53,989 nt of DNA, taken from NCBI RefSeq assembly GCF_018613235.1, contig NZ_JAGGQP010000038.1, positions 1 through 53,989 on the forward strand. Reading direction: 5' to 3'. The position numbers were made by a program, and so were the translations under genes. Below, one piece after another: positions 1-53,989 of the stretch. The stretch comes from Bacillus sp. ISL-41. GTDB taxonomy: Bacteria; Bacillota; Bacilli; Bacillales; Cytobacillaceae. The notes beneath the pieces were generated by a model that saw only the letters and a program-made list of their open reading frames with translations, had not been told where the DNA came from and did not search any database. How positions within the stretch are numbered: position 1 is the first letter of the stretch; each line of letters opens with the position of its first letter.

Positions 1-62
1 ACATTATCTAGTTTTGAGGGAATAAAGATATTTTCAAAGTAAAATTTCTTTTAAAATTTCTC

Positions 63-90
63 TTGCAAAATAACTTAAAGCCAGTATAAT
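63..90 (+). promoter_or_regulatory. Possible internal promoter ahead of 5S rRNA and tRNAs
   Basis: TTGCAA (63-68) and TATAAT (85-90) are separated by 16 bp in the spacer between the presumed 23S gene (outside the window) and 5S. The predicted start near 97 lies about 15 bp before the 5S gene. This fits a SigA promoter that could add transcription of the 5S and tRNA genes independently of the main rrn promoters. It is based on sequence match only. Confidence 0.45.
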
Positions 91-111
91 AAATATTGTC
101 TTTAAAAAAAT

Positions 112-229
<118 letters not shown>

Positions 230-238
230 GTTTCAAAT

Positions 239-314
239 GGAGGATTAGCTCAGCTGGGAGAGCATCTGCCTTACAAGCAGAGGGTCGGCGGTTCGATCCC
301 GTCATCCTCCACCA
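239..314 (+). tRNA. tRNA-Val (anticodon TAC)
   Basis: A 76-nt cloverleaf with anticodon TAC, the GGTTCGATCC T-arm and an encoded CCA. It is the first gene of a 21-tRNA block whose order matches the trnB operon of B. subtilis. Confidence 0.97.
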
Positions 315-353
315 TAATTTTTTCACATAGTGAAAATAATCTACTTTAACCAT

Positions 354-426
<73 letters not shown>

Positions 427-436
427 CCTTTTGTAC

Positions 437-512
437 GAGCCATTAGCTCAGTCGGTAGAGCATCTGACTTTTAATCAGAGGGTCGAAGGTTCGAGTCCTT
501 CATGGCTCACCA
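437..512 (+). tRNA. tRNA-Lys (anticodon TTT)
   Basis: A complete 76-nt cloverleaf with anticodon TTT and encoded CCA. Confidence 0.97.
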
Positions 513-529
513 CTTTTTTGAAATAGTAT

Positions 530-614
530 GCGGGTGTGGCGGAATTGGCAGACGCACCAGACTTAGGATCTGGCGCCGCAAGGCGTGGGGGTTCGACTCC
601 CTTCACCCGCACCA
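530..614 (+). tRNA. tRNA-Leu (anticodon TAG)
   Basis: A class II tRNA of 85 nt with a long variable arm, anticodon TAG and encoded CCA. Confidence 0.96.
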
Positions 615-636
615 TTTCTTCAAAAAACAATATAAT

Positions 637-711
637 GCGGAAGTAGTTCAGTGGTAGAATACAACCTTGCCAAGGTTGGGGTCGCGGGTTCGAATCCCGT
701 CTTCCGCTCCA
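637..711 (+). tRNA. tRNA-Gly (anticodon GCC)
   Basis: A 75-nt cloverleaf with anticodon GCC, discriminator T as usual for glycine tRNAs, and encoded CCA. Confidence 0.97.
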
Positions 712-721
712 TAGTTCTTAA

Positions 722-810
722 GCCGGGGTGGCGGAACTGGCAGACGCACAGGACTTAAAATCCTGCGGTAGGTGACTACCGTACCGGTTCGATTCCGGTC
801 CTCGGCACCA
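722..810 (+). tRNA. tRNA-Leu (anticodon TAA)
   Basis: A class II tRNA of 89 nt with a long variable arm, anticodon TAA and encoded CCA. Confidence 0.96.
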
Positions 811-835
811 CCAAGTTAGCTAATGTACTAAATAT

Positions 836-912
<77 letters not shown>

Positions 913-929
913 TTATATTTTCTCTTTAT

Positions 930-1006
930 CGGGGAGTAGCTCAGCTTGGTAGAGCACTTGGTTTGGGACCAAGGGGTCGCAGGTTCGAATCCTGTCTTCC
1001 CGACCA
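930..1006 (+). tRNA. tRNA-Pro (anticodon TGG)
   Basis: A 77-nt cloverleaf with anticodon TGG and encoded CCA. Confidence 0.97.
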
Positions 1007-1021
1007 TCCTTTCTATAATAT

Positions 1022-1097
1022 GGGGCCTTAGCTCAGCTGGGAGAGCGCCTGCCTTGCACGCAGGAGGTCAGCGGTTCGATCCCGCTAGGCTCCACCA
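1022..1097 (+). tRNA. tRNA-Ala (anticodon TGC)
   Basis: A 76-nt cloverleaf with anticodon TGC and encoded CCA. The G3-T70 pair in the acceptor stem is the alanine identity element. Confidence 0.97.
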
Positions 1098-1120
1098 TAA
1101 GTTTTAAAAATTAATAATTT

Positions 1121-1197
1121 GGCGGTGTAGCTCAGCTGGCTAGAGCGTACGGTTCATACCCGTAAGGTCGGGGGTTCGATCCCCTCCGCCGCTACCA
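1121..1197 (+). tRNA. tRNA-Met elongator (anticodon CAT)
   Basis: A 77-nt cloverleaf with anticodon CAT and encoded CCA. It lacks the initiator features seen at 1447 (C1:A72 mismatch, GGG/CCC anticodon stem), so it is the elongator form. Its discriminator A fits the UGGU bulge of the T-box upstream of metS at 31336. Confidence 0.93.
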
Positions 1198-1236
1198 ATT
1201 TTAATCTGGTTGAACCTATTCAATCTAGGATATCCT

Positions 1237-1313
1237 GGACCTTTAGCTCAGCTGGTTAGAGCAGACGGCTCATAACCGTCCGGTCGTAGGTTCGAGTCCT
1301 ACAAGGTCCACCA
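1237..1313 (+). tRNA. tRNA-Ile2 (genomic anticodon CAT, lysidine type)
   Basis: The genomic anticodon is CAT, but the body closely matches Bacillus tRNA-Ile2, whose C34 is changed to lysidine by TilS so that it reads AUA. Gene position 11 of the block is also Ile in B. subtilis trnB. CCA is encoded. Confidence 0.9.
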
Positions 1314-1332
1314 TTTTACTTGTTTTTCATAC

Positions 1333-1425
1333 GGAGGTATACCCAAGTCTGGCTGAAGGGATCGGTCTTGAAAACCGACAGGCGGGTAACACCGCGCGGG
1401 GGTTCGAATCCCTCTACCTCCTCCA
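1333..1425 (+). tRNA. tRNA-Ser (anticodon TGA)
   Basis: A class II tRNA of 93 nt with a long variable arm and anticodon TGA. The acceptor pairs GGAGGTA with TACCTCC. The discriminator is T (1422) rather than the usual G of serine tRNAs. CCA is encoded. Confidence 0.95.
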
Positions 1426-1446
1426 TAATTTTTTAAATAGTATCGT

Positions 1447-1520
<74 letters not shown>

Positions 1521-1562
1521 TCAAAGTAACTTCTTTTCAAGTACTTCACTTGAAAAGACCCT

Positions 1563-1638
1563 GGTCCCGTGGTGTAGCGGTTAACATGCCTGCCTGTCAC
1601 GCAGGAGATCGCCGGTTCGATCCCGGTCGGGACCGCCA
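1563..1638 (+). tRNA. tRNA-Asp (anticodon GTC)
   Basis: A 76-nt cloverleaf with anticodon GTC, discriminator G and encoded CCA. Confidence 0.97.
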
Positions 1639-1647
1639 TTTTTATTT

Positions 1648-1779
1648 TAGTGGCTCAGTAGCTCAGTCGGTAGAGCAGATTGCTCACTTCCTGAATAAGC
1701 TCTGCGGCAATCTGCGAGAAAGACCGAAGGTCATTCGAGCAAAGGATTTAAAGCAACATAAGTTTGGTAGTTAATATTA
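1648..1779 (+). pseudogene. Partial tRNA-Phe copy followed by unrelated insert
   Basis: Bases 1648-1677 repeat exactly the first part of the intact tRNA-Phe gene (1780-1809): leader TAG, acceptor 5' arm and D-arm. After that the sequence departs into about 102 bp with no anticodon arm, T-arm or acceptor 3' arm of a normal tRNA. The insert begins with a 9-bp inverted repeat (GCAGATTGC 1675-1683, GCAATCTGC 1707-1715). It is a broken or chimeric tRNA, perhaps a scar of site-specific insertion or of unequal recombination. Confidence 0.75.
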
Positions 1780-1783
1780 TAGT

Positions 1784-1856
1784 GGCTCAGTAGCTCAGTC
1801 GGTAGAGCAAAGGACTGAAAATCCTTGTGTCGGCGGTTCGATTCCGTCCTGAGCCA
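1784..1856 (+). tRNA. tRNA-Phe (anticodon GAA)
   Basis: A 73-nt cloverleaf with anticodon GAA. The discriminator A is followed by CCT, so the CCA is incomplete. It is the intact partner of the partial copy at 1648. Confidence 0.96.
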
Positions 1857-1893
1857 CCTTATTTAATTTCAATTAAAATTTAATTATAGATAT

Positions 1894-1970
1894 GGCGATT
1901 GTGGCGAAGTGGTTAACGCACCTGATTGTGGTTCAGGCATTCGTGGGTTCGATTCCCATCAGTCGCCCCA
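1894..1970 (+). tRNA. tRNA-His (anticodon GTG)
   Basis: The anticodon is GTG. The extra G-1 (1894) pairs with C73 (1967), the histidine identity feature. CCA is encoded. Confidence 0.97.
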
Positions 1971-1976
1971 TTTTTT

Positions 1977-2050
1977 GCGGGTGTAGTTTAGTGGTAAAAC
2001 CTCAGCCTTCCAAGCTGATGATGAGAGTTCGATTCTCTTCACCCGCTCCA
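1977..2050 (+). tRNA. tRNA-Gly (anticodon TCC)
   Basis: A 74-nt cloverleaf with anticodon TCC, discriminator T and encoded CCA. Confidence 0.97.
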
Positions 2051-2053
2051 TAA

Positions 2054-2127
<74 letters not shown>

Positions 2128-2140
2128 TTTTTTATATTAT

Positions 2141-2215
2141 TCCGCAGTAGCTCAGTGGTAGAGCACTCGGCTGTTAACCGAGCGGTCGTAGGTTCGAATC
2201 CTACCTGCGGAGCCA
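2141..2215 (+). tRNA. tRNA-Asn (anticodon GTT)
   Basis: A 75-nt cloverleaf with anticodon GTT, discriminator G and encoded CCA. Confidence 0.97.
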
Positions 2216-2222
2216 TTTTTAT

Positions 2223-2313
2223 GGGGAAGTACTCAAGAGGCTGAAGAGGCGCCCCTGCTAAGGGTGTAGGTCGGGTAACCGGCGCGAGGGTTCAAATCCC
2301 TCCTTCTCCGCCA
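2223..2313 (+). tRNA. tRNA-Ser (anticodon GCT)
   Basis: A class II tRNA of 91 nt with anticodon GCT, the usual discriminator G and encoded CCA. Confidence 0.96.
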
Positions 2314-2316
2314 TAA

Positions 2317-2388
2317 GGCCCCTTGGTCAAGCGGTTAAGACACCGCCCTTTCACGGCGGTAACACGGGTTCGAATCCCGTAGGGGTCA
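2317..2388 (+). tRNA. tRNA-Glu (anticodon TTC)
   Basis: A cloverleaf with anticodon TTC. The discriminator A (2388) is followed by TAA, so CCA is not encoded. It is the last tRNA of the block. Confidence 0.96.
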
Positions 2389-2394
2389 TAAGGA

Positions 2395-2428
2395 AAGCTG
2401 TTAGCAATTATGCTAACGGCTTTTTTTT
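2395..2428 (+). terminator. Terminator of the rrn-tRNA operon
   Basis: The hairpin AAGCTGTTAGC / GCTAACGGCTT is followed by a run of eight T. It lies directly after tRNA-Glu and fits the end of the operon. Confidence 0.9.
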
Positions 2429-2540
2429 ATGTCCATGTAATTTTGGAATCCAGGTATTTAATTCAAATGTACTTTTAAATACATCAAGCAGCATGAACTT
2501 AGAAGGAAGTAAGATGTTCAAAAAGTGACTAAGATATCAT

Positions 2541-2790
2541 TGCCCGGTCAGTGGTGTAAGCAAAAAAAATCGTTTAAGAAATATGTGCCCGGTTATGAGG
2601 AGCAAAGGTAAAACCGGTAACAAGAAGAAGAAATATATGCCCCGTTCTGAGAGGCTAGTTCAAAGCCGGTAACATAAAGAAGAGATATATACCCGGTGAT
2701 GAGGGCCAAGGTCAAAACGGGTAACATAAAAAAGAGATATGTCCACGGTCAGTGGTAGAAAGAGAAATTCCGTCACATAAAGCAGTGATA
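2541..2790. repeat. Degenerate ~52-bp tandem hairpin array
   Basis: Five imperfect units start near 2541, 2586, 2639, 2691 and 2742, spaced 45, 53, 52 and 51 bp. Each carries a CCCGGT-like left arm and, in most units, a GGTAACA-like right end before AAGAGATAT. Left and right arms co-vary: CCGGT/ACCGG in unit 2, ACCCG/CGGGT in unit 4, ACGG/CCGT in unit 5. There is no open reading frame. The rest of the 2430-3272 gap shows no gene; 2790-3120 is AT-rich and featureless to me. Confidence 0.75.
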
Positions 2791-3139
2791 GGGGTTCATT
2801 ATAATGCCCGAAGAAGCGAGAATAAAGCCCCATAATACATGTTATTTAACAGATCAATCAAATTACCCTAACCCAGCTATCCATACAATACGGTAGGTCT
2901 AAACCAGTAACAACTCGAACCTAGTATCCTCCTAAACTTAAAATCACGACTCAATCATTTCCTTCAAAAAGATGAAAACGTTATCAGTGAAAAACATTTT
3001 TTCTCCTATTTCCTCTATCAAACCTAATAAATTCAACTAATCTTATTAATGAATCATTATTCATTTTTTAACTTTCGTTCTCCAAATTTCGCATAATTGG
3101 AAGATTTAGTACATTAAAGCGCTACCATTTGAGGGGTTT

Positions 3140-3176
3140 TGTCGAAATATAATTTATTCTAAGAGTTATTGTCGAA
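3140..3176 (+). promoter_or_regulatory. Two Spo0A-like boxes upstream of glg operon
   Basis: TTGTCGAA occurs twice, with TGTCGAA at 3140-3146 and 3170-3176, exactly 30 bp (three helical turns) apart in the same orientation. TGTCGAA is the known core of the Spo0A binding site. They lie about 90 and 60 bp before a candidate start at 3228. Alternatively they are just a short 30-bp direct repeat. Confidence 0.5.
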
Positions 3177-3190
3177 ATATTAAAAAAATG

Positions 3191-3221
3191 TTTACAAGGA
3201 ATTCCTTCTGGTAACTAGAAT
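3191..3221 (+). promoter_or_regulatory. Candidate glg operon promoter
   Basis: TTTACA (3191-3196) and TAGAAT (3216-3221) are 19 bp apart. This spacing is longer than usual for SigA, though long spacing is known at Spo0A-activated SigA promoters such as spoIIG. The B. subtilis glg operon is reported to be SigE-dependent, and I cannot exclude an overlapping SigE promoter. Confidence 0.3.
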
Positions 3222-3272
3222 ACTACTGAAATAGGCAGTTTTTTTAGTTTTACAAAAGGCAGGTGGAGGGCA

Positions 3273-5231
3273 ATGGTGATTAATCCAACTGAGTTTGAAT
3301 TGCATTTGTTCCATGAAGGCAATCTGTTCCAGAGCTACAATTTATTTGGAGCACATGTCATTAAAACTGGAACTGGAACATATACTCGATTTTGTGTGTG
3401 GGCTCCTAAGGCGATGCAGGTAAGGCTTGCAGGTGATTTTAACAATTGGGATGGGAATGGATATGAGTTTCATAAAGTCAATCAGGAGGGGGTCTGGCAG
3501 CTCGCTCTAGAGGGTGATTTGACCGGTGCCATTTATAAATATGAGATTTTGACTGCATCAGGTGAGCGAAGACTAAAATCTGATCCTTATGCGTTTTTCT
3601 CTGAATTGAGGCCTAATACGGCTTCAATTGTCTATTCAGTGGACAGCTACAAATGGGATGACCAAAAATGGCTGCAAAAGCGTGAAAAGCGGACTACCCT
3701 CGCCGAGCCGATGTTCATATATGAGCTTCATGTGGGTTCCTGGAAGAAGCATGATAATGGTTCGTTCCTTACATACCGTGAGCTTGTAGATGAATTGATC
3801 CCATATATTGTTGCGCATGGTTACACACATATTGAATTATTGCCACTAACTGAGCATCCGCTCGACATCTCCTGGGGCTATCAATCCACAGGTTATTTTT
3901 CCGTTACGAGTCGATATGGAACTCCTCAGGATTTTATGTATTTCGTTGATATGTGCCATCAAAACAACATTGGAGTCATCCTTGATTGGATTCCGGGGCA
4001 TTTTTGCAAAGATGCGCACGGGCTGTACCAATTTGATGGCAGCTATGTGTTTGAATATCAGCGGGAGAATGATCGTGAGAATCAGGTTTGGGGAACAGCC
4101 AATTTTGACCTCGGAAAAACGGAGGTCCAGAGCTTTCTGATTTCGAGTGCCCTTTTCTGGCTCGAAAAATATCATATCGATGGCTTCAGGGTTGATGCGG
4201 TGGCCAATATCATCTACTGGCCTAATTCAATCCAGGCAGCGAACCAGTATGGTGTGGAATTTTTAAAAAAGCTGAACAAAGCGGTAAAAGATTTTGAGCC
4301 AGGGGCATTGATGATTGCTGAAGACTCGACTGACTGGCCGCAGGTGACGGCTCCCGTGGAGTATGGAGGTCTTGGTTTTACATACAAGTGGAACATGGGA
4401 TGGATGAATGACACCTTGAAGTATATGGAGGAAGAATCGCATAACAGGAAGCATATACATGATAAAGTTACCTTTTCGCTGCTTTATGCATTTTCAGAGA
4501 GCTTTGTCCTGCCTTTTTCACATGATGAAGTTGTTCACGGGAAGAAATCGCTTCTTGATAAGATGCCGGGTGATTACTGGCAAAAGTTCGCACAGCTTAG
4601 ACTATTGCTTGGGTTCATGGCTGCACATCCCGGAAAGAAGCTGACATTCATGGGTACTGAATTTGGTCAGTTTTCGGAATGGAAGGACAGGGAGCAGCTT
4701 GACTGGAATCTCCTTGATTATGAAATGCATGAAAAAATGAACCATTATAATAAGGAACTTATCAAATTGTATAAGCGGTCTAAGCCGCTGTATGAGGTCG
4801 ATCAAAGCTATGAAGGCTTTGAATGGATCGATGCTGATAACCGGGATCAGTCGATTTTTTCTTTTATCAGGAAAGGAAAGAATCCGGAAGAACTACTGGT
4901 CATCGTTTGTAATTTTACTGAAAAAGTATATAGCGATTATCGAATCGGTCTCCCAAAGCATGGTGAATACCGTGAGATTTTAAACAGTGACGCTACAGAC
5001 TTTGGCGGTTCAGGCATCATTAACAAAAAAGTTTTGAAAGCGGAAGAAATAGCCTTCCATGGAAGGCCATATTCTATAGAGATGAGTATTTCTCCATTCG
5101 GAATCTCAGTTTTACGTCCTGTTATAAAAAGAAAGGGGAGAAACAATCATGCAAAAGAAGAAATGCGTAGCAATGCTGTTGGCAGGAGGAAAAGGAAGCC
5201 GGCTGCACTCACTGACGAAGAATCTCGCTAA
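3273..5231 (+). CDS. glgB: 1,4-alpha-glucan branching enzyme
   Basis: It forms alpha-1,6 branch points in glycogen by cutting and re-attaching alpha-1,4 chains, in the cytoplasm. The N-terminal CBM48-type domain includes [10 protein letters not shown]. The GH13 domain follows, with the nucleophile in GFRVDAV (D308), the acid/base in [10 protein letters not shown] (E350) and the transition-state aspartate in FSHDEVVHG (D418). The start has the Shine-Dalgarno AGGTGGAGGG. The 652-residue product ends in a basic tail ([19 protein letters not shown]...) read from sequence that also encodes the first 27 residues of glgC in another frame. The overlap is 83 bp. The tail probably arose by loss of an earlier stop. 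First gene of the glgBCDAP operon. Confidence 0.96.
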
Positions 5232-6297
5232 GCCAGCTGTCCCTTTTGGAGGCAAATATCGGATTATTGATTTTCCATTAAGCAACTGCACGAATTCGGG
5301 CATCCATACAGTGGGCGTTTTAACTCAATATCAGCCGCTTTTGCTCAATTCTTATATTGGCATCGGCAGCGCATGGGACCTCGACAGGAAGGATGGCGGT
5401 GTGACGGTACTGCCGCCTTATGCGGAAAGTTCCGAAGTTAAATGGTATTCTGGCACGGCAAGTGCGATTTTTCAGAATCTGAATTATCTCGATCAGTATG
5501 ACCCGGAATATGTTTTGATTCTTTCCGGTGACCATATTTATAAAATGAATTATGAATTGATGCTCAATTACCATATTGAAAAAGGTGCTGATGCGACGAT
5601 TTCGGTCATTGAAGTGCCATGGGAAGAGACGAATCGTTTTGGGATCATGAACACGGATTCTGACCTGAGGATCACTGAATTTGAGGAGAAGCCGGATGTG
5701 GCGAAAAATAATCTCGCTTCAATGGGGATTTATATTTTTAAATGGAGCGTTTTAAGGGAATATCTGATAAGGGATGACCAGAATCCAGAATCCAGCCATG
5801 ATTTCGGCAAGGATATCATTCCTCTGTTAATACAAGAAAATATGAAATTATTTGCCTATCCTTTTAAAGGCTACTGGAAAGATGTTGGGACTGTTCAAAG
5901 TCTTTGGGAAGCGAATATGGATTTATTGGATAAGGACTGCGAATTGAATCTTTTTGATCATTCATGGCGTATTTACTCGGTGAACCCTAACCAGCCGCCT
6001 CAGTATATTTGTCCAGAAGGCGGAGTGTCAGAGTCGCTGGTCAATGAGGGATGCAAAATTGAAGGGGAGGTTTCCAGGACGGTTGTTTTCCAGGGAGTGA
6101 CCGTAAAAAAGGGAGCGGTTGTAAAGGAATCCGTAATCATGCCGGATGCTATTATCGGACACAACTGTGTGATTGAAAAGGCGATTGTATCCCCAGGAGT
6201 CTATGTTCCTGATGGAACAATCATCAGGCCGGGCGAGAGCGTGAATGACATTACACTAGTATCTGAAGAAACAATCGGAGAATTGCAATCCAATTGA
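5149..6297 (+). CDS. glgC: Glucose-1-phosphate adenylyltransferase
   Basis: It makes ADP-glucose from glucose-1-phosphate and ATP, the committed step of glycogen synthesis. The nucleotide-binding loop LAGGKGSRL is at residues 11-19, followed by [19 protein letters not shown] and [12 protein letters not shown] left-handed beta-helix region of hexapeptide repeats runs from about residue 290 to the end. Length 382 is normal. The start is set by AAAGGGGAG nine bases before ATG, inside the 3' end of glgB. GlgD follows 22 bp later. Confidence 0.97.
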
Positions 6298-6319
6298 ACC
6301 GATTCGGGAGGAAAAAGAA

Positions 6320-7348
6320 ATGAACAAACAATTATTAGGAGTAATAGATGCGACAACTGTCCACGATGATCTCCAGGAACTGTCCGTTCACCGCTCAGTG
6401 GCAGCAATTCCATTCGGCGGGCGATACAGGCTGATTGATTTTATCCTTTCCAATATGGTCAACTCAGGAATCCAGAGCGTGGCTATTTTTCCTAAATTCC
6501 AATACAGGTCACTGATGGACCATTTGGGCTCAGGCAGGAATTGGGATCTTAACCGGAAAAGGGATGGACTATTTTTCTTCCCTGCCCCTAACCTTGATAA
6601 ACATTATACAGGGATTGGCACGCTGGACCATTTTGCTGACAACATAGACTTCTTTGAACGCAGTACCCAGGAGTATGCTTTGATTTCGAATTCCTATACG
6701 GTATTCAATATGGATTTCCAGCCGCTGCTTGATTGGCATATTAAATCTGGCTGCGATATCACCGAGGTACAGAAGGAAGGGAAATCACTGGGCATATACC
6801 TCGTGAAAAAGACATTGTTGATGGATTTGGTCTTGACGCGGAATGAAACGGGCTATTCAAATATGAGGGATGTCGTGACTGATCTTGATAGCCAGTTCCA
6901 TCTCTGTTATTACAATTTTGATGGCTACGCTTCAATGGTTGATACGATTGAAAACTATTTCAAGACCAGCATGGATTTGCTGAAGCCAGAGGTTTGGAAA
7001 GAGTTATTCCCGAAAGAAAGGCCAATCCTGACCAAGGTAAAAGATGAGCCGCCGACCCGTTATGATGTGGACGCATCGGTACGAAATTCGATGGTTGCCA
7101 ACGGCGGAATGATCGAGGGCACGGTGGAAAACAGCATCATTGCCCGCGGGGTAAAAATCGGCAAAGGTACTGTCATCCGCAATTGCATCATCATGCAGAA
7201 GACACAAATTAAGGAGAATTGTCTATTGGATTCAGTGATTGTTGATAAGGATGCAAGAATCGAAGCAGGGACAGTGATTACAGCGCCAGCAGAATCACCG
7301 GCTGTCATCCGCAAGGGTACGGTCCAGGGAGTGGGGAGCAGCTCGTGA
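6320..7348 (+). CDS. glgD: GlgD-type regulatory subunit of ADP-glucose pyrophosphorylase
   Basis: It is a paralogue of GlgC with the same fold but altered active site. The N terminus reads [15 protein letters not shown] where GlgC has the AGGKGSRL loop, so the G-rich loop is missing. Downstream, [17 protein letters not shown] is kept. In Bacilli GlgC and GlgD form a heteromer in which GlgC is catalytic and GlgD stimulates it. The C-terminal hexapeptide repeats ([19 protein letters not shown]) match the beta-helix domain. Shine-Dalgarno GGGAGG precedes ATG. The stop overlaps the glgA start by 4 bp (GTGA). Confidence 0.95.
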
Positions 7349-8796
7349 AGGTTTTATTTGCTGTATCGGAATGTGTCCCGTTCATCAAGTCAGGAGGCTT
7401 GGCTGATGTAGCAGGTTCACTTCCGAAGGAACTCAAAAAGCTGGGAACGGATGTCCGAGTCATTTTACCGAAGTATGGACTGATCCCCGATAAGTTCCGC
7501 TCTGAAATGCAGAAAGTGAAAGAGTATAATGTGCAATTAAGCTGGCGCTCGCAATACTGCGGCATTGAAACTCTTGAATACGACGGTGTTACTTTCTATT
7601 TTGTAGATAATGAGTATTATTTCAAGCGCGATAGTCTTTACGGCCATTATGATGATGGGGAACGGTTCGCATTTTTTAACAGGGCCGTCCTTGAATTGTT
7701 CGCAGAAATCGAATATTACCCTGATGTGATCCATTGCCATGATTGGCATACAGGGATGATTCCATTTTTACTAAGGACTGAGTACTATAAGCGGCCCGGA
7801 TACGGATTGATCAGGTCCGTGTTCACGATTCATAATCTGCAGTTCCAGGGAATTTTCCCCCCAGAAGTATTGGGGGACCTGCTGCAGATTGACAGCCGTT
7901 ATTTCAATGAAGAGCAGCTGGAATTTTTCGGGAACACCAACTTCATGAAAGCAGCTTTAATTGCTGCTGACCATATTACTACTGTCAGTCCTACCTACAA
8001 GGCAGAAATCCAGACAGATTTTTATGGTGAAAGGCTGGATGGCATCCTGCGGAAAAGAAACGAGGACTTATCCGGGATTTTGAATGGGATTGATCACGAT
8101 TTATACGACCCTGAAAAGTATCTTGGATTGACTGCCAATTTTGGAGTGAACTCACTTGAAAGAAGAGTCGAAAACAAGCTTCAAGTACAGCGTGAGTTCA
8201 GTTTGCCGGAAAACGAGGAGATCCCTGTTGTCGCGATGATCACAAGGCTGACGAAGCAGAAGGGTCTCGATTTGGTCAGGGGAGTCTTCCATGAAATGAT
8301 GGCGACTGGAATGCAGCTGGTAGTGCTGGGAACAGGCGACCCTGAGTTTGAGCAATTTTTCAAAGAAATGTCAGCGCGTTATCCTGAGCAGTGTGGCGTA
8401 TACATTGGCTTTGATGAGAATTTGGCTCATCAAGTCTACGCAGGCTCTGATTTGTTCCTGATGCCCTCCAAGTTCGAACCTTGCGGGCTAAGCCAGATGC
8501 TCGCGATGCGCTATGGCTCCATTCCTGTTGTCAGAGAAACAGGCGGCCTGAACGACACTGTACAGCCTTACAATGAATTTAACGGTGAAGGCAATGGATT
8601 TACCTTTGCGAATTTTAACGCCCATGACATGCTGTTTACGCTTGAAAGGGCGCTGTCTTTTTACCATAAGCGCGAAAAATGGCTTAAGCTGGCGAAAAAT
8701 GCTATGGAGACAGACTACAGTTGGGCACAGTCTGCCAGACAATACGAAGAATTATATTCCGATCTCATCTCAAGGAGTGAATCGCATGTTTTCTAG
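7345..8796 (+). CDS. glgA: Glycogen synthase (ADP-glucose)
   Basis: A GT5 glycosyltransferase that extends alpha-1,4-glucan chains from ADP-glucose. Start is GTG within the GTGA overlap with glg[17 protein letters not shown] at residues 15-30 holds the ADP-glucose-binding K-x-G-G motif. [13 protein letters not shown] and [19 protein letters not shown] are the family's conserved blocks, the second with the catalytic E-x7-E region. Length 483 is typical. Its last 11 bp overlap glgP, suggesting translational coupling. Confidence 0.97.
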
Positions 8797-11188
8797 TGTT
8801 CCCCAATTCAAAAATGCTTTCTTGAAAAAACTCGAGATGATGTTTGGAACCAGCTTTGAAGAAAGCACGAGCCGGGAGCAGTTCCAGACTCTCGGACATA
8901 TGATCAGGGAGCATGTGAGTTCTGATTGGATCAAAACAAACGAACTTTATCGTGCCGGTGCGAAAAAGCAGGTCTATTACTTGTCGATCGAGTTCCTGCT
9001 GGGCCGGCTGCTGAGGCATAACCTCATCAATTTAGGAGTGGAAAAAGTGGTCAGCGAAGGGCTCGGGGAGCTGGGCATTGATCTGGATCAACTGGAGGAA
9101 ATCGAGGCGGATGCCGGGCTTGGCAATGGCGGTCTCGGCCGGCTGGCTGCCTGTTTCCTTGATTCCCTTGCTTCCCTTGACCTGCCGGGACATGGCTGCG
9201 GAATCCGCTATAAACATGGACTTTTTGAGCAGAAAATAGTCGATGGTTATCAAGTGGAGCTTCCTGAGCAATGGCTTAGACATGGTCATGTCTGGGAAAT
9301 ACGCAAAACGGATGATGCGGTCGAGGTTCCGTTCTGGGGTGAAATCGAAAGCAGGATGGAGAATGGCCGGCTTGTCTTCAGGCATCTGAACGCTGAGACA
9401 ATCATGGCAGTACCATATGACTTGCCTGTCATCGGCTATGAAACACAGACTGTTAACACATTGAGGCTTTGGAATGCAGAGCCATCAAGGTTCCCGGCAA
9501 ACGCGGATATTTTTAAATATAAGAAGGATACCGAATCAGTTTCCGAATTTTTGTATCCGGATGACACGCATGATGAGGGGAAAATCCTTCGCCTCAAGCA
9601 GCAATATTTCCTTGTCGCCGCTAGCCTGAAGGCGATCGTGAAATCTTTTAAAAAGAAGAATAAGAGTTTGCTAGAGTTCCATGACTATGTGAGCATCCAT
9701 ATTAATGATACCCACCCGGCGATTGCCGTTCCTGAACTGATGAGGATCTTGATGGATGAGGAGGGCCTGGGCTGGGAAGACGCCTGGCAAATCACGGTAC
9801 AGACGCTTTCCTATACGAATCATACGACACTGGCTGAGGCACTGGAGAGATGGCCGATCCGGATCTTCAAGCCGCTGCTTCCGCGCATTTTCATGATTGT
9901 CGAGGAAATCAATGAGCGCTTCTGCAAGCAGGTTTGGGATCAGTATGCAGGAGACTGGGCCAGGGTTGAGAACATGGCGATCATCGCCCATGACGAGGTG
10001 CGGATGGCGCCTCTCGCCATTGTCGGCAGCCATAGTGTCAATGGGGTTGCACAGCTTCACACGGATATCCTGAAAAACCGGGAGATGAACCTGTTTTATC
10101 AGTTTTATCCTGACCGCTTCAATAACAAGACAAATGGAATCACCCACCGCCGCTGGCTGCTGAAAGCAAATCCTGGCTTGTCCGGATTGATTACAGATGC
10201 CATTGGCAGTGACTGGGTCACTTCTCCTCAAAAGTTGGAGGAGTTAATGAGGTTTAAGAATGACTCTGTTTTCCTGGGGAAAATGCATGAAATCAAGCAG
10301 GCAAACAAAGAGCGTCTGGCAAAGAGGATTTTGGATAAGACGGGGATCCAGGTGGATACGGAATCGATTTTTGACGTCCAGGTAAAAAGGTTACACGCCT
10401 ATAAGCGGCAGCTGCTGAATGTGCTGCACATCATGCATCTCTATAATGCATTGAAAAAGGATCCTGAAGCACTGCTGTATCCGCGCACATTTATTTTCGG
10501 GGCAAAGGCTTCTCCAGGTTATTATTTTGCCAAGAAGGTCATTAAACTCATTAACAGTGTTGCTGACAAGGTGAACCATGACCCGGTAACGAATGGCAAG
10601 CTTAAGGTCGTTTTTCTTGAAAATTACCGGGTATCTCTGGCGGAAGAAATTTTTCCAGCAGCGGATATCAGTGAACAAATTTCAACCGCCAGTAAAGAAG
10701 CTTCCGGTACCGGGAATATGAAGTTCATGATGAACGGAGCTATGACACTTGGAACGCTTGATGGCGCCAATGTCGAAATCACAGATTTGGTCGGCAGGGA
10801 AAATATCTTCCTGTTTGGGCTGACGGCAGAGGAAGTGCTGGATTACCAGAATAATGGCGGCTACCATTCACTCGAATATTATCACCATGACGAAAGGATT
10901 CGTGGAGTGGTCGACCAGTTAATTAATGGATTCTTCCCGGATACGGAAAACCATTTTAATGAAATCTACGATACACTGCTCGGCCATAATGACCAGTACT
11001 TCGTTTTGAGGGATTTTGCCTCTTACGCAGAGGCCCATCAGGAAGTCAGCCGAAGTTATTTGGACCGAAACGCTTGGCTGCAGAAGAGCCTGATTAATAT
11101 CGCGAAATCCGGTTATTTCTCCAGTGACAGGACCATTATGGAATATGCCGACCAAATCTGGAAGGTACAATCTGCTTTAAAAGTTTAA
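8786..11188 (+). CDS. glgP: Glycogen phosphorylase
   Basis: It releases glucose-1-phosphate from glycogen chain ends (GT35, PLP-dependent). The open frame extends upstream into glgA, but the start at 8786 has AAGGAG ten bases before ATG and gives 800 residues, the usual length. [19 protein letters not shown] holds the PLP lysine, K646. [20 protein letters not shown] and [14 protein letters not shown] are other family blocks. It is the last gene of the operon and is followed by a terminator. Confidence 0.97.
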
Positions 11189-11197
11189 GATGCAAGG

Positions 11198-11226
11198 GGC
11201 CAGGTCGTGGGACGATTTGGCCTTTT
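11198..11226 (+). terminator. Terminator of glg operon
   Basis: GGCCAGGTCGT and ACGATTTGGCC pair (with G-U pairs) around GGG and are followed by TTTTT. Confidence 0.8.
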
Positions 11227-11262
11227 TGCTATATTCATTCGATTGGAAAGCTTGCCGGGAAT

Positions 11263-11371
11263 TCTATAAGCCCGAATGAGATCAAGGAAGCTAAAAAGGT
11301 ATATAGAAAAAGTCTATAAGCCTAGATGGGACCATTGAATCTGAAAAAGGCTCGCTTTTCTCTATAAAATC
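11263..11371. repeat. ~50-bp imperfect repeat, three starts
   Basis: TCTATAAG/TCTATAAA recurs at 11263, 11313 and 11361, so the period is 50 and 48 bp. Units hold internal complementarity (TCTATA...TATAGA in the first, AGCC...GGCT in the second). The third copy supplies the TAG stop of the minus-strand transporter gene. The block sits between two convergent genes. Confidence 0.5.
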
Positions 11372-12234
11372 AACAACGCAGTCCCAATCGTGATCAGTAC
11401 AGCACCTGCAACAGTGGATTTGGTTGGTTTTTCTTTTAAAATGATGAAGCTTAGGATCATCGTCAATACGACGCTGAATTTGTCAATTGGATTGACGATG
11501 CTCACTTTGCCGATTGCCAGAGCAGCGAAATAACATAACCATGAGAAGCCAGTTGCCGCGCCGGACAGGATCAGGAATATGTATGATTTCCTGGAGATTC
11601 TCTTGAGCTCCTTCACAGTCCCCTGGAAAAATACAATTCCCCAGGCAAAAATAATGATCACCACAGTTCTGATAAAGGTAGCCACATTAGAATCAACATC
11701 TTCAATTCCGATTTTAGCGAGGATATTGGTCAGGGCGGCAAAGACTGCTGACATGATGGCGAGAAAAATATATGATTTGGTGTTGAAAACCTTTTTCCCC
11801 TGCTTTTTCTTCTTTTTGTCCTTTCCGATCAGTACAAAGGTACCAATAGATATAATGACACCACCAGCCACAACAGGCATTGTTGCAGGCTCCCTTAATA
11901 CTATGAATGATAACAGGATGGTCAATACAACACTGGCCTTATCAATCGGTACTACTTTGGAAACATCCCCAATCTGGATCGCTTTAAAAAAGGCAAGCCA
12001 GGAAAGGCCGGTCGTCAATCCAGAGAGCACTAGAAAGATGAACGACTTTGTTGACACTTCCATTATATTTTCCGTTTGACCGGTAATCACAACCATCAGA
12101 TAGGCCATGATGACGACCACAATCGTCCTGACAGCAGTTGCCAGGTTTGAATCGACATCCTCGATTCCGATTTTAGCAAGAATGGCAGTAAAGGAAGCGA
12201 ATAGCGCAGCCAATAAGGCTAAAATAATACTCAT
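11362..12234 (-). CDS. EamA/DMT-family transporter with two near-identical halves
   Basis: An integral membrane protein of 290 residues with about ten hydrophobic segments and two EamA domains. The halves are strikingly alike: AILAKIGIEDVDSNLATAVR (from about residue 18) against NILAKIGIEDVDSNVATFIR (from about 168). VVPIDKASVVLTILLSFIVL likewise matches IVNPIDKFSVVLTMILSFIIL. Half-size relatives of about 140 residues (COG2510 type) are known, so this looks like a recent duplication and fusion. Substrate unknown. GGAG precedes ATG at a short distance. It is transcribed towards glgP. Confidence 0.88.
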   Translation of the reverse strand: MSIILALLAALFASFTAILAKIGIEDVDSNLATAVRTIVVVIMAYLMVVITGQTENIMEVSTKSFIFLVLSGLTTGLSWLAFFKAIQIGDVSKVVPIDKASVVLTILLSFIVLREPATMPVVAGGVIISIGTFVLIGKDKKKKKQGKKVFNTKSYIFLAIMSAVFAALTNILAKIGIEDVDSNVATFIRTVVIIIFAWGIVFFQGTVKELKRISRKSYIFLILSGAATGFSWLCYFAALAIGKVSIVNPIDKFSVVLTMILSFIILKEKPTKSTVAGAVLITIGTALLIL

Positions 12235-12375
12235 CGTTTAACTCCATTTCTAAAAAGGTACTCTTAGTTTGGGACTCTGCAGCAGGAATATTCTTGTCCA
12301 TAAATCGAACAATGTACGTTTCCTGGGTACTGGGCATAGGATAGGTTGATAAAACCTGTGAAGGGAATGAGCAAT

Positions 12376-13266
12376 TTGTATAACGTACCATCCTATTCCT
12401 ATCCATATGATTACTCAAAAACAAATAGCCCAAGCTTTATGGCAAGATCCAGTCAGAATAGCCATCAGCAGGTACTTGAAGCGTTGCTTGCTGGAATAAA
12501 AGGGGAAGCTTCAGCCGTTGATTTTTACAGTCGCCTAGCGCAATCTGCACCAAATCAAAGGCATAAGAAGGCGATACAGCAGGCTTTGGAGGATAAGCAA
12601 GTCCACTTAAAACAATTTACCGATCTGTTTGCCACACTTACAGGACAATCGCCGCAATACCAGATTAAACAAGTTGATTTCCGCTCTTATCAGGAAGGCT
12701 TGCAAAAGGCATATGAAGCAGAAGTAAAAGATTATCATGAATATCGCAACAGTTATTTGCTGACACAATATCTTCCGGTAGGAAATGTCTTCTTTAGAGC
12801 CTTTGCAGATGAAATCGAGCATGCGACAAGATTTGGCTGTTTAAGGCAAGAAGGGCACAGACCATTAATCGATTATGGAAAGCAGCCTTTTACCATCAAT
12901 ATTGAAGATGCTACCGTGCAAAATGAAACATTCCGTACAGCGATTTGGACAGGGAAGAACCTTCAGGTGACGGTCATGAGCATCGATGTTGGTGAAGACA
13001 TTGGCCTGGAGGTCCATGAAACCGGGGATCAGTTCATCCGGGTAGAAGAAGGAGAAGCACTTGTACAAATGGGTGACACCAAGGAGAACCTGGATTTCGA
13101 AACAAGAGTTTCTGATGACTTTGCCATTCTGATTCCTGAGGGAAAATGGCATAATGTCACGAATATCGGTGATTCAAAGCTGAAAGTCTATGTGATTTAT
13201 GCACCGCCTGAGCATCCTTTTGGGACAGTACATGAAACAAAAGCAGATGCGATGGAAGCGGAGTAA
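12376..13266 (+). CDS. Ferritin-like domain fused to a cupin domain
   Basis: Residues about 30-155 form a ferritin/rubrerythrin-like helical bundle with metal-ligand candidates (E44 in GIKGEASAVDFY, E72-x4-H77, and E146/E148-H149 in ADEIEHATRF). Residues about 185-280 form a cupin barrel (GLEVHETGDQFIRVEEGEA, then IPEGKWHNVTNIGD). The tyrosine-rich N terminus is low in complexity. The start is uncertain. TTG at 12376 has AAGGGA nine bases upstream; ATG at 12367, GTG at 12358 and TTG at 12346 are in frame but poorly spaced from a ribosome site. Two metal-binding folds suggest iron/manganese or peroxide chemistry; function not known. Confidence 0.8.
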   Translation: MYNVPSYSYPYDYSKTNSPSFMARSSQNSHQQVLEALLAGIKGEASAVDFYSRLAQSAPNQRHKKAIQQALEDKQVHLKQFTDLFATLTGQSPQYQIKQVDFRSYQEGLQKAYEAEVKDYHEYRNSYLLTQYLPVGNVFFRAFADEIEHATRFGCLRQEGHRPLIDYGKQPFTINIEDATVQNETFRTAIWTGKNLQVTVMSIDVGEDIGLEVHETGDQFIRVEEGEALVQMGDTKENLDFETRVSDDFAILIPEGKWHNVTNIGDSKLKVYVIYAPPEHPFGTVHETKADAMEAE

Positions 13267-13278
13267 ATGGTGGTAACG

Positions 13279-13309
13279 TGATTGGAGATCATTCTCCAAT
13301 CTTTTTTTG
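13279..13309 (+). terminator. Terminator after ferritin-cupin gene
   Basis: GATTGGAG / CTCCAATC hairpin followed by seven T. Confidence 0.88.
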
Positions 13310-13380
13310 TTTTGCCGTATAATATGGATAATTTTTGGGCACTAATCGTGATAGTATGAAATCTTTTAAGAGGGTGTATT

Positions 13381-13827
13381 TTGTTGAAAAAAGAAAACAA
13401 GAATTTATTTATCGCCGGCCTGATCCTGGGATTAGGATTATTGGGCGCGATAGATGGAATTGTGTTCCACCAGCTGCTCCAATGGCATCATATGGTTCTT
13501 AGCGATAATATACAGCTGGAAATTTTTACAGACGGCTTATTCACTGCATTGTTTTCTGCAAAGCTCCTCTGGGGCGGCGTAAAAATCTTCCAGGATGCTC
13601 GGAAAAATCAGCTTGGCACCAGTTGGAGAATATTCCTTGGCGGGATATTCATCGGTGGCGGAGCGTTCAATCTTGTTGAAGGAATTGTCGACCATCATAT
13701 CCTGCAAGTGCATCGTGTCAAGCCACTGGCAGAAAATCCTTTGATGTACGACCTGGCATTTTTGGCGATCGGTGCTCTGTTAGTAATAATCGGGTTGATG
13801 ATTAAGCGGCTGGAGCCAAATGCGTGA
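13381..13827 (+). CDS. DUF2243 membrane protein
   Basis: 148 residues with four hydrophobic segments and the conserved pattern GAIDGIVFHQLLQWHHM (from about 21) and NLVEGIVDHHILQVHRV (from about 99). The paired, similarly placed histidines look like metal or haem ligands, but this is inference. The start is TTG at 13381 or 13384 after AGAGGG. It probably forms an operon with the next gene 15 bp downstream. In other genomes, as I recall, DUF2243 genes often lie near cytochrome oxidase assembly genes; none is visible here. Confidence 0.8.
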   Translation: MLKKENKNLFIAGLILGLGLLGAIDGIVFHQLLQWHHMVLSDNIQLEIFTDGLFTALFSAKLLWGGVKIFQDARKNQLGTSWRIFLGGIFIGGGAFNLVEGIVDHHILQVHRVKPLAENPLMYDLAFLAIGALLVIIGLMIKRLEPNA

Positions 13828-13842
13828 AGGTGAGGTGCACAG

Positions 13843-14292
13843 TTGGAAAGGTTTAAGAGTTTTTTAGTCTTTTTTATACCGTTTATTGTGTTCTTTATTT
13901 ATTTTACAAGTAATAATGAACACAATCCATCTTCAGCGAACCATATGCAGCATGACTATGTTGAAATTCCAGAGGGTTACCAGGTTCCATCAGTGTATTT
14001 AAGCGTCACCCAGGACCTGTCAGGCACATGGCTATTAAGTGTTGATACTACTCATTTTAGGTTCGCTCCTGAAAAGGTAGGGAGCGATGATCCTAGTTTT
14101 AACGAGGGCCATGCCCATATTTATGTTAACGGCAAAAAAATCAATCGGCTGTACGGACATTTTTATAATTTGGACACTTTGAAAAAAGGCGAGAATGAGA
14201 TTATGGTCACACTTAATTCCAACAATCACGGGGCATTGGCTTATAGAGGGAAACCAATCAGCAGTAGGGTAGTTGTGGAAAACGGAAATTGA
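13843..14292 (+). CDS. Membrane-anchored His-rich extracytoplasmic protein
   Basis: 149 residues starting at TTG after GTGAGGTG. An N-terminal hydrophobic segment (SFLVFFIPFIVFFIYF, residues 5-21) acts as anchor or signal. The outer domain is rich in histidine: HMQHDY, NEGHAHIYVNGKKI, YGHFYNL, NNHGALAY. The pattern recalls periplasmic metal-binding beta-sandwich proteins, perhaps for copper. I do not recognise a named family. It is likely co-transcribed with the DUF2243 gene. Confidence 0.65.
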   Translation: MERFKSFLVFFIPFIVFFIYFTSNNEHNPSSANHMQHDYVEIPEGYQVPSVYLSVTQDLSGTWLLSVDTTHFRFAPEKVGSDDPSFNEGHAHIYVNGKKINRLYGHFYNLDTLKKGENEIMVTLNSNNHGALAYRGKPISSRVVVENGN

Positions 14293-14328
14293 ATGGCGAA
14301 GGGGGAACTATAATCGAGCTTCTTTTTA

Positions 14329-14702
14329 GGTTACCAATCTGGCTTATTGGTGCTCGTTTTTTCCTAAAAAAAAGAAATTAAGGTCACCAATCTGGTTTAT
14401 TGGTGCTTGGTTTTTCCTGAAAAAGGAAATATAGATTACCAATCTGTTTTATTGGTGTCCATTTTTTCTAGAAAAAGGAAATTCAGGTCACCAATCATGC
14501 TTATTGGTACTCGATTTTACCTAAAAAAAGGAAAAAAGGGTTACCAATCTGGCTTATTGGTGTTTGTTTTTACCTAAAAAAAGGAAAAATAGGTCACCAA
14601 TCTGGCTTATTGGTGCCTGGTTTTACCTAAAAAAGGAAAAAACGGTCACCAATCTGGCTGATTAGCGTCCTCTTTCTCCAAAAATATGAAATTTAGGTCA
14701 CC
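14329..14702. repeat. 52-53-bp tandem array, seven full units plus one partial
   Basis: Units start at 14329, 14382, 14434, 14486, 14539, 14592, 14644 and 14696 (partial). Each unit holds two inverted repeats: CACCAAT...ATTGGTG around a 7-base loop, then TTTTTCC...GGAAA. The period of 52-53 is not a multiple of three and stops occur in all frames, so it is not coding. The array fills most of the 14293-14906 gap; 14710-14865 shows nothing I recognise. Confidence 0.95.
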
Positions 14703-14869
14703 AAATATCGTCCCAATACCGGATAATCTCATCGCCAATCTGCCCGATGGACACTTGTTGTTTTCAGAAAAAATTACAAATTAGATTCCAAATATGACAA
14801 TATAAATGGGGATCATGTCTATGAATTTAGAACTCATGTTGATAATCGGTAATTAATCCTGCGCAAGAA

Positions 14870-14903
14870 ACAGCCTCAGTCCATAAAAGTGGACTGAGGC
14901 TGT
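14870..14903 (-). terminator. Strong hairpin downstream of yteA
   Basis: A perfect 14-bp stem (ACAGCCTCAGTCCA / TGGACTGAGGCTGT) around a 6-base loop, immediately after the yteA stop in the minus direction. The T tract is weak. Confidence 0.75.
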
Positions 14904-14906
14904 TGT

Positions 14907-15677
14907 CTATTCATTATTCTTTTTGTGATCTTCATTGATATAACTATCACCCTCTTTATAAGGGATATCCCCAAGCTCGGACTCTATGCCGGCTTCGTCG
15001 AGCTTTTCTTCGTATTCCTCTTCGGCATCACTCTGGAACACTTGGCGGTCATCACCTTCAATATCAGTTGCACTGAAGGATTCATAGTCTTCCGTAAAGC
15101 CACGTTCTTTTTCATTATCAATATAGAGCTTATTATAATCTTCATGATCACCGGTAAGATCAGATGGTGTTTCCGATGTACCGAATTCGGCTACGTCATC
15201 AAAGCTGTTTCTGTTGTCGGCCATTTCTTCGTTTTGCCTGCGGTCAAAGTTGGTGTCGTGAGTATATTCCAGCACGTCCTCTTCCGCGGGACGGTCGTTT
15301 GATAAGTTCTGTTCTTGAGAGTGATCGACACAATATAAAGTATATGGAACTGCTTCCAATCGTTCAAAAGGAATTTCCTTACCGCACTCTGCGCATTTAC
15401 CGTAAGTGCCGTTCTCGATTGCCTTTAGGGCGCTGTCAATTTTTCCAATCTGGCCATCAAAATGCTCGTCCAGCGCAATGTTTTTACTGCGCTCAAACAG
15501 CTCTGTGCCGCTGTCAGCCGGATGATTATCGTACGAAGAAAGCTCTCCGGTAGCATCCCTTTGGCTGCCCTCCAGATAACCTTCCTCTTCATTATTATCT
15601 ATTTGTGAAATCAGTGCTTCTTTTTCATCTATAAGCGTTTGCTTCAATTGGGTAAGCTGGTCATTTGTCAGCATCAT
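14907..15677 (-). CDS. yteA: YteA-type TraR/DksA zinc-finger protein
   Basis: 256 residues. The N-terminal half has a DksA/TraR layout: coiled-coil helices (NDQLTQLKQTLIDEKEAL), DNHPADSGTELFERSKNIAL, and a zinc finger CAECGKEIPFERL...YCVDH. The C-terminal half is acidic and low in complexity, ending in NEDHKKNNE. YteA-like proteins are linked to sporulation in annotation, but a function is not proved. Start AT-GATG gives either of two adjacent Met codons after AAGGATG. It lies next to menA on the same strand. Confidence 0.85.
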   Translation of the reverse strand: MMLTNDQLTQLKQTLIDEKEALISQIDNNEEEGYLEGSQRDATGELSSYDNHPADSGTELFERSKNIALDEHFDGQIGKIDSALKAIENGTYGKCAECGKEIPFERLEAVPYTLYCVDHSQEQNLSNDRPAEEDVLEYTHDTNFDRRQNEEMADNRNSFDDVAEFGTSETPSDLTGDHEDYNKLYIDNEKERGFTEDYESFSATDIEGDDRQVFQSDAEEEYEEKLDEAGIESELGDIPYKEGDSYINEDHKKNNE

Positions 15678-15746
15678 TACACATCCTTAGTTTTGATTCG
15701 TGTCATACGTACTAAATACCCGCTCGTCATTTTAAGAAACATAGAA

Positions 15747-15777
15747 AAAGCTTCCGCCAAAGGCAGAAGCTTCTCGA
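15747..15777 (-). terminator. Terminator of menA
   Basis: On the minus strand GAAGCTTCTGCC pairs with GGCGGAAGCTTTTTC, giving a stem with a U-rich tail just after the menA stop. Confidence 0.85.
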
Positions 15778-15783
15778 GTGAGA

Positions 15784-16716
15784 CTATATCAAACTGATGA
15801 ATATCCCTACAGATAAAAGTAAGCCGAAAATCGTATTGGTCTTTGCTGTGTTAGCCATGGCCGGCATCATTTGCAATGGATTCGATTTTCCGATGAAGCC
15901 TTTCGTTGCTTTTACAGCCTTCGGAATGCTGAGCGCGACAATCGCCAGCCAAGGTGAAACGACACCTGCAATGATTAATCCGATAACCCAGGCGTAGGAT
16001 ACAATGAACATTCCTGCTAGCAGCCTGATGGCACCTTTGCGTCCAAGCAGGATCGCCAGAGTTTTCCGGCCGAATTCCTTGTCGCCATCCAGGTCGCGAA
16101 TATTATTGGCAAGCAGGATTGCTCCGACAAGCAAAAAGCTAGGAAACGAAACGAGTACACTAGTTGGAGTGACAGTGCCAGTCTGGATGTAGAAGGAAAT
16201 AAGGATGATCAGTACACCCATGAAAAATCCAGCGACAAGCTCTCCAAAAGGAGTGTAGGCAATCGGCAGCGGACCGCCTGTATAAAGATAACCAGCAGCG
16301 AGAGAAACGACTCCGACAGCAGCGACCCACCAGCTGGTACTCATGCAAATATATACGCCAAGAAGGACTGAAATTCCATATAGGCCAAAAGCGAGATTCA
16401 AAACGGTTTTAGGCTTTATACCGTGACGGACGATCGCCCCGCCGATTCCAACGGAGTTTTCATTATCAAGTCCACGTTTAAAATCATAATATTCATTGAA
16501 CATATTCGTTGCTGCCTGAATCAACAGACTGGCTATTAACATCGCGAGGAACATTCCCCAATGGATTCCACCGCTGTATTCAATCGCTAAAGCAGTCCCC
16601 AGAAGGACAGGTGCAAATGCGGCTGTCAAAGTGTGCGGCCTTGTAAGCTGCCACCAGACTCTCCAGTCTGCTCCATTGACTGCTGGTGAAGAACTAGGCT
16701 GTAGCTGTGGTTGCAT
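15784..16716 (-). CDS. menA: 1,4-dihydroxy-2-naphthoate polyprenyltransferase
   Basis: An integral membrane UbiA-family enzyme that joins the polyprenyl chain to DHNA to give demethylmenaquinone. The first Asp-rich motif is NEYYDFKRGLDNE and the second is DLDGDKEFGRKT. There are about eight or nine hydrophobic helices. The 310 residues match the family. GGGAGAG precedes ATG. It is divergent from menF. Confidence 0.96.
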   Translation of the reverse strand: MQPQLQPSSSPAVNGADWRVWWQLTRPHTLTAAFAPVLLGTALAIEYSGGIHWGMFLAMLIASLLIQAATNMFNEYYDFKRGLDNENSVGIGGAIVRHGIKPKTVLNLAFGLYGISVLLGVYICMSTSWWVAAVGVVSLAAGYLYTGGPLPIAYTPFGELVAGFFMGVLIILISFYIQTGTVTPTSVLVSFPSFLLVGAILLANNIRDLDGDKEFGRKTLAILLGRKGAIRLLAGMFIVSYAWVIGLIIAGVVSPWLAIVALSIPKAVKATKGFIGKSNPLQMMPAMANTAKTNTIFGLLLSVGIFISLI

Positions 16717-16963
16717 AACTAATTCTCTCCCTTATTATATCAATCTATCAAACCTTAACATTTTATCTAAAAGAACCAAAATTGTCAAAAAGACCTTTCA
16801 TTTCTAGGTTAAATTACCTTACAATTATTAGTGTAGATATTCACATATGCACTGTCAATTAGTATTTTCACGTATAATGAGGATGGTTTTTCCAGATTGC
16901 CTCAGCTGTCTGCGTGCAATATATACAATAAGGATGATAAAAGGTTAGGAAAGCCCGCCATCG

Positions 16964-16992
16964 TTGACATCGTGGTGTATGAGGTGTATCTT
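16964..16992 (+). promoter_or_regulatory. Candidate menF promoter
   Basis: TTGACA (16964-16969) and TATCTT (16987-16992) are 17 bp apart, about 60 bp before menF. A second -10-like TATAAT with a weak -35 occurs near 16874. B. subtilis men genes have more than one promoter, so both may be used. Confidence 0.5.
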
Positions 16993-17049
16993 AAAATAAG
17001 CTTTAAAACGTGTGATAACAGATGAGAGGCTGTTATTGGGGGGATAATT

Positions 17050-18456
17050 TTGGTTGCCATTCAGGAAACGGAACTTAGACAAGGAATTCTTGAGGCGATT
17101 GAGCGGGCAAAAGGACAATCTCAGTCGGTTTTGGTCAGCGAGGTCCATAAAATAAATCGTATAGATCCTTTTTATTTTTTTGCTTCAGGCAGGGAAAAGT
17201 TTTTTGGAGAACGCTTTTTCTGGAAGGATCCTGAAGGCGAACACTATCTAATTGGATTGGGTATATGCGGACAAATACAGTCGGATCAGGGAGCTGACCG
17301 CTTTTTTCATGTTGAAAAAGAGTGGAAGCGCTTCATGGATACGGCATTGGTTTTTAATAAATATAATATAAATGGAACGGGGCCATCGATGCTTGGTGGA
17401 TTTACCTTTGATCCTCTGAAAAAGAAGACGGGATTATGGTCGAAATTTTCGGAAGCTCTTTTCCACATACCAAAATATATGCTGACGATTGTAAAGGGAG
17501 AGGCTTATTTTACAACCAATGTAGTCTGCACCCAGCATGATGATATGTCACTATTTGATAAAGTCACTAGGGAGAGGGAAGAGGTTCTCTCGAAGGCTGG
17601 ACAGAAACCAGCGCTAGCCAGGCTTGATCTAAAGGATATTATCGAAATCGATCCTGAGGCGTGGAAGCAGACAGTAACGGATGTTGTAGACGGTTTTGAA
17701 AATAGCGAACTGAAGAAAGTTGTGCTTGCGAGGGAGCTTCGTCTTCATTTTAAAGATGAAGTCCAGGCAGAAAGTGTATTGGCGAATCTTTTGGAGAATC
17801 AACAAGAAAGCTTTACATTTGCCTTTGAATCCAATGGTGACTGCTTTATTGGCGCTTCTCCCGAGAGACTGGTCAAGAAGGATGGAGCGAGCTTGTTTTC
17901 AGCCTGTCTGGCAGGATCGATCGCCAGGGGCAGCACTCCTGAAGAAGATGAAAAGCTGGGCAAAGAACTTTTAACTGACCAGAAAAACTTGATTGAGCAT
18001 CAATATGTGGTGGATATGATCAAGGGAGCAATGGAAGAAACCTGTGATCAGGTAATTCTTCCTGAACAGCCTGTTTTGATGAAAATGAAATATATCCAGC
18101 ATTTGTATACACCTGTAATCGGGAAAAATCGTGAAGGAACATCACTTCTTCATTTAGTGGAAAGACTTCACCCGACACCTGCATTGGGCGGGCTGCCAAA
18201 GCAGGCGGCGATTGAGAAGATCAGGGGAATTGAACTTTTGGACAGAGGCCTTTATGCCGCACCTGTTGGCTGGATGGATTATAAGGGAAATGGAGAATTT
18301 GCCGTAGCGATCCGCTCAGGCCTGATTCAGGGGAATGAAGCATCGCTATTTGCCGGATGTGGGATCGTAGCAGATTCAAATGCCGAAAGTGAATATAAAG
18401 AAACTAGCATCAAGTTCAGGCCGATGCTTACAGCACTTGGAGGAAAGATCAAATGA
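17050..18456 (+). CDS. menF: Isochorismate synthase
   Basis: It converts chorismate to isochorismate, the first menaquinone step. The chorismate-binding domain occupies residues about 200-465, with KKVVLAREL, GASPERLVKK, HPTPALGGLPKQAA, GWMDYKGNGEFAVAIR and the C-terminal GCGIVADSNAESEYKET. Start is TTG after GGGGGG. 468 residues. It overlaps menD by 4 bp (ATGA). Confidence 0.96.
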   Translation: MVAIQETELRQGILEAIERAKGQSQSVLVSEVHKINRIDPFYFFASGREKFFGERFFWKDPEGEHYLIGLGICGQIQSDQGADRFFHVEKEWKRFMDTALVFNKYNINGTGPSMLGGFTFDPLKKKTGLWSKFSEALFHIPKYMLTIVKGEAYFTTNVVCTQHDDMSLFDKVTREREEVLSKAGQKPALARLDLKDIIEIDPEAWKQTVTDVVDGFENSELKKVVLARELRLHFKDEVQAESVLANLLENQQESFTFAFESNGDCFIGASPERLVKKDGASLFSACLAGSIARGSTPEEDEKLGKELLTDQKNLIEHQYVVDMIKGAMEETCDQVILPEQPVLMKMKYIQHLYTPVIGKNREGTSLLHLVERLHPTPALGGLPKQAAIEKIRGIELLDRGLYAAPVGWMDYKGNGEFAVAIRSGLIQGNEASLFAGCGIVADSNAESEYKETSIKFRPMLTALGGKIK

Positions 18457-20204
18457 GCCACCAGGAAGGTTTAACAGCTTATATCGCAGCATTCGTTGCG
18501 GAATTATCGAAAACAGGTGTAAGGGATGTTGTCATCAGTCCTGGCTCAAGGTCAACGCCAATGGCACTGGTTATGGCTGAGCACCCAGATTTGCGCATCC
18601 ATATCCAAGTTGATGAGCGATCTGCATCATTTTTTGCGCTTGGGATTGCGAAGGCCACCCATAAGCCCGTCGCTTTGCTTTGTACATCAGGTACGGCTGC
18701 GGCGAACTATTATCCAGCAGTAATTGAAGCCAGTATTTCAAGGATTCCGTTGATTGTCCTGACAGCAGACCGTCCGCATGAATTGCGTGATGTCGGTGCG
18801 CCTCAGGCAATTGACCAGATCCATCTTTACGGAAAAAATGTAAAATGGTTTGTCGAAATGGCACCCCCGGAAAAAACGGAGGATATGATCCGCTATGCCC
18901 GGACCGTTTGCGGCAGGGCAGCGGCAACGGCTGCTAGCTATCCGCAAGGACCTGTCCATTTGAATTTCCCGTTCAGGGAACCATTGATTCCGATAATGGA
19001 TGAAAACCTGTTCGAACTGCCTGAACGAGTTGGCGGTTATGTGGAAATCGAGACAGGCCATCTCAGTTTATCTGACCAAACCTTTTCCGCAATCAGTGAG
19101 GATATCGCTTCCTATAAAAAAGGAATCATTGTCTGCGGACAGCTCGACAACAGCGAATTTACAGAAGAAGTCATTGCCCTTGCTAAAAGACTACAATTTC
19201 CGATCATTGCTGATCCTCTGTCACAATTGCGCAGTGGAGAGCATGAAGGACAATACATCGTTGATGCCTATGATGCTTTTTTAAGGAATGAAGAAGCGAA
19301 GGAAGCATTGAAGCCTGATGTGATTATCCGCTTCGGAGCCATGCCAATCTCTAAAGCTCTGACTATTTTTATAAAAGAAAACCGCAATGCCCGTCAATTC
19401 GTGGTCGACAGCGGTGCAGGCTGGCGGGAGCCTACAATGTCAGCTTCAGATATGTTCTATTGTAACGAGGCTTTATTTTGTAAAAAAATTGCCGAGAACG
19501 CTGCACAAGCAGATAAATCTGATTACTTGAATAAGTGGCTTACAGTAAATGAACTAGCCAAAGAACAATTATCGGCAATTTCCCAGGTTGAGGAATTAAG
19601 TGAAGGTAAACTTTTTCAACAGCTTACTGAAATGCTTCCGGAAGGCTCAACCTTATTTGTCGGCAACAGCATGCCAATCAGGGATCTTGATTCATTCTTC
19701 CTTTTAAATAAAAAGAAAATCAAGGTGATGGCAAACAGGGGAGCGAATGGTATAGACGGAATCGTCTCTACTGCACTTGGGGTGGCCAGTGTATCGCAGC
19801 CATGCTACCTTGTATTGGGCGATCTCACATTCTACCACGACATGAACGGTTTATTGGCTTCAAAATTATATAATATCGATATCAATATTATGCTGATCAA
19901 CAATAATGGCGGCGGAATCTTCTCTTTCCTCCCTCAAGCAAAGGAACCGAAGCATTTTGAAAAGCTTTTCGGTACACCATTGGACCTGGATTTCAGCCAT
20001 GTTGTCGAAATGTACAAAGGGAAATATGATTTAATCCAAGATTGGGAGCATTTTTCAGATACTTTTGCCAAAAACCAAGAGATTGGCGGCTTAAAAGTGA
20101 TGGAAATCAGGACTACGAGGGATTCCAACCTAAAGGAACATCGAGATTTGTGGAATTCTGTTTCCCGGGAAATAACTACTATGCTAAAAGGTGACACAAA
20201 ATGA
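18453..20204 (+). CDS. menD: SEPHCHC synthase
   Basis: A ThDP enzyme that adds succinic semialdehyde (from 2-oxoglutarate) to isochorismate. The N-terminal ThDP domain has VDERSASFFALGIAKATHKP with the catalytic-type Glu. The C-terminal domain has GNSMPIRDLD, NRGANGIDGIVST and the metal/ThDP motif GDLTFYHDMNGLL...NNNGG. 583 residues. It is coupled by 4-bp overlaps to menF upstream and menH downstream. Confidence 0.97.
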   Translation: MSHQEGLTAYIAAFVAELSKTGVRDVVISPGSRSTPMALVMAEHPDLRIHIQVDERSASFFALGIAKATHKPVALLCTSGTAAANYYPAVIEASISRIPLIVLTADRPHELRDVGAPQAIDQIHLYGKNVKWFVEMAPPEKTEDMIRYARTVCGRAAATAASYPQGPVHLNFPFREPLIPIMDENLFELPERVGGYVEIETGHLSLSDQTFSAISEDIASYKKGIIVCGQLDNSEFTEEVIALAKRLQFPIIADPLSQLRSGEHEGQYIVDAYDAFLRNEEAKEALKPDVIIRFGAMPISKALTIFIKENRNARQFVVDSGAGWREPTMSASDMFYCNEALFCKKIAENAAQADKSDYLNKWLTVNELAKEQLSAISQVEELSEGKLFQQLTEMLPEGSTLFVGNSMPIRDLDSFFLLNKKKIKVMANRGANGIDGIVSTALGVASVSQPCYLVLGDLTFYHDMNGLLASKLYNIDINIMLINNNGGGIFSFLPQAKEPKHFEKLFGTPLDLDFSHVVEMYKGKYDLIQDWEHFSDTFAKNQEIGGLKVMEIRTTRDSNLKEHRDLWNSVSREITTMLKGDTK

Positions 20205-21010
20205 AGACCATGATCAACGGCGTACGATATAATGTCGAGCAATGCGGCGATGGTTTTCCTCTTGTGCTGCTTCATGGTTTTACAGGAGCGGCTTCTACTT
20301 GGAAGCCGTTTTGTCCTATATGGGGGCAGCATTCCCAGCTGCTGATGGTCGACCTTATTGGACATGGGGAGACCGAATCGCCTGGCGATATGGAGCGATA
20401 TGACATCAAGAACGCCGCAATCGATTTGAAGGAGCTGTTAGACCAGCTTGGCATTGAGCAAGCGGACTTCCTTGGATACTCAATGGGCGGCCGGACGGCG
20501 ATTACGTTTGCGAGTCTGTTTCCTGAGAGAGTAAGGAAGCTGGTTCTTGAAAGCACGACACCAGGCTTGATCAATCCTGAGGACCGTGATGCGAGGATAC
20601 AGCAGGATCACAAGCTGGCAAATAGAATCGAGAATGAGGGCCTGGAGAGATTCATTGATTTCTGGGAATCCATCCCGTTATTTCGCTCACAGTTGAATCT
20701 TCCTAAAGAAGTAAGGGAACAAATAAGAAGTCAAAGGCTGAGGAATGATCCTGCCGGATTGGCAAACAGCCTGAGGGGAATGGGAACAGGTGCCCAACCA
20801 TCCTGGTGGGACAAGCTGGAGAATTTTAATTTTGAGACACTTTTGATTACGGGAGAGTTCGATGAAAAGTTCTGTAAAATAGCCACAGACATAGCTTCCA
20901 GACTCCGAAATCCGACACATTTGACGATAAATGGCTGCGGCCATGCAATTCATGTGGAAGAACGTGAAAAATTTGGTACAATAGTAAGTGAGTTTTTGTC
21001 GAATACATAA
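20201..21010 (+). CDS. menH: SHCHC synthase
   Basis: An alpha/beta hydrolase-fold enzyme that eliminates pyruvate from SEPHCHC. The nucleophile elbow GYSMGGRTA lies near residue 88, with GEFDEKF (acid) and NGCGHAIHVEE (His) later. 269 residues. Called ytxM in B. subtilis. It starts in the ATGA overlap with menD and is followed 15 bp later by menB. Confidence 0.95.
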   Translation: MKTMINGVRYNVEQCGDGFPLVLLHGFTGAASTWKPFCPIWGQHSQLLMVDLIGHGETESPGDMERYDIKNAAIDLKELLDQLGIEQADFLGYSMGGRTAITFASLFPERVRKLVLESTTPGLINPEDRDARIQQDHKLANRIENEGLERFIDFWESIPLFRSQLNLPKEVREQIRSQRLRNDPAGLANSLRGMGTGAQPSWWDKLENFNFETLLITGEFDEKFCKIATDIASRLRNPTHLTINGCGHAIHVEEREKFGTIVSEFLSNT

Positions 21011-21025
21011 TAGGAGGTTGTCTTG

Positions 21026-21844
21026 ATGACAGTAGAATGGGTTTCAGAACGCAAGTATGAAGATATTCTTTATGAAACATATAATGGCATTGCCAGAATC
21101 ACTATTAACCGCCCGGAAGTGCGCAACGCTTTCCGTCCTAAAACGGTTATGGAAATGATCGACGCATTTGCTTATGCTCGTGATGATTCAAGTGTTGGCG
21201 TCATCGTGCTTACTGGTGCTGGAGACGATGCATTCTGCTCCGGCGGAGACCAGAAAGTCCGCGGACATGGCGGCTACGTTGGTGAAGATGAGATTCCTCG
21301 TTTGAATGTCCTTGACCTTCAGCGTTTGATCCGTGTAATTCCTAAACCAGTTATCGCTCAGGTAAAAGGTTATGCAATCGGCGGCGGCCATGTGCTTCAT
21401 GTCGTATGTGACCTTACAATCGCAGCTGATAATGCAATCTTCGGCCAGACAGGCCCTAAAGTAGGAAGCTTTGATGCTGGTTACGGTTCTGGTTACCTGG
21501 CAAGAATTGTTGGCCATAAAAAAGCTCGTGAAATCTGGTTCTTATGCCGACAGTATAATGCCCAGGAAGCTTTGGACATGGGTCTTGTCAACACAGTTGT
21601 ACCTCTTGATCAGGTTGAAGAAGAAACACTCAAGTGGTGTGAGGAAATCCTTGAGAAGAGCCCGACAGCACTTCGTTTCTTGAAAGCTGCAATGAACGCT
21701 GATACTGATGGTCTTGCAGGACTTCAGCAAATGGCTGGAGATGCAACATTGCTTTACTACACAACTGAAGAAGCAAAAGAAGGCCGCGATGCGTTCAAGG
21801 AAAAGCGCAAGCCAGACTTCGGCCAGTTCCCAAGATTCCCTTGA
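21026..21844 (+). CDS. menB: 1,4-dihydroxy-2-naphthoyl-CoA synthase
   Basis: A crotonase-fold enzyme closing the naphthoquinone ring. [14 protein letters not shown] and [20 protein letters not shown] form the oxyanion hole region. [22 protein letters not shown] is the family signature with the catalytic Asp. ATG at 21026 is preferred over TTG at 21023 because AGGAGG sits seven bases upstream. 272 residues. Codon use is more uniform than in its neighbours, suggesting high expression. Confidence 0.97.
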
Positions 21845-21890
21845 TTTTAATGCACTAAAAGAAAGTCTAACCTTTTACACTAAGATTTGT

Positions 21891-22130
21891 GTCTAGTTCC
21901 AGCGCCTAGCCCCTTGAGTCGCTTGTCTAGCTCGGCTCCTAACTCCTCGAGACGCTTCGGTCCTGCCAATGAAGTCAAAGAACGACTTCACTGTCAGGCC
22001 CTCCAGCGCTTGTCGGAGTTTGGCAGTCGCCTAGGCTTTTCGAGTTCGGTCCGCCCAATGAAGTCACAAAATGACTTCACCGGCCGGCCCTCCAGCGCTT
22101 GTCGGGGCTGACCAAGGCGCTTGCACTTTT
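21891..22130. repeat. Composite Bacillaceae dispersed intergenic repeat
   Basis: Two or more joined copies of an element of the form CCAGCGCCTAGCCCCT...CAATGAAGTCAAAGAACGACTTCA...CTCCAGCGCTTGTCGG...CTGACCAAGGCGCTT. Each copy contains the palindrome TGAAGTC...GACTTCA. A third copy is at 44382-44501. I know this family as widely scattered in Bacillaceae genomes. It is GC-richer than its surroundings and breaks the menB-menE spacing. Confidence 0.9.
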
Positions 22131-22141
22131 CTTATTTACAC

Positions 22142-22172
22142 ACAGCTTGATGGACTTCCATCAAGCTGTTTT
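22142..22172 (+). terminator. Terminator between menB and menE
   Basis: A perfect 12-bp stem CAGCTTGATGGA / TCCATCAAGCTG around CTT, followed by TTTTAG. It may attenuate read-through from menFDHB into menEC. Confidence 0.85.
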
Positions 22173-22196
22173 AGTATGTAGAGAGAGGTGACATCC

Positions 22197-23687
22197 ATGA
22201 CTGAAACCATGCCTAACTGGCTGAAAAAACGTGCAGAACTGTCTCCAGACCGCGAAGCACTGATTTTCGAAGGAAAAACATATACCTTCAAGCAAGTTTT
22301 TGAAAAAGCGAAAGCTTATGCTGGCAAACTGGACGCACTCGATCTTCAAACAGGTGAAACCGCGGCTGTGCTGTTTTCCAATCAGGCTGAGTCTGTGTTT
22401 ATTTTATATGCCTTGCAAATGGCTGGAATAAGGGCGGTTATTTTGAATAATCGTCTTACTCCAGAGGAGCTTTCATGGCAGCTTGATGACAGTGAAGCGA
22501 AGGTGCTCGTATATGAGCACCGCTTTGATGACAAAGTATCAGAGATTAATTCTGATATAAGAAAAATCAGCTCAGATGAATGGAGCCAGCTGCAGGAAAA
22601 GACCGTTTCCATCCTTGAAGAATACGACATGAACAGCGTAACGACATTAATGTATACATCAGGAACGACCGGCAATCCGAAAGGAGTCATGCAAACATAT
22701 GGCAACCATTGGTGGAGTGCGAATGCATCTGCACTCAATCTCGGTCTGCATGGACATGATAAATGGCTTTGCACAGTCCCTATCTTCCATATCAGCGGCT
22801 ACTCTATTTTGATGAGGAGCCAGATATATGGCATGCCAGTTGTTTTGCATTCTTTTTTTAACGAAAAAAAGGTAATCAAGGATATCGAGCGATACAATAT
22901 AACCATCATGTCTGTTGTCAGCACGATGTTGAGACAGATCCTTGAAGAACTGGGAACAGGAAGATTGCCGGAATCTTTCCGCTGCATGCTACTTGGGGGA
23001 GGGCCTGCACCGCTTCCTTTGCTGGAGTCCTGTCTCGAAAAAGAAATCCCTGTATTCCAGACCTATGGCATGACCGAAACTTCATCACAGTTTGCGACAT
23101 TATCACCTGAATATAGCATTGAACGACTTGGGTCTGCGGGTAAAGCTCTGTTCCCTAACCAAATCAGGATTGTCGATGGTGATGGCCAGGAGGTTCCTTC
23201 AGGTGCAGAGGGAGAGATTGTCGTCAAAGGGCCGAACGTAACCATCGGATACCTGAACCGTCCCGATGAAACTGCTGATAAAATCCGGGAAAGATGGCTT
23301 CATACCGGTGATATAGGCTATATTGACGGCGATGGTTTTCTTTATGTCCTTGACCGCCGTTCCGATTTGATCATTTCAGGCGGTGAAAATATCTATCCAG
23401 CAGAAATCGAAGGCATCCTGCTTTCCCACCCTGGTGTTGCTGATGCCGGTGTGATCGGAGCACAAGATGAGAAATGGGGACAGGTGCCAGTGGCTTTTAT
23501 TGTGAAAAGCGATCCTGGCGTATCAGAAGATGTGTTGCTGGCTCTTTGTGAAGCGAAACTCGCAAAATACAAGCTACCGAAAAGAATCTACTTTGTTGAC
23601 AACCTGCCAAGGAATGCCGCGAAGAAATTATTAAGGCGTAAACTGCGCGAGTGGCTCGAAGCTGAAGGTAATGGCAGTGGATATTAA
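22197..23687 (+). CDS. menE: o-Succinylbenzoate-CoA ligase
   Basis: An ANL-family adenylating enzyme that activates OSB with ATP and CoA. P-loop TLMYTSGTTGNPKGVMQTY is near residues 150-168. YGMTETSSQ, LHTGDIGYIDGDGFLYVLDR and GGENIYPAEIE follow. The C-terminal lysine motif is NAAKKLLRRKL rather than the usual NA(S/T)GK. ATG at 22197 is chosen for AGAGAGGTG upstream; an in-frame GTG lies at 22188. 496 residues. It overlaps menC by 17 bp. Confidence 0.96.
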   Translation: MTETMPNWLKKRAELSPDREALIFEGKTYTFKQVFEKAKAYAGKLDALDLQTGETAAVLFSNQAESVFILYALQMAGIRAVILNNRLTPEELSWQLDDSEAKVLVYEHRFDDKVSEINSDIRKISSDEWSQLQEKTVSILEEYDMNSVTTLMYTSGTTGNPKGVMQTYGNHWWSANASALNLGLHGHDKWLCTVPIFHISGYSILMRSQIYGMPVVLHSFFNEKKVIKDIERYNITIMSVVSTMLRQILEELGTGRLPESFRCMLLGGGPAPLPLLESCLEKEIPVFQTYGMTETSSQFATLSPEYSIERLGSAGKALFPNQIRIVDGDGQEVPSGAEGEIVVKGPNVTIGYLNRPDETADKIRERWLHTGDIGYIDGDGFLYVLDRRSDLIISGGENIYPAEIEGILLSHPGVADAGVIGAQDEKWGQVPVAFIVKSDPGVSEDVLLALCEAKLAKYKLPKRIYFVDNLPRNAAKKLLRRKLREWLEAEGNGSGY

Positions 23688-24783
23688 AACCGTTAAATTA
23701 GCCATCATCAAAATGCCGTTGAAGCACCCTTTCACTACCCATTTGGGCTTTGTTACGGAGAGAGAAGCGATCATCGTTGAGGTTGAAGACCGGCACGGTT
23801 TTATCGGATATGGAGAGGGTGTAGCCTTTTCCTCTCCATGGTATACCGAGGAAACCGTGCAGACTTCATACCATATGCTAAAGGATTTTTTAATTCCTCT
23901 TTTGAAAGAGAAGGGGATTAGTCATCCTGACCAAGCTATCAACTTGTTCAGTTTCGTGCGCAGAAACCATATGGCAAAGGCTGCGCTCGAAACAGCGCTC
24001 TGGGATTTGCATGCTAAGAAGGAAGGTGTTCCGTTATCCACGCTGATGGGCGGAACGATGGAAGCCATCCCTGCAGGTGTCGTTGTAGCCAATCCAAATT
24101 TGCCTGAGGCACTGAAACAAATAGAAGTCTATCTAGAGCAAGGATTCAAACGGGTTAAGGTAAAAATCAGTCCAGAAAGTGATTATCAATATATATCAGG
24201 AATTCGTAAAGAGTATCCTGATCTGCCGTTAATGGCGGATGCCAACTCGGCCTACTCTCTGGAGGATGTGGACCGTTTAAAGGCACTGGATGCGTTCGGT
24301 TTGCTGATGATCGAGCAGCCGCTTGGTTTTGATGACATTGTTGACCATGCCAAGCTGCAGGGGCAGATTGAGACACCAATATGCCTTGATGAAAGCATCG
24401 TTACTTTTGATGATGCAAGGAAAGCAGTGGAGTTAGGCAGCTGTGGGATCATCAATATTAAAATCGGCCGGGTCGGCGGACTTGGCGAAGCGAAACGGAT
24501 CCATGACTATTGTGCTGCTAAAGGGATTCCAGTCTGGGCCGGCGGGATGATTGAGTTTGGCATTTCCAGAGCACATAATATCGCTCTCGCATCGCTCCCA
24601 GGCTTTACGATTCCAGGTGATATCTCAGGCTCAGACCGTTATTGGGAGCAGGATATCATTGAGCCAGAAATCAAAGTGGAAAACGGAATGATCAAGCTGC
24701 CAGAGAGCCCTGGCATCGGCTTTGAATTGAACAGGAAGAGATTGAAGGAAGTTACTGTTTTTGAAGAACGGTTTGAATTCTAG
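23671..24783 (+). CDS. menC: o-Succinylbenzoate synthase
   Basis: An enolase-superfamily dehydratase that turns SHCHC into OSB. KRVKVKIS supplies the catalytic lysine pair (K163, K165). DANSAY, EQPL and DES are the metal ligands, and NIKIGRVGGLGEA is the next conserved block. Start ATG 23671 has GAAGG very close; GTG at 23677 would be better spaced. 370 residues. Last gene of the men cluster. Confidence 0.95.
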   Translation: MAVDIKTVKLAIIKMPLKHPFTTHLGFVTEREAIIVEVEDRHGFIGYGEGVAFSSPWYTEETVQTSYHMLKDFLIPLLKEKGISHPDQAINLFSFVRRNHMAKAALETALWDLHAKKEGVPLSTLMGGTMEAIPAGVVVANPNLPEALKQIEVYLEQGFKRVKVKISPESDYQYISGIRKEYPDLPLMADANSAYSLEDVDRLKALDAFGLLMIEQPLGFDDIVDHAKLQGQIETPICLDESIVTFDDARKAVELGSCGIINIKIGRVGGLGEAKRIHDYCAAKGIPVWAGGMIEFGISRAHNIALASLPGFTIPGDISGSDRYWEQDIIEPEIKVENGMIKLPESPGIGFELNRKRLKEVTVFEERFEF

Positions 24784-24791
24784 ACTGGCGG

Positions 24792-24822
24792 AAAGCACTG
24801 CTTGGGCAGTGCTTTTATTTTT
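24792..24822 (+). terminator. Terminator of men cluster
   Basis: AAAGCACTGC / GCAGTGCTTTT hairpin followed by ATTTTTT. Confidence 0.92.
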
Positions 24823-24856
24823 TGGAACTGGAAAAAATCAGCGTAATTTTCCAATT

Positions 24857-24960
24857 CGCTATAAAAATTTGATTTTCGCTATAAAACTTAAAAAGTCGCT
24901 ATAAAAATAAAAAAGTCGCTATAAAAATGAATTTTCCGCTATAAAAAAGTGTTGCCGCTC
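24857..24960. repeat. 20-bp-period array of CGCTATAAAA
   Basis: CGCTATAAAA occurs five times with exactly 20-bp spacing (24857, 24877, 24897, 24917, 24937), then CGCT again at 24956. The ten bases between cores vary. Further CGCTCTTTA words lie at 24956 and 24980. No open frame. It sits about 35 bp beyond the men terminator. Confidence 0.95.
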
Positions 24961-25090
24961 TTTTATGGAAGGCTTTAATCGCTCTTTACCCCCATGTTTC
25001 GGGTGAAATGGCACTTTTGCCTCTTTAATGACTTGATTTAGTGCGAATGTAAGTGAAAAACCCTAGTTGAAAAGCACTATTTTACAATAG

Positions 25091-25106
25091 TGTGATTTGA
25101 ATCACT
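25091..25106 (+). promoter_or_regulatory. Fnr box of hmp
   Basis: TGTGA-TTTGAA-TCACT is a near-perfect Fnr/CRP-family palindrome. Its centre is 41.5 bp before the predicted start (25140), the standard place for class II activation. B. subtilis hmp is known to respond to low oxygen and nitric oxide. Confidence 0.75.
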
Positions 25107-25127
25107 TAGTCTTCCAACATAATTTAT

Positions 25128-25133
25128 TATAAT
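25128..25133 (+). promoter_or_regulatory. hmp -10 element
   Basis: TATAAT lies 63 bp before the hmp start codon. There is no good -35; the Fnr box overlaps that position, as expected for an activator-dependent promoter. Confidence 0.65.
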
Positions 25134-25195
25134 CACTATGGGAATGAGGTAAACAAACCTCAACGAGAAGATATAAACATAGGGGAGTGTATATT

Positions 25196-26410
25196 ATGCT
25201 AGATCAAAAAACGATTGAAATCATTAAATCCACTGTGCCGGTTCTTGAAGTTCACGGTGAGCAAATCACAACAGTATTCTATAAAACAATGTTTGAAAAT
25301 CATCCAGAGCTTTTGAATATTTTTAACCATGCGAACCAAAAGCAGGGCAGACAGCAAAGAGCCTTGGCTGGAACTGTCTATGCTGCTGCCAAATATATCG
25401 ACAACCTTGAAGCGATCCTTCCGGTTGTAAACCAGATCGCTCATAAGCACCGCAGTCTTGGCATCCTGCCTGAGCATTACCCGATTGTTGGGAAGCATTT
25501 GCTGATTGCGATCAAAGAAGTTCTTGGAGATGCGGCTACAGATGAAATCATCAACGCATGGGCAGATGCTTATGGAGTGATTGCGGACGCGTTCATCTCT
25601 GTGGAAGCGGAAATGTATGATGCAGCTGCAAACCAAAAAGGCGGCTGGAAAGACTTCCGTCCATTTATTGTTGCGAAAAAGATTGAGGAAAGTGAAGTCA
25701 TCACTTCTTTTTACCTGAAGCCGGTTGATGGAAGGGCTATCGCTTCCTTCAAGCCAGGACAGTATATCAGCATCAAGCTCGAAATCGAAGGGGAAGATTT
25801 CACGCATATCCGTCAGTACAGCTTGTCAGATGCTCCTGGAAAAGACTATTACCGTATCAGCGTTAAAAAGGAAGCTGGAATGGAAACTCCGGACGGAAAG
25901 GTATCCAATTACCTTCACAATACCGTAGAAGAAGGAGAAGTCCTTCAGATCAGCGCACCAGCAGGTGACTTCTTCCTCGATACAGAAAAAGATACTCCAG
26001 TTGTCCTGTTAAGCGGCGGAGTTGGCCTGACTCCGATGGTCAGCATGCTGAACACAGTAGCAGAACTGCAGCCGGAAAAAGAAGTTACCTTCATCCATGC
26101 AGCTCAGAACGGCAAAGTCCATGCACTGAAAGACGAAGTTGCAGCAACAGCTGCAAAAGCAAAGGTGAATTCAGTCGTATTCTACGACCAGCCAACTGAA
26201 GAAGACCGTGAAAACAACAGCTTTGATGAGGAAGGCTATATTACAAAAGAATGGCTAAAAGAAAATGTTGATCTTGCTCAAGCTGACTTCTATTTCTGCG
26301 GACCAGTACCATTCATGAAAGCAATCAACGCAGCGTTAAAGGATCTTGGCGTAACAGAAGACAGAATTCACTTCGAATTCTTCGGACCAATGGCAAGCCT
26401 TGAGGCTTAA
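25196..26410 (+). CDS. hmp: Flavohemoprotein, nitric oxide dioxygenase
   Basis: It oxidises NO to nitrate with O2 and NAD(P)H. The N-terminal globin domain (1-140) has VFYKTMFENHPELLNIFNHAN and the proximal-His region NQIAHKHRSLGILPEHYPIVG. The FAD domain (about 150-255) has PGQYISI and RQYSLSDAP. The NAD domain (about 265-400) has LLSGGVGLTPMVSML and FYFCGPVPFM. ATG at 25196 follows AGGGGAG; an upstream in-frame start is not supported. 404 residues. Confidence 0.97.
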   Translation: MLDQKTIEIIKSTVPVLEVHGEQITTVFYKTMFENHPELLNIFNHANQKQGRQQRALAGTVYAAAKYIDNLEAILPVVNQIAHKHRSLGILPEHYPIVGKHLLIAIKEVLGDAATDEIINAWADAYGVIADAFISVEAEMYDAAANQKGGWKDFRPFIVAKKIEESEVITSFYLKPVDGRAIASFKPGQYISIKLEIEGEDFTHIRQYSLSDAPGKDYYRISVKKEAGMETPDGKVSNYLHNTVEEGEVLQISAPAGDFFLDTEKDTPVVLLSGGVGLTPMVSMLNTVAELQPEKEVTFIHAAQNGKVHALKDEVAATAAKAKVNSVVFYDQPTEEDRENNSFDEEGYITKEWLKENVDLAQADFYFCGPVPFMKAINAALKDLGVTEDRIHFEFFGPMASLEA

Positions 26411-26538
26411 ATAACACTTTGCTCCCTTCTTAGTGACAGGTTCTCTTTTGAAGTGAAAAATAGAAAAAAGCATAGCAAATAACAACGCATTTCACATATG
26501 AATGAGTAAACAAAACCTCATACTTATTTAGCAATAAA

Positions 26539-26573
26539 GAAGGAGCTAGGGTCTGAAAAATCCTAGCTCCTTT
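26539..26573 (+). terminator. Terminator of hmp
   Basis: AGGAGCTAGG / CCTAGCTCCTTT hairpin with a short T run. The rest of 26411-26757 shows no gene I can support. Confidence 0.85.
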
Positions 26574-26757
26574 CTGTTGTATTATTTGTTAAAGTAAAGC
26601 ACCCGTTCACTGAAGAATGAAATTCACCAATTTATGAGATTCGTCCTTATTTCCTTCTGAACAGTATATTTGTACTGTGTAGTAAAGATCTCGTTATAAA
26701 TAACTACATAAGCAAACAAGAAGGTAGGGTTATAAATTAATTGTTGCCAAAGTGGAA

Positions 26758-26788
26758 AAAAGCCCTCGATTTCAAGGACTTTTTTTAA
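26758..26788. terminator. Bidirectional hairpin
   Basis: AAAAAAGCCCTCGA...CAAGGACTTTTTTT carries A/T runs on both sides, so it can terminate the decayed minus-strand gene at 26806. Confidence 0.6.
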
Positions 26789-26805
26789 TGTATATAGAGG
26801 GAAAA

Positions 26806-27275
26806 CTACTGATTCAATACACTGCTTTTTACAATCTCATATATTTTCCTGGCCTCGGAATGAGGTTCTTCCCCTCCGTTAAAATTGCGGTACCAAAAAA
26901 CTCCTAAGGGAGAAGTCCCAGTATTGTTCATCAATGCAAGAGAAATCTTGTTTTCTCGGTCTACGACAATAAATTGTCCCCTTGATCTAACTGCCCATTG
27001 TGAGGTTGGTTGATTCTCGCTGTCTAGCCACCATAAATAACCGTGACCAGTAAATTGGTCTACATCGTTTATTTCAGAATAAGCTGTAAAGCTTGCCTCA
27101 ATCCACTCTTCAGGAATGATTTGTTCCCCTTCCATTTACCTTCATTGGCATATAGCGAGCCGAATCTGGCCAGATCTTCTGCACACATATAAAACCTGTA
27201 CATTGGAATCGGTGTTTCTTCTGATTGCTGATAGTCAATATTCAGGAAAAGACACCTTTGGAGAAATATAATCAT
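26806..27275 (-). pseudogene. Remnant of a beta-lactamase-like serine hydrolase
   Basis: Two minus-strand frames in series carry the C-terminal part of a class C-type serine hydrolase. YMCAEDLARFGSLYANEGKW comes from the upstream frame (27275 side), then IIPEEWIEASFTAYSEI...GYLWWLDSE from the other. The frame changes near 27130. The N-terminal part with the S-x-x-K active site is missing. It is therefore both truncated and frameshifted. Confidence 0.8.
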
Positions 27276-27294
27276 TTATTCAATCATGGCTTAC

Positions 27295-27424
27295 AGATAA
27301 TAACTATAGGGCTGTTGGTCCGATGATGGATCTCCTGCTAACTGATATTACCAATTTACAGCCTGATTATATTGTTGAGAACATTCTGACAGAAGTTCAG
27401 ATACATATCGAAAAGAAGTCATGA
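27295..27424 (+). pseudogene. C-terminal fragment of an unidentified gene
   Basis: A plus-strand frame reads NNYRAVGPMMDLLLTDITNL then QPDYIVENILTEVQIHIEKKS and a stop, with no start codon region or ribosome site. The sequence looks protein-like (amphipathic helices) and could be the end of a TetR-type regulator, but I cannot identify it. It adjoins the decayed hydrolase, so the area is a gene graveyard. Confidence 0.4.
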
Positions 27425-27536
27425 ACACGTCTGATTCGAAGCCCGGATTATACTTTTTCTATTTACAGCTCGTCTTTAAGTCAAAAAAACAGCCACTAAT
27501 CGTGCTTATATCAATGGCTCCTTCATTCAATTAAAC

Positions 27537-27607
27537 TGCACCGTTCAATAAGGAATTTAACAAAAAAGGCCGCCAATCCTTCTTGGATTAACGCACCCTT
27601 ATGTTTA
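27537..27607. repeat. Dispersed terminator-like element, copy A
   Basis: GTTCAATAAGGAATTTAACA followed by AAAAAGG and the stem AATCC-TTCTT-GGATT, then AACGCACC. On the minus strand this is a hairpin followed by CCTTTTTTG, placed downstream of the yozG-like gene. Confidence 0.8.
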
Positions 27608-27747
27608 AGTACATTAGTTCACAAGCTTATCCATTTTTCATCTAATACAGGAATGCTGTCCCTTTTTTTATAAAGGGTATTGAGCAGCAGTTCCATTATT
27701 ATTCCTAAGCTTAGCTCCCGTAAGTTAAGTGTAAAACTTCAAAACCT

Positions 27748-27966
27748 TTATGAATTTGTCTCTTCTTTTGTATATTCTAAAATATCACCAGGTTGACAAT
27801 TTAAAGCCTCGCAAATTCCTTCTAAAGTTGAGAATCTAATAGCTTTTGCTTTTCCATTTTTCAAAATTGAAAGATTAGCCATTGTTATTCCTACCTTTTC
27901 CGAAAGTTCGGTAACACTCATTTTTCTTTTAGCTAGCATTACATCAATATTAATTATAATAGCCAT
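27748..27966 (-). CDS. Small HTH regulator (YozG-like)
   Basis: 72 residues, essentially one Cro/CI-type helix-turn-helix: MSVTELSEKVGITMANLSIL is the helix pair, then FSTLEGICEALNCQPGDILEY. It follows a DUF2975 membrane protein gene by 9 bp on the same strand. The same pairing is known as yoaS-yozG in B. subtilis, where the regulator probably controls its own operon. Confidence 0.85.
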   Translation of the reverse strand: MAIIINIDVMLAKRKMSVTELSEKVGITMANLSILKNGKAKAIRFSTLEGICEALNCQPGDILEYTKEETNS

Positions 27967-27975
27967 TTTACCACC

Positions 27976-28452
27976 TTAAATAGTTAATTCATTTTCTGAT
28001 TTTAATTCAATCGCACTACTTAACAAATGCTGTAGAACAGCCGAAAAGTACGCAATAATTAGACTGGCAAATATTATTGTAATACCTATAATAGCTATGC
28101 CAGGATGCAAAGCGTTCAAGACAGCCATTATAACAATTCCTATTACATATAGTACCGATATTGTGATTGCACAAACCATAATATGTCTTAACGGCATAAC
28201 GCCTAATTCTGAAAAGGCTTTTTTGTTCTTTATAACATCTAAAAGATTGTATGACTGGTACAAAGCGAAGAAAAATGGTATCGCTGAAAAGTACAACCCA
28301 ATTAGAACAGGATATTTTAAAAATGCAAACTCTGGATACATACTTGCTGTATATTCAGCAAGTGAAGGTAATGCAAAGATACATAAGCTTAAAATTAAAA
28401 TGGCAATAATACACACAGCTAATTTTAAAAAGGTTATTGTTCCTCGTTTCAT
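27976..28452 (-). CDS. DUF2975 membrane protein (YoaS-like)
   Basis: 158 residues from the ATG at 28452, which has GAGGTG just upstream; an earlier in-frame ATG at 28464 overlaps that site. Four hydrophobic segments are visible (about 7-30, 45-65, 90-112, 120-145). YNLLDVIKNKKAFSELGVMPLRHI is the loop typical of DUF2975. It is co-transcribed with the HTH gene. Function unknown. Confidence 0.85.
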   Translation of the reverse strand: MKRGTITFLKLAVCIIAILILSLCIFALPSLAEYTASMYPEFAFLKYPVLIGLYFSAIPFFFALYQSYNLLDVIKNKKAFSELGVMPLRHIMVCAITISVLYVIGIVIMAVLNALHPGIAIIGITIIFASLIIAYFSAVLQHLLSSAIELKSENELTI

Positions 28453-28619
28453 AAGGCACCTCATTCATTTTGTTTACAACCATATTATTACAATATTTAT
28501 TGATATTCAATATATTTTTACTGATTATCATTGTTTTTTACTAAAACATAAAAAGGACTTTACTCATAAGAGAGAAAAGTCCACAAAAAAATCACCAACA
28601 ATTTGATCCTTATTAAACC

Positions 28620-28695
28620 CTTCTGGACCGTTTGTTCAATAAGGAGTTTAACAAAAAAGGCGGTTGATTCTTCCTGGTCAACGCAACCCCTCAGT
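28620..28695. repeat. Dispersed terminator-like element, copy B
   Basis: GTTCAATAAGGAGTTTAACA, then AAAAAAGGCGG and the stem GTTGATTCT / GGTCAAC, then GCAACCCC. It lies downstream (minus direction) of the phosphatase gene, with the T run on the minus strand. Confidence 0.8.
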
Positions 28696-28729
28696 TTTAG
28701 AATGAAAAGTAATTTTTATTAGTTAACAC

Positions 28730-29296
28730 CTACTCCCATAGTCTTTGAACCTTCACTAATTCCTTTTCAATGAATTCCATTCTATAAATATCAGGCTTTG
28801 ATGTGCTATGTAAAAAGTTTAAGTCAAAAGAAGAATCGAAATATCCCATCATCAAGGTCATAACAGCTCCGTGAGTACCTATTAGTATTTTGTTATCTCT
28901 AAAAGTTTTTAAAAGTTCTTTTAAGACTTTTATAGCTCTTTTTTGACAATCAGCATTTGATTCTCCTCCCTCTAAAGAGAAATCAGATTCGGAAAATGAC
29001 TTTTCCAAAAGTGGACCTAATTCTTTATCAGAAAGACGATTGGCTTCAGAAGAAAATATTCTCTCTTTTAAATCTTCAAACACTAAAACTTCTTCACCTA
29101 TTTGCTGAGCTAAACTTTCGACAGTTAAAATTGAGCGTATGTATGGACTTGAAGCAACTACATCAATTTCTTCATTTATCAATATGTCAGTCACTCTCTG
29201 AGCATCTAAATAACCTTTTTCAGTTAGTCCTCTTGTTCTTTCATTACCTTCTTTTGGCGATTCACCGTGTCTCACCATATAAACAAATGTACTCAT
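28730..29296 (-). CDS. Histidine phosphatase family protein
   Basis: 188 residues of the phosphoglycerate-mutase-like fold. The RHG motif is VRHGESP at residues 8-14. ASSPYIRSILT provides the second Arg, LKERIF the Glu and GTHGAVMTL the second His. The substrate is not predictable. GGGGGAG precedes ATG. Single gene, with repeat copy B as likely terminator. Confidence 0.88.
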   Translation of the reverse strand: MSTFVYMVRHGESPKEGNERTRGLTEKGYLDAQRVTDILINEEIDVVASSPYIRSILTVESLAQQIGEEVLVFEDLKERIFSSEANRLSDKELGPLLEKSFSESDFSLEGGESNADCQKRAIKVLKELLKTFRDNKILIGTHGAVMTLMMGYFDSSFDLNFLHSTSKPDIYRMEFIEKELVKVQRLWE

Positions 29297-29343
29297 AATA
29301 TATACTCCCCCAACAAGTTCCTCTTTTCTTCTTCAACAATCCT

Positions 29344-29411
29344 GCTTCGTTTGTTTAATAAGGAATTCAACAAAAAGGCGGTTAATCCTTCTGGATCAAC
29401 GCACCTGTTAG
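29344..29411. repeat. Dispersed terminator-like element, copy C
   Basis: GTTTAATAAGGAATTCAACA, then AAAAAGGCGG and the stem GGTTAATCC / GGATCAAC, then GCACCTG. Unlike copies A and B there is no minus-strand gene ending here, so it stands upstream of the DUF3231 gene. Confidence 0.75.
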
Positions 29412-29512
29412 TTCAACAAGAAACTATTCAACTAATCATCTAAATGGTTTAAGTCCAAAGAAATGTATACCTATTTCTGTATTAGTAAAAAATACTGAAG
29501 AGGTGAGAACAA

Positions 29513-30517
29513 ATGGAAACTGATCATTTAAAACTTACATCTTCCGAAATAGGAACACTATGGGGGGAGTATGTAAACGGAACAATGGCCGAAATAGTAA
29601 ATAGGTATATGATTTCTATTTTAGAAGACGAATCAATAAAAAAAGTTTTTCAAATTGCAATTGAGACATGGGAAAAGCAAAAGAAGCAGATTGTTTCATT
29701 CATTGAGAAAGATGGATTTCCGGTTCCGATTGGATTTACTGAATCTGACCTTAATAAAGGTGCAAAGAGATTGTTTTCTGACACATTCTGCTTAAATTAT
29801 TTACATATTATGACTATACATGGTTTATTGGGACATACAACTGCTTTAAGTGTTTCTGTCAGAAAGGACCTACGGGAATTTTACAATTCATGTGATAATG
29901 ATGCAAAAAGCATGTACGATTTAACCATTGAGTTACTGCTTGAAAAAGGGAAATTCCAAAGAGACCCCTATTTCTATCCTACCGATAGCCCTGACATTAT
30001 TTTTACCAAAAATTTTACTGATGGATTCTTTGGAAAAGGGAGAGTTTTATCTGCTACAGAAATAATCAGTATTTCTCTCAACATTAAAAAAGGCGTTATG
30101 GCAAAGGCTCTTTCAATCGGTTTCAGTCAAGTCACAGAATCGAAAGAAGTAAGAAAGTTTCTTGAGGATTTAGGAAAAACCGCAGATGAAAACCTACAAG
30201 CGCTTGCAAAAATTATGCAAACGGATAATTTACCCATTCCAATGTCATGGGAATCAGAGGTTACAACGTCAAAAGACTCTCCTTTTTCAGATAAATTAAT
30301 ATTGTATCATATGGGTTTCTTGGCTCAAACTGCACAAGTATATTACGGGACAGGTCTAGCAGGATCCATGCGAACAGACCTAGCTGTAGCTTATGAAAAA
30401 GCAGTCCTAAAAGTACTAGGAATCACCAAAAATTGGTTCGATCTTATGGTGAAAAACAAGTGGTTAGAACAACCGCCGCTTGCTCCTGATAGAAAAGAAC
30501 TTGCACAAGATAAATAA
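29513..30517 (+). CDS. DUF3231 family protein (paralogue 1)
   Basis: 334 residues built of two similar halves of about 165 (SSEIGTLWGEYVNGTMAEIV... and SATEIISISLNIKKGVMAKAL...). Each half has a predicted helical bundle and ends near a PIP/PVPIGFTESD or PIPMSWESE turn. This is the usual DUF3231 double-domain layout; the fold is thought to be ferritin-like, and some members are annotated near spore-coat genes. A second paralogue is at 43287. AGAGGTGAG precedes ATG. Confidence 0.85.
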   Translation: METDHLKLTSSEIGTLWGEYVNGTMAEIVNRYMISILEDESIKKVFQIAIETWEKQKKQIVSFIEKDGFPVPIGFTESDLNKGAKRLFSDTFCLNYLHIMTIHGLLGHTTALSVSVRKDLREFYNSCDNDAKSMYDLTIELLLEKGKFQRDPYFYPTDSPDIIFTKNFTDGFFGKGRVLSATEIISISLNIKKGVMAKALSIGFSQVTESKEVRKFLEDLGKTADENLQALAKIMQTDNLPIPMSWESEVTTSKDSPFSDKLILYHMGFLAQTAQVYYGTGLAGSMRTDLAVAYEKAVLKVLGITKNWFDLMVKNKWLEQPPLAPDRKELAQDK

Positions 30518-30521
30518 TATA

Positions 30522-30552
30522 TACCCCTCATTTTTGAGGGGTATGTTTTTAA
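30522..30552 (+). terminator. Terminator of DUF3231 gene
   Basis: ATACCCCTC / GAGGGGTAT hairpin around ATTTTT, followed by GTTTTT. Confidence 0.88.
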
Positions 30553-30596
30553 TTAGTTCTTATTTTAATGGATAATTCCAATATAAAGTGGTATTC

Positions 30597-30630
30597 CTTA
30601 TTCAACTAAACTCCGATAGTTGAATAAGCT
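30597..30630. repeat. Inverted repeat
   Basis: TTATTCAACT and AGTTGAATAA face each other across about 10 bases. It may be another decayed intergenic element. The rest of 30553-30940 shows no gene. Confidence 0.6.
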
Positions 30631-30944
30631 TCTTCATAATTTTACCATGTAAATTACTAAATTTGATGTATTAGGAACTCATATATTGAATGTCATGAAG
30701 GAGATAGTCGAATAAATTTGTTAGTATTTTAGCATAAAAACTAACAGTGTTAATGACCATTCTGTGGTGCTAATCAGTGTGCTATTTACAGTGTTAATTC
30801 TTATGATGAAATGGATAAACCTTGGTATATCAATGAGAATGGGATGCTACATCGTATGTGATGTAGCATGCCATTTATGTCGCCTTTTCACGTTCTGCAC
30901 TCCAATAGTTTAGTAAAGGGATATTTATTTTTTTAAAAAGGATG

Positions 30945-30973
30945 TTGACTTCCTGGAAAAATCTGAATAAAAT
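30945..30973 (+). promoter_or_regulatory. Promoter of metS T-box leader
   Basis: TTGACT (30945-30950), 17-bp spacer, TAAAAT (30968-30973). This is a good SigA match placed just before the T-box leader. Confidence 0.75.
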
Positions 30974-30979
30974 ACTGAT

Positions 30980-31296
30980 TAAAAACTTTTTAAAAGCAAT
31001 GAAGAGAAAAAGTAGAGTGATCCTGTTTTTTACAGAGAGCTTCGGCAGCTGAAAAGAAGCAAAGACAGTCACTTGAAAAATGGTCTCTGAGCTCCGTCCT
31101 GAACATGCTTTTTTGTCATAAGTAGGATACGGCGAGATTTGGCACTCGTTATCAATGTCACAGTATAAGAGCAGGCATTACATGCTCCGTACTTGATGAG
31201 GCAAATGGTGTGAGCCGTTTGCGAAATAAGGTGGTAACACGTGGGATTCCAAACCTCGTCCTTAACTATTGCAGTTAAGGGCGGGGTTTTTTGTTT
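30980..31296 (+). ncRNA. T-box riboswitch (methionine)
   Basis: The leader starts with GAAGAGAAAAAGTAGAG and has a stem I region (CAGAGAGCTTCGGCAGCTG). The T-box core AAGGTGGTAACACG is at 31228-31241, with the UGGU bulge that pairs to a tRNA ending in ACCA. A strong terminator follows (CCTTAACT / AGTTAAGG, then TTTTTT) at 31252-31296. A candidate AUG specifier is at 31105-31107 (GAACATGC). Uncharged tRNA-Met should favour read-through into metS. Confidence 0.88.
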
Positions 31297-31335
31297 TTTA
31301 AGTTCTTATTCCAATATCATAAGGAGGTTTTTAAA

Positions 31336-32973
31336 ATGAGTATTTTTATCGGAGGAGCATGGGCGTATGCCAATGGTTCGCTGCATCTGGGGCATATTTC
31401 GAGTCTGCTTCCGGGGGATATTTTAGCTAGGTATTACCGTTTAAAAGGAGAACAGGTTTTATATGTGTCAGGCAGTGACTGCAATGGAACTCCCATTGCC
31501 ATTAGAGCAAAGCAGGAAGGTGTGTCACCAAAAGAAATTGCTGACAGGTACCACCGCGAGTTCACGGATAGTTTTACAAAATTGGGTTTCTCTTATGACA
31601 TCTACACAAGAACCGATACGGTACACCACCATAAAATCGTACAGGAAATCTTTCTTAAGCTGCTTGATAAAGGGTTGATCTACAAAAAGGAAATTGAGCA
31701 GACGTATTGTGAACAGGATCAACAGTTCTTGCCTGACCGTTATGTTGAGGGCATCTGTCCGAAGTGCGGGGCGAACGCGCGAGGTGATCAATGCGATTAT
31801 TGCTCAAACGTACTGGAGCCGCTCGATTTACTGGAGAGAAGGTGCAAAATATGCGGCAATCCGCCGACGACGAGAACAACGGAGCATTTTTATTTTGCAT
31901 TAAACTCGCTTCAAGGCGAATTGGAGAGGTATACAGAGAATGCTGAACAGAATGAACTCTGGAGAGAGAATGCCATTTCGTTGACTAAGAGGTACCTGCA
32001 TGAAGGCCTTCAGGATCGGGCGGTTTCAAGGGATCTGTCTAATGGGGTAAGTGTGCCTGTTAAGGGCTATGAAGATAAGAAAATTTATGTGTGGATCGAG
32101 GCGGTGTCGGGTTATTACACAGCAAGCAAGCTCTGGGCTGAAGAAAAAGGACAGGATGACGCAGCGTTTTGGAATTCCGCCGCTAAGTCCTATTATGTTC
32201 ACGGTAAAGATAATATCCCGTTCCATTCCATCATTTGGCCCGGAATTCTTAAAGGACTTGATATCGATGCATTGCCTGCCCACATCGTTTCAAATGAATA
32301 TCTCACCTTGGAAAAGAAAAAATTGTCCACTAGCAGAAATTGGGCAGTCTGGGTACCGGGTATCATAGAAAAATATGACCCTGATTCCATTCGCTATTTT
32401 TTGACCATCAATGCACCGGAAAGCCGGGACGCAGATTTTTCATGGAAGGAGTTCATCTATAGTCACAATAGTGAACTGTTGGGCGCTTATGGGAACTTTG
32501 TGAATCGGACCATGAAATTTATACAAAAAACATTTGATGGTGTTCTTCCGGAAAAGGAGATTACCAAAGAAGTAGTAGACAAAGTGGATCTGCTATACGC
32601 AGAAGCAGGGCGGAGTATTGAAAGCGCCAGTTTTAAAAAGGCACTGGAAAAGGTGTTTGAATTAGTGAGGTATTCGAATAAATATTTCGATAACAAACAG
32701 CCATGGAAGCAGGTTCATGAAAATGCTGAAGCATGCAAGCAGACACTTGCAGATTGCGTATATATCATTGCGAACCTGGCCAATATCCTGACGCCATTCC
32801 TTCCTTTTTCAAGTGAAAAGATTAAACATATGCTGCAACTAACGGACCAAAGCTGGGGTCCTATATTAGTGAAGTCTTTTGAATTAGATAATGTAGAACC
32901 ATTATTCAATCGGATTGACACAGATAGAATCACCCAAGAGCTGGAGGAGTTAAAGAGGCGGGAAACAATTTAA
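31336..32973 (+). CDS. metS: Methionyl-tRNA synthetase, short second-type
   Basis: It charges tRNA-Met. The HIGH motif is HLGH (17-20). The zinc-knuckle insert has cysteine pairs C141/C144, C153/C156 and C170/C173. The KMSKS loop reads KLSTS (329-333). It has 545 residues and lacks the C-terminal EMAP-type tRNA-binding domain of the usual 650-residue Bacillus MetS. Its multi-knuckle form resembles the archaeal/E. coli-type MetRS known as an accessory, inhibitor-resistant enzyme in some Gram-positive bacteria. ATG 31336 follows AAGGAGG. T-box-controlled. I cannot tell whether the genome has another MetRS. Confidence 0.92.
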
Positions 32974-33072
32974 GATATTCTGCACATAAATTCGCGTGAC
33001 AGGGCCTTAATATTAAATCCTTTTAACCAATCATATATTCGGGTATAGGCAGCATAAGGGGTGAAGCTTTTT

Positions 33073-33873
33073 ATGCCATATGCCAAAATCGACGATTCTC
33101 TCTCGCTTTACTATCATATAAAAGGTGAAGGACTGCCTGTTGTGTTCATCCATCCTTTTGTGATGGGACACAATGTTTTTAAGTATCAGGAGGCTCTGTC
33201 ACATCGCTACAAGACCATCTTTTTCGACCTGGCCGGGCATGGGCGAAGTTCGAAGGGGAATAAATCGGCAAGCATTGCGGCACTTGCAGATGATTTAAAG
33301 ATTTTGCTGGACGAGATAGGTATTGAGAAAGCTGTGCTCTGCGGCTATTCTCATGGCGGATTGGTTGCCCAGGAATTTGCATTGAAGTATCCTGAACGCT
33401 CAGAAGCATTAATCTTGTCTGGCGGGTTTTCAAAGATTGAAACCTTTATCCCAAAGCTTATCATTAAGCTAGTGCAGATTATGGTTAAATTCGGCCAAGT
33501 GTCTCTTGCTGCAAAATGGCAGGCAAAGTTTCACAAATGGGATCCGGAGGATGAAAACGAGATCTTTGAGTTAGCCAGGCAATCAGATGCCCAGCGTTCG
33601 TATGAGTATATAAAATCTGGGCTTCATTATGATTCCACCAGCCAGCTTTCTAAGTTGGATATGCCTGTTCTACTAATATACGGCTCCCTGGAAAAGCCGA
33701 TGCACCGCTACCGCATACCTTTTCAAAAAAAAGCTCCGCAAACACAGGTAGTCTATATAAAGAATGGTACACATCAGCTGCCGCCCAGGTCACATCAGGA
33801 ATTCAATGCGATTGTCGACACTTTTTTGCAGCCGCTCAATGATAACAAAGAGAAGCAAGCAGGACTGGGGTAG
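33073..33873 (+). CDS. Alpha/beta hydrolase
   Basis: 266 residues. HPFVMG precedes the oxyanion region, FFDLAGHGRSS is the usual loop, the nucleophile elbow is GYSHGG and the late His is in NGTHQLP. The usual acid Asp position reads IYGSLEKPMH, so the acid may lie elsewhere. ATG 33073 is chosen for AGGGGTGA upstream; GTG 33061 is in frame. It is followed closely by the CPBP gene, probably one operon. Substrate unknown. Confidence 0.85.
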   Translation: MPYAKIDDSLSLYYHIKGEGLPVVFIHPFVMGHNVFKYQEALSHRYKTIFFDLAGHGRSSKGNKSASIAALADDLKILLDEIGIEKAVLCGYSHGGLVAQEFALKYPERSEALILSGGFSKIETFIPKLIIKLVQIMVKFGQVSLAAKWQAKFHKWDPEDENEIFELARQSDAQRSYEYIKSGLHYDSTSQLSKLDMPVLLIYGSLEKPMHRYRIPFQKKAPQTQVVYIKNGTHQLPPRSHQEFNAIVDTFLQPLNDNKEKQAGLG

Positions 33874-33879
33874 GTGGAC

Positions 33880-34512
33880 ATGAAAAGACTTTTACTGTTG
33901 CTTGGGCCGACGCTCATGATTTTCATCGGGCTTCAAGTGCTGGAGAATGTAATTATTACGTTTATGCTTTTCTATAGCTGGCTTTTAGCTGTGCCTTTGC
34001 TTGTTGGCGGAGTTCCCCTGGAAAGGTTCAAAACGACAAGTAAGTCTGTTATGTTGGGCTTGGGGAGCGGACTGCTGTTTTTCCTTTTCATTTTTGGAGG
34101 GTTAAATTGGCTGCATGTTTATCTTCTGGATATTGACCAGCTTAGGGTGCTGCTTTTGGAATGGGGTTTTTCTGCAAAGGGTGAGATTTGGCTCGTTCTG
34201 GTCCTGTTGGTGGCTAATCCAATTTTGGAAGAATTCTATTGGAGAGGTTTTATATTTGAGAAGCTGAGAAAAGAAGGAACAGCCAAGTATGCAATATTGA
34301 TGACAGCTGCTTTTTATACGTTATACCATTTGCTCTCGGTGATTCCGATTTTCGATGGTATGTACGGTGTCGTTGCAGCCGTGCCAGTCTTCGTTGCAGG
34401 CATGTTTTGGGGCTATATCAGAGAAAAAACTGGTTCCATCACAGCAGCCATCATCGGGCATGTATTGAGTGACCTGGGAATCATCTTTGTGTATTGGTTT
34501 CTGATTAGGTAA
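33880..34512 (+). CDS. CPBP-family intramembrane metalloprotease
   Basis: 210 residues with about six or seven membrane segments. The CPBP motifs are EEFYWRGFIFEKLR (E-E-x3-R) and the two histidine helices FYTLYHLLS and IIGHVLSDLG. Members of this Abi/CAAX family cleave within membranes; in Bacilli roles include prenyl-protein-like processing and self-immunity, none of which the sequence decides. The start is ATG 33880 rather than GTG 33874, given AGGTGG upstream. Confidence 0.87.
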   Translation: MKRLLLLLGPTLMIFIGLQVLENVIITFMLFYSWLLAVPLLVGGVPLERFKTTSKSVMLGLGSGLLFFLFIFGGLNWLHVYLLDIDQLRVLLLEWGFSAKGEIWLVLVLLVANPILEEFYWRGFIFEKLRKEGTAKYAILMTAAFYTLYHLLSVIPIFDGMYGVVAAVPVFVAGMFWGYIREKTGSITAAIIGHVLSDLGIIFVYWFLIR

Positions 34513-34521
34513 TCAGAAATA

Positions 34522-34544
34522 AGACCGGGCTGGTACCCGGTCTG
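34522..34544. terminator. Bidirectional terminator
   Basis: AGACCGGG / CCCGGTCT hairpin with AAAAATT on one side and TTATTT on the other strand. It separates the convergent CPBP and DUF1540 genes. Confidence 0.8.
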
Positions 34545-34549
34545 AAAAA

Positions 34550-34705
34550 TTAACTTAAAGCCTCAAACGTTTTGCAGTCTGTTTCACGGCTATTGTCGGC
34601 TTGCTCTCCTACATGGCTGACGACATATATCTTGTCAGCGCTGCAAAGGTTTCCGTCTTTCCAATAATGACAGTTGTTGACTTCGCATAATACATCTTTT
34701 GCCAT
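34550..34705 (-). CDS. DUF1540 small cysteine protein
   Basis: 51 residues from the ATG at 34705, which has AAGGAG about ten bases upstream. The cysteine pattern CEVNNCHYWKDGNLCSADKI then DCKTF is the DUF1540 signature, probably a small metal-binding fold. Paralogues are found in pairs in many spore formers. Function unknown. Confidence 0.88.
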   Translation of the reverse strand: MAKDVLCEVNNCHYWKDGNLCSADKIYVVSHVGEQADNSRETDCKTFEALS

Positions 34706-34788
34706 AGCTGTACCACTCCTTTTTGGTTGATACAAGCTTAGCATGCAGCGAAAAGTGCCTGGTGATTCCAGCTAAAATCAGGAAGCTA

Positions 34789-34814
34789 AAAAACGCCTCC
34801 CAAAAAGGGAGGCG
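34789..34814 (-). terminator. Terminator of znuA
   Basis: On the minus strand CGCCTCCC / GGGAGGCG around TTTTT, followed by TTTTTT. Confidence 0.9.
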
Positions 34815-34822
34815 ACTGTGTG

Positions 34823-35848
34823 TTATTCATTCAATGCTTTTCCAAGGGTAGCAATATTTTTTTCCATCAAGGTAAAATAGGTTTCATTATTTTTAATATC
34901 CTCGTCGGTCAATACAGAAAGATTGTGGAGTGTCAGCGATTTTGCTCCAATCTCTTCCTGGACCATTTTGGCCAGCTTGGAATTAAAGTTTTGTTCGTTC
35001 AAAACATATTTAATCTTTTCTTCTTTCGCATGTGAAATCAATTTTTGAAGCTCTTTTTGCGATGGCTCATTTGTCGTTGATTGGCCAGAAATGCTAATTT
35101 GCTGGATTCCGTAACGCTCCTCCCAATAACTGAAGGCCGAGTGTGAAACCAGGATTTCATTGCGCTTGGCTGAACCAATAACCTTAGAAAATTCCTGGTC
35201 AAGATCCTTCAATTGAGCAGTCAGCTCAGTATAATTTTGTTCAAAGGTATCTTTACGCTCAGGCATCTGAGCTGCTAACTGTTCTTTGATTGCAAGGGCC
35301 AGCTCGTTTGCATAAATCGGGTCAAGCCATACATGCGGATCGAAGTCTCCATGACCATGATCATCCTCATCTGCATGGTTTTCCTCATCATGCGCATTCT
35401 CATCAGCATGCTCTTCCTCGTCATGTCCTTCTTCAGCCGAGCCATCCTCATTGTGCGCCTCGTCCTGATGTTCGTCATTTTCATCAAGATGCAAAGATTC
35501 ACCAACCGGAACCATTTTTACATCCTCGTTTTTAAGTGTTTTGCTGGCTTTATCAACAAATCCCTCAAGGCCCAGACCGATATAGAAAAATAAGTCTGCG
35601 TCTGCCAGTGCCATCATATCTTTTTGGGAAGGCTCGAATGTATGCTCATCCGCTCCCGGTGGGTAGATGGTTTCAACTTTTACATATTCACCGCCAATTT
35701 GCTGTGCGAAAAACTGGAGTGGATAAACCGTGGTATAGACTTGAAGCAAATCATCGTTCTTCTCTTGATTAGCAGCATCCTGACCACAACCGCTTAGAAA
35801 AGCAGCAATGACCATAAATAGAGATAAAATAATTGCAGTTTTTTTCAT
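34823..35848 (-). CDS. znuA: Zinc ABC transporter substrate-binding lipoprotein
   Basis: It binds Zn2+ outside the membrane for uptake. The lipobox is FLSGC (Cys21). Ligand candidates are H69 in DEHTFEPS and H172 in PHVWLDP. Between them, residues about 120-166 form an acidic His-rich loop (DEHQDEAHNEDG...HGHGD) typical of zinc-type cluster A-1 proteins. 341 residues. AGGAGG precedes ATG. The permease and ATPase genes are not adjacent, so this is an orphan binding protein here. Zur boxes flank its promoter. Confidence 0.93.
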   Translation of the reverse strand: MKKTAIILSLFMVIAAFLSGCGQDAANQEKNDDLLQVYTTVYPLQFFAQQIGGEYVKVETIYPPGADEHTFEPSQKDMMALADADLFFYIGLGLEGFVDKASKTLKNEDVKMVPVGESLHLDENDEHQDEAHNEDGSAEEGHDEEEHADENAHDEENHADEDDHGHGDFDPHVWLDPIYANELALAIKEQLAAQMPERKDTFEQNYTELTAQLKDLDQEFSKVIGSAKRNEILVSHSAFSYWEERYGIQQISISGQSTTNEPSQKELQKLISHAKEEKIKYVLNEQNFNSKLAKMVQEEIGAKSLTLHNLSVLTDEDIKNNETYFTLMEKNIATLGKALNE

Positions 35849-35869
35849 ATATGCCTCCTGTTAGTCAAA

Positions 35870-35884
35870 ACGGACTCATTACGA
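35870..35884 (-). promoter_or_regulatory. Second Zur-like box, downstream of znuA promoter
   Basis: On the minus strand TCGTAATGAGTCCGT agrees with the Zur consensus TCGTAATNATTACGA in most positions, with a good left half and a decayed right half. It lies between the candidate promoter and the start codon. Confidence 0.5.
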
Positions 35885-35942
35885 TTTAGAAAATAAATTT
35901 TATTTGTTATTAGTTTTCTTGTCATAAGGAAAAAATATTAAT

Positions 35943-35957
35943 TCGTAATGGTTACGA
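35943..35957. promoter_or_regulatory. Zur box between znuA and carbonic anhydrase
   Basis: TCGTAATGGTTACGA matches the B. subtilis Zur operator TCGTAATNATTACGA with one mismatch. It sits upstream of a minus-strand ATGACA-17 bp-TAAAAT promoter for znuA and about 115 bp before the carbonic anhydrase gene on the other strand. Confidence 0.82.
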
Positions 35958-36072
35958 TTTACCTTCTGTATCATACAAAAGGATTGGAGCAAAATCAAGT
36001 AAAACATTTTGGTTCATATTCAATTTACGGTATTCTATTAGAAAGAGAATGTTTAAAAGGAGAATGATAACA

Positions 36073-36636
36073 ATGAGAATGCTTGATGAAATTCTTGATT
36101 TCAATGAAAAGTTCGTAGCAGAGAAAAAATATGAAGAATTCACCACTACTAAGTTTCCAAATAAAAAGATGGTCATTTTAACTTGTATGGATACAAGGCT
36201 TGTTGAACTGTTGCCGAGAGCTTTGAATATTCGCAATGGTGATGTGAAAATTGTCAAGAATGCCGGTGCGCTGATCATGCATCCGTTTGGAAGTATCATG
36301 AGAAGTCTGCTTGTCGCGGTTTACCAGCTGCAGGCGGAGGAAGTGGCGATCATTGGCCATTACGACTGCGGTATGAGCGGGATGAAGCCAGATGGTATGA
36401 TTGAGGAAATGAAGCGGCGCGGAGTCAGCGATGACATGTTGAATACATTGAATTACTCAGGTATAGACGTGAAGGAATGGCTTCACGGTTTCGAGAACGT
36501 AAAGGACAGCGTTGCCCACAGTGTTGAAATCGTAAGAAACCATCCCTTGATGCCTAAGGATGTTCCGGTCCATGGCCTTGTAATCGATCCTTCAACGGGA
36601 AGGCTTGATCAAGTCATCGATGGATACCAAAAGTAA
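36073..36636 (+). CDS. ytiB: Beta-class carbonic anhydrase
   Basis: It interconverts CO2 and bicarbonate. Zinc site: C38-x-D40-x-R42 in LTCMDTR, then H96 and C99 in GHYDCGMSGM. 187 residues, as in B. subtilis YtiB. ATG 36073 is chosen because AAAAGGAG ends ten bases upstream; earlier in-frame codons overlap it. The divergent neighbour is the zinc-uptake gene znuA, and a Zur box lies between them. Confidence 0.93.
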   Translation: MRMLDEILDFNEKFVAEKKYEEFTTTKFPNKKMVILTCMDTRLVELLPRALNIRNGDVKIVKNAGALIMHPFGSIMRSLLVAVYQLQAEEVAIIGHYDCGMSGMKPDGMIEEMKRRGVSDDMLNTLNYSGIDVKEWLHGFENVKDSVAHSVEIVRNHPLMPKDVPVHGLVIDPSTGRLDQVIDGYQK

Positions 36637-36638
36637 AT

Positions 36639-36893
36639 TTAATGGTTATGAGCTTTAGCGTTCTTCTTTGATGGCCACTCTTCCGGTACCGGGTCCATGC
36701 CTCCTGGATGAAACGGCTGGCATTTAAGGATGCGTACAATCGTCAGCCATCCGCCTTTGAAGGGACCAAACCTTTTGATCGCTTCAAGCCCGTAATGGGA
36801 GCATGTCGGGTAAAATCGGCATGTAGGCGGCTTCAATGGAGAAATGACAACCTGATAAAAACGTATGATGCCGATGAATGCTTTTTTTAGCAT
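36639..36893 (-). CDS. yidD: Membrane protein insertion efficiency factor YidD
   Basis: 84 residues. The family core reads [20 protein letters not shown] followed by [11 protein letters not shown] and then [17 protein letters not shown]. It is thought to help YidC/SpoIIIJ insert membrane proteins. Called ytjA in B. subtilis. It converges on ytiB with 2 bp between stops. Confidence 0.95.
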
Positions 36894-36919
36894 GGTGGTT
36901 CATCCCTTCTTTAATCCTA

Positions 36920-36944
36920 AAAAGGAGCTGAGAGCAGCTCCTTT
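36920..36944 (-). terminator. Terminator overlapping the end of ytzI
   Basis: AAAGGAGCTG / CAGCTCCTTT hairpin around AGAG, with TTTTTAGG on the minus strand after the stem. Confidence 0.75.
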
Positions 36945-37104
36945 ATTTTTTTTCCTCAGATGCATCAGTAGAATCCTCATGGGCGTTACTTCTATCAATC
37001 GGATCGACAGTATGTTTAAACTGATAAGCCTTCGAAGTAGTGACTACGCTTAATATTAAAACAATGATAACGATAATGACTGAGATAATCAAAACGGTAT
37101 ACAT
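36943..37104 (-). CDS. ytzI: YtzI-like single-span membrane protein
   Basis: 53 residues. MYTVLIISVIIVIIVLILSV forms one membrane helix, then VTTSKAYQFKHTVDPIDRSN and an acidic tail ending ASEEKK. AGGAGG sits ten bases before ATG. The SKAY-FKHTVDP block is what I recognise from YtzI of Bacillus. Function unknown. Confidence 0.78.
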   Translation of the reverse strand: MYTVLIISVIIVIIVLILSVVTTSKAYQFKHTVDPIDRSNAHEDSTDASEEKK

Positions 37105-37178
37105 AAAAAGGCCTCCTTTGCTTCAAAATTATTGTAGCATGTTCTTTTCAGCGATAGGAAAAAAGTTGCTGCCATCAT

Positions 37179-37204
37179 GTTTTTTATAAAGCTGGAAGGG
37201 GAAT
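37179..37204 (+). promoter_or_regulatory. SigB-type promoter of dps
   Basis: GTTTTT (37179-37184), 14-bp spacer, GGGAAT (37199-37204), close to the SigB consensus GTTTAA-N12-14-GGGWAT. The B. subtilis dps (ytkB) gene is a known SigB target. Confidence 0.65.
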
Positions 37205-37237
37205 ATATACTATGACTGAAAGGGAGGATGAAATTTA

Positions 37238-37678
37238 ATGGCACAAACAGATTTAATCCAAGCAGTGAATAAGCAGGTTGCAAACTGGACGGTACTTTAC
37301 ACAAAGCTTCATAACTATCACTGGTATGTGAAAGGCCGTCATTTCTTTACACTCCATACGAAATTCGAAGAGCTTTATAACGAAGCTGCGACAATCATTG
37401 ATGAATTCGCCGAAAGAATTCTCGCATTAGAAGGAAAGCCTGTTGCAACGCTTAAGGAATATCTTGAACTATCATCAGTTAAAGAAGCAACAGGGTCTGA
37501 AAATGAAGAAGAAATGGTCCAACAATTGCACGATGATTTTGCTACAATCGTGGACGAGCTCCATAGTGCAATTGAACTTGCGGAAAACGCAGAAGACACA
37601 GCTACAGCCGATATGCTGACAGAAGTGAAAATGAGCCTGCGCAAACATATGTGGATGTTCAAAGCTTATCTTGGATAA
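37238..37678 (+). CDS. dps: Dps-type DNA-binding mini-ferritin
   Basis: It oxidises and stores iron using peroxide and protects DNA in stress. 146 residues. The ferroxidase site between subunits is visible as KLHNYHWYVKGRHFFTLHTKFEELYNEAATIIDEFAERI, with H, D and E ligands. ATG follows AGGGAGGATG. The gene matches ytkB by context. Single gene with its own terminator. Confidence 0.95.
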   Translation: MAQTDLIQAVNKQVANWTVLYTKLHNYHWYVKGRHFFTLHTKFEELYNEAATIIDEFAERILALEGKPVATLKEYLELSSVKEATGSENEEEMVQQLHDDFATIVDELHSAIELAENAEDTATADMLTEVKMSLRKHMWMFKAYLG

Positions 37679-37683
37679 AAGGA

Positions 37684-37713
37684 GAACTGGCCGAAAAAAC
37701 GGCCAGTTTTTTT
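37684..37713 (+). terminator. Terminator of dps
   Basis: AACTGGCCG / CGGCCAGTT around AAAAAA, then TTTTT. Confidence 0.92.
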
Positions 37714-37739
37714 CAATGTTATAGGAAATCAAGACAAAA

Positions 37740-37763
37740 AGAAAAACCGGCCGCAGCCGGTTT
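37740..37763 (-). terminator. Terminator of the small acidic protein gene
   Basis: On the minus strand AAACCGGC / GCCGGTTT followed by TTCTTTTTG. Confidence 0.82.
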
Positions 37764-37785
37764 ATATGTATGGTTATTATAAAGG

Positions 37786-38043
37786 TTAGTGCACATTCCT
37801 GGAAGGATATGAATTAACAGAGCGCGCGCCGAAATCGTCCTGGGCAAACTTTCCTTTCAAGCTCTCAATCAAATAAAGGCCCATCAAATCATATAGCTCC
37901 TGTTTATCAAGGTCCTGGATGATCTTCAACAAGTCTTCACGGCTCATTTCTTCAAGGAAGGCAAAAGCGAGCATATCGATATCCTCTTCATCACCGGTCA
38001 ATTTATTGCGGTACAGTTCGTATAGCTCATCAATCAGTTTCAT
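37786..38043 (-). CDS. Small acidic protein, probably DUF6154 family
   Basis: 85 residues from the ATG at 38043; GGAGAGGTG is six bases upstream, and the GTG at 38052 overlaps it. MKLIDELYELYRNKLTGDEEDIDMLAFAFLEEMSREDLL is all-helical and acidic, repeated in style by LDKQELYDLMGLYLIESLK. I think this is the DUF6154 family; no function is known. Confidence 0.7.
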   Translation of the reverse strand: MKLIDELYELYRNKLTGDEEDIDMLAFAFLEEMSREDLLKIIQDLDKQELYDLMGLYLIESLKGKFAQDDFGARSVNSYPSRNVH

Positions 38044-38295
38044 GAATTTCACCTCTCCTTCTTAATCGTCCATAATTCCTTATACTTATTAAATACCCTC
38101 CATCGGAAAAAATATGCCTTGGAATTGAAGTATTTTCCTATTGGGGTAGTGGGTTGCTTATATCTATATTTGGTCTAATTTTAACATACTGACAACTTTA
38201 AGAGTAATTTGGAGGGCAGAAAAAATTATTTATTTTATAGATATTCAGTATAAACGAATATAGACGCAGGGAACGATATCCATGAGGTGAGGCAC

Positions 38296-38616
38296 ATGCC
38301 AGAAGGCAAAAAAACATATTATATCAACATCAGTGAAGGCCATATTTCAAGCGATTCAACTGCATCTCCATGGAATTTTAAAATTGAGGCAAATGATGAG
38401 GAAATCACCGCATTGAGGGAAATATTCGATCAGAGCCATTCCACAGGCTGGCAGAATTTCATGAGGGCGCACGTCCCATATGTACAATACCATTATGACC
38501 GTGAAAATGATGCCCTCGACAGACAGCTGATCCAGACATATGAAATGATCTATAATCTCGGCGATGAAGAAGCCAAGAACCATATTGAAAGCATGGGGAT
38601 CCTTCCTGAAAAATAG
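38296..38616 (+). CDS. Conserved hypothetical protein
   Basis: 106 residues from the ATG at 38296 (GAGGTGAGG upstream; the GTG at 38287 overlaps it). The product is soluble: KKTYYINISEGHISSDST then PWNFKIEANDEEITALREIFDQ, NFMRAHVPYVQYHYDRENDALD and a helical C terminus. I do not recognise a named family. It lies between dps and ytkD in an otherwise syntenic region, so it is likely a real conserved gene. Confidence 0.75.
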   Translation: MPEGKKTYYINISEGHISSDSTASPWNFKIEANDEEITALREIFDQSHSTGWQNFMRAHVPYVQYHYDRENDALDRQLIQTYEMIYNLGDEEAKNHIESMGILPEK

Positions 38617-38643
38617 AGCAGCCGCAGGCAGATGTCTGCGGTT
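38616..38643 (+). terminator. Terminator after the 38296 gene
   Basis: CCGCAGGCA / TGTCTGCGG hairpin followed by TTTATT. Confidence 0.7.
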
Positions 38644-38702
38644 TATTCATTTTCTGGTTTTCTATATAATTAGGTTATGAATTTAGGCAGGGAGTTTTCA
38701 TG

Positions 38703-39167
38703 ATGAAATTTAAAGACATGAACGGTGGAGAGGTTAACTTATCCTTTCAGGAAAATGCCTTTGAAAAAAGTGCACGCCACGTGCTGGTCATCTGTATATA
38801 TCAAGGCAAATGGCTTTTGACCAAACATAGAGTCAGAGGTCTTGAGTTCCCCGGCGGCAAAGTGGAAAAAGGGGAAACGCTGGAGGACGCAGCTCGCCGT
38901 GAGGTCATGGAGGAGACTGGCGCAGCCTTAGCCAGGTTAGTGAGCATTGGGGAGTATCAGGTGAGTGATAAAGAGGGTTCGTTTGTTAAAAGAATCTTTT
39001 ACGGTGAAGCAGAAAAAATCGAGCCAAAAGATGATTACTTGGAAACTGCCGGACCGGTCCTTGTAACTGGCGATATGCTGGTGGAAAGAATGAAGGACGA
39101 GTACAGTTTTATCATGAAGGACGATGTGATGAAGCATAGTCTGAGATTTTTGCAGAAAAAGTTGTGA
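38703..39167 (+). CDS. ytkD: Nudix nucleoside triphosphatase YtkD
   Basis: 154 residues. The Nudix box is GGKVEKGETLEDAARREVMEETGA (G-x5-E-x7-R-E-x2-E-E-x-G). FPGGK precedes it, and MKDEYSFIMKDDVM near the end matches YtkD. In B. subtilis YtkD hydrolyses nucleoside triphosphates including 8-oxo-dGTP. Two adjacent Met codons (38700, 38703) follow GGGAG; the second is better spaced. Confidence 0.9.
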   Translation: MKFKDMNGGEVNLSFQENAFEKSARHVLVICIYQGKWLLTKHRVRGLEFPGGKVEKGETLEDAARREVMEETGAALARLVSIGEYQVSDKEGSFVKRIFYGEAEKIEPKDDYLETAGPVLVTGDMLVERMKDEYSFIMKDDVMKHSLRFLQKKL

Positions 39168-39168
39168 A

Positions 39169-39193
39169 AGTGGCGGATTCGCCGCTTTTTTTA
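39169..39193 (+). terminator. Terminator of ytkD
   Basis: AGTGGCGG / CCGCTTTTTTT short hairpin with a seven-T tail. Confidence 0.8.
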
Positions 39194-39250
39194 TTCTTAT
39201 GTGATTAATTTGCATCGGATTTGACTGTAGGTATAACCCCTGAAACTGGA

Positions 39251-39300
39251 TATTGGCGAAAATCAGATTTTATTGGCGGAGTTCACAACTTTATTGGCGC
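39251..39300. repeat. 20-bp-period array of TATTGGCG
   Basis: TATTGGCG occurs at 39251, 39271 and 39292, spacing 20 and 21 bp, with variable bases between. It lies about 60 bp beyond the ytkD terminator and between convergent genes, as in the CGCTATAAAA array at 24857. Confidence 0.8.
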
Positions 39301-39345
39301 TGCCGCTACTTACTCTAAATAAGCTGCTTACTGAGGAAATAAAGA

Positions 39346-39371
39346 GAAGCCGGACATCTTATTCCGGCTTC
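39346..39371 (-). terminator. Terminator of ytlACD operon
   Basis: GAAGCCGGA / TCCGGCTTC hairpin; on the minus strand it is followed by TCTTTATTT. Confidence 0.82.
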
Positions 39372-39372
39372 G

Positions 39373-40176
39373 TTACTGATTGCTTTTAATCAGTTTCTTT
39401 TCAAGCAGTTCGACGAGCTGATACATCACGGTGGCAAACAAAGCAATGACGAGCAGTGACAAAAAGACGAGCGTGAAGTTGAAAACTTGGAATCCATAGA
39501 TGATCATATATCCAAGACCACGTGCCGAAACGAGGAATTCTCCAACAATAACACCTACCCAGCTCAGGCCGACATTCACTTTCAACGTAGAAATAATAGT
39601 CGGGAAGGAGGCTGGAAGGATAGCTTCCCGAAAACACTGTGTCCTTGTTGCTCCGAATGTCTGCAGCACTTTCAGGTAGTTCGGGTCAACCTCTTTGAAA
39701 GCCGTATACACTACGATTGTCGTGATGATCACGGAGATAATCGCGCCCATCGCTATGATCGACGTCATATTAGTGCCAAGGGCTACGATGAGTATTGGAC
39801 CCAGCGCGACCTTTGGCATTGAATTCAGGATAACAAGATATGGGTCAAGAATTTTTGACAGCATCGGCGACCACCATAAAAGAGCGGCCAATATCGTGCC
39901 GGCCAGTGTTCCCAGGATAAATCCCAGTACGGTTTCCGCCAGTGTCACTCCAAGGTTAACAGCTAATGACCCATCCATCGTTTTCTCAATTAACATATTC
40001 CAGATTTTTGACGGGGAACTGAAAAGCAGCGGGTCAATCCATTTTTGCTGGCTTGAGATTTCCCAAAGGGCAAAAAAGGCAATGAAAATCAGCAGTTGGT
40101 AGACTCGGACGGTTTTCCGCTCGCGGCTTAGCTTTTTCAGGTATTGTTGATGGAGGAGTTCAGTGTTCTTCTGGTT
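39373..40176 (-). CDS. ytlD: ABC transporter permease (YtlD-like)
   Basis: A permease of the SsuC/TauC/nitrate type with about six membrane helices and the EAA loop [35 protein letters not shown] at 40176 is favoured because AAGGAG lies ten bases upstream; an in-frame ATG at 40218 has no ribosome site and would overlap ytlC by 59 bp. It works with ytlC and ytlA as one importer. Substrate not established. Confidence 0.88.
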
Positions 40177-40936
40177 CAATTGATTCCAACTCCTTCCATA
40201 TCTTCTGGAATAGTTCATTGTACAAAGGGTGGTTTCTTGCCTCGAATGGACTTAGGTTCCGCAGCTCCTCCGGAATGGTAAAAGTTCTATGCAAACGGCC
40301 TGGTCTTGGCGAAAACAGGAAGATCCGGTCGCTCATTGCGATTGCTTCCCCGATATCATGGGTGACGAGAATCGCGGTTTTTCCGAAAGTCTTGAATGTA
40401 TTAGAAACCAGGTCTTCAAGTTTCAATTTCGTTTGATAGTCCAATGCGGAGAAAGGTTCGTCGAGCATGAGCAGCTTCGGTTCTGTTGCCAGTGTCCTTA
40501 CCAGTGCCACACGCTGGCGCATTCCGCCGGAAAGCTGTTTTGGATAATGCTTTTCTACATTTTCCAAACCCATTTGCCTTAGCAGCGATAAAACCTCATC
40601 CTTTTTTGAAGCTTCCATAGTTCCGCTAATCTTCAAGCCAAGAAAGATATTTTCCTCAATTGTTTTCCAAGGAAATAAATAATCCTGCTGCAGCATATAT
40701 CCGGTTTGATTTGCAGACTCCTTGACTGATTTTCCTGCCAGTTTTACCAGTCCATCAGTAGGCTCAATCAGCCCGGCGATGATCGAAAGCAACGTTGTTT
40801 TGCCGCAGCCGCTCGGACCCAGGAAGGAAACGAACTCACCTTCCTGGACATCGAGTGAAATATTATTCAAAGCATTGACAGCGGTTGTTTGTGTGAAATA
40901 AGTGTGCTGAATCCCTGTTAATGTCAAAAAGTCCAT
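40160..40936 (-). CDS. ytlC: ABC transporter ATP-binding protein (YtlC-like)
   Basis: 258 residues. Walker A is GPSGCGKTT, the signature is [11 protein letters not shown], Walker B is [11 protein letters not shown] and the H-loop is [12 protein letters not shown] 40936 has AGGAGG nine bases upstream and is preferred over the TTG at 40945. It groups with nitrate/sulfonate/taurine-type importers. Confidence 0.93.
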
Positions 40937-40952
40937 TGGCTGCAACCTCCTG

Positions 40953-41948
40953 TTATTTCATGATTTCTTCTGCCACCTCTGTGTTGACTAAGGTGTCATG
41001 GCTGACTTCCTCAGGAAGTTCCCCTGCTTCATCCATGATGTCCTGCAGGTTTTCCCATTCCTCTTCATCTAGAATCGGGTCAGTTGCGAATGATCCCTGA
41101 CTCTTGTATCGATCAACAACTGTTTCAATCAGTGACAAATCTGTATCCTTAAAATATGGCTGGATGATCTCCGCTGTTTCTTTTGCACTGTGTGATTCCA
41201 CCCACTTCTGGGCCTTATAGACTGCGCGGGTGAATTTCTCGATTGTCTCCGGGTTTTTCTTCATGTAGCTTTGTTTGGCCATAAATGTGGTATATGGTAC
41301 ATGACCGGACTCGGTTCCGAAAGAAGCGACGATATGGCCTATGCCCTCTAATTCAAACATGCTGGCCTGCGGTTCAAATAGCTGGACGAAGTCTCCAGTT
41401 CCGGAAGCGAAGGCATTAGGTATATTCGCGTAATCAATATTTTGGATCATCTCTAAATCTGCCTTTGGATCGATGTCATGCTTCTTGAGGACGAATTCAC
41501 CGACCATTTGCGGCATCCCGCCTGTACGCTGGCCGAGATAGGTAGCTCCCTTTAACTGATCCCATGAAAAATCATCGATTTTTTCTCTGGAAACGAGGAA
41601 GGTGCCATCGGTTTGCGTCAGCTGGGCAAAGTTGATGACCGGATCATTTGATCCCTGGGCATAAACATAGATCGATGTCTCAGAACCGACGAGGCCGATA
41701 TCTGCTGCATTAGAGAGTACGGCTGTCATGGTCTTGTCGCCGCCCCATGTTGTCGTTAATTCAACTTTCAATCCCTCTTCCTCAAAAAATCCCTTTTCAA
41801 GGGCAACATATTGAGGAGCATAGAAGATTGAACGTGTTACCTCTGCAACTTTGACAGTCTGTACCTTGTCTTGACCGCAGGCAGCTAGAGGTATAATAAG
41901 TACTGCAATCAAAAATAAAGCAAAACCAGCTTTGAACCATTTTTTCAT
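40953..41948 (-). CDS. ytlA: ABC transporter substrate-binding lipoprotein (YtlA-like)
   Basis: 331 residues with lipobox LAAC (Cys24) and an NMT1/THI5-SsuA fold: FYAPQYVALEKGFFEEEGLKVEL near the N terminus and AADIGLVGSETSIYVYAQGS. Ligands of this family include sulfonates and pyrimidine precursors of thiamine. No TPP riboswitch is visible upstream, so the substrate stays open. AGGAGG precedes ATG. It is divergent from ytmA. Confidence 0.9.
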   Translation of the reverse strand: MKKWFKAGFALFLIAVLIIPLAACGQDKVQTVKVAEVTRSIFYAPQYVALEKGFFEEEGLKVELTTTWGGDKTMTAVLSNAADIGLVGSETSIYVYAQGSNDPVINFAQLTQTDGTFLVSREKIDDFSWDQLKGATYLGQRTGGMPQMVGEFVLKKHDIDPKADLEMIQNIDYANIPNAFASGTGDFVQLFEPQASMFELEGIGHIVASFGTESGHVPYTTFMAKQSYMKKNPETIEKFTRAVYKAQKWVESHSAKETAEIIQPYFKDTDLSLIETVVDRYKSQGSFATDPILDEEEWENLQDIMDEAGELPEEVSHDTLVNTEVAEEIMK

Positions 41949-42067
41949 AATGATGCCTCCTAAAAATCTGTCTTAATTTGGGCTTACAGTATCGTATGAA
42001 TCACCTAAAAATGTGTGAATGCCCAGGAACCAAATTTGGAAAAATCCATATAAGAGGAGTGTTTACT

Positions 42068-42856
42068 TTGGAATATGACGGGCAAATAATCTCAGCTTAT
42101 AAATTTCCTTCCCCCAATCCGGCCGTCGAGCTGGAAATGGTCACCTATTATGCAGGCGGGTTGCGGGTCAAGGGTCTTCTGGCCAGGCCAGTTGACGGAA
42201 GCGGTACAGAAGGATTTTTGTATCTGCGTGGCGGAATCAAAAATGTAGGCAAGGTACGCCCCGCACGGATTGCGCAATTTGCGTCTGAAGGATTCACGGT
42301 TTTCGCTCCTTTTTACAGGGGGAACCAGGGGGGTGAAGGGGATGAGGACTTCGGAGGTGACGATCGGATTGATGCATTCGCCGGATTCAAGCTGCTTCAA
42401 TCCTTGCCAGGCGTGGGAAAGGTTCATATCTTTGGATTTTCACGCGGTGGGTTGATGGCTTTGCTGACGGCCATTCAATTTCCGGAGACAGCATCGGTCG
42501 TGACTTGGGGCGGTGTTACAGATATGTTTTTAACGTATGTGGAAAGGAAGGATTTGCGCAGGATGATGAAAAGGGTAATCGGCGGGTCGCCGAAAAAGGT
42601 GCCAAGCAGATATAAATTCAGGACACCTTTGTACGAAATTGAAAACCTCAAGGCACCAGTGCTGCTCATCCACGGCCGCAATGACCGCAATGTATCAGCT
42701 GAGCATTCATACCGGCTGGAAAAACGGTTAAAAGAGTTGGAAAAGCCTGTGGAAAGCTGGTACTTTGATGAATATACACACTATTTCCCGCCGGTGATGA
42801 ACCGTAAAGTGGTCACCGATTTAACGAATTGGATGAAATTGCTGCCACAACAATGA
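42068..42856 (+). CDS. ytmA: S9-type alpha/beta hydrolase (YtmA-like)
   Basis: 262 residues. The nucleophile elbow is FGFSRGGLMAL, the acid is in LLIHGRNDRNVSAEHS and the His in DEYTHYFP, as in prolyl oligopeptidase-type esterases. TTG at 42068 is chosen for AGGAG eight bases upstream; the longer frame starting at 41978 has no ribosome site and would run into the ytlA promoter region. The true substrate is unknown. Confidence 0.88.
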   Translation: MEYDGQIISAYKFPSPNPAVELEMVTYYAGGLRVKGLLARPVDGSGTEGFLYLRGGIKNVGKVRPARIAQFASEGFTVFAPFYRGNQGGEGDEDFGGDDRIDAFAGFKLLQSLPGVGKVHIFGFSRGGLMALLTAIQFPETASVVTWGGVTDMFLTYVERKDLRRMMKRVIGGSPKKVPSRYKFRTPLYEIENLKAPVLLIHGRNDRNVSAEHSYRLEKRLKELEKPVESWYFDEYTHYFPPVMNRKVVTDLTNWMKLLPQQ

Positions 42857-42897
42857 TAAAATGAATGTGAAGTTATTAGTGTAGAGGAGCGAAAATC

Positions 42898-43140
42898 ATG
42901 GGGATGCCATTAGAGTTTAATACGATGATTGTGACAAAGGGCCGGGAAGAAAGGCTCGAAGACAACTTCTTCTCTTTAAAAAAGGAAGGCTACAGGCTTT
43001 ATCCAGTTGACATTCCGCTAGAAGTCAAAAAGACAATCGAAGGTGACCTTACAGGAACAGGTGTCATCAAGAAAGTCGAGTGGACAGAAAACACCACAAC
43101 CCTTACGTATCAATTAATATCCTTAAACTCCACCAACTAA
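42898..43140 (+). CDS. ytmB: DUF2584 family protein (YtmB)
   Basis: 80 residues starting MGMPLEFNTMIVTKGREERL, with IEGDLTGTGVIKKVEW and a C-terminal beta strand. This matches the DUF2584/YtmB family by sequence and by place next to ytmA and pckA. GAGGAG precedes ATG. Function unknown. Confidence 0.88.
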   Translation: MGMPLEFNTMIVTKGREERLEDNFFSLKKEGYRLYPVDIPLEVKKTIEGDLTGTGVIKKVEWTENTTTLTYQLISLNSTN

Positions 43141-43170
43141 GCAGGGCACATATTGTGCTCTGTTTTTTTC
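43141..43170 (+). terminator. Terminator of ytmB
   Basis: AGCAGGGCAC / GTGCTCTGTT hairpin followed by TTTTT. Confidence 0.88.
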
Positions 43171-43286
43171 TTTACAGTCATTATTTGAGTTTAAACTCTT
43201 TAATAACAGTACTTAAAATAGCTGAATAGTTATCAAAGAATATTATCTCTTTTTTAGTGCAAAAATAAGGAAAAAAGGAGTTATGA

Positions 43287-44297
43287 ATGAAAATGGAACA
43301 TAACCCTCAATTGACTTCATCAGAGGTTGCGGCAATGTGGGGAGCGTATATGCAGAATTCAATGGCTCACTGTATTGTTCAGCATTTTGCAAAGGTAAAT
43401 GAAGATACCTCAATGACGGAAATCTTAAATACTGCATTATCAAACTGCAAATTTGTTGCGGATCAAGTCAAATCGATTTTCGAAAAAGACCAACATGCTC
43501 TGCCTATCGGTTTTACTCAGGAGGACGTAAATCTAGAGGCAGGCCGAGTGTATTCAGATCTTTTCACTTTGCGATATATTAAATATATGGCTTCGGCAGG
43601 AACTGTTGCATCAGCAGCATTTCTGGAAGTATTGGCAAGGAATGATGTAAGAGAATTATTTTCGAAGACTTCTGAGATATTTATGAAACTTTATAATGAA
43701 TCATGTGACTTACTTCTTAAAAAAGGTACATTCGTACGCTCGCCAACAATACCTCCAATGGAGAAAGCAGAATATCTGCAGGATGAATCATTTTTATCTA
43801 GTTTAATTGGAAGACATCGGCCACTAACCGCAGTGGAACTGGCTCATATATCTAAAAATACAGAGACAAATTCGATTGGCAGAACATTTTTGGCTGGTTT
43901 TTCTCAAACAGCCCAATCACCAGAGGTACGAAAATTTATGGAAAGAGGTACAGAAATAGCCGCTAAGCATGAGACTGTATTTAGAGAAATATTATTACAA
44001 GATGGAGTTCCGCTCCCAAGTACCTGGGATTCAGCGATATCCCAATCAATTGTCCCGCCTTTTTCAGATAAGCTAATGATGTTTCAAACCAACAGTTTAA
44101 GTGCTATCAGTGTTGGCGGGTACGGAACTGCAATTGGAGCGAGCCTAAGAAAAGATATAGGCGGACATTACACAAGACTTGTGACTGAAATCCTTCAATA
44201 TGCAAATGACGGAATTAAAATAATGATTAATAACAGATGGATGGAACAGCCTCCACAAAATGTTGACAGGGAAGCATTAAGAAATAGAAGTAATTAG
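43287..44297 (+). CDS. DUF3231 family protein (paralogue 2)
   Basis: 336 residues with two DUF3231 halves (TSSEVAAMWGAYMQNSMAHC... and TAVELAHISKNTETNSIGRTF...). It shares the same punctuation with the paralogue at 29513: LPIGFTQEDVN against VPIGFTESDLN, and PPFSDKLMMFQTNSLS against SPFSDKLILYHMGFLA. Both end in a MEQPP/LEQPP motif. AAGGAG precedes ATG. It is inserted between ytmB and pckA, which are neighbours in B. subtilis. Confidence 0.85.
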   Translation: MKMEHNPQLTSSEVAAMWGAYMQNSMAHCIVQHFAKVNEDTSMTEILNTALSNCKFVADQVKSIFEKDQHALPIGFTQEDVNLEAGRVYSDLFTLRYIKYMASAGTVASAAFLEVLARNDVRELFSKTSEIFMKLYNESCDLLLKKGTFVRSPTIPPMEKAEYLQDESFLSSLIGRHRPLTAVELAHISKNTETNSIGRTFLAGFSQTAQSPEVRKFMERGTEIAAKHETVFREILLQDGVPLPSTWDSAISQSIVPPFSDKLMMFQTNSLSAISVGGYGTAIGASLRKDIGGHYTRLVTEILQYANDGIKIMINNRWMEQPPQNVDREALRNRSN

Positions 44298-44302
44298 TAT
44301 GA

Positions 44303-44352
44303 ATTGCAACAATGAGGCCATTTCCAATCGGAAATGGCCTCATTGTTGCAAT
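44303..44352. repeat. Perfect 23-bp stem palindrome
   Basis: Left arm 44303-44325 (ATTGCAACAATGAGG...) pairs with right arm 44330-44352 without a mismatch around the loop AATC. There is no T run, so it is not a typical terminator. It lies 5 bp after the DUF3231 stop. Confidence 0.9.
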
Positions 44353-44381
44353 AAGAAAGGATAGATTTTACTTTGAGAATT

Positions 44382-44501
44382 GTCCAGCTACAGCGCCTAG
44401 CCCCTCGAGTCGCTTCAGTCCGCCCAATGAAGTCAAAGAACGACTTCACCCGGTCGGCCTTCCAGCGCTTGTCGGCGCTGACCAAGGCGCTTCCGCTTTT
44501 C
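44382..44501. repeat. Bacillaceae dispersed intergenic repeat, single copy
   Basis: Same family as 21891-22130: CAGCGCCTAGCCCCTCGAG, then CAATGAAGTCAAAGAACGAC, CCAGCGCTTGTCGG and CTGACCAAGGCGCTT. It ends three bases before the pckA stop codon on the minus strand, between convergent genes. Confidence 0.92.
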
Positions 44502-44504
44502 TAA

Positions 44505-46094
44505 TTATTTCGCTGTCGGTCCGCCTTTTTCTTCGATCACGGATGGTACGTTTGTGAACTTTTTGAAGTTTTCGCGGAACTTGCCTGCGAGTTCGTTTGC
44601 TTTTGCGTAGTATGCTTCTTTGTCATTCCATGTCTTGACTGGCTGGAGGACATCGTCAGGTACACCAGGTACATGTGCAGGGATATCCAGGCCGAAGATT
44701 TCGTCTTTGACGGTTTCGACATTGTTCAGTTCTCCTTCAAGAGCTGCCTGGACCATGGCGCGTGTGTAAGCCAGCTTCATGCGGCTGCCTGTGCCATACT
44801 CCCCGCCTGTCCAACCTGTGTTCACTAGGAAGACCTTCGCATTGTGCTCGTCGATTTTTTCACCGAGCATTTCCGCGTATCTTGTTGCTGCAAGCGGAAG
44901 GAAAGGTGAGCCGAAGCAAGTCGAGAACGTTGCCTGCGGTGAAGTGATGCCGCGCTCAGTTCCAGCGAGCTTTGATGTATATCCGCTCAAGAAATGGTAC
45001 ATAGCCTGTTCCTTCGTAAGCTTGGCGATTGGAGGCAATACTCCGAAAGCATCAGCAGTCAGGAATACGATTGCGTTTGGATGACCGGCAATGCTAGGGT
45101 CCACGATGTTATCGATCGCCTGGATCGGATAAGCTGCACGAGTATTTTCAGTCAGGCTGCCATCATCATAATCCGCAACGCGGGTTTCATCATCGATCAC
45201 GACATTTTCAAGAACAGATCCGAAGCGGATCGCATCATAAATCTGCGGTTCTTTTTCCTTCGATAAGTTGATGCACTTCGCGTAGCAGCCGCCTTCGATG
45301 TTGAAAACACCATTAGCTGACCAGCCATGCTCATCATCACCAATCAAACGGCGATTGTTATCAGCTGACAGAGTGGTCTTTCCAGTTCCGGATAAGCCGA
45401 AGAACAAGGCAACATCACCTTCGCGTCCGACGTTTGCAGAGCAATGCATGGAAAGGATGCCGTTTTCAGGAAGCAGGTAGTTCATCACAGAGAAAATCGA
45501 TTTTTTCATTTCACCCGCATATTCTGTTCCGCCGATCAACACGACCCGCTGTTCAAAGGAAACGATGATGAATGTTTCGGAATTCGTTCCATCAACCTCG
45601 GGATCCGCTTTGAAAGTCGGTGCAGAGATGACCGTGAATTCAGATTCGTGGTCAACAAGCTCTTCCTCCGTTGGGCGGATGAACAATTGATGTGCGAAAA
45701 GGTTGTGCCAGGCGTATTCGTTAATGACCTGGATCGGAAGCTGGTATTTCTTGTCGGCACCCGCGAATCCTTTGAATACGAATACTTCTTCTTTTTCTTT
45801 AAGGAAATTCAATACCTTGTTATATAGTTTTGTAAAAGATTCCTCGGATATCGGCTGGTTGACAGAACCCCAATCAATTTTATCCTTCACGGACTCTTCT
45901 TCGACAATGAATTTATCTTTAGGTGAACGGCCCGTATATTTACCAGTAGTCGCTCTGACTGCACCAGTTGAAGTCAGAAGCCCTTCGTTCCGGTTCAGGA
46001 CTTTTTCAACAAGCTGGGGAACGGATAACTGCACCTGTACATTGCTTCCTTTTAATAAAGCTGAAAGTTCATTTGATATTCCTACAACATTCAT
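44505..46094 (-). CDS. pckA: Phosphoenolpyruvate carboxykinase (ATP)
   Basis: The gluconeogenic enzyme converting oxaloacetate and ATP to PEP. The ATP loop is [20 protein letters not shown] near the N terminus and [12 protein letters not shown] late in the protein are family signatures. 529 residues. AGGAAGG precedes ATG. It is divergent from metK, as in B. subtilis, with a CcpN-like operator at its promoter. Confidence 0.97.
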
Positions 46095-46154
46095 CGGAGA
46101 ATACCTTCCTTTTTTAAAAGATTAATAATTTGTAAGTGTTTACATATCGATATT

Positions 46155-46165
46155 AGTATAACACA
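46155..46165 (-). promoter_or_regulatory. CcpN-like operator at pckA promoter
   Basis: On the minus strand TGTGTTATACT fits TRTGHYATAYW, the CcpN site I know from B. subtilis pckA and gapB. Its TATACT can serve as the -10; I see no clear -35. This predicts repression on glycolytic carbon sources. Confidence 0.6.
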
Positions 46166-46289
46166 TTTGTTTAATTAATCTATACTAATGACTCGAAAAA
46201 TTACCTTGTACCTAACTTGCGTTATATAATTCTTTCTTTATATAGTCAAGCGAAAAGGATGCTTTTCAGGCGCTTTTTTTCACAAAAAA

Positions 46290-46343
46290 ACTTTCAACAA
46301 CAATCGACTTTATTTTCCAAAAAAACTTTCAACAACAATCGAC
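46290..46343. repeat. 35-bp direct repeat upstream of metK
   Basis: ACTTTCAACAACAATCGAC occurs at 46290 and 46325, each preceded by a run of A. It lies between the pckA and metK promoters. Confidence 0.8.
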
Positions 46344-46362
46344 AAAATTACCGAGAAAACCA

Positions 46363-46391
46363 TTGACATGCAATTATAGTTTCGTTATGAT
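46363..46391 (+). promoter_or_regulatory. metK promoter
   Basis: TTGACA (46363-46368), 17 bp, TATGAT (46386-46391). A strong SigA match placed just before the S-box leader. Confidence 0.85.
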
Positions 46392-46408
46392 TTGGACTTG
46401 AACGGATA

Positions 46409-46554
46409 CTCTCTTATCCCGAGCTGGTGGAGGGACAGGCCCAATGAAACCCAGCAACCTGCAGACGTGAAAAAACAGCCTTTGGAATGCTGATCTTTTT
46501 CCGGGCAAAGGTGCTAACCTGACGCAAGGGAACTGCCCTTGAACGATAAGAGCG
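46409..46554 (+). ncRNA. SAM-I (S-box) riboswitch
   Basis: The closing stem is CTCTTATC / GATAAGAG. Inside are GAGCTGGTGGAGGGACAGGC, CCAATGAAACCCAGCAACC, AAAGGTGCTAACCTG and GCAAGGGAACTGCCC, the S-box core in order. With the following terminator it should shut off metK when SAM is plentiful. Confidence 0.97.
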
Positions 46555-46575
46555 AAAGGCGCGGATTTAAGCAAA

Positions 46576-46606
46576 AACCTTTCCTCGTAATTGGAGAGGT
46601 TTTTTA
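46576..46606 (+). terminator. S-box expression-platform terminator
   Basis: AACCTTTCC / GGAGAGGTT around TCGTAATT, followed by TTTTTT. A further leader of about 230 nt without visible genes separates it from metK. Confidence 0.9.
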
Positions 46607-46836
46607 TATTGCTTATTTCTGTCCAATGCAGGAAATGCTGCTGGACTGCCTTCTTAGGTGTCATTGCTCCCGTGGGTGAAATTAGGAAAAAAGAAATTCA
46701 CCATGAACTCTAAACAAATTTTTCTAATAAAAACTCAGCGTTTATTTCATACTACATAGGGAATGAGTACCGTATCAACCCGGGGTCTGTATTGGGACAG
46801 CCTCGATCAATTTTTATAAATAAGGGAGGAACTCAG

Positions 46837-48039
46837 ATGTCAAACAAACGCCGTTTGTTCACTTCTGAATCAGTAACAGAAGGCCATCCGGATAAAATCT
46901 GCGACCAGATTTCTGACGCGATTTTGGATGCGATCCTTGCAAAAGATGCTAATGCACGTGTTGCTGCTGAAACATCAGTTACGACAGGCCTTGTACTAGT
47001 TGCAGGCGAAATCACTACATCTACATACGTAGATATTCCGAAAATCGTTCGTGAAACAGTAAAGGAAATTGGCTACACTCGCGCGAAGTATGGTTTCGAC
47101 TCTGAAACTTGCGCAGTTTTGACTTCTATCGACGAGCAGTCTGCAGACATCGCGATGGGCGTCGACCAGGCTCTTGAAGCTCGTGAAGGCCAAATGTCAG
47201 ATGAGGAAATCGAAGCAATTGGTGCAGGGGACCAAGGCTTAATGTTTGGTTTTGCATGTAATGAGACAAAAGAGCTTATGCCTCTTCCAATCTCATTAGC
47301 ACACAAAATTTCCCGCCGTCTGACTGAAGTGCGCAAGGAAGAAATCCTTCCATACCTTCGTCCAGACGGAAAAACTCAGGTAACAGTAGAGTACGATGAG
47401 AACGACAAGCCAGTCCGTATCGATACTATCGTTATCTCAACTCAGCACCACCCGGAAGTTTCACTCGAGCAAATCCAGCGCAACCTTAAAGAACATGTCA
47501 TCAAACCTGTTGTTCCAGCAGAATTGATCGACGAAAACACAAAATACTTCATCAATCCAACTGGCCGTTTCGTAATCGGCGGACCACAGGGTGATGCAGG
47601 TCTTACTGGTCGCAAGATCATCGTTGATACTTACGGCGGATACGCTCGCCACGGCGGAGGCGCATTCTCTGGTAAGGATCCAACAAAAGTTGACCGTTCA
47701 GCTGCATACGCTGCACGTTACGTTGCCAAGAACATCGTAGCTGCCGGCCTTGCTGAAAAAGTTGAAGTTCAGCTTGCATACGCAATCGGTGTTGCTCGTC
47801 CGGTATCGATTTCAGTTGATACTTTCGGAACAGGCAAAGTCAGCGAAGATGTATTGATCGACGTTGTAGAAAGCAATTTCGATCTTCGTCCTGCTGGGAT
47901 CATCAATATGCTTGACCTGCGCAAGCCAATCTACAAGCAGACAGCTGCTTATGGACACTTCGGCCGTTCTGACGTAGACCTTCCTTGGGAACGTACAGAC
48001 AAAGCTGAAACACTTCGCACTCAAGCACTAGGAAAATAA
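46837..48039 (+). CDS. metK: S-adenosylmethionine synthetase
   Basis: It makes SAM from methionine and [23 protein letters not shown] near the N terminus, [15 protein letters not shown] in the middle and [19 protein letters not shown] are the family signatures. ATG 46837 follows AAGGGAGG and gives the standard 400 residues; an upstream in-frame extension has no ribosome site. S-box-controlled. Confidence 0.98.
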
Positions 48040-48047
48040 AAAAGTAC

Positions 48048-48085
48048 AAAGGGAGTTGCATAGAAATATGTAACTCCCTTTATTA
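48048..48085 (+). terminator. Terminator of metK
   Basis: AAAGGGAGTTGCATA / TATGTAACTCCCTTTA long hairpin with a short T-rich tail. The rest of 48086-48333 shows no gene or confident promoter. Confidence 0.85.
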
Positions 48086-48333
48086 TTTGCCGTCTAATCA
48101 GGGAACACTCAAAATCCCATCAGGTTTGTGTATGGTCCAAAAGGTGTAAAATAGAGTATTACCTTAAATTTCCCTTAGATTTTACTGCAAAAAAATTGCG
48201 TTTAATGATAGTATTAGATGGTATGTTTTTAGGAAGATCATTTCTATTAGGTTCTTTGTTATAAAAATCGCGCTTTGAACGTAAATCAGCGCAAAACTAA
48301 ATTTTTTCTGAAATGGAGAAGGTGAAGTACATA

Positions 48334-50229
48334 ATGTGTGGCTTTATCGGTTGTGTACATGAGAATGCACAAGAATTCAGCGGCGATGATAAGCAGCTGT
48401 TTAAAAATATGAATGACATCATCACCCATCGCGGTCCTGATGATGATGGATATTTCTATGATGAGCATATCCAATTCGGCTTCCGCCGTCTGAGCATCAT
48501 TGATCTCGAGGCTGGTCATCAGCCATTGACCTATGAAAATGAGCGTTACTGGATCATTTTCAACGGGGAAATCTACAATTATCTTGAGCTTCGTGAAGAG
48601 TTGATGGAAGAAGGGCTCAGCTTCGAAACTCACTCGGATACTGAAGTCATCATTGCTCTTTACAGCCATCTTAAAGAGCAGGCTGTCGACAAGCTGCGTG
48701 GTATGTTCGCATTTGTCATCTGGGATAAAGAAGAGCAGGTTCTTTACGGTGCGCGTGACCATTTCGGAATCAAGCCATTCTTCTATTTTGAAGATGGCGA
48801 CCGTACGTTCTTTGGTTCTGAGAAAAAGAGTATCCTGCTTGCGCTGGAAAACGATGTCCTTGATTACAAGGCACTGCAGCATTATTTGACATATCAGTTC
48901 GTTCCAGAACCAAATACAATGTCCGAAGGCATTTACAAGCTTGAGCCGGGGCATTATTTTACAAAGAAAATCGGTTCGCCGATGGAAATCAAGCGTTACT
49001 GGAAAGCGAGCTTTTCGCCAATCCACAAAACCGAGGATGAATTTACGAAGGAGATCAGGGACGTCCTGTTTGAATCCGTAAAAATCCACATGCGCAGTGA
49101 TGTGCCAGTTGGATCATTCCTTTCTGGCGGAATTGATTCTTCGATCATCGCGTCGATTGCGAAACAGTACCATCCTGGGATCAAGACATTCTCTGTTGGT
49201 TTTGAACAGAATGGCTTCAGTGAAATTGACGTCGCGAAGGAAACAGCTGATCGACTTGGTGTCGAAAACATCAGCTATGTGATCAGCCCGCAGGAGTACA
49301 TGGATGAACTGCCGAAAATCATGTGGCATATGGATGACCCGCTTGCCGACCCGGCAGCGATCCCTTTGTATTTCGTTGCCCGTGAAGCGCGGAAGCATGT
49401 AACGGTTGTCCTTTCAGGTGAAGGAGCGGATGAATTGTTCGGCGGATATAATATCTACCGTGAACCGCAGGATCTTGAGATGTTCAACAAAATCCCTCAG
49501 GCAGGGAAGGTCATGCTCAAAGGCATCGCGAAAATGATGCCAGAGGGAATGAAGGGGAAAAGCTTCATTGAACGCGGCGTGACACCAATGCAAGAGCGTT
49601 ATATCGGAAATGCGAAGATGTTCTCTGAAAAAGAGAAGAGCGAGCTGCTGCACGTATATAACGGCCAGTACGATTACAGGGATATCACGAAGCCTCTTTA
49701 CAGAGAGAGCAGAGGATATGACCCGGTTGATACGATGCAATATATCGATATCCATACATGGATGCGCGGCGACATTTTATTGAAGGCTGATAAAATGACG
49801 ATGGCTCATTCACTGGAGCTTCGTGTACCATTCCTGGATAAGATTGTTTTCGAAACAGCTTCGAAGATTCCTACAAGCCTGAAGACGGCTAATAATACAA
49901 CAAAGTATATCTTACGTAAAGCGGCTGAAGGTGTGGTTCCTGAGCACGTGTTAACCCGCAAGAAGCTGGGCTTCCCGGTGCCGATCCGCCACTGGCTGAA
50001 GAACGAAATGAATGAATGGGCAAAGAATATCATCAAGGAAAGCAACACAGAGCATCTCATCAATAAGTCATACCTTTTGAAGCTATTGGATGACCACTGC
50101 CAGAACAAGGCGGATAACAGCCGCAAAATCTGGACGGTATTGATGTTCATGATGTGGCATGATGTGTATGTCGAAAAAAAATACTCCTTCCAGAAGGAGT
50201 ATGAGGCTCAAAAAGTATTGCAGTCTTAA
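48334..50229 (+). CDS. asnB: Asparagine synthase (glutamine-hydrolysing)
   Basis: It amidates aspartate using glutamine and ATP. The start at 48334 is fixed by the catalytic Cys2 (MCGFIGCV), which must become the N terminus, and by GGAGAAGGTG upstream. The glutaminase domain (2 to about 200) has RGPDDDGYF and NGEIYNY. The synthetase domain has the PP-loop LSGGIDSS and VVLSGEGADELFGGY. 631 residues. Confidence 0.97.
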   Translation: MCGFIGCVHENAQEFSGDDKQLFKNMNDIITHRGPDDDGYFYDEHIQFGFRRLSIIDLEAGHQPLTYENERYWIIFNGEIYNYLELREELMEEGLSFETHSDTEVIIALYSHLKEQAVDKLRGMFAFVIWDKEEQVLYGARDHFGIKPFFYFEDGDRTFFGSEKKSILLALENDVLDYKALQHYLTYQFVPEPNTMSEGIYKLEPGHYFTKKIGSPMEIKRYWKASFSPIHKTEDEFTKEIRDVLFESVKIHMRSDVPVGSFLSGGIDSSIIASIAKQYHPGIKTFSVGFEQNGFSEIDVAKETADRLGVENISYVISPQEYMDELPKIMWHMDDPLADPAAIPLYFVAREARKHVTVVLSGEGADELFGGYNIYREPQDLEMFNKIPQAGKVMLKGIAKMMPEGMKGKSFIERGVTPMQERYIGNAKMFSEKEKSELLHVYNGQYDYRDITKPLYRESRGYDPVDTMQYIDIHTWMRGDILLKADKMTMAHSLELRVPFLDKIVFETASKIPTSLKTANNTTKYILRKAAEGVVPEHVLTRKKLGFPVPIRHWLKNEMNEWAKNIIKESNTEHLINKSYLLKLLDDHCQNKADNSRKIWTVLMFMMWHDVYVEKKYSFQKEYEAQKVLQS

Positions 50230-50232
50230 AAA

Positions 50233-51138
50233 TCAGGGAAGGTAGGTAATGGCCTGCCTTCCCATTTGCACCCAGGCTTCCACGAAGTCTTTCATGGGTG
50301 CTTTTTTATTTTTTTCGCCCGTTAATGGGTCATTGAAGTAAATGGAATTTTCATCATAGCCTGTAATCAGGACCGAATGCTCCTTCATGGTTACTTTTAC
50401 TGGCCCATCAGGCGTGTACCATGTCTGGAAAAAGCCTTCGTCCAGTTTTCTGTATTCCGTGTTCGTGATTACCCAAACCGGCCGGCCATCTGACAGGTGG
50501 ATTTTCAGCTCTTGTAATTCGGCGCCCGTCAAATCTTTTATTTTGCCGGGAAGATACTGTTCTGCCAGGTCGGCAATCGGCTTGTGGTAGACTCCAAGTC
50601 CAGGTTCTGTGTAGGTGTACATATTGCCGACAAACCCTTTATTCGGGTCGCCAAAATAGATTTTGCCATCACTGAGACGATATTCGGCAGGGTTTTTCTT
50701 CACTTCTCTTGCGAGTGTCAGCTTGTCAGCCTGAACCCCTTGATGCTGCAGGAGCATGGCCAGACTTGTGACCTCACATCCTCTTGGGAGCTCTGGCATT
50801 TGCCAGATAACTGGAGCGTCAAGGACTACCTGTTTTTTGATCGGGATAATATCAGGTTCATCATTTTCGATGATCACAGGTGCCTTTTCGGCAGACGGTT
50901 CAGGTTCTTCAAGCCAGCTTTTCACTGACTGAACGGCTTTCGCAACATGGGAAGCCTGCACATTTTCCATCAGGAAAGCCCCGAGGATCGATGTGAAAAC
51001 AAACAGGAACATCAGGATGGATTTCATCATGCTATTTTGTTTTCGGATCAACAGATAAAACAAGAGCAGCAGAGGTATGATTGCCGCAAGCGGTAAATAC
51101 AGTTTTTCCACATCCATCACCACGTCCGCATATTTCAA
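50233..51138 (-). CDS. C39-like cysteine peptidase, membrane-anchored
   Basis: 301 residues. One or two hydrophobic segments lie at the N terminus (about 14-32 and 39-57), then an acidic linker. The peptidase domain (about 108-300) has the catalytic Cys in ELPRGCEVTSLAMLL, the His in EHSVLITGYD and FNDPL. It resembles YvpB-type C39_2 proteins. The start is uncertain: ATG 51138 or ATG 51117, neither with a strong ribosome site. It converges on asnB with 3 bp between. Confidence 0.82.
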   Translation of the reverse strand: MKYADVVMDVEKLYLPLAAIIPLLLLFYLLIRKQNSMMKSILMFLFVFTSILGAFLMENVQASHVAKAVQSVKSWLEEPEPSAEKAPVIIENDEPDIIPIKKQVVLDAPVIWQMPELPRGCEVTSLAMLLQHQGVQADKLTLAREVKKNPAEYRLSDGKIYFGDPNKGFVGNMYTYTEPGLGVYHKPIADLAEQYLPGKIKDLTGAELQELKIHLSDGRPVWVITNTEYRKLDEGFFQTWYTPDGPVKVTMKEHSVLITGYDENSIYFNDPLTGEKNKKAPMKDFVEAWVQMGRQAITYLP

Positions 51139-51202
51139 AAATAAAAGGGTATATTATATTATTTAATATCGGACTGGTGAGGGAGTTTTTTTAGAGATTC
51201 AT

Positions 51203-51718
51203 TCACCTTTGTTGCAAACTTTTATAGTATTGTCCTTTTTCAGCATATTCTCTGGAAATACGTTCCATATCGCGGATGTCATCTTCATTCAATTCACGGA
51301 TGACTTTTGCCGGACGACCAAAAGCAAGCGTGTTGGGCGGGATTTTCTTTCCCTGCGGAACAAGGCTGCCGGCACCGATAAACGCACCTTCTCCGATTTC
51401 AGCCTGGTCAAGGATGATCGAGCCCATCCCAATTAAGGCTTTTTTTCTGATGATGCAGCTGTGGAGGATGACCTGATGTCCGACCGTTACTTCGTCTTCG
51501 AGGATTAATGGATTGTTCGGACTCTGGTGCAAGACTGAGTTATCCTGGATATTCACTTTATTCCCAATAATGGTAGGGGAGACATCGCCGCGGATCGAGG
51601 TGTTGAACCAGACACTCGATTCCTCGCCGATTTCAACGTCTCCGGTAATCGTTACATAATCCGCAATAAAAGCGGAATCCGCTATTTTAGGTGTTTTTCC
51701 TTTGTAAGGGTAAATCAT
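51203..51718 (-). CDS. ytoA: Gamma-carbonic-anhydrase-like hexapeptide protein
   Basis: 171 residues of left-handed beta-helix repeats (ADYVTITGDVEIGEESSVWF). Histidines in NSVLHQSP, VGHQVILHSC match the gamma-CA metal positions. ATG 51718 has AGGAG eight bases upstream and gives the length known for B. subtilis YtoA; the GTG at 51727 overlaps that site. Real activity is not proved for this subfamily. Confidence 0.92.
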   Translation of the reverse strand: MIYPYKGKTPKIADSAFIADYVTITGDVEIGEESSVWFNTSIRGDVSPTIIGNKVNIQDNSVLHQSPNNPLILEDEVTVGHQVILHSCIIRKKALIGMGSIILDQAEIGEGAFIGAGSLVPQGKKIPPNTLAFGRPAKVIRELNEDDIRDMERISREYAEKGQYYKSLQQR

Positions 51719-51823
51719 TGCGCACACTCCTATAATTTATTGATGCTTTCGTTTTTATTTTTTACTAATTATATATTATAGTTCTTTTAAAGAAAGAAAA
51801 AGTATTTGAGTGGGGGAATGGTC

Positions 51824-52627
51824 ATGTGGAAATGGGAAGCTGATGGGGATCCTAAGGCTGTAATCGTGATGATTCATGGTGCGCTGGAGCATCATCGCCG
51901 GTATGGCTGGCTGATTGAAGCCTGGCGCTCATCCGGATTTCATGTCATAATGGGTGATTTGCCTGGGCAGGGCATGACGACAAGGGCGAACCGTGGCCAT
52001 ATTGATTCATTTGACGAATATATCATGGAAGTGAAAGAGTGGGTTGAAGCTGCGTATGACTTTGACCTCCCGGTGTTTTTGCTGGGCCATAGCATGGGCG
52101 GGCTCGTTGCCATCCGCATGCTGCAGGAGGAGAGGGTCGAAATTGCCGGGCTGATTTTGTCATCGCCTTGCCTCGGTTTGGTGAATTATCCTTCGAAAAT
52201 GCTGGATATGCTGTCGCATGGCTTGAATGTCATTGTGCCGACTTTCAGGATTTCACCTGGTCTGTCAGTCGAGATGGCCACCAGGAATGAGGATGTCAGG
52301 GCAGTCGACGCGAATGATTCACTGTACATCACCAAGGTGTCGGTGCGCTGGTACCGCGAACTGGTGGCTGCAATGGAGCAGGCCTTTGAAAATATAGACA
52401 AAGTACAGGACGTCCCGACTTTGCTAGTTCAAGGCGGCGATGATCAGATTGTAGATAAACGTTCTGTTAAGGAATGGTTCAATAATGCTCCCTTGTCGGA
52501 AAAAAGATATAAAGAATGGCCGAAGTGTTATCATGAAGTGTTCAACGAACCTGAACGAGAAGAGGTTTTTGATTATGCACATGATTTTGTCATCAGTCAG
52601 CTGAAGGCGATTGGTTATGTGTATTAG
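51824..52627 (+). CDS. ytpA: Monoacylglycerol lipase-like hydrolase YtpA
   Basis: 267 residues. IHGALEHHRRYGW is the oxyanion loop, LLGHSMGGLVAIR the nucleophile elbow, GGDDQIVD the acid and CYHEVFNE the His. YtpA of B. subtilis acts as a phospholipase and is needed for the lysophospholipid antibiotic bacilysocin. ATG 51824 follows GGGGG at good distance. Next to ytpB, 24 bp away. Confidence 0.93.
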   Translation: MWKWEADGDPKAVIVMIHGALEHHRRYGWLIEAWRSSGFHVIMGDLPGQGMTTRANRGHIDSFDEYIMEVKEWVEAAYDFDLPVFLLGHSMGGLVAIRMLQEERVEIAGLILSSPCLGLVNYPSKMLDMLSHGLNVIVPTFRISPGLSVEMATRNEDVRAVDANDSLYITKVSVRWYRELVAAMEQAFENIDKVQDVPTLLVQGGDDQIVDKRSVKEWFNNAPLSEKRYKEWPKCYHEVFNEPEREEVFDYAHDFVISQLKAIGYVY

Positions 52628-52651
52628 ATATGGAGAGGGTGAAGCTGCAGC

Positions 52652-53746
52652 ATGATGATCCCATCAATGCCCATCAGTTTGATGTACCGTGTATACAGGC
52701 AAGTCCTGCCTCAAGTACACCGTGAGCTTGCCTACTGGAAAAGCAGGGCAGAGGAGATTCCCAATCCGGAATTAAGAAAACAGGCGCTGGCCAGTATCGA
52801 GCATAAGACATTCCATTGTGAGGGTGGTTCGATTTTAAGCCTGACCGCGAAAAAACAATATAAGCAAGCAATCCGGTTCATTGTCGCATACCAGACAATC
52901 AGCGATTATCTCGACAATCTCTGTGATCGCAGCACGTCCATGGACCCCGCGGATTTTTCAGCGCTGCATGAATCAATGGCGGATGCCCTTACTCTTGACA
53001 GCCAGCTGAAAAATTACTATCGCGAACGGGAAGACCAGAATGATGGCGGATATCTGATCGAGCTGGTGACCGTTTGCCGAGAAGTACTTAGAGAGCTGGA
53101 TCATTATCATGAGATTCAGCACCATCTGCTGGAGCTATGTGATTATTACTGTGATTTGCAGATTCACAAGCATGTTGAGGTCAAAGAGCGTGTCCCGAGA
53201 CTGCAAACATGGTTCGACGGCCACCGAGAAGGGGTTCCGGACATGGAGTGGTATGAATTCTCTGCCTGTACCGGCTCGACGCTCGGAATCTTTTGCCTAG
53301 TGAGCTACGCGCTTCGCAATGATTTCACACCAGAGTATGCTGACAGTATCCGGAATGGCTATTTTCCATACATACAAGGGCTGCACATCCTGCTCGATTA
53401 TTTTATTGACCAGGAGGAGGACCGCGAAGGCGGCGATTTGAACTTCTGCTTCTATTATGAAAATGAAGAAGCATTATTCGAGCGGCTCCGGCACTTCGTG
53501 GAAAATGCCGATCATCACACGGCTCGATTGCCGCATCGAAACTTCCACAAACTAATTAATCGCGGGCTGCTCGGCGTTTACCTGTCCGATGAAAAAGTAA
53601 GGCGCCAGGAGCGGATCAGGAAGCTGGCCAGGGAAATGATCAAAACCGCCGGCCCTGTCAGCTACTTCTTTTATATCAATGGACGAGCATATCGGTCATT
53701 GCAGAGGTGGGTTCCTGCTGGAGTTGTGAAGGCGTTTATAAAGTAG
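52652..53746 (+). CDS. ytpB: Tetraprenyl-beta-curcumene synthase
   Basis: 364 residues. A large-terpene cyclase of the YtpB type that turns long prenyl diphosphate into tetraprenyl-beta-curcumene, an early step to C35 sesquarterpenes. The metal-binding motif is SDYLDNLCDR (near residue 84). It has no DDxxD motif. DYFIDQEEDREGGDLNFCFYY and WYEFSACTGSTLGI are other conserved blocks. Co-transcribed with ytpA. Confidence 0.93.
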   Translation: MMIPSMPISLMYRVYRQVLPQVHRELAYWKSRAEEIPNPELRKQALASIEHKTFHCEGGSILSLTAKKQYKQAIRFIVAYQTISDYLDNLCDRSTSMDPADFSALHESMADALTLDSQLKNYYREREDQNDGGYLIELVTVCREVLRELDHYHEIQHHLLELCDYYCDLQIHKHVEVKERVPRLQTWFDGHREGVPDMEWYEFSACTGSTLGIFCLVSYALRNDFTPEYADSIRNGYFPYIQGLHILLDYFIDQEEDREGGDLNFCFYYENEEALFERLRHFVENADHHTARLPHRNFHKLINRGLLGVYLSDEKVRRQERIRKLAREMIKTAGPVSYFFYINGRAYRSLQRWVPAGVVKAFIK

Positions 53747-53752
53747 GATGGC

Positions 53753-53788
53753 AACAGCCAGGAGTTTGATTTCCAGGCTGTGTTTTTA
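53753..53788 (+). terminator. Terminator of ytpAB
   Basis: ACAGCCAGGAG / TTCCAGGCTGT imperfect hairpin followed by GTTTTT. Confidence 0.75.
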
Positions 53789-53812
53789 TGAGGACCGACC
53801 ATCATAAAGGGG

Positions 53813-53989
53813 ATGATGGACAAAAATCAGTCGGAATCCTGGAAAAAGTGTCCATCATTAGGAAGATGATGGACAAAAACTTGATGGAATCATGAAAAAG
53901 TGTCCGTCATCAAGGCGATGATGGACAAAAACTCGATGGAATCATGAAAAAGTGTCCGTCATTAGGTTGATGATGGACAAAAACTTGAT
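53813..53989. repeat. ~52-bp tandem hairpin array, running off the window
   Basis: GATGATGGACAAAAA starts at 53813, 53865, 53918 and 53969, spaced 52, 53 and 51 bp. Each unit ends in GTGTCCATCAT or GTGTCCGTCAT, which pairs with the unit start (TGATGGACA / TGTCCATCA). The array is cut by the window edge. Confidence 0.95.

Follow-up and report, generated by a model that had tools for sequence, protein, structure and literature searches.

Constant-size repeats and the arrays of the window

Tandem repeats of constant size (20–21 and 51–53 nt) and variable sequence were described in Bacillus by Subirana and Messeguer in 2021, who called the arrays enigmatic and named B. selenatarsenatis, B. boroniphilus and B. 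subterraneus (now Mesobacillus) among the carriers (PMC8161180). The constancy of steps of 20 and 52 bases despite differing sequence is thus already published. The arrays studied here, which we call class I (20-bp step) and class II (52/53-bp step), are members of these known constant-period arrays of Bacillus and its relatives. Two other systems resemble them in part. BOX elements of Streptococcus pneumoniae are intergenic and modular, an end module being joined to tandem boxB units whose number varies (PMC3049150); compared by description rather than by sequence, they share with our arrays the end module, the tandem units, the intergenic position and the variable unit number, but they belong to a single family that is bounded by boxA and boxC and show no constant period over unrelated families. 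STAR elements of Staphylococcus (PMC3532100) are likewise direct repeats between genes, in which a short core is conserved and the intervening sequence varies, and they too expand and contract, but they have a single family of GC-rich 14-bp cores at least 40 bp apart. REP/BIME elements with RAYT transposases are extragenic, palindromic and dispersed, and the plasmid ParR/parC centromere contains 20-bp repeats. The latter is like class I in that its direct repeats recur roughly every two helical turns, a path along which a protein filament could run; the arrays here differ in occupying dozens of chromosomal sites at gene ends. An iteron or centromere of a plasmid or phage was rejected, two array queries having no plasmid match; the family A pattern introduced below occurs in 3 stretches of a viral collection. 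A CRISPR array was likewise rejected, judged on the repeats alone: class I has a core of 10–12 bp and A/T-constrained spacers, as against identical repeats of ∼24–40 bp with unique spacers.

The window is the whole stretch of 53,989 nt that was analysed. The first-pass annotation had reported six arrays of unrelated sequence in it, with two fixed periods, beyond the ends of genes; this observation is partly confirmed, and the interpretation given with it is partly supported. Five of the six stand. Behind a tRNA cluster and a terminator lies a class II array of period 52 (2541–2790, plus strand; family E, CCCGGTT..AACCGGTAACA), for which Tandem Repeats Finder reports 3.2 copies at 2576–2740. 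Family D (GGTCACCAAT-7-ATTGGTG) forms a class II array of period 52–53 between convergent genes (14328–14704, plus strand; period 53 and 6.4 copies at 14328–14663), and family A (TGTCCNTCAT-7-ATGANGGACA) forms one of period 52 that is cut by the contig end (53801–53989, plus strand; period 52 and 3.6 copies at 53802–53989). The class I array at 24857–24956 (plus strand; period 20 and 4.8 copies at 24853–24947) has five cores CGCTATAAAA in 20-bp steps with differing spacers. It is preceded by a leader at 24826–24856 (plus strand), an inverted repeat AACTGGAAA..TTTCCAATT adjoining the first core, and by a hairpin with a T-run at 24793–24824 (plus strand) that reads like a terminator behind the menC-like gene at 23671–24783 (a TIGR01928 match); most orthologues are alike in layout. 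The second class I array (39251–39299, minus strand, between convergent genes) has the core CGCCAATAAA (TTTATTGGCG on the plus strand) in three copies, TATTGGCG recurring with steps of 20 and 21, and lies under the array threshold that we used in the source genome. The sixth, at 11260–11347 (plus strand, between convergent genes), is doubtful as an array, being two degenerate copies of 38 nt each with 74% identity, 50 bp apart, for which Tandem Repeats Finder gave no row of ∼50-bp period; this program confirmed four of the six. Of the 24 Rfam matches at gathering score that the window gave (tRNA, 5S, T-box, SAM), none lies over an array.

The annotation had known no named family that fits, which is not supported in view of the published constant-size arrays of 20–21 and 52 nt (PMC8161180). 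Most intergenic arrays of the source genome have sizes of 20–21 or 51–53 nt and fall into several non-coding families, intergenic by our gene calls; against the minimum of four copies used in that study, those at 14328 and 24853 have more, and those at 2576 and 53802 (the latter contig-cut) fewer. Our arrays and the published ones agree in coming in two sizes, in varying in sequence, in forming several families within a genome, in sharing short signals and in holding forward and reverse elements within one repeat. New here are the placement at gene 3′-ends, the leader and the change of family at one orthologous site, which a word search did not find in that paper, and the sharing of TGTC-N19-GACA, which is unstated in its abstract, introduction, results, discussion, legends and tables.

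Period, sequence and placement

In addition to the window, 787 kb of the 4.62-Mb source genome were covered, and statistics were taken on 640 kb of them (contigs C33 1–240k, C16 1–200k, C8 1–160k and C2 60–100k). These contigs were chosen after they had shown pattern matches, and selection therefore bears on the choice of contigs, though not on what lies along them; our own gene caller divided them into 111,646 intergenic and 528,354 coding bases. Runs of exact 10-mers in the intergenic part peak at the two claimed periods and their multiples, with 22 at lag 20, 7 at 21 and 18 at 40, and with 96 at 52, 53 at 53, 75 at 104, 39 at 106, 56 at 156 and 28 at 159. Coding DNA of the same blocks gave 1 run at lag 52 and 0 at 53, its repeats having lags that are multiples of three (for example 7 at 21 and 15 at 42), and a single mononucleotide shuffle gave 0 runs at the array lags. 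On this sample the pattern is real and genome-wide, with an excess at 20/21 and 52/53 bp. A fundamental lag between 45 and 60 was seen in 25 of 50 intergenic arrays and was 52 or 53 in every one of these; lags of 20, 21, 41, 42, 52 and 53 together cover 39 of the 50 arrays of any period, leaving 11 outside. The sharp intergenic spectrum recurs in 15 other genomes of the order and bears out the claim that period rather than sequence is constrained.

At least seven class II families can be read in the source genome, with units alike within an array. The description of the ∼50–53-bp units as self-complementary holds for 17 of the 25 unselected 52/53-bp arrays (dyad p ≤ 0.05), and that of the arrays as unrelated in sequence must be restricted: TGTC-N19-GACA, a 27-bp site with half-sites 23 bp apart, is common to 11 of the 25, across several families, whereas 14 are without this pair. 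It occurs 55 times where about 1.6 would be expected, and the pair with any gap other than 19 is present in at most 1 of the 25 arrays. Among published consensus units, 22 of 27 do not contain it. TGTCCGATA may resemble a half-site of Tn3-type resolvases. Among 397 genomes of 135 genera, family A occurs in 39 genomes and 19 genera, and for most of its stems pairing as RNA would still be possible.

Class I units are direct repeats, neither palindromic nor built as hairpins. The spacing between adjacent cores is exactly 20 in 192 of 200 pairs, and spacer identity is 0.553 within arrays vs 0.504 between them. Moreover these arrays are polarised, a strict leader pattern being present in 63 of 82.

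The arrays adjoin gene 3′-ends, as had been claimed. Placement between convergent genes is upheld for class II, in which it holds for 9 of the 23 arrays placed and was expected for 16.8% (p 0.009; 2 of the 25 could not be placed between gene calls), but class I has only 2 of 14 in the same blocks; a larger class I set gave 18 of 71 (p 0.058, not significant alone), 11 of 82 arrays being left out because a gene call within limits was missing on one side or both. In the 15 other genomes, arrays lie between convergent genes more often than expected. Other dispersed repeats fill the same intergenic gaps in some species.

Orthologous sites

Behind the gene at 52679–53746 the period persists while the sequence turns over: arrays of lag 51–53, drawn from five families, occur there in 15 of 19 species (the count omits G001, with two fragments and 40 bp of flank, and G010, with no match). 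Arrays occur at the place orthologous to the menC site in 17 of 21 genomes, with unit number varying by whole units between close species, from 2 in G001 to 6 in G014. At the site of the 39251 array, 14 of 21 genomes pass the array threshold, and at that of the 14328 array (the YteA site) 7 of 20 have arrays of lag 51–52. Turnover of family under a constant period was seen at one of four sites tested; wherever the other three carry arrays, these belong mostly to one family. At the fourth site to be read, loci of 14 among the 20 matching genomes were covered, and half of these loci lack an array altogether.

Candidate protein sites and competing explanations

Judged from sequence, the arrays are most likely rows of spaced sites for putative DNA-binding proteins at the ends of transcription units. 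Each unit would be one candidate binding site, a dyad in class II, with half-sites 23 bp apart in the TGTC/GACA families, and a direct repeat about two helical turns from the next in class I. Proteins might line up on one face of the helix, and selection would then act on the spacing and not on most of the intervening letters. That a TGTC/GACA pair at fixed distance is present in part of the supposedly different arrays points to such a protein. The role of the resulting nucleoprotein array would most likely be that of a roadblock or boundary, set past terminators and in the gaps of convergent genes, or else a part in organising the nucleoid, while slippage or unequal exchange would shift the number of units and one family would in time supplant another at a site. 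Taken jointly, sites with selected spacing, one of these roles and the replacement of families make a reading that we regard as evenly poised between right and wrong. A wider version is tentative and on the improbable side, namely a system throughout the Bacillales in which related proteins bind inverted TGTC/GACA half-sites 23 bp apart every 52 bp, and sister direct sites every 20–21 bp, gather on arrays where transcription units end and isolate the genes beside them, the families interchanging at the same sites while the protein step stays fixed. The 27-bp site of fixed spacing, the sister class with its leader and the site of family replacement offer direct handles on these enigmatic arrays, and if a protein is behind them, a large group of soil and industrial bacteria would possess a boundary or nucleoid element of a new kind.

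Both RNA hairpins and pure slippage fit less well than arrays of protein sites. The discoverers themselves proposed an RNA role (PMC8161180), and 52-nt arrays of B. coagulans are reported as transcribed (PMC8625621). The arrays might then be hairpin small RNAs, a sponge for RNA-binding proteins, or structures for processing or termination, as would be allowed by their position behind genes and by the inverted repeats, seen in 17 of the 25 class II arrays. We consider this unlikely: class I units are direct repeats, and the loop of family A is exactly 7 in 51 of 51 Mesobacillus units and 9 of 9 further units although its letters vary. Moreover, 17 of the 51 Mesobacillus units have a central pair that lacks complementarity (A-C 8, G-T 6, G-A 2, C-C 1), counted with strand relative to the upstream gene uncontrolled, and such mismatches are more easily reconciled with a protein site than with a hairpin.

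It is also rather improbable that mutation alone, as slippage or copying with a preferred step of ∼20 and ∼52, produced the arrays with their spacing unselected. Changes by whole units between close species, the similarity of class II units within arrays and the presence or absence of an array at one site are what such a process would give, and given the other repeats in these gaps, gene ends may simply be tolerant of them. However, the spacers of class I differ almost as much within arrays as between them while their length is held, half-sites and the gaps between arms persist from genus to genus, and two step sizes would have to arise, for which we know of no mechanism. Slippage at hairpins alone, an earlier suggestion, is not supported by class I, which has no hairpin units and whose spacers are hardly homogenised within arrays yet constant in length.

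A REP/BIME-type element spread by RAYT transposases is very improbable: the REP/BIME-like distribution noted earlier holds, the arrays being extragenic, dispersed and often palindromic, and the genome has two Y1-type genes (84.0 and 75.3 bits against NF047646, one above and one below the cut-off of 80), but beside these RAYT-type genes lie repeats of other kinds (GGGGGACGGTTCT and GGGGGTCTGACCCCC types) and no array, core patterns gave only four scattered single matches in the two loci, and the arrays differ in their fixed period and non-palindromic class I.

Two further ideas on class I were dropped. The A-run of the core and the A/T run of the spacer are, by eye, not ∼10 bp apart as A-tract bending would have them, and two spacer types show no clear alternation among neighbours (AA 36, AT 24, TT 23, TA 21). 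The reversed control of the CGCTATAAAA pattern gave 45 matches in genome G168, 1 in G237 and otherwise 0; 100 kb of G168 contain one other array, with a 40-bp step and a motif differing from the CGCTATAAAA pattern.

Two period classes in intergenic DNA

Exact 10-mer repeats within single intergenic regions, counted over 640 kb of the 4.62-Mb, 57-contig assembly (to which the window contributes contig C32, 1–53989), peaked at lags 20, 21, 40, 52, 53, 104, 106, 156 and 159, and the coding DNA of the same 640 kb gave one run at lag 52 and none at 53, its other repeats having lags divisible by three. The intergenic regions, put through a single mononucleotide shuffle, gave 0 at the peak lags. The intergenic peaks and the near-absence of lags 52 and 53 in coding DNA thus uphold, in this 640-kb sample, the first-pass annotation's proposal of fixed periods near 20 and 50–53 bp, since periods were not evenly spread and arrays were not equally common inside genes. 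Scanning for arrays separately yielded 50 in intergenic DNA, with fundamental lags of 20 (7), 21 (4), 41 (2), 42 (1), 52 (20), 53 (5) and others (11), among which one of lag 42 or 21 may be a chance repeat. With lags of 15 to 80 allowed, 15 other genomes, sampled for 100 kb each, held intergenic arrays at lags 20 (3), 21 (4), 40 (1), 41 (2), 51 (5) and 52 (9), and one each at 56, 63 and 66; seven of these samples contained no array of either period class, that is, 20–21 bp (class I) or 51–53 bp (class II).

Six arrays had been proposed in the window; four were recovered by Tandem Repeats Finder and the array at 39251 shows direct repeats with steps of 20 and 21 bp and is backed by its orthologues, leaving that at 11263 as a poor case of no more than two degenerate copies with a 50-bp step. 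Class II arrays also lie at contig ends or starts (window 53802–53989; contig C8, 6–389, and contig C20, 187287–187462, of the same genome), so the short-read assembly may have been broken by the arrays, which would then be under-counted. Elsewhere in the window, a 35-bp unit occurs twice (94% matches) at 46273–46343, immediately 5′ of a SAM riboswitch (46411–46552), and a single plus-strand cluster at 113–2388 comprises 5S rRNA followed by 21 tRNA genes.

Class I arrays: core, leader and gene ends

The class I core pair CGCTATAAAA-N{8,14}-CGCTATAAAA matched 52 times in the window's genome, with a step of exactly 20 bp in 51 and 19 bp in one, and its reversed control gave 0 matches there. Within the genus, 18 of 21 genomes carry it, the window's own included, and in the order-level sample it was found in 10/10 genus members and 0/387 others. 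In that sample the reversed control AAAATATCGC-N{6,14}-AAAATATCGC matched 45 times in genome G168, perhaps marking a further class I family, and once in G237. Among 82 distinct class I arrays the step was 20 bp in 192 of 200 adjacent core pairs (19 bp in two, 21 bp in five, 14 bp in one), and longer distances of 40 (34), 60 (9), 41 (2), 42 (1) and 38 (1) bp are expected where an intervening core is mutated. Spacer identity was 0.553 within arrays (238 pairs) and 0.504 between them (18,098 pairs); the spacers are partly constrained, as unit position 17 was never G/C in 192 spacers and position 20 was T in 93%.

In 63 of the 82 arrays a strict pattern finds a leader, AACTGGAAA..TTTCCAGTT, directly adjoining the first exact core; among 12 listed misses seven resemble near-matches, and in three mutated cores separate the leader from the first exact one. 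Leader plus core matched 60 stretches of named records, from Mesobacillus, unclassified Bacillus strains and a few other genus labels. The distribution of these matches suggests that the window's genome belongs to Mesobacillus, and the odd labels (Cytobacillus oceanisediminis 2691, Chryseobacterium sp. ISL-80 and one Hydrogenophilales bin) are taken to be mislabelled or mis-binned records.

The suggestion that arrays lie beyond gene ends was borne out. Gene ends adjoin the class I arrays on their leader side: in 61 of 71 placed arrays the left gene points toward the array (null 0.473, p 2.6e-11), and none of the 71 lies between divergent genes; the first exact core lies a median of 75 bp from the stop codon, and 38 of the 61 have a terminator-like hairpin by a simple rule. 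In the sample of 15 other genomes described above, 25 arrays could be placed between gene calls: convergent genes flank 11 of them (null 16%, p 0.001) and divergent genes one (null 32%, p 0.001). Behind the menC-like gene (TIGR01928; 23671–24783, with the array at 24857), the orthologous 3′ site has at least two cores in 17 of 21 genomes, the spacers varying and the clean units numbering from 2 to 6, and the ytkD-like site (array 39251) has a single class I family in 14/21 genomes.

Class II arrays: half-sites and change of family at one site

Self-complementary units, described earlier for the four window arrays of about 50–53 bp, were present in most class II arrays (17 of the 25 unselected ones reached dyad p≤0.05, as did 27/35 when ten chosen arrays were included). 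Families, assigned by reading the sequences and named in this analysis, are A (TGTCCNTCAT/ATGANGGACA), A′ (TGTCCGATAG/CTAACGGACA), B (CCCTTAT/ATAAGGG, period 53), C (CCTGTC/GACAGCTTT), D (CACCAAT/ATTGGTG), E (CCCGGTT/AACCGGTAACA) and H (AGACATTT/AAATGTC), and a few further families occur once. Several families do differ, but the arrays are not wholly unrelated in sequence as had been supposed: A, A′, C and H have the geometry TGTC-N19-GACA-N25 in common, and TGTC-N19-GACA occurs in 11 of the 25 unselected arrays, each other gap from 0 to 44 being found in at most one. By occurrence, where repeated units within one array are not independent, gap 19 was seen 55 times in intergenic DNA versus the ∼1.6 that coding DNA would predict (0 to 5 times for other gaps), and 32 times versus 2.9 expected in the other genomes (gap 17, 11 times); by array, gap 19 was present in 4/14 and gap 17 in 2/14 class II arrays of those genomes. 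Family A is present in 39 of 397 genomes and 19 of 135 genera (control columns 0). Its loop, allowed to be 0 to 24 bp, was 7 bp in 51/51 Mesobacillus units and 9/9 others at the loci analysed, and the central pair of the 51 units was G-C in 33, A-C in 8, G-T in 6, G-A in 2, A-T in 1 and C-C in 1.

Comparison of the same loci in related strains showed a persisting period with changing family at one site and a mostly constant family at others. Behind orthologues of the gene at 52679–53746, an array of lag 51–53 was present in 15 of 19 species with readable flank, assigned by reading the loci to family A (G000, the window's genome, G011, G016, G020), A′ (G005, G009, G013, G014), E (G003, G004, G008, G017), B (G006, G007) or a further family (G012); G015 has a single E-like unit, and G002, G018 and G019 no array. 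A FastTree tree built from four joined proteins requires at least 10 changes of state (mean 12.1 and minimum 7 over 1000 shuffles), so array state holds little inheritance, and the close pair G014 and G016 (0.069 substitutions per site) have A′ and A, respectively. Arrays occupy the YteA-like site (array 14328) in 7/20 genomes, mainly as family D, and 7 of the 14 loci read at a fourth site, all as family A, the other 7 having none. The same gaps hold other dispersed repeats in G018, G016 and G013, so tolerance of repeats at gene ends may be part of the pattern. A dispersed repeat, GTGGAAGGCG..GACTCC..GGAAAGCGAAGCGCCTGGAACG, lies at array sites of some species (loci L247, L347, L350).

Possible mechanisms and published arrays

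We favour a model in which the double-stranded DNA is read by a protein whose reach is fixed; the strict spacing, mostly free letters, recurring half-sites, tolerated central mismatches and non-palindromic class would fit it. Arrays acting as RNA hairpins are less favoured, because mismatches at the centre of units are tolerated and one class is not palindromic. Pure slippage is argued against by the little homogenisation of class I spacers. The position of the arrays, past the ends of genes and in class II also between convergent ones, speaks for a putative role as boundary or roadblock or in the nucleoid.

The first-pass annotation knew no named family that fits; however, constant periods with variable sequence are already published, this very group included (PMC8161180), and those who described them suggested that a polymerising protein or small RNAs are involved (PMC8161180), either of which may hold here. 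B. coagulans arrays are reported to be transcribed (PMC8625621), which may apply here too. Sequence conservation between species was said to be absent (PMC8161180), a rule from which the TGTC/GACA half-site pair and family A depart; TGTC-N19-GACA is present in 5 of the 27 consensus units of Table 1 of that paper (coagulans two; litoralis, thermoamylovorans and alkalitelluris one each), and among the 22 without it one has gap 17. Open-licence full texts and a word search of PMC8161180 yielded no earlier report of the gene-end position, the leader, the change of family at one site or TGTC-N19-GACA, although a 2020 J Bacteriol paper could hold some of them. The flanks of two RAYT-type genes (loci L333 and L334) carry GGGGGACGGTTCT- and GGGGGTCTGACCCCC-type repeats, which are possibly the genes' own REP-like partners.
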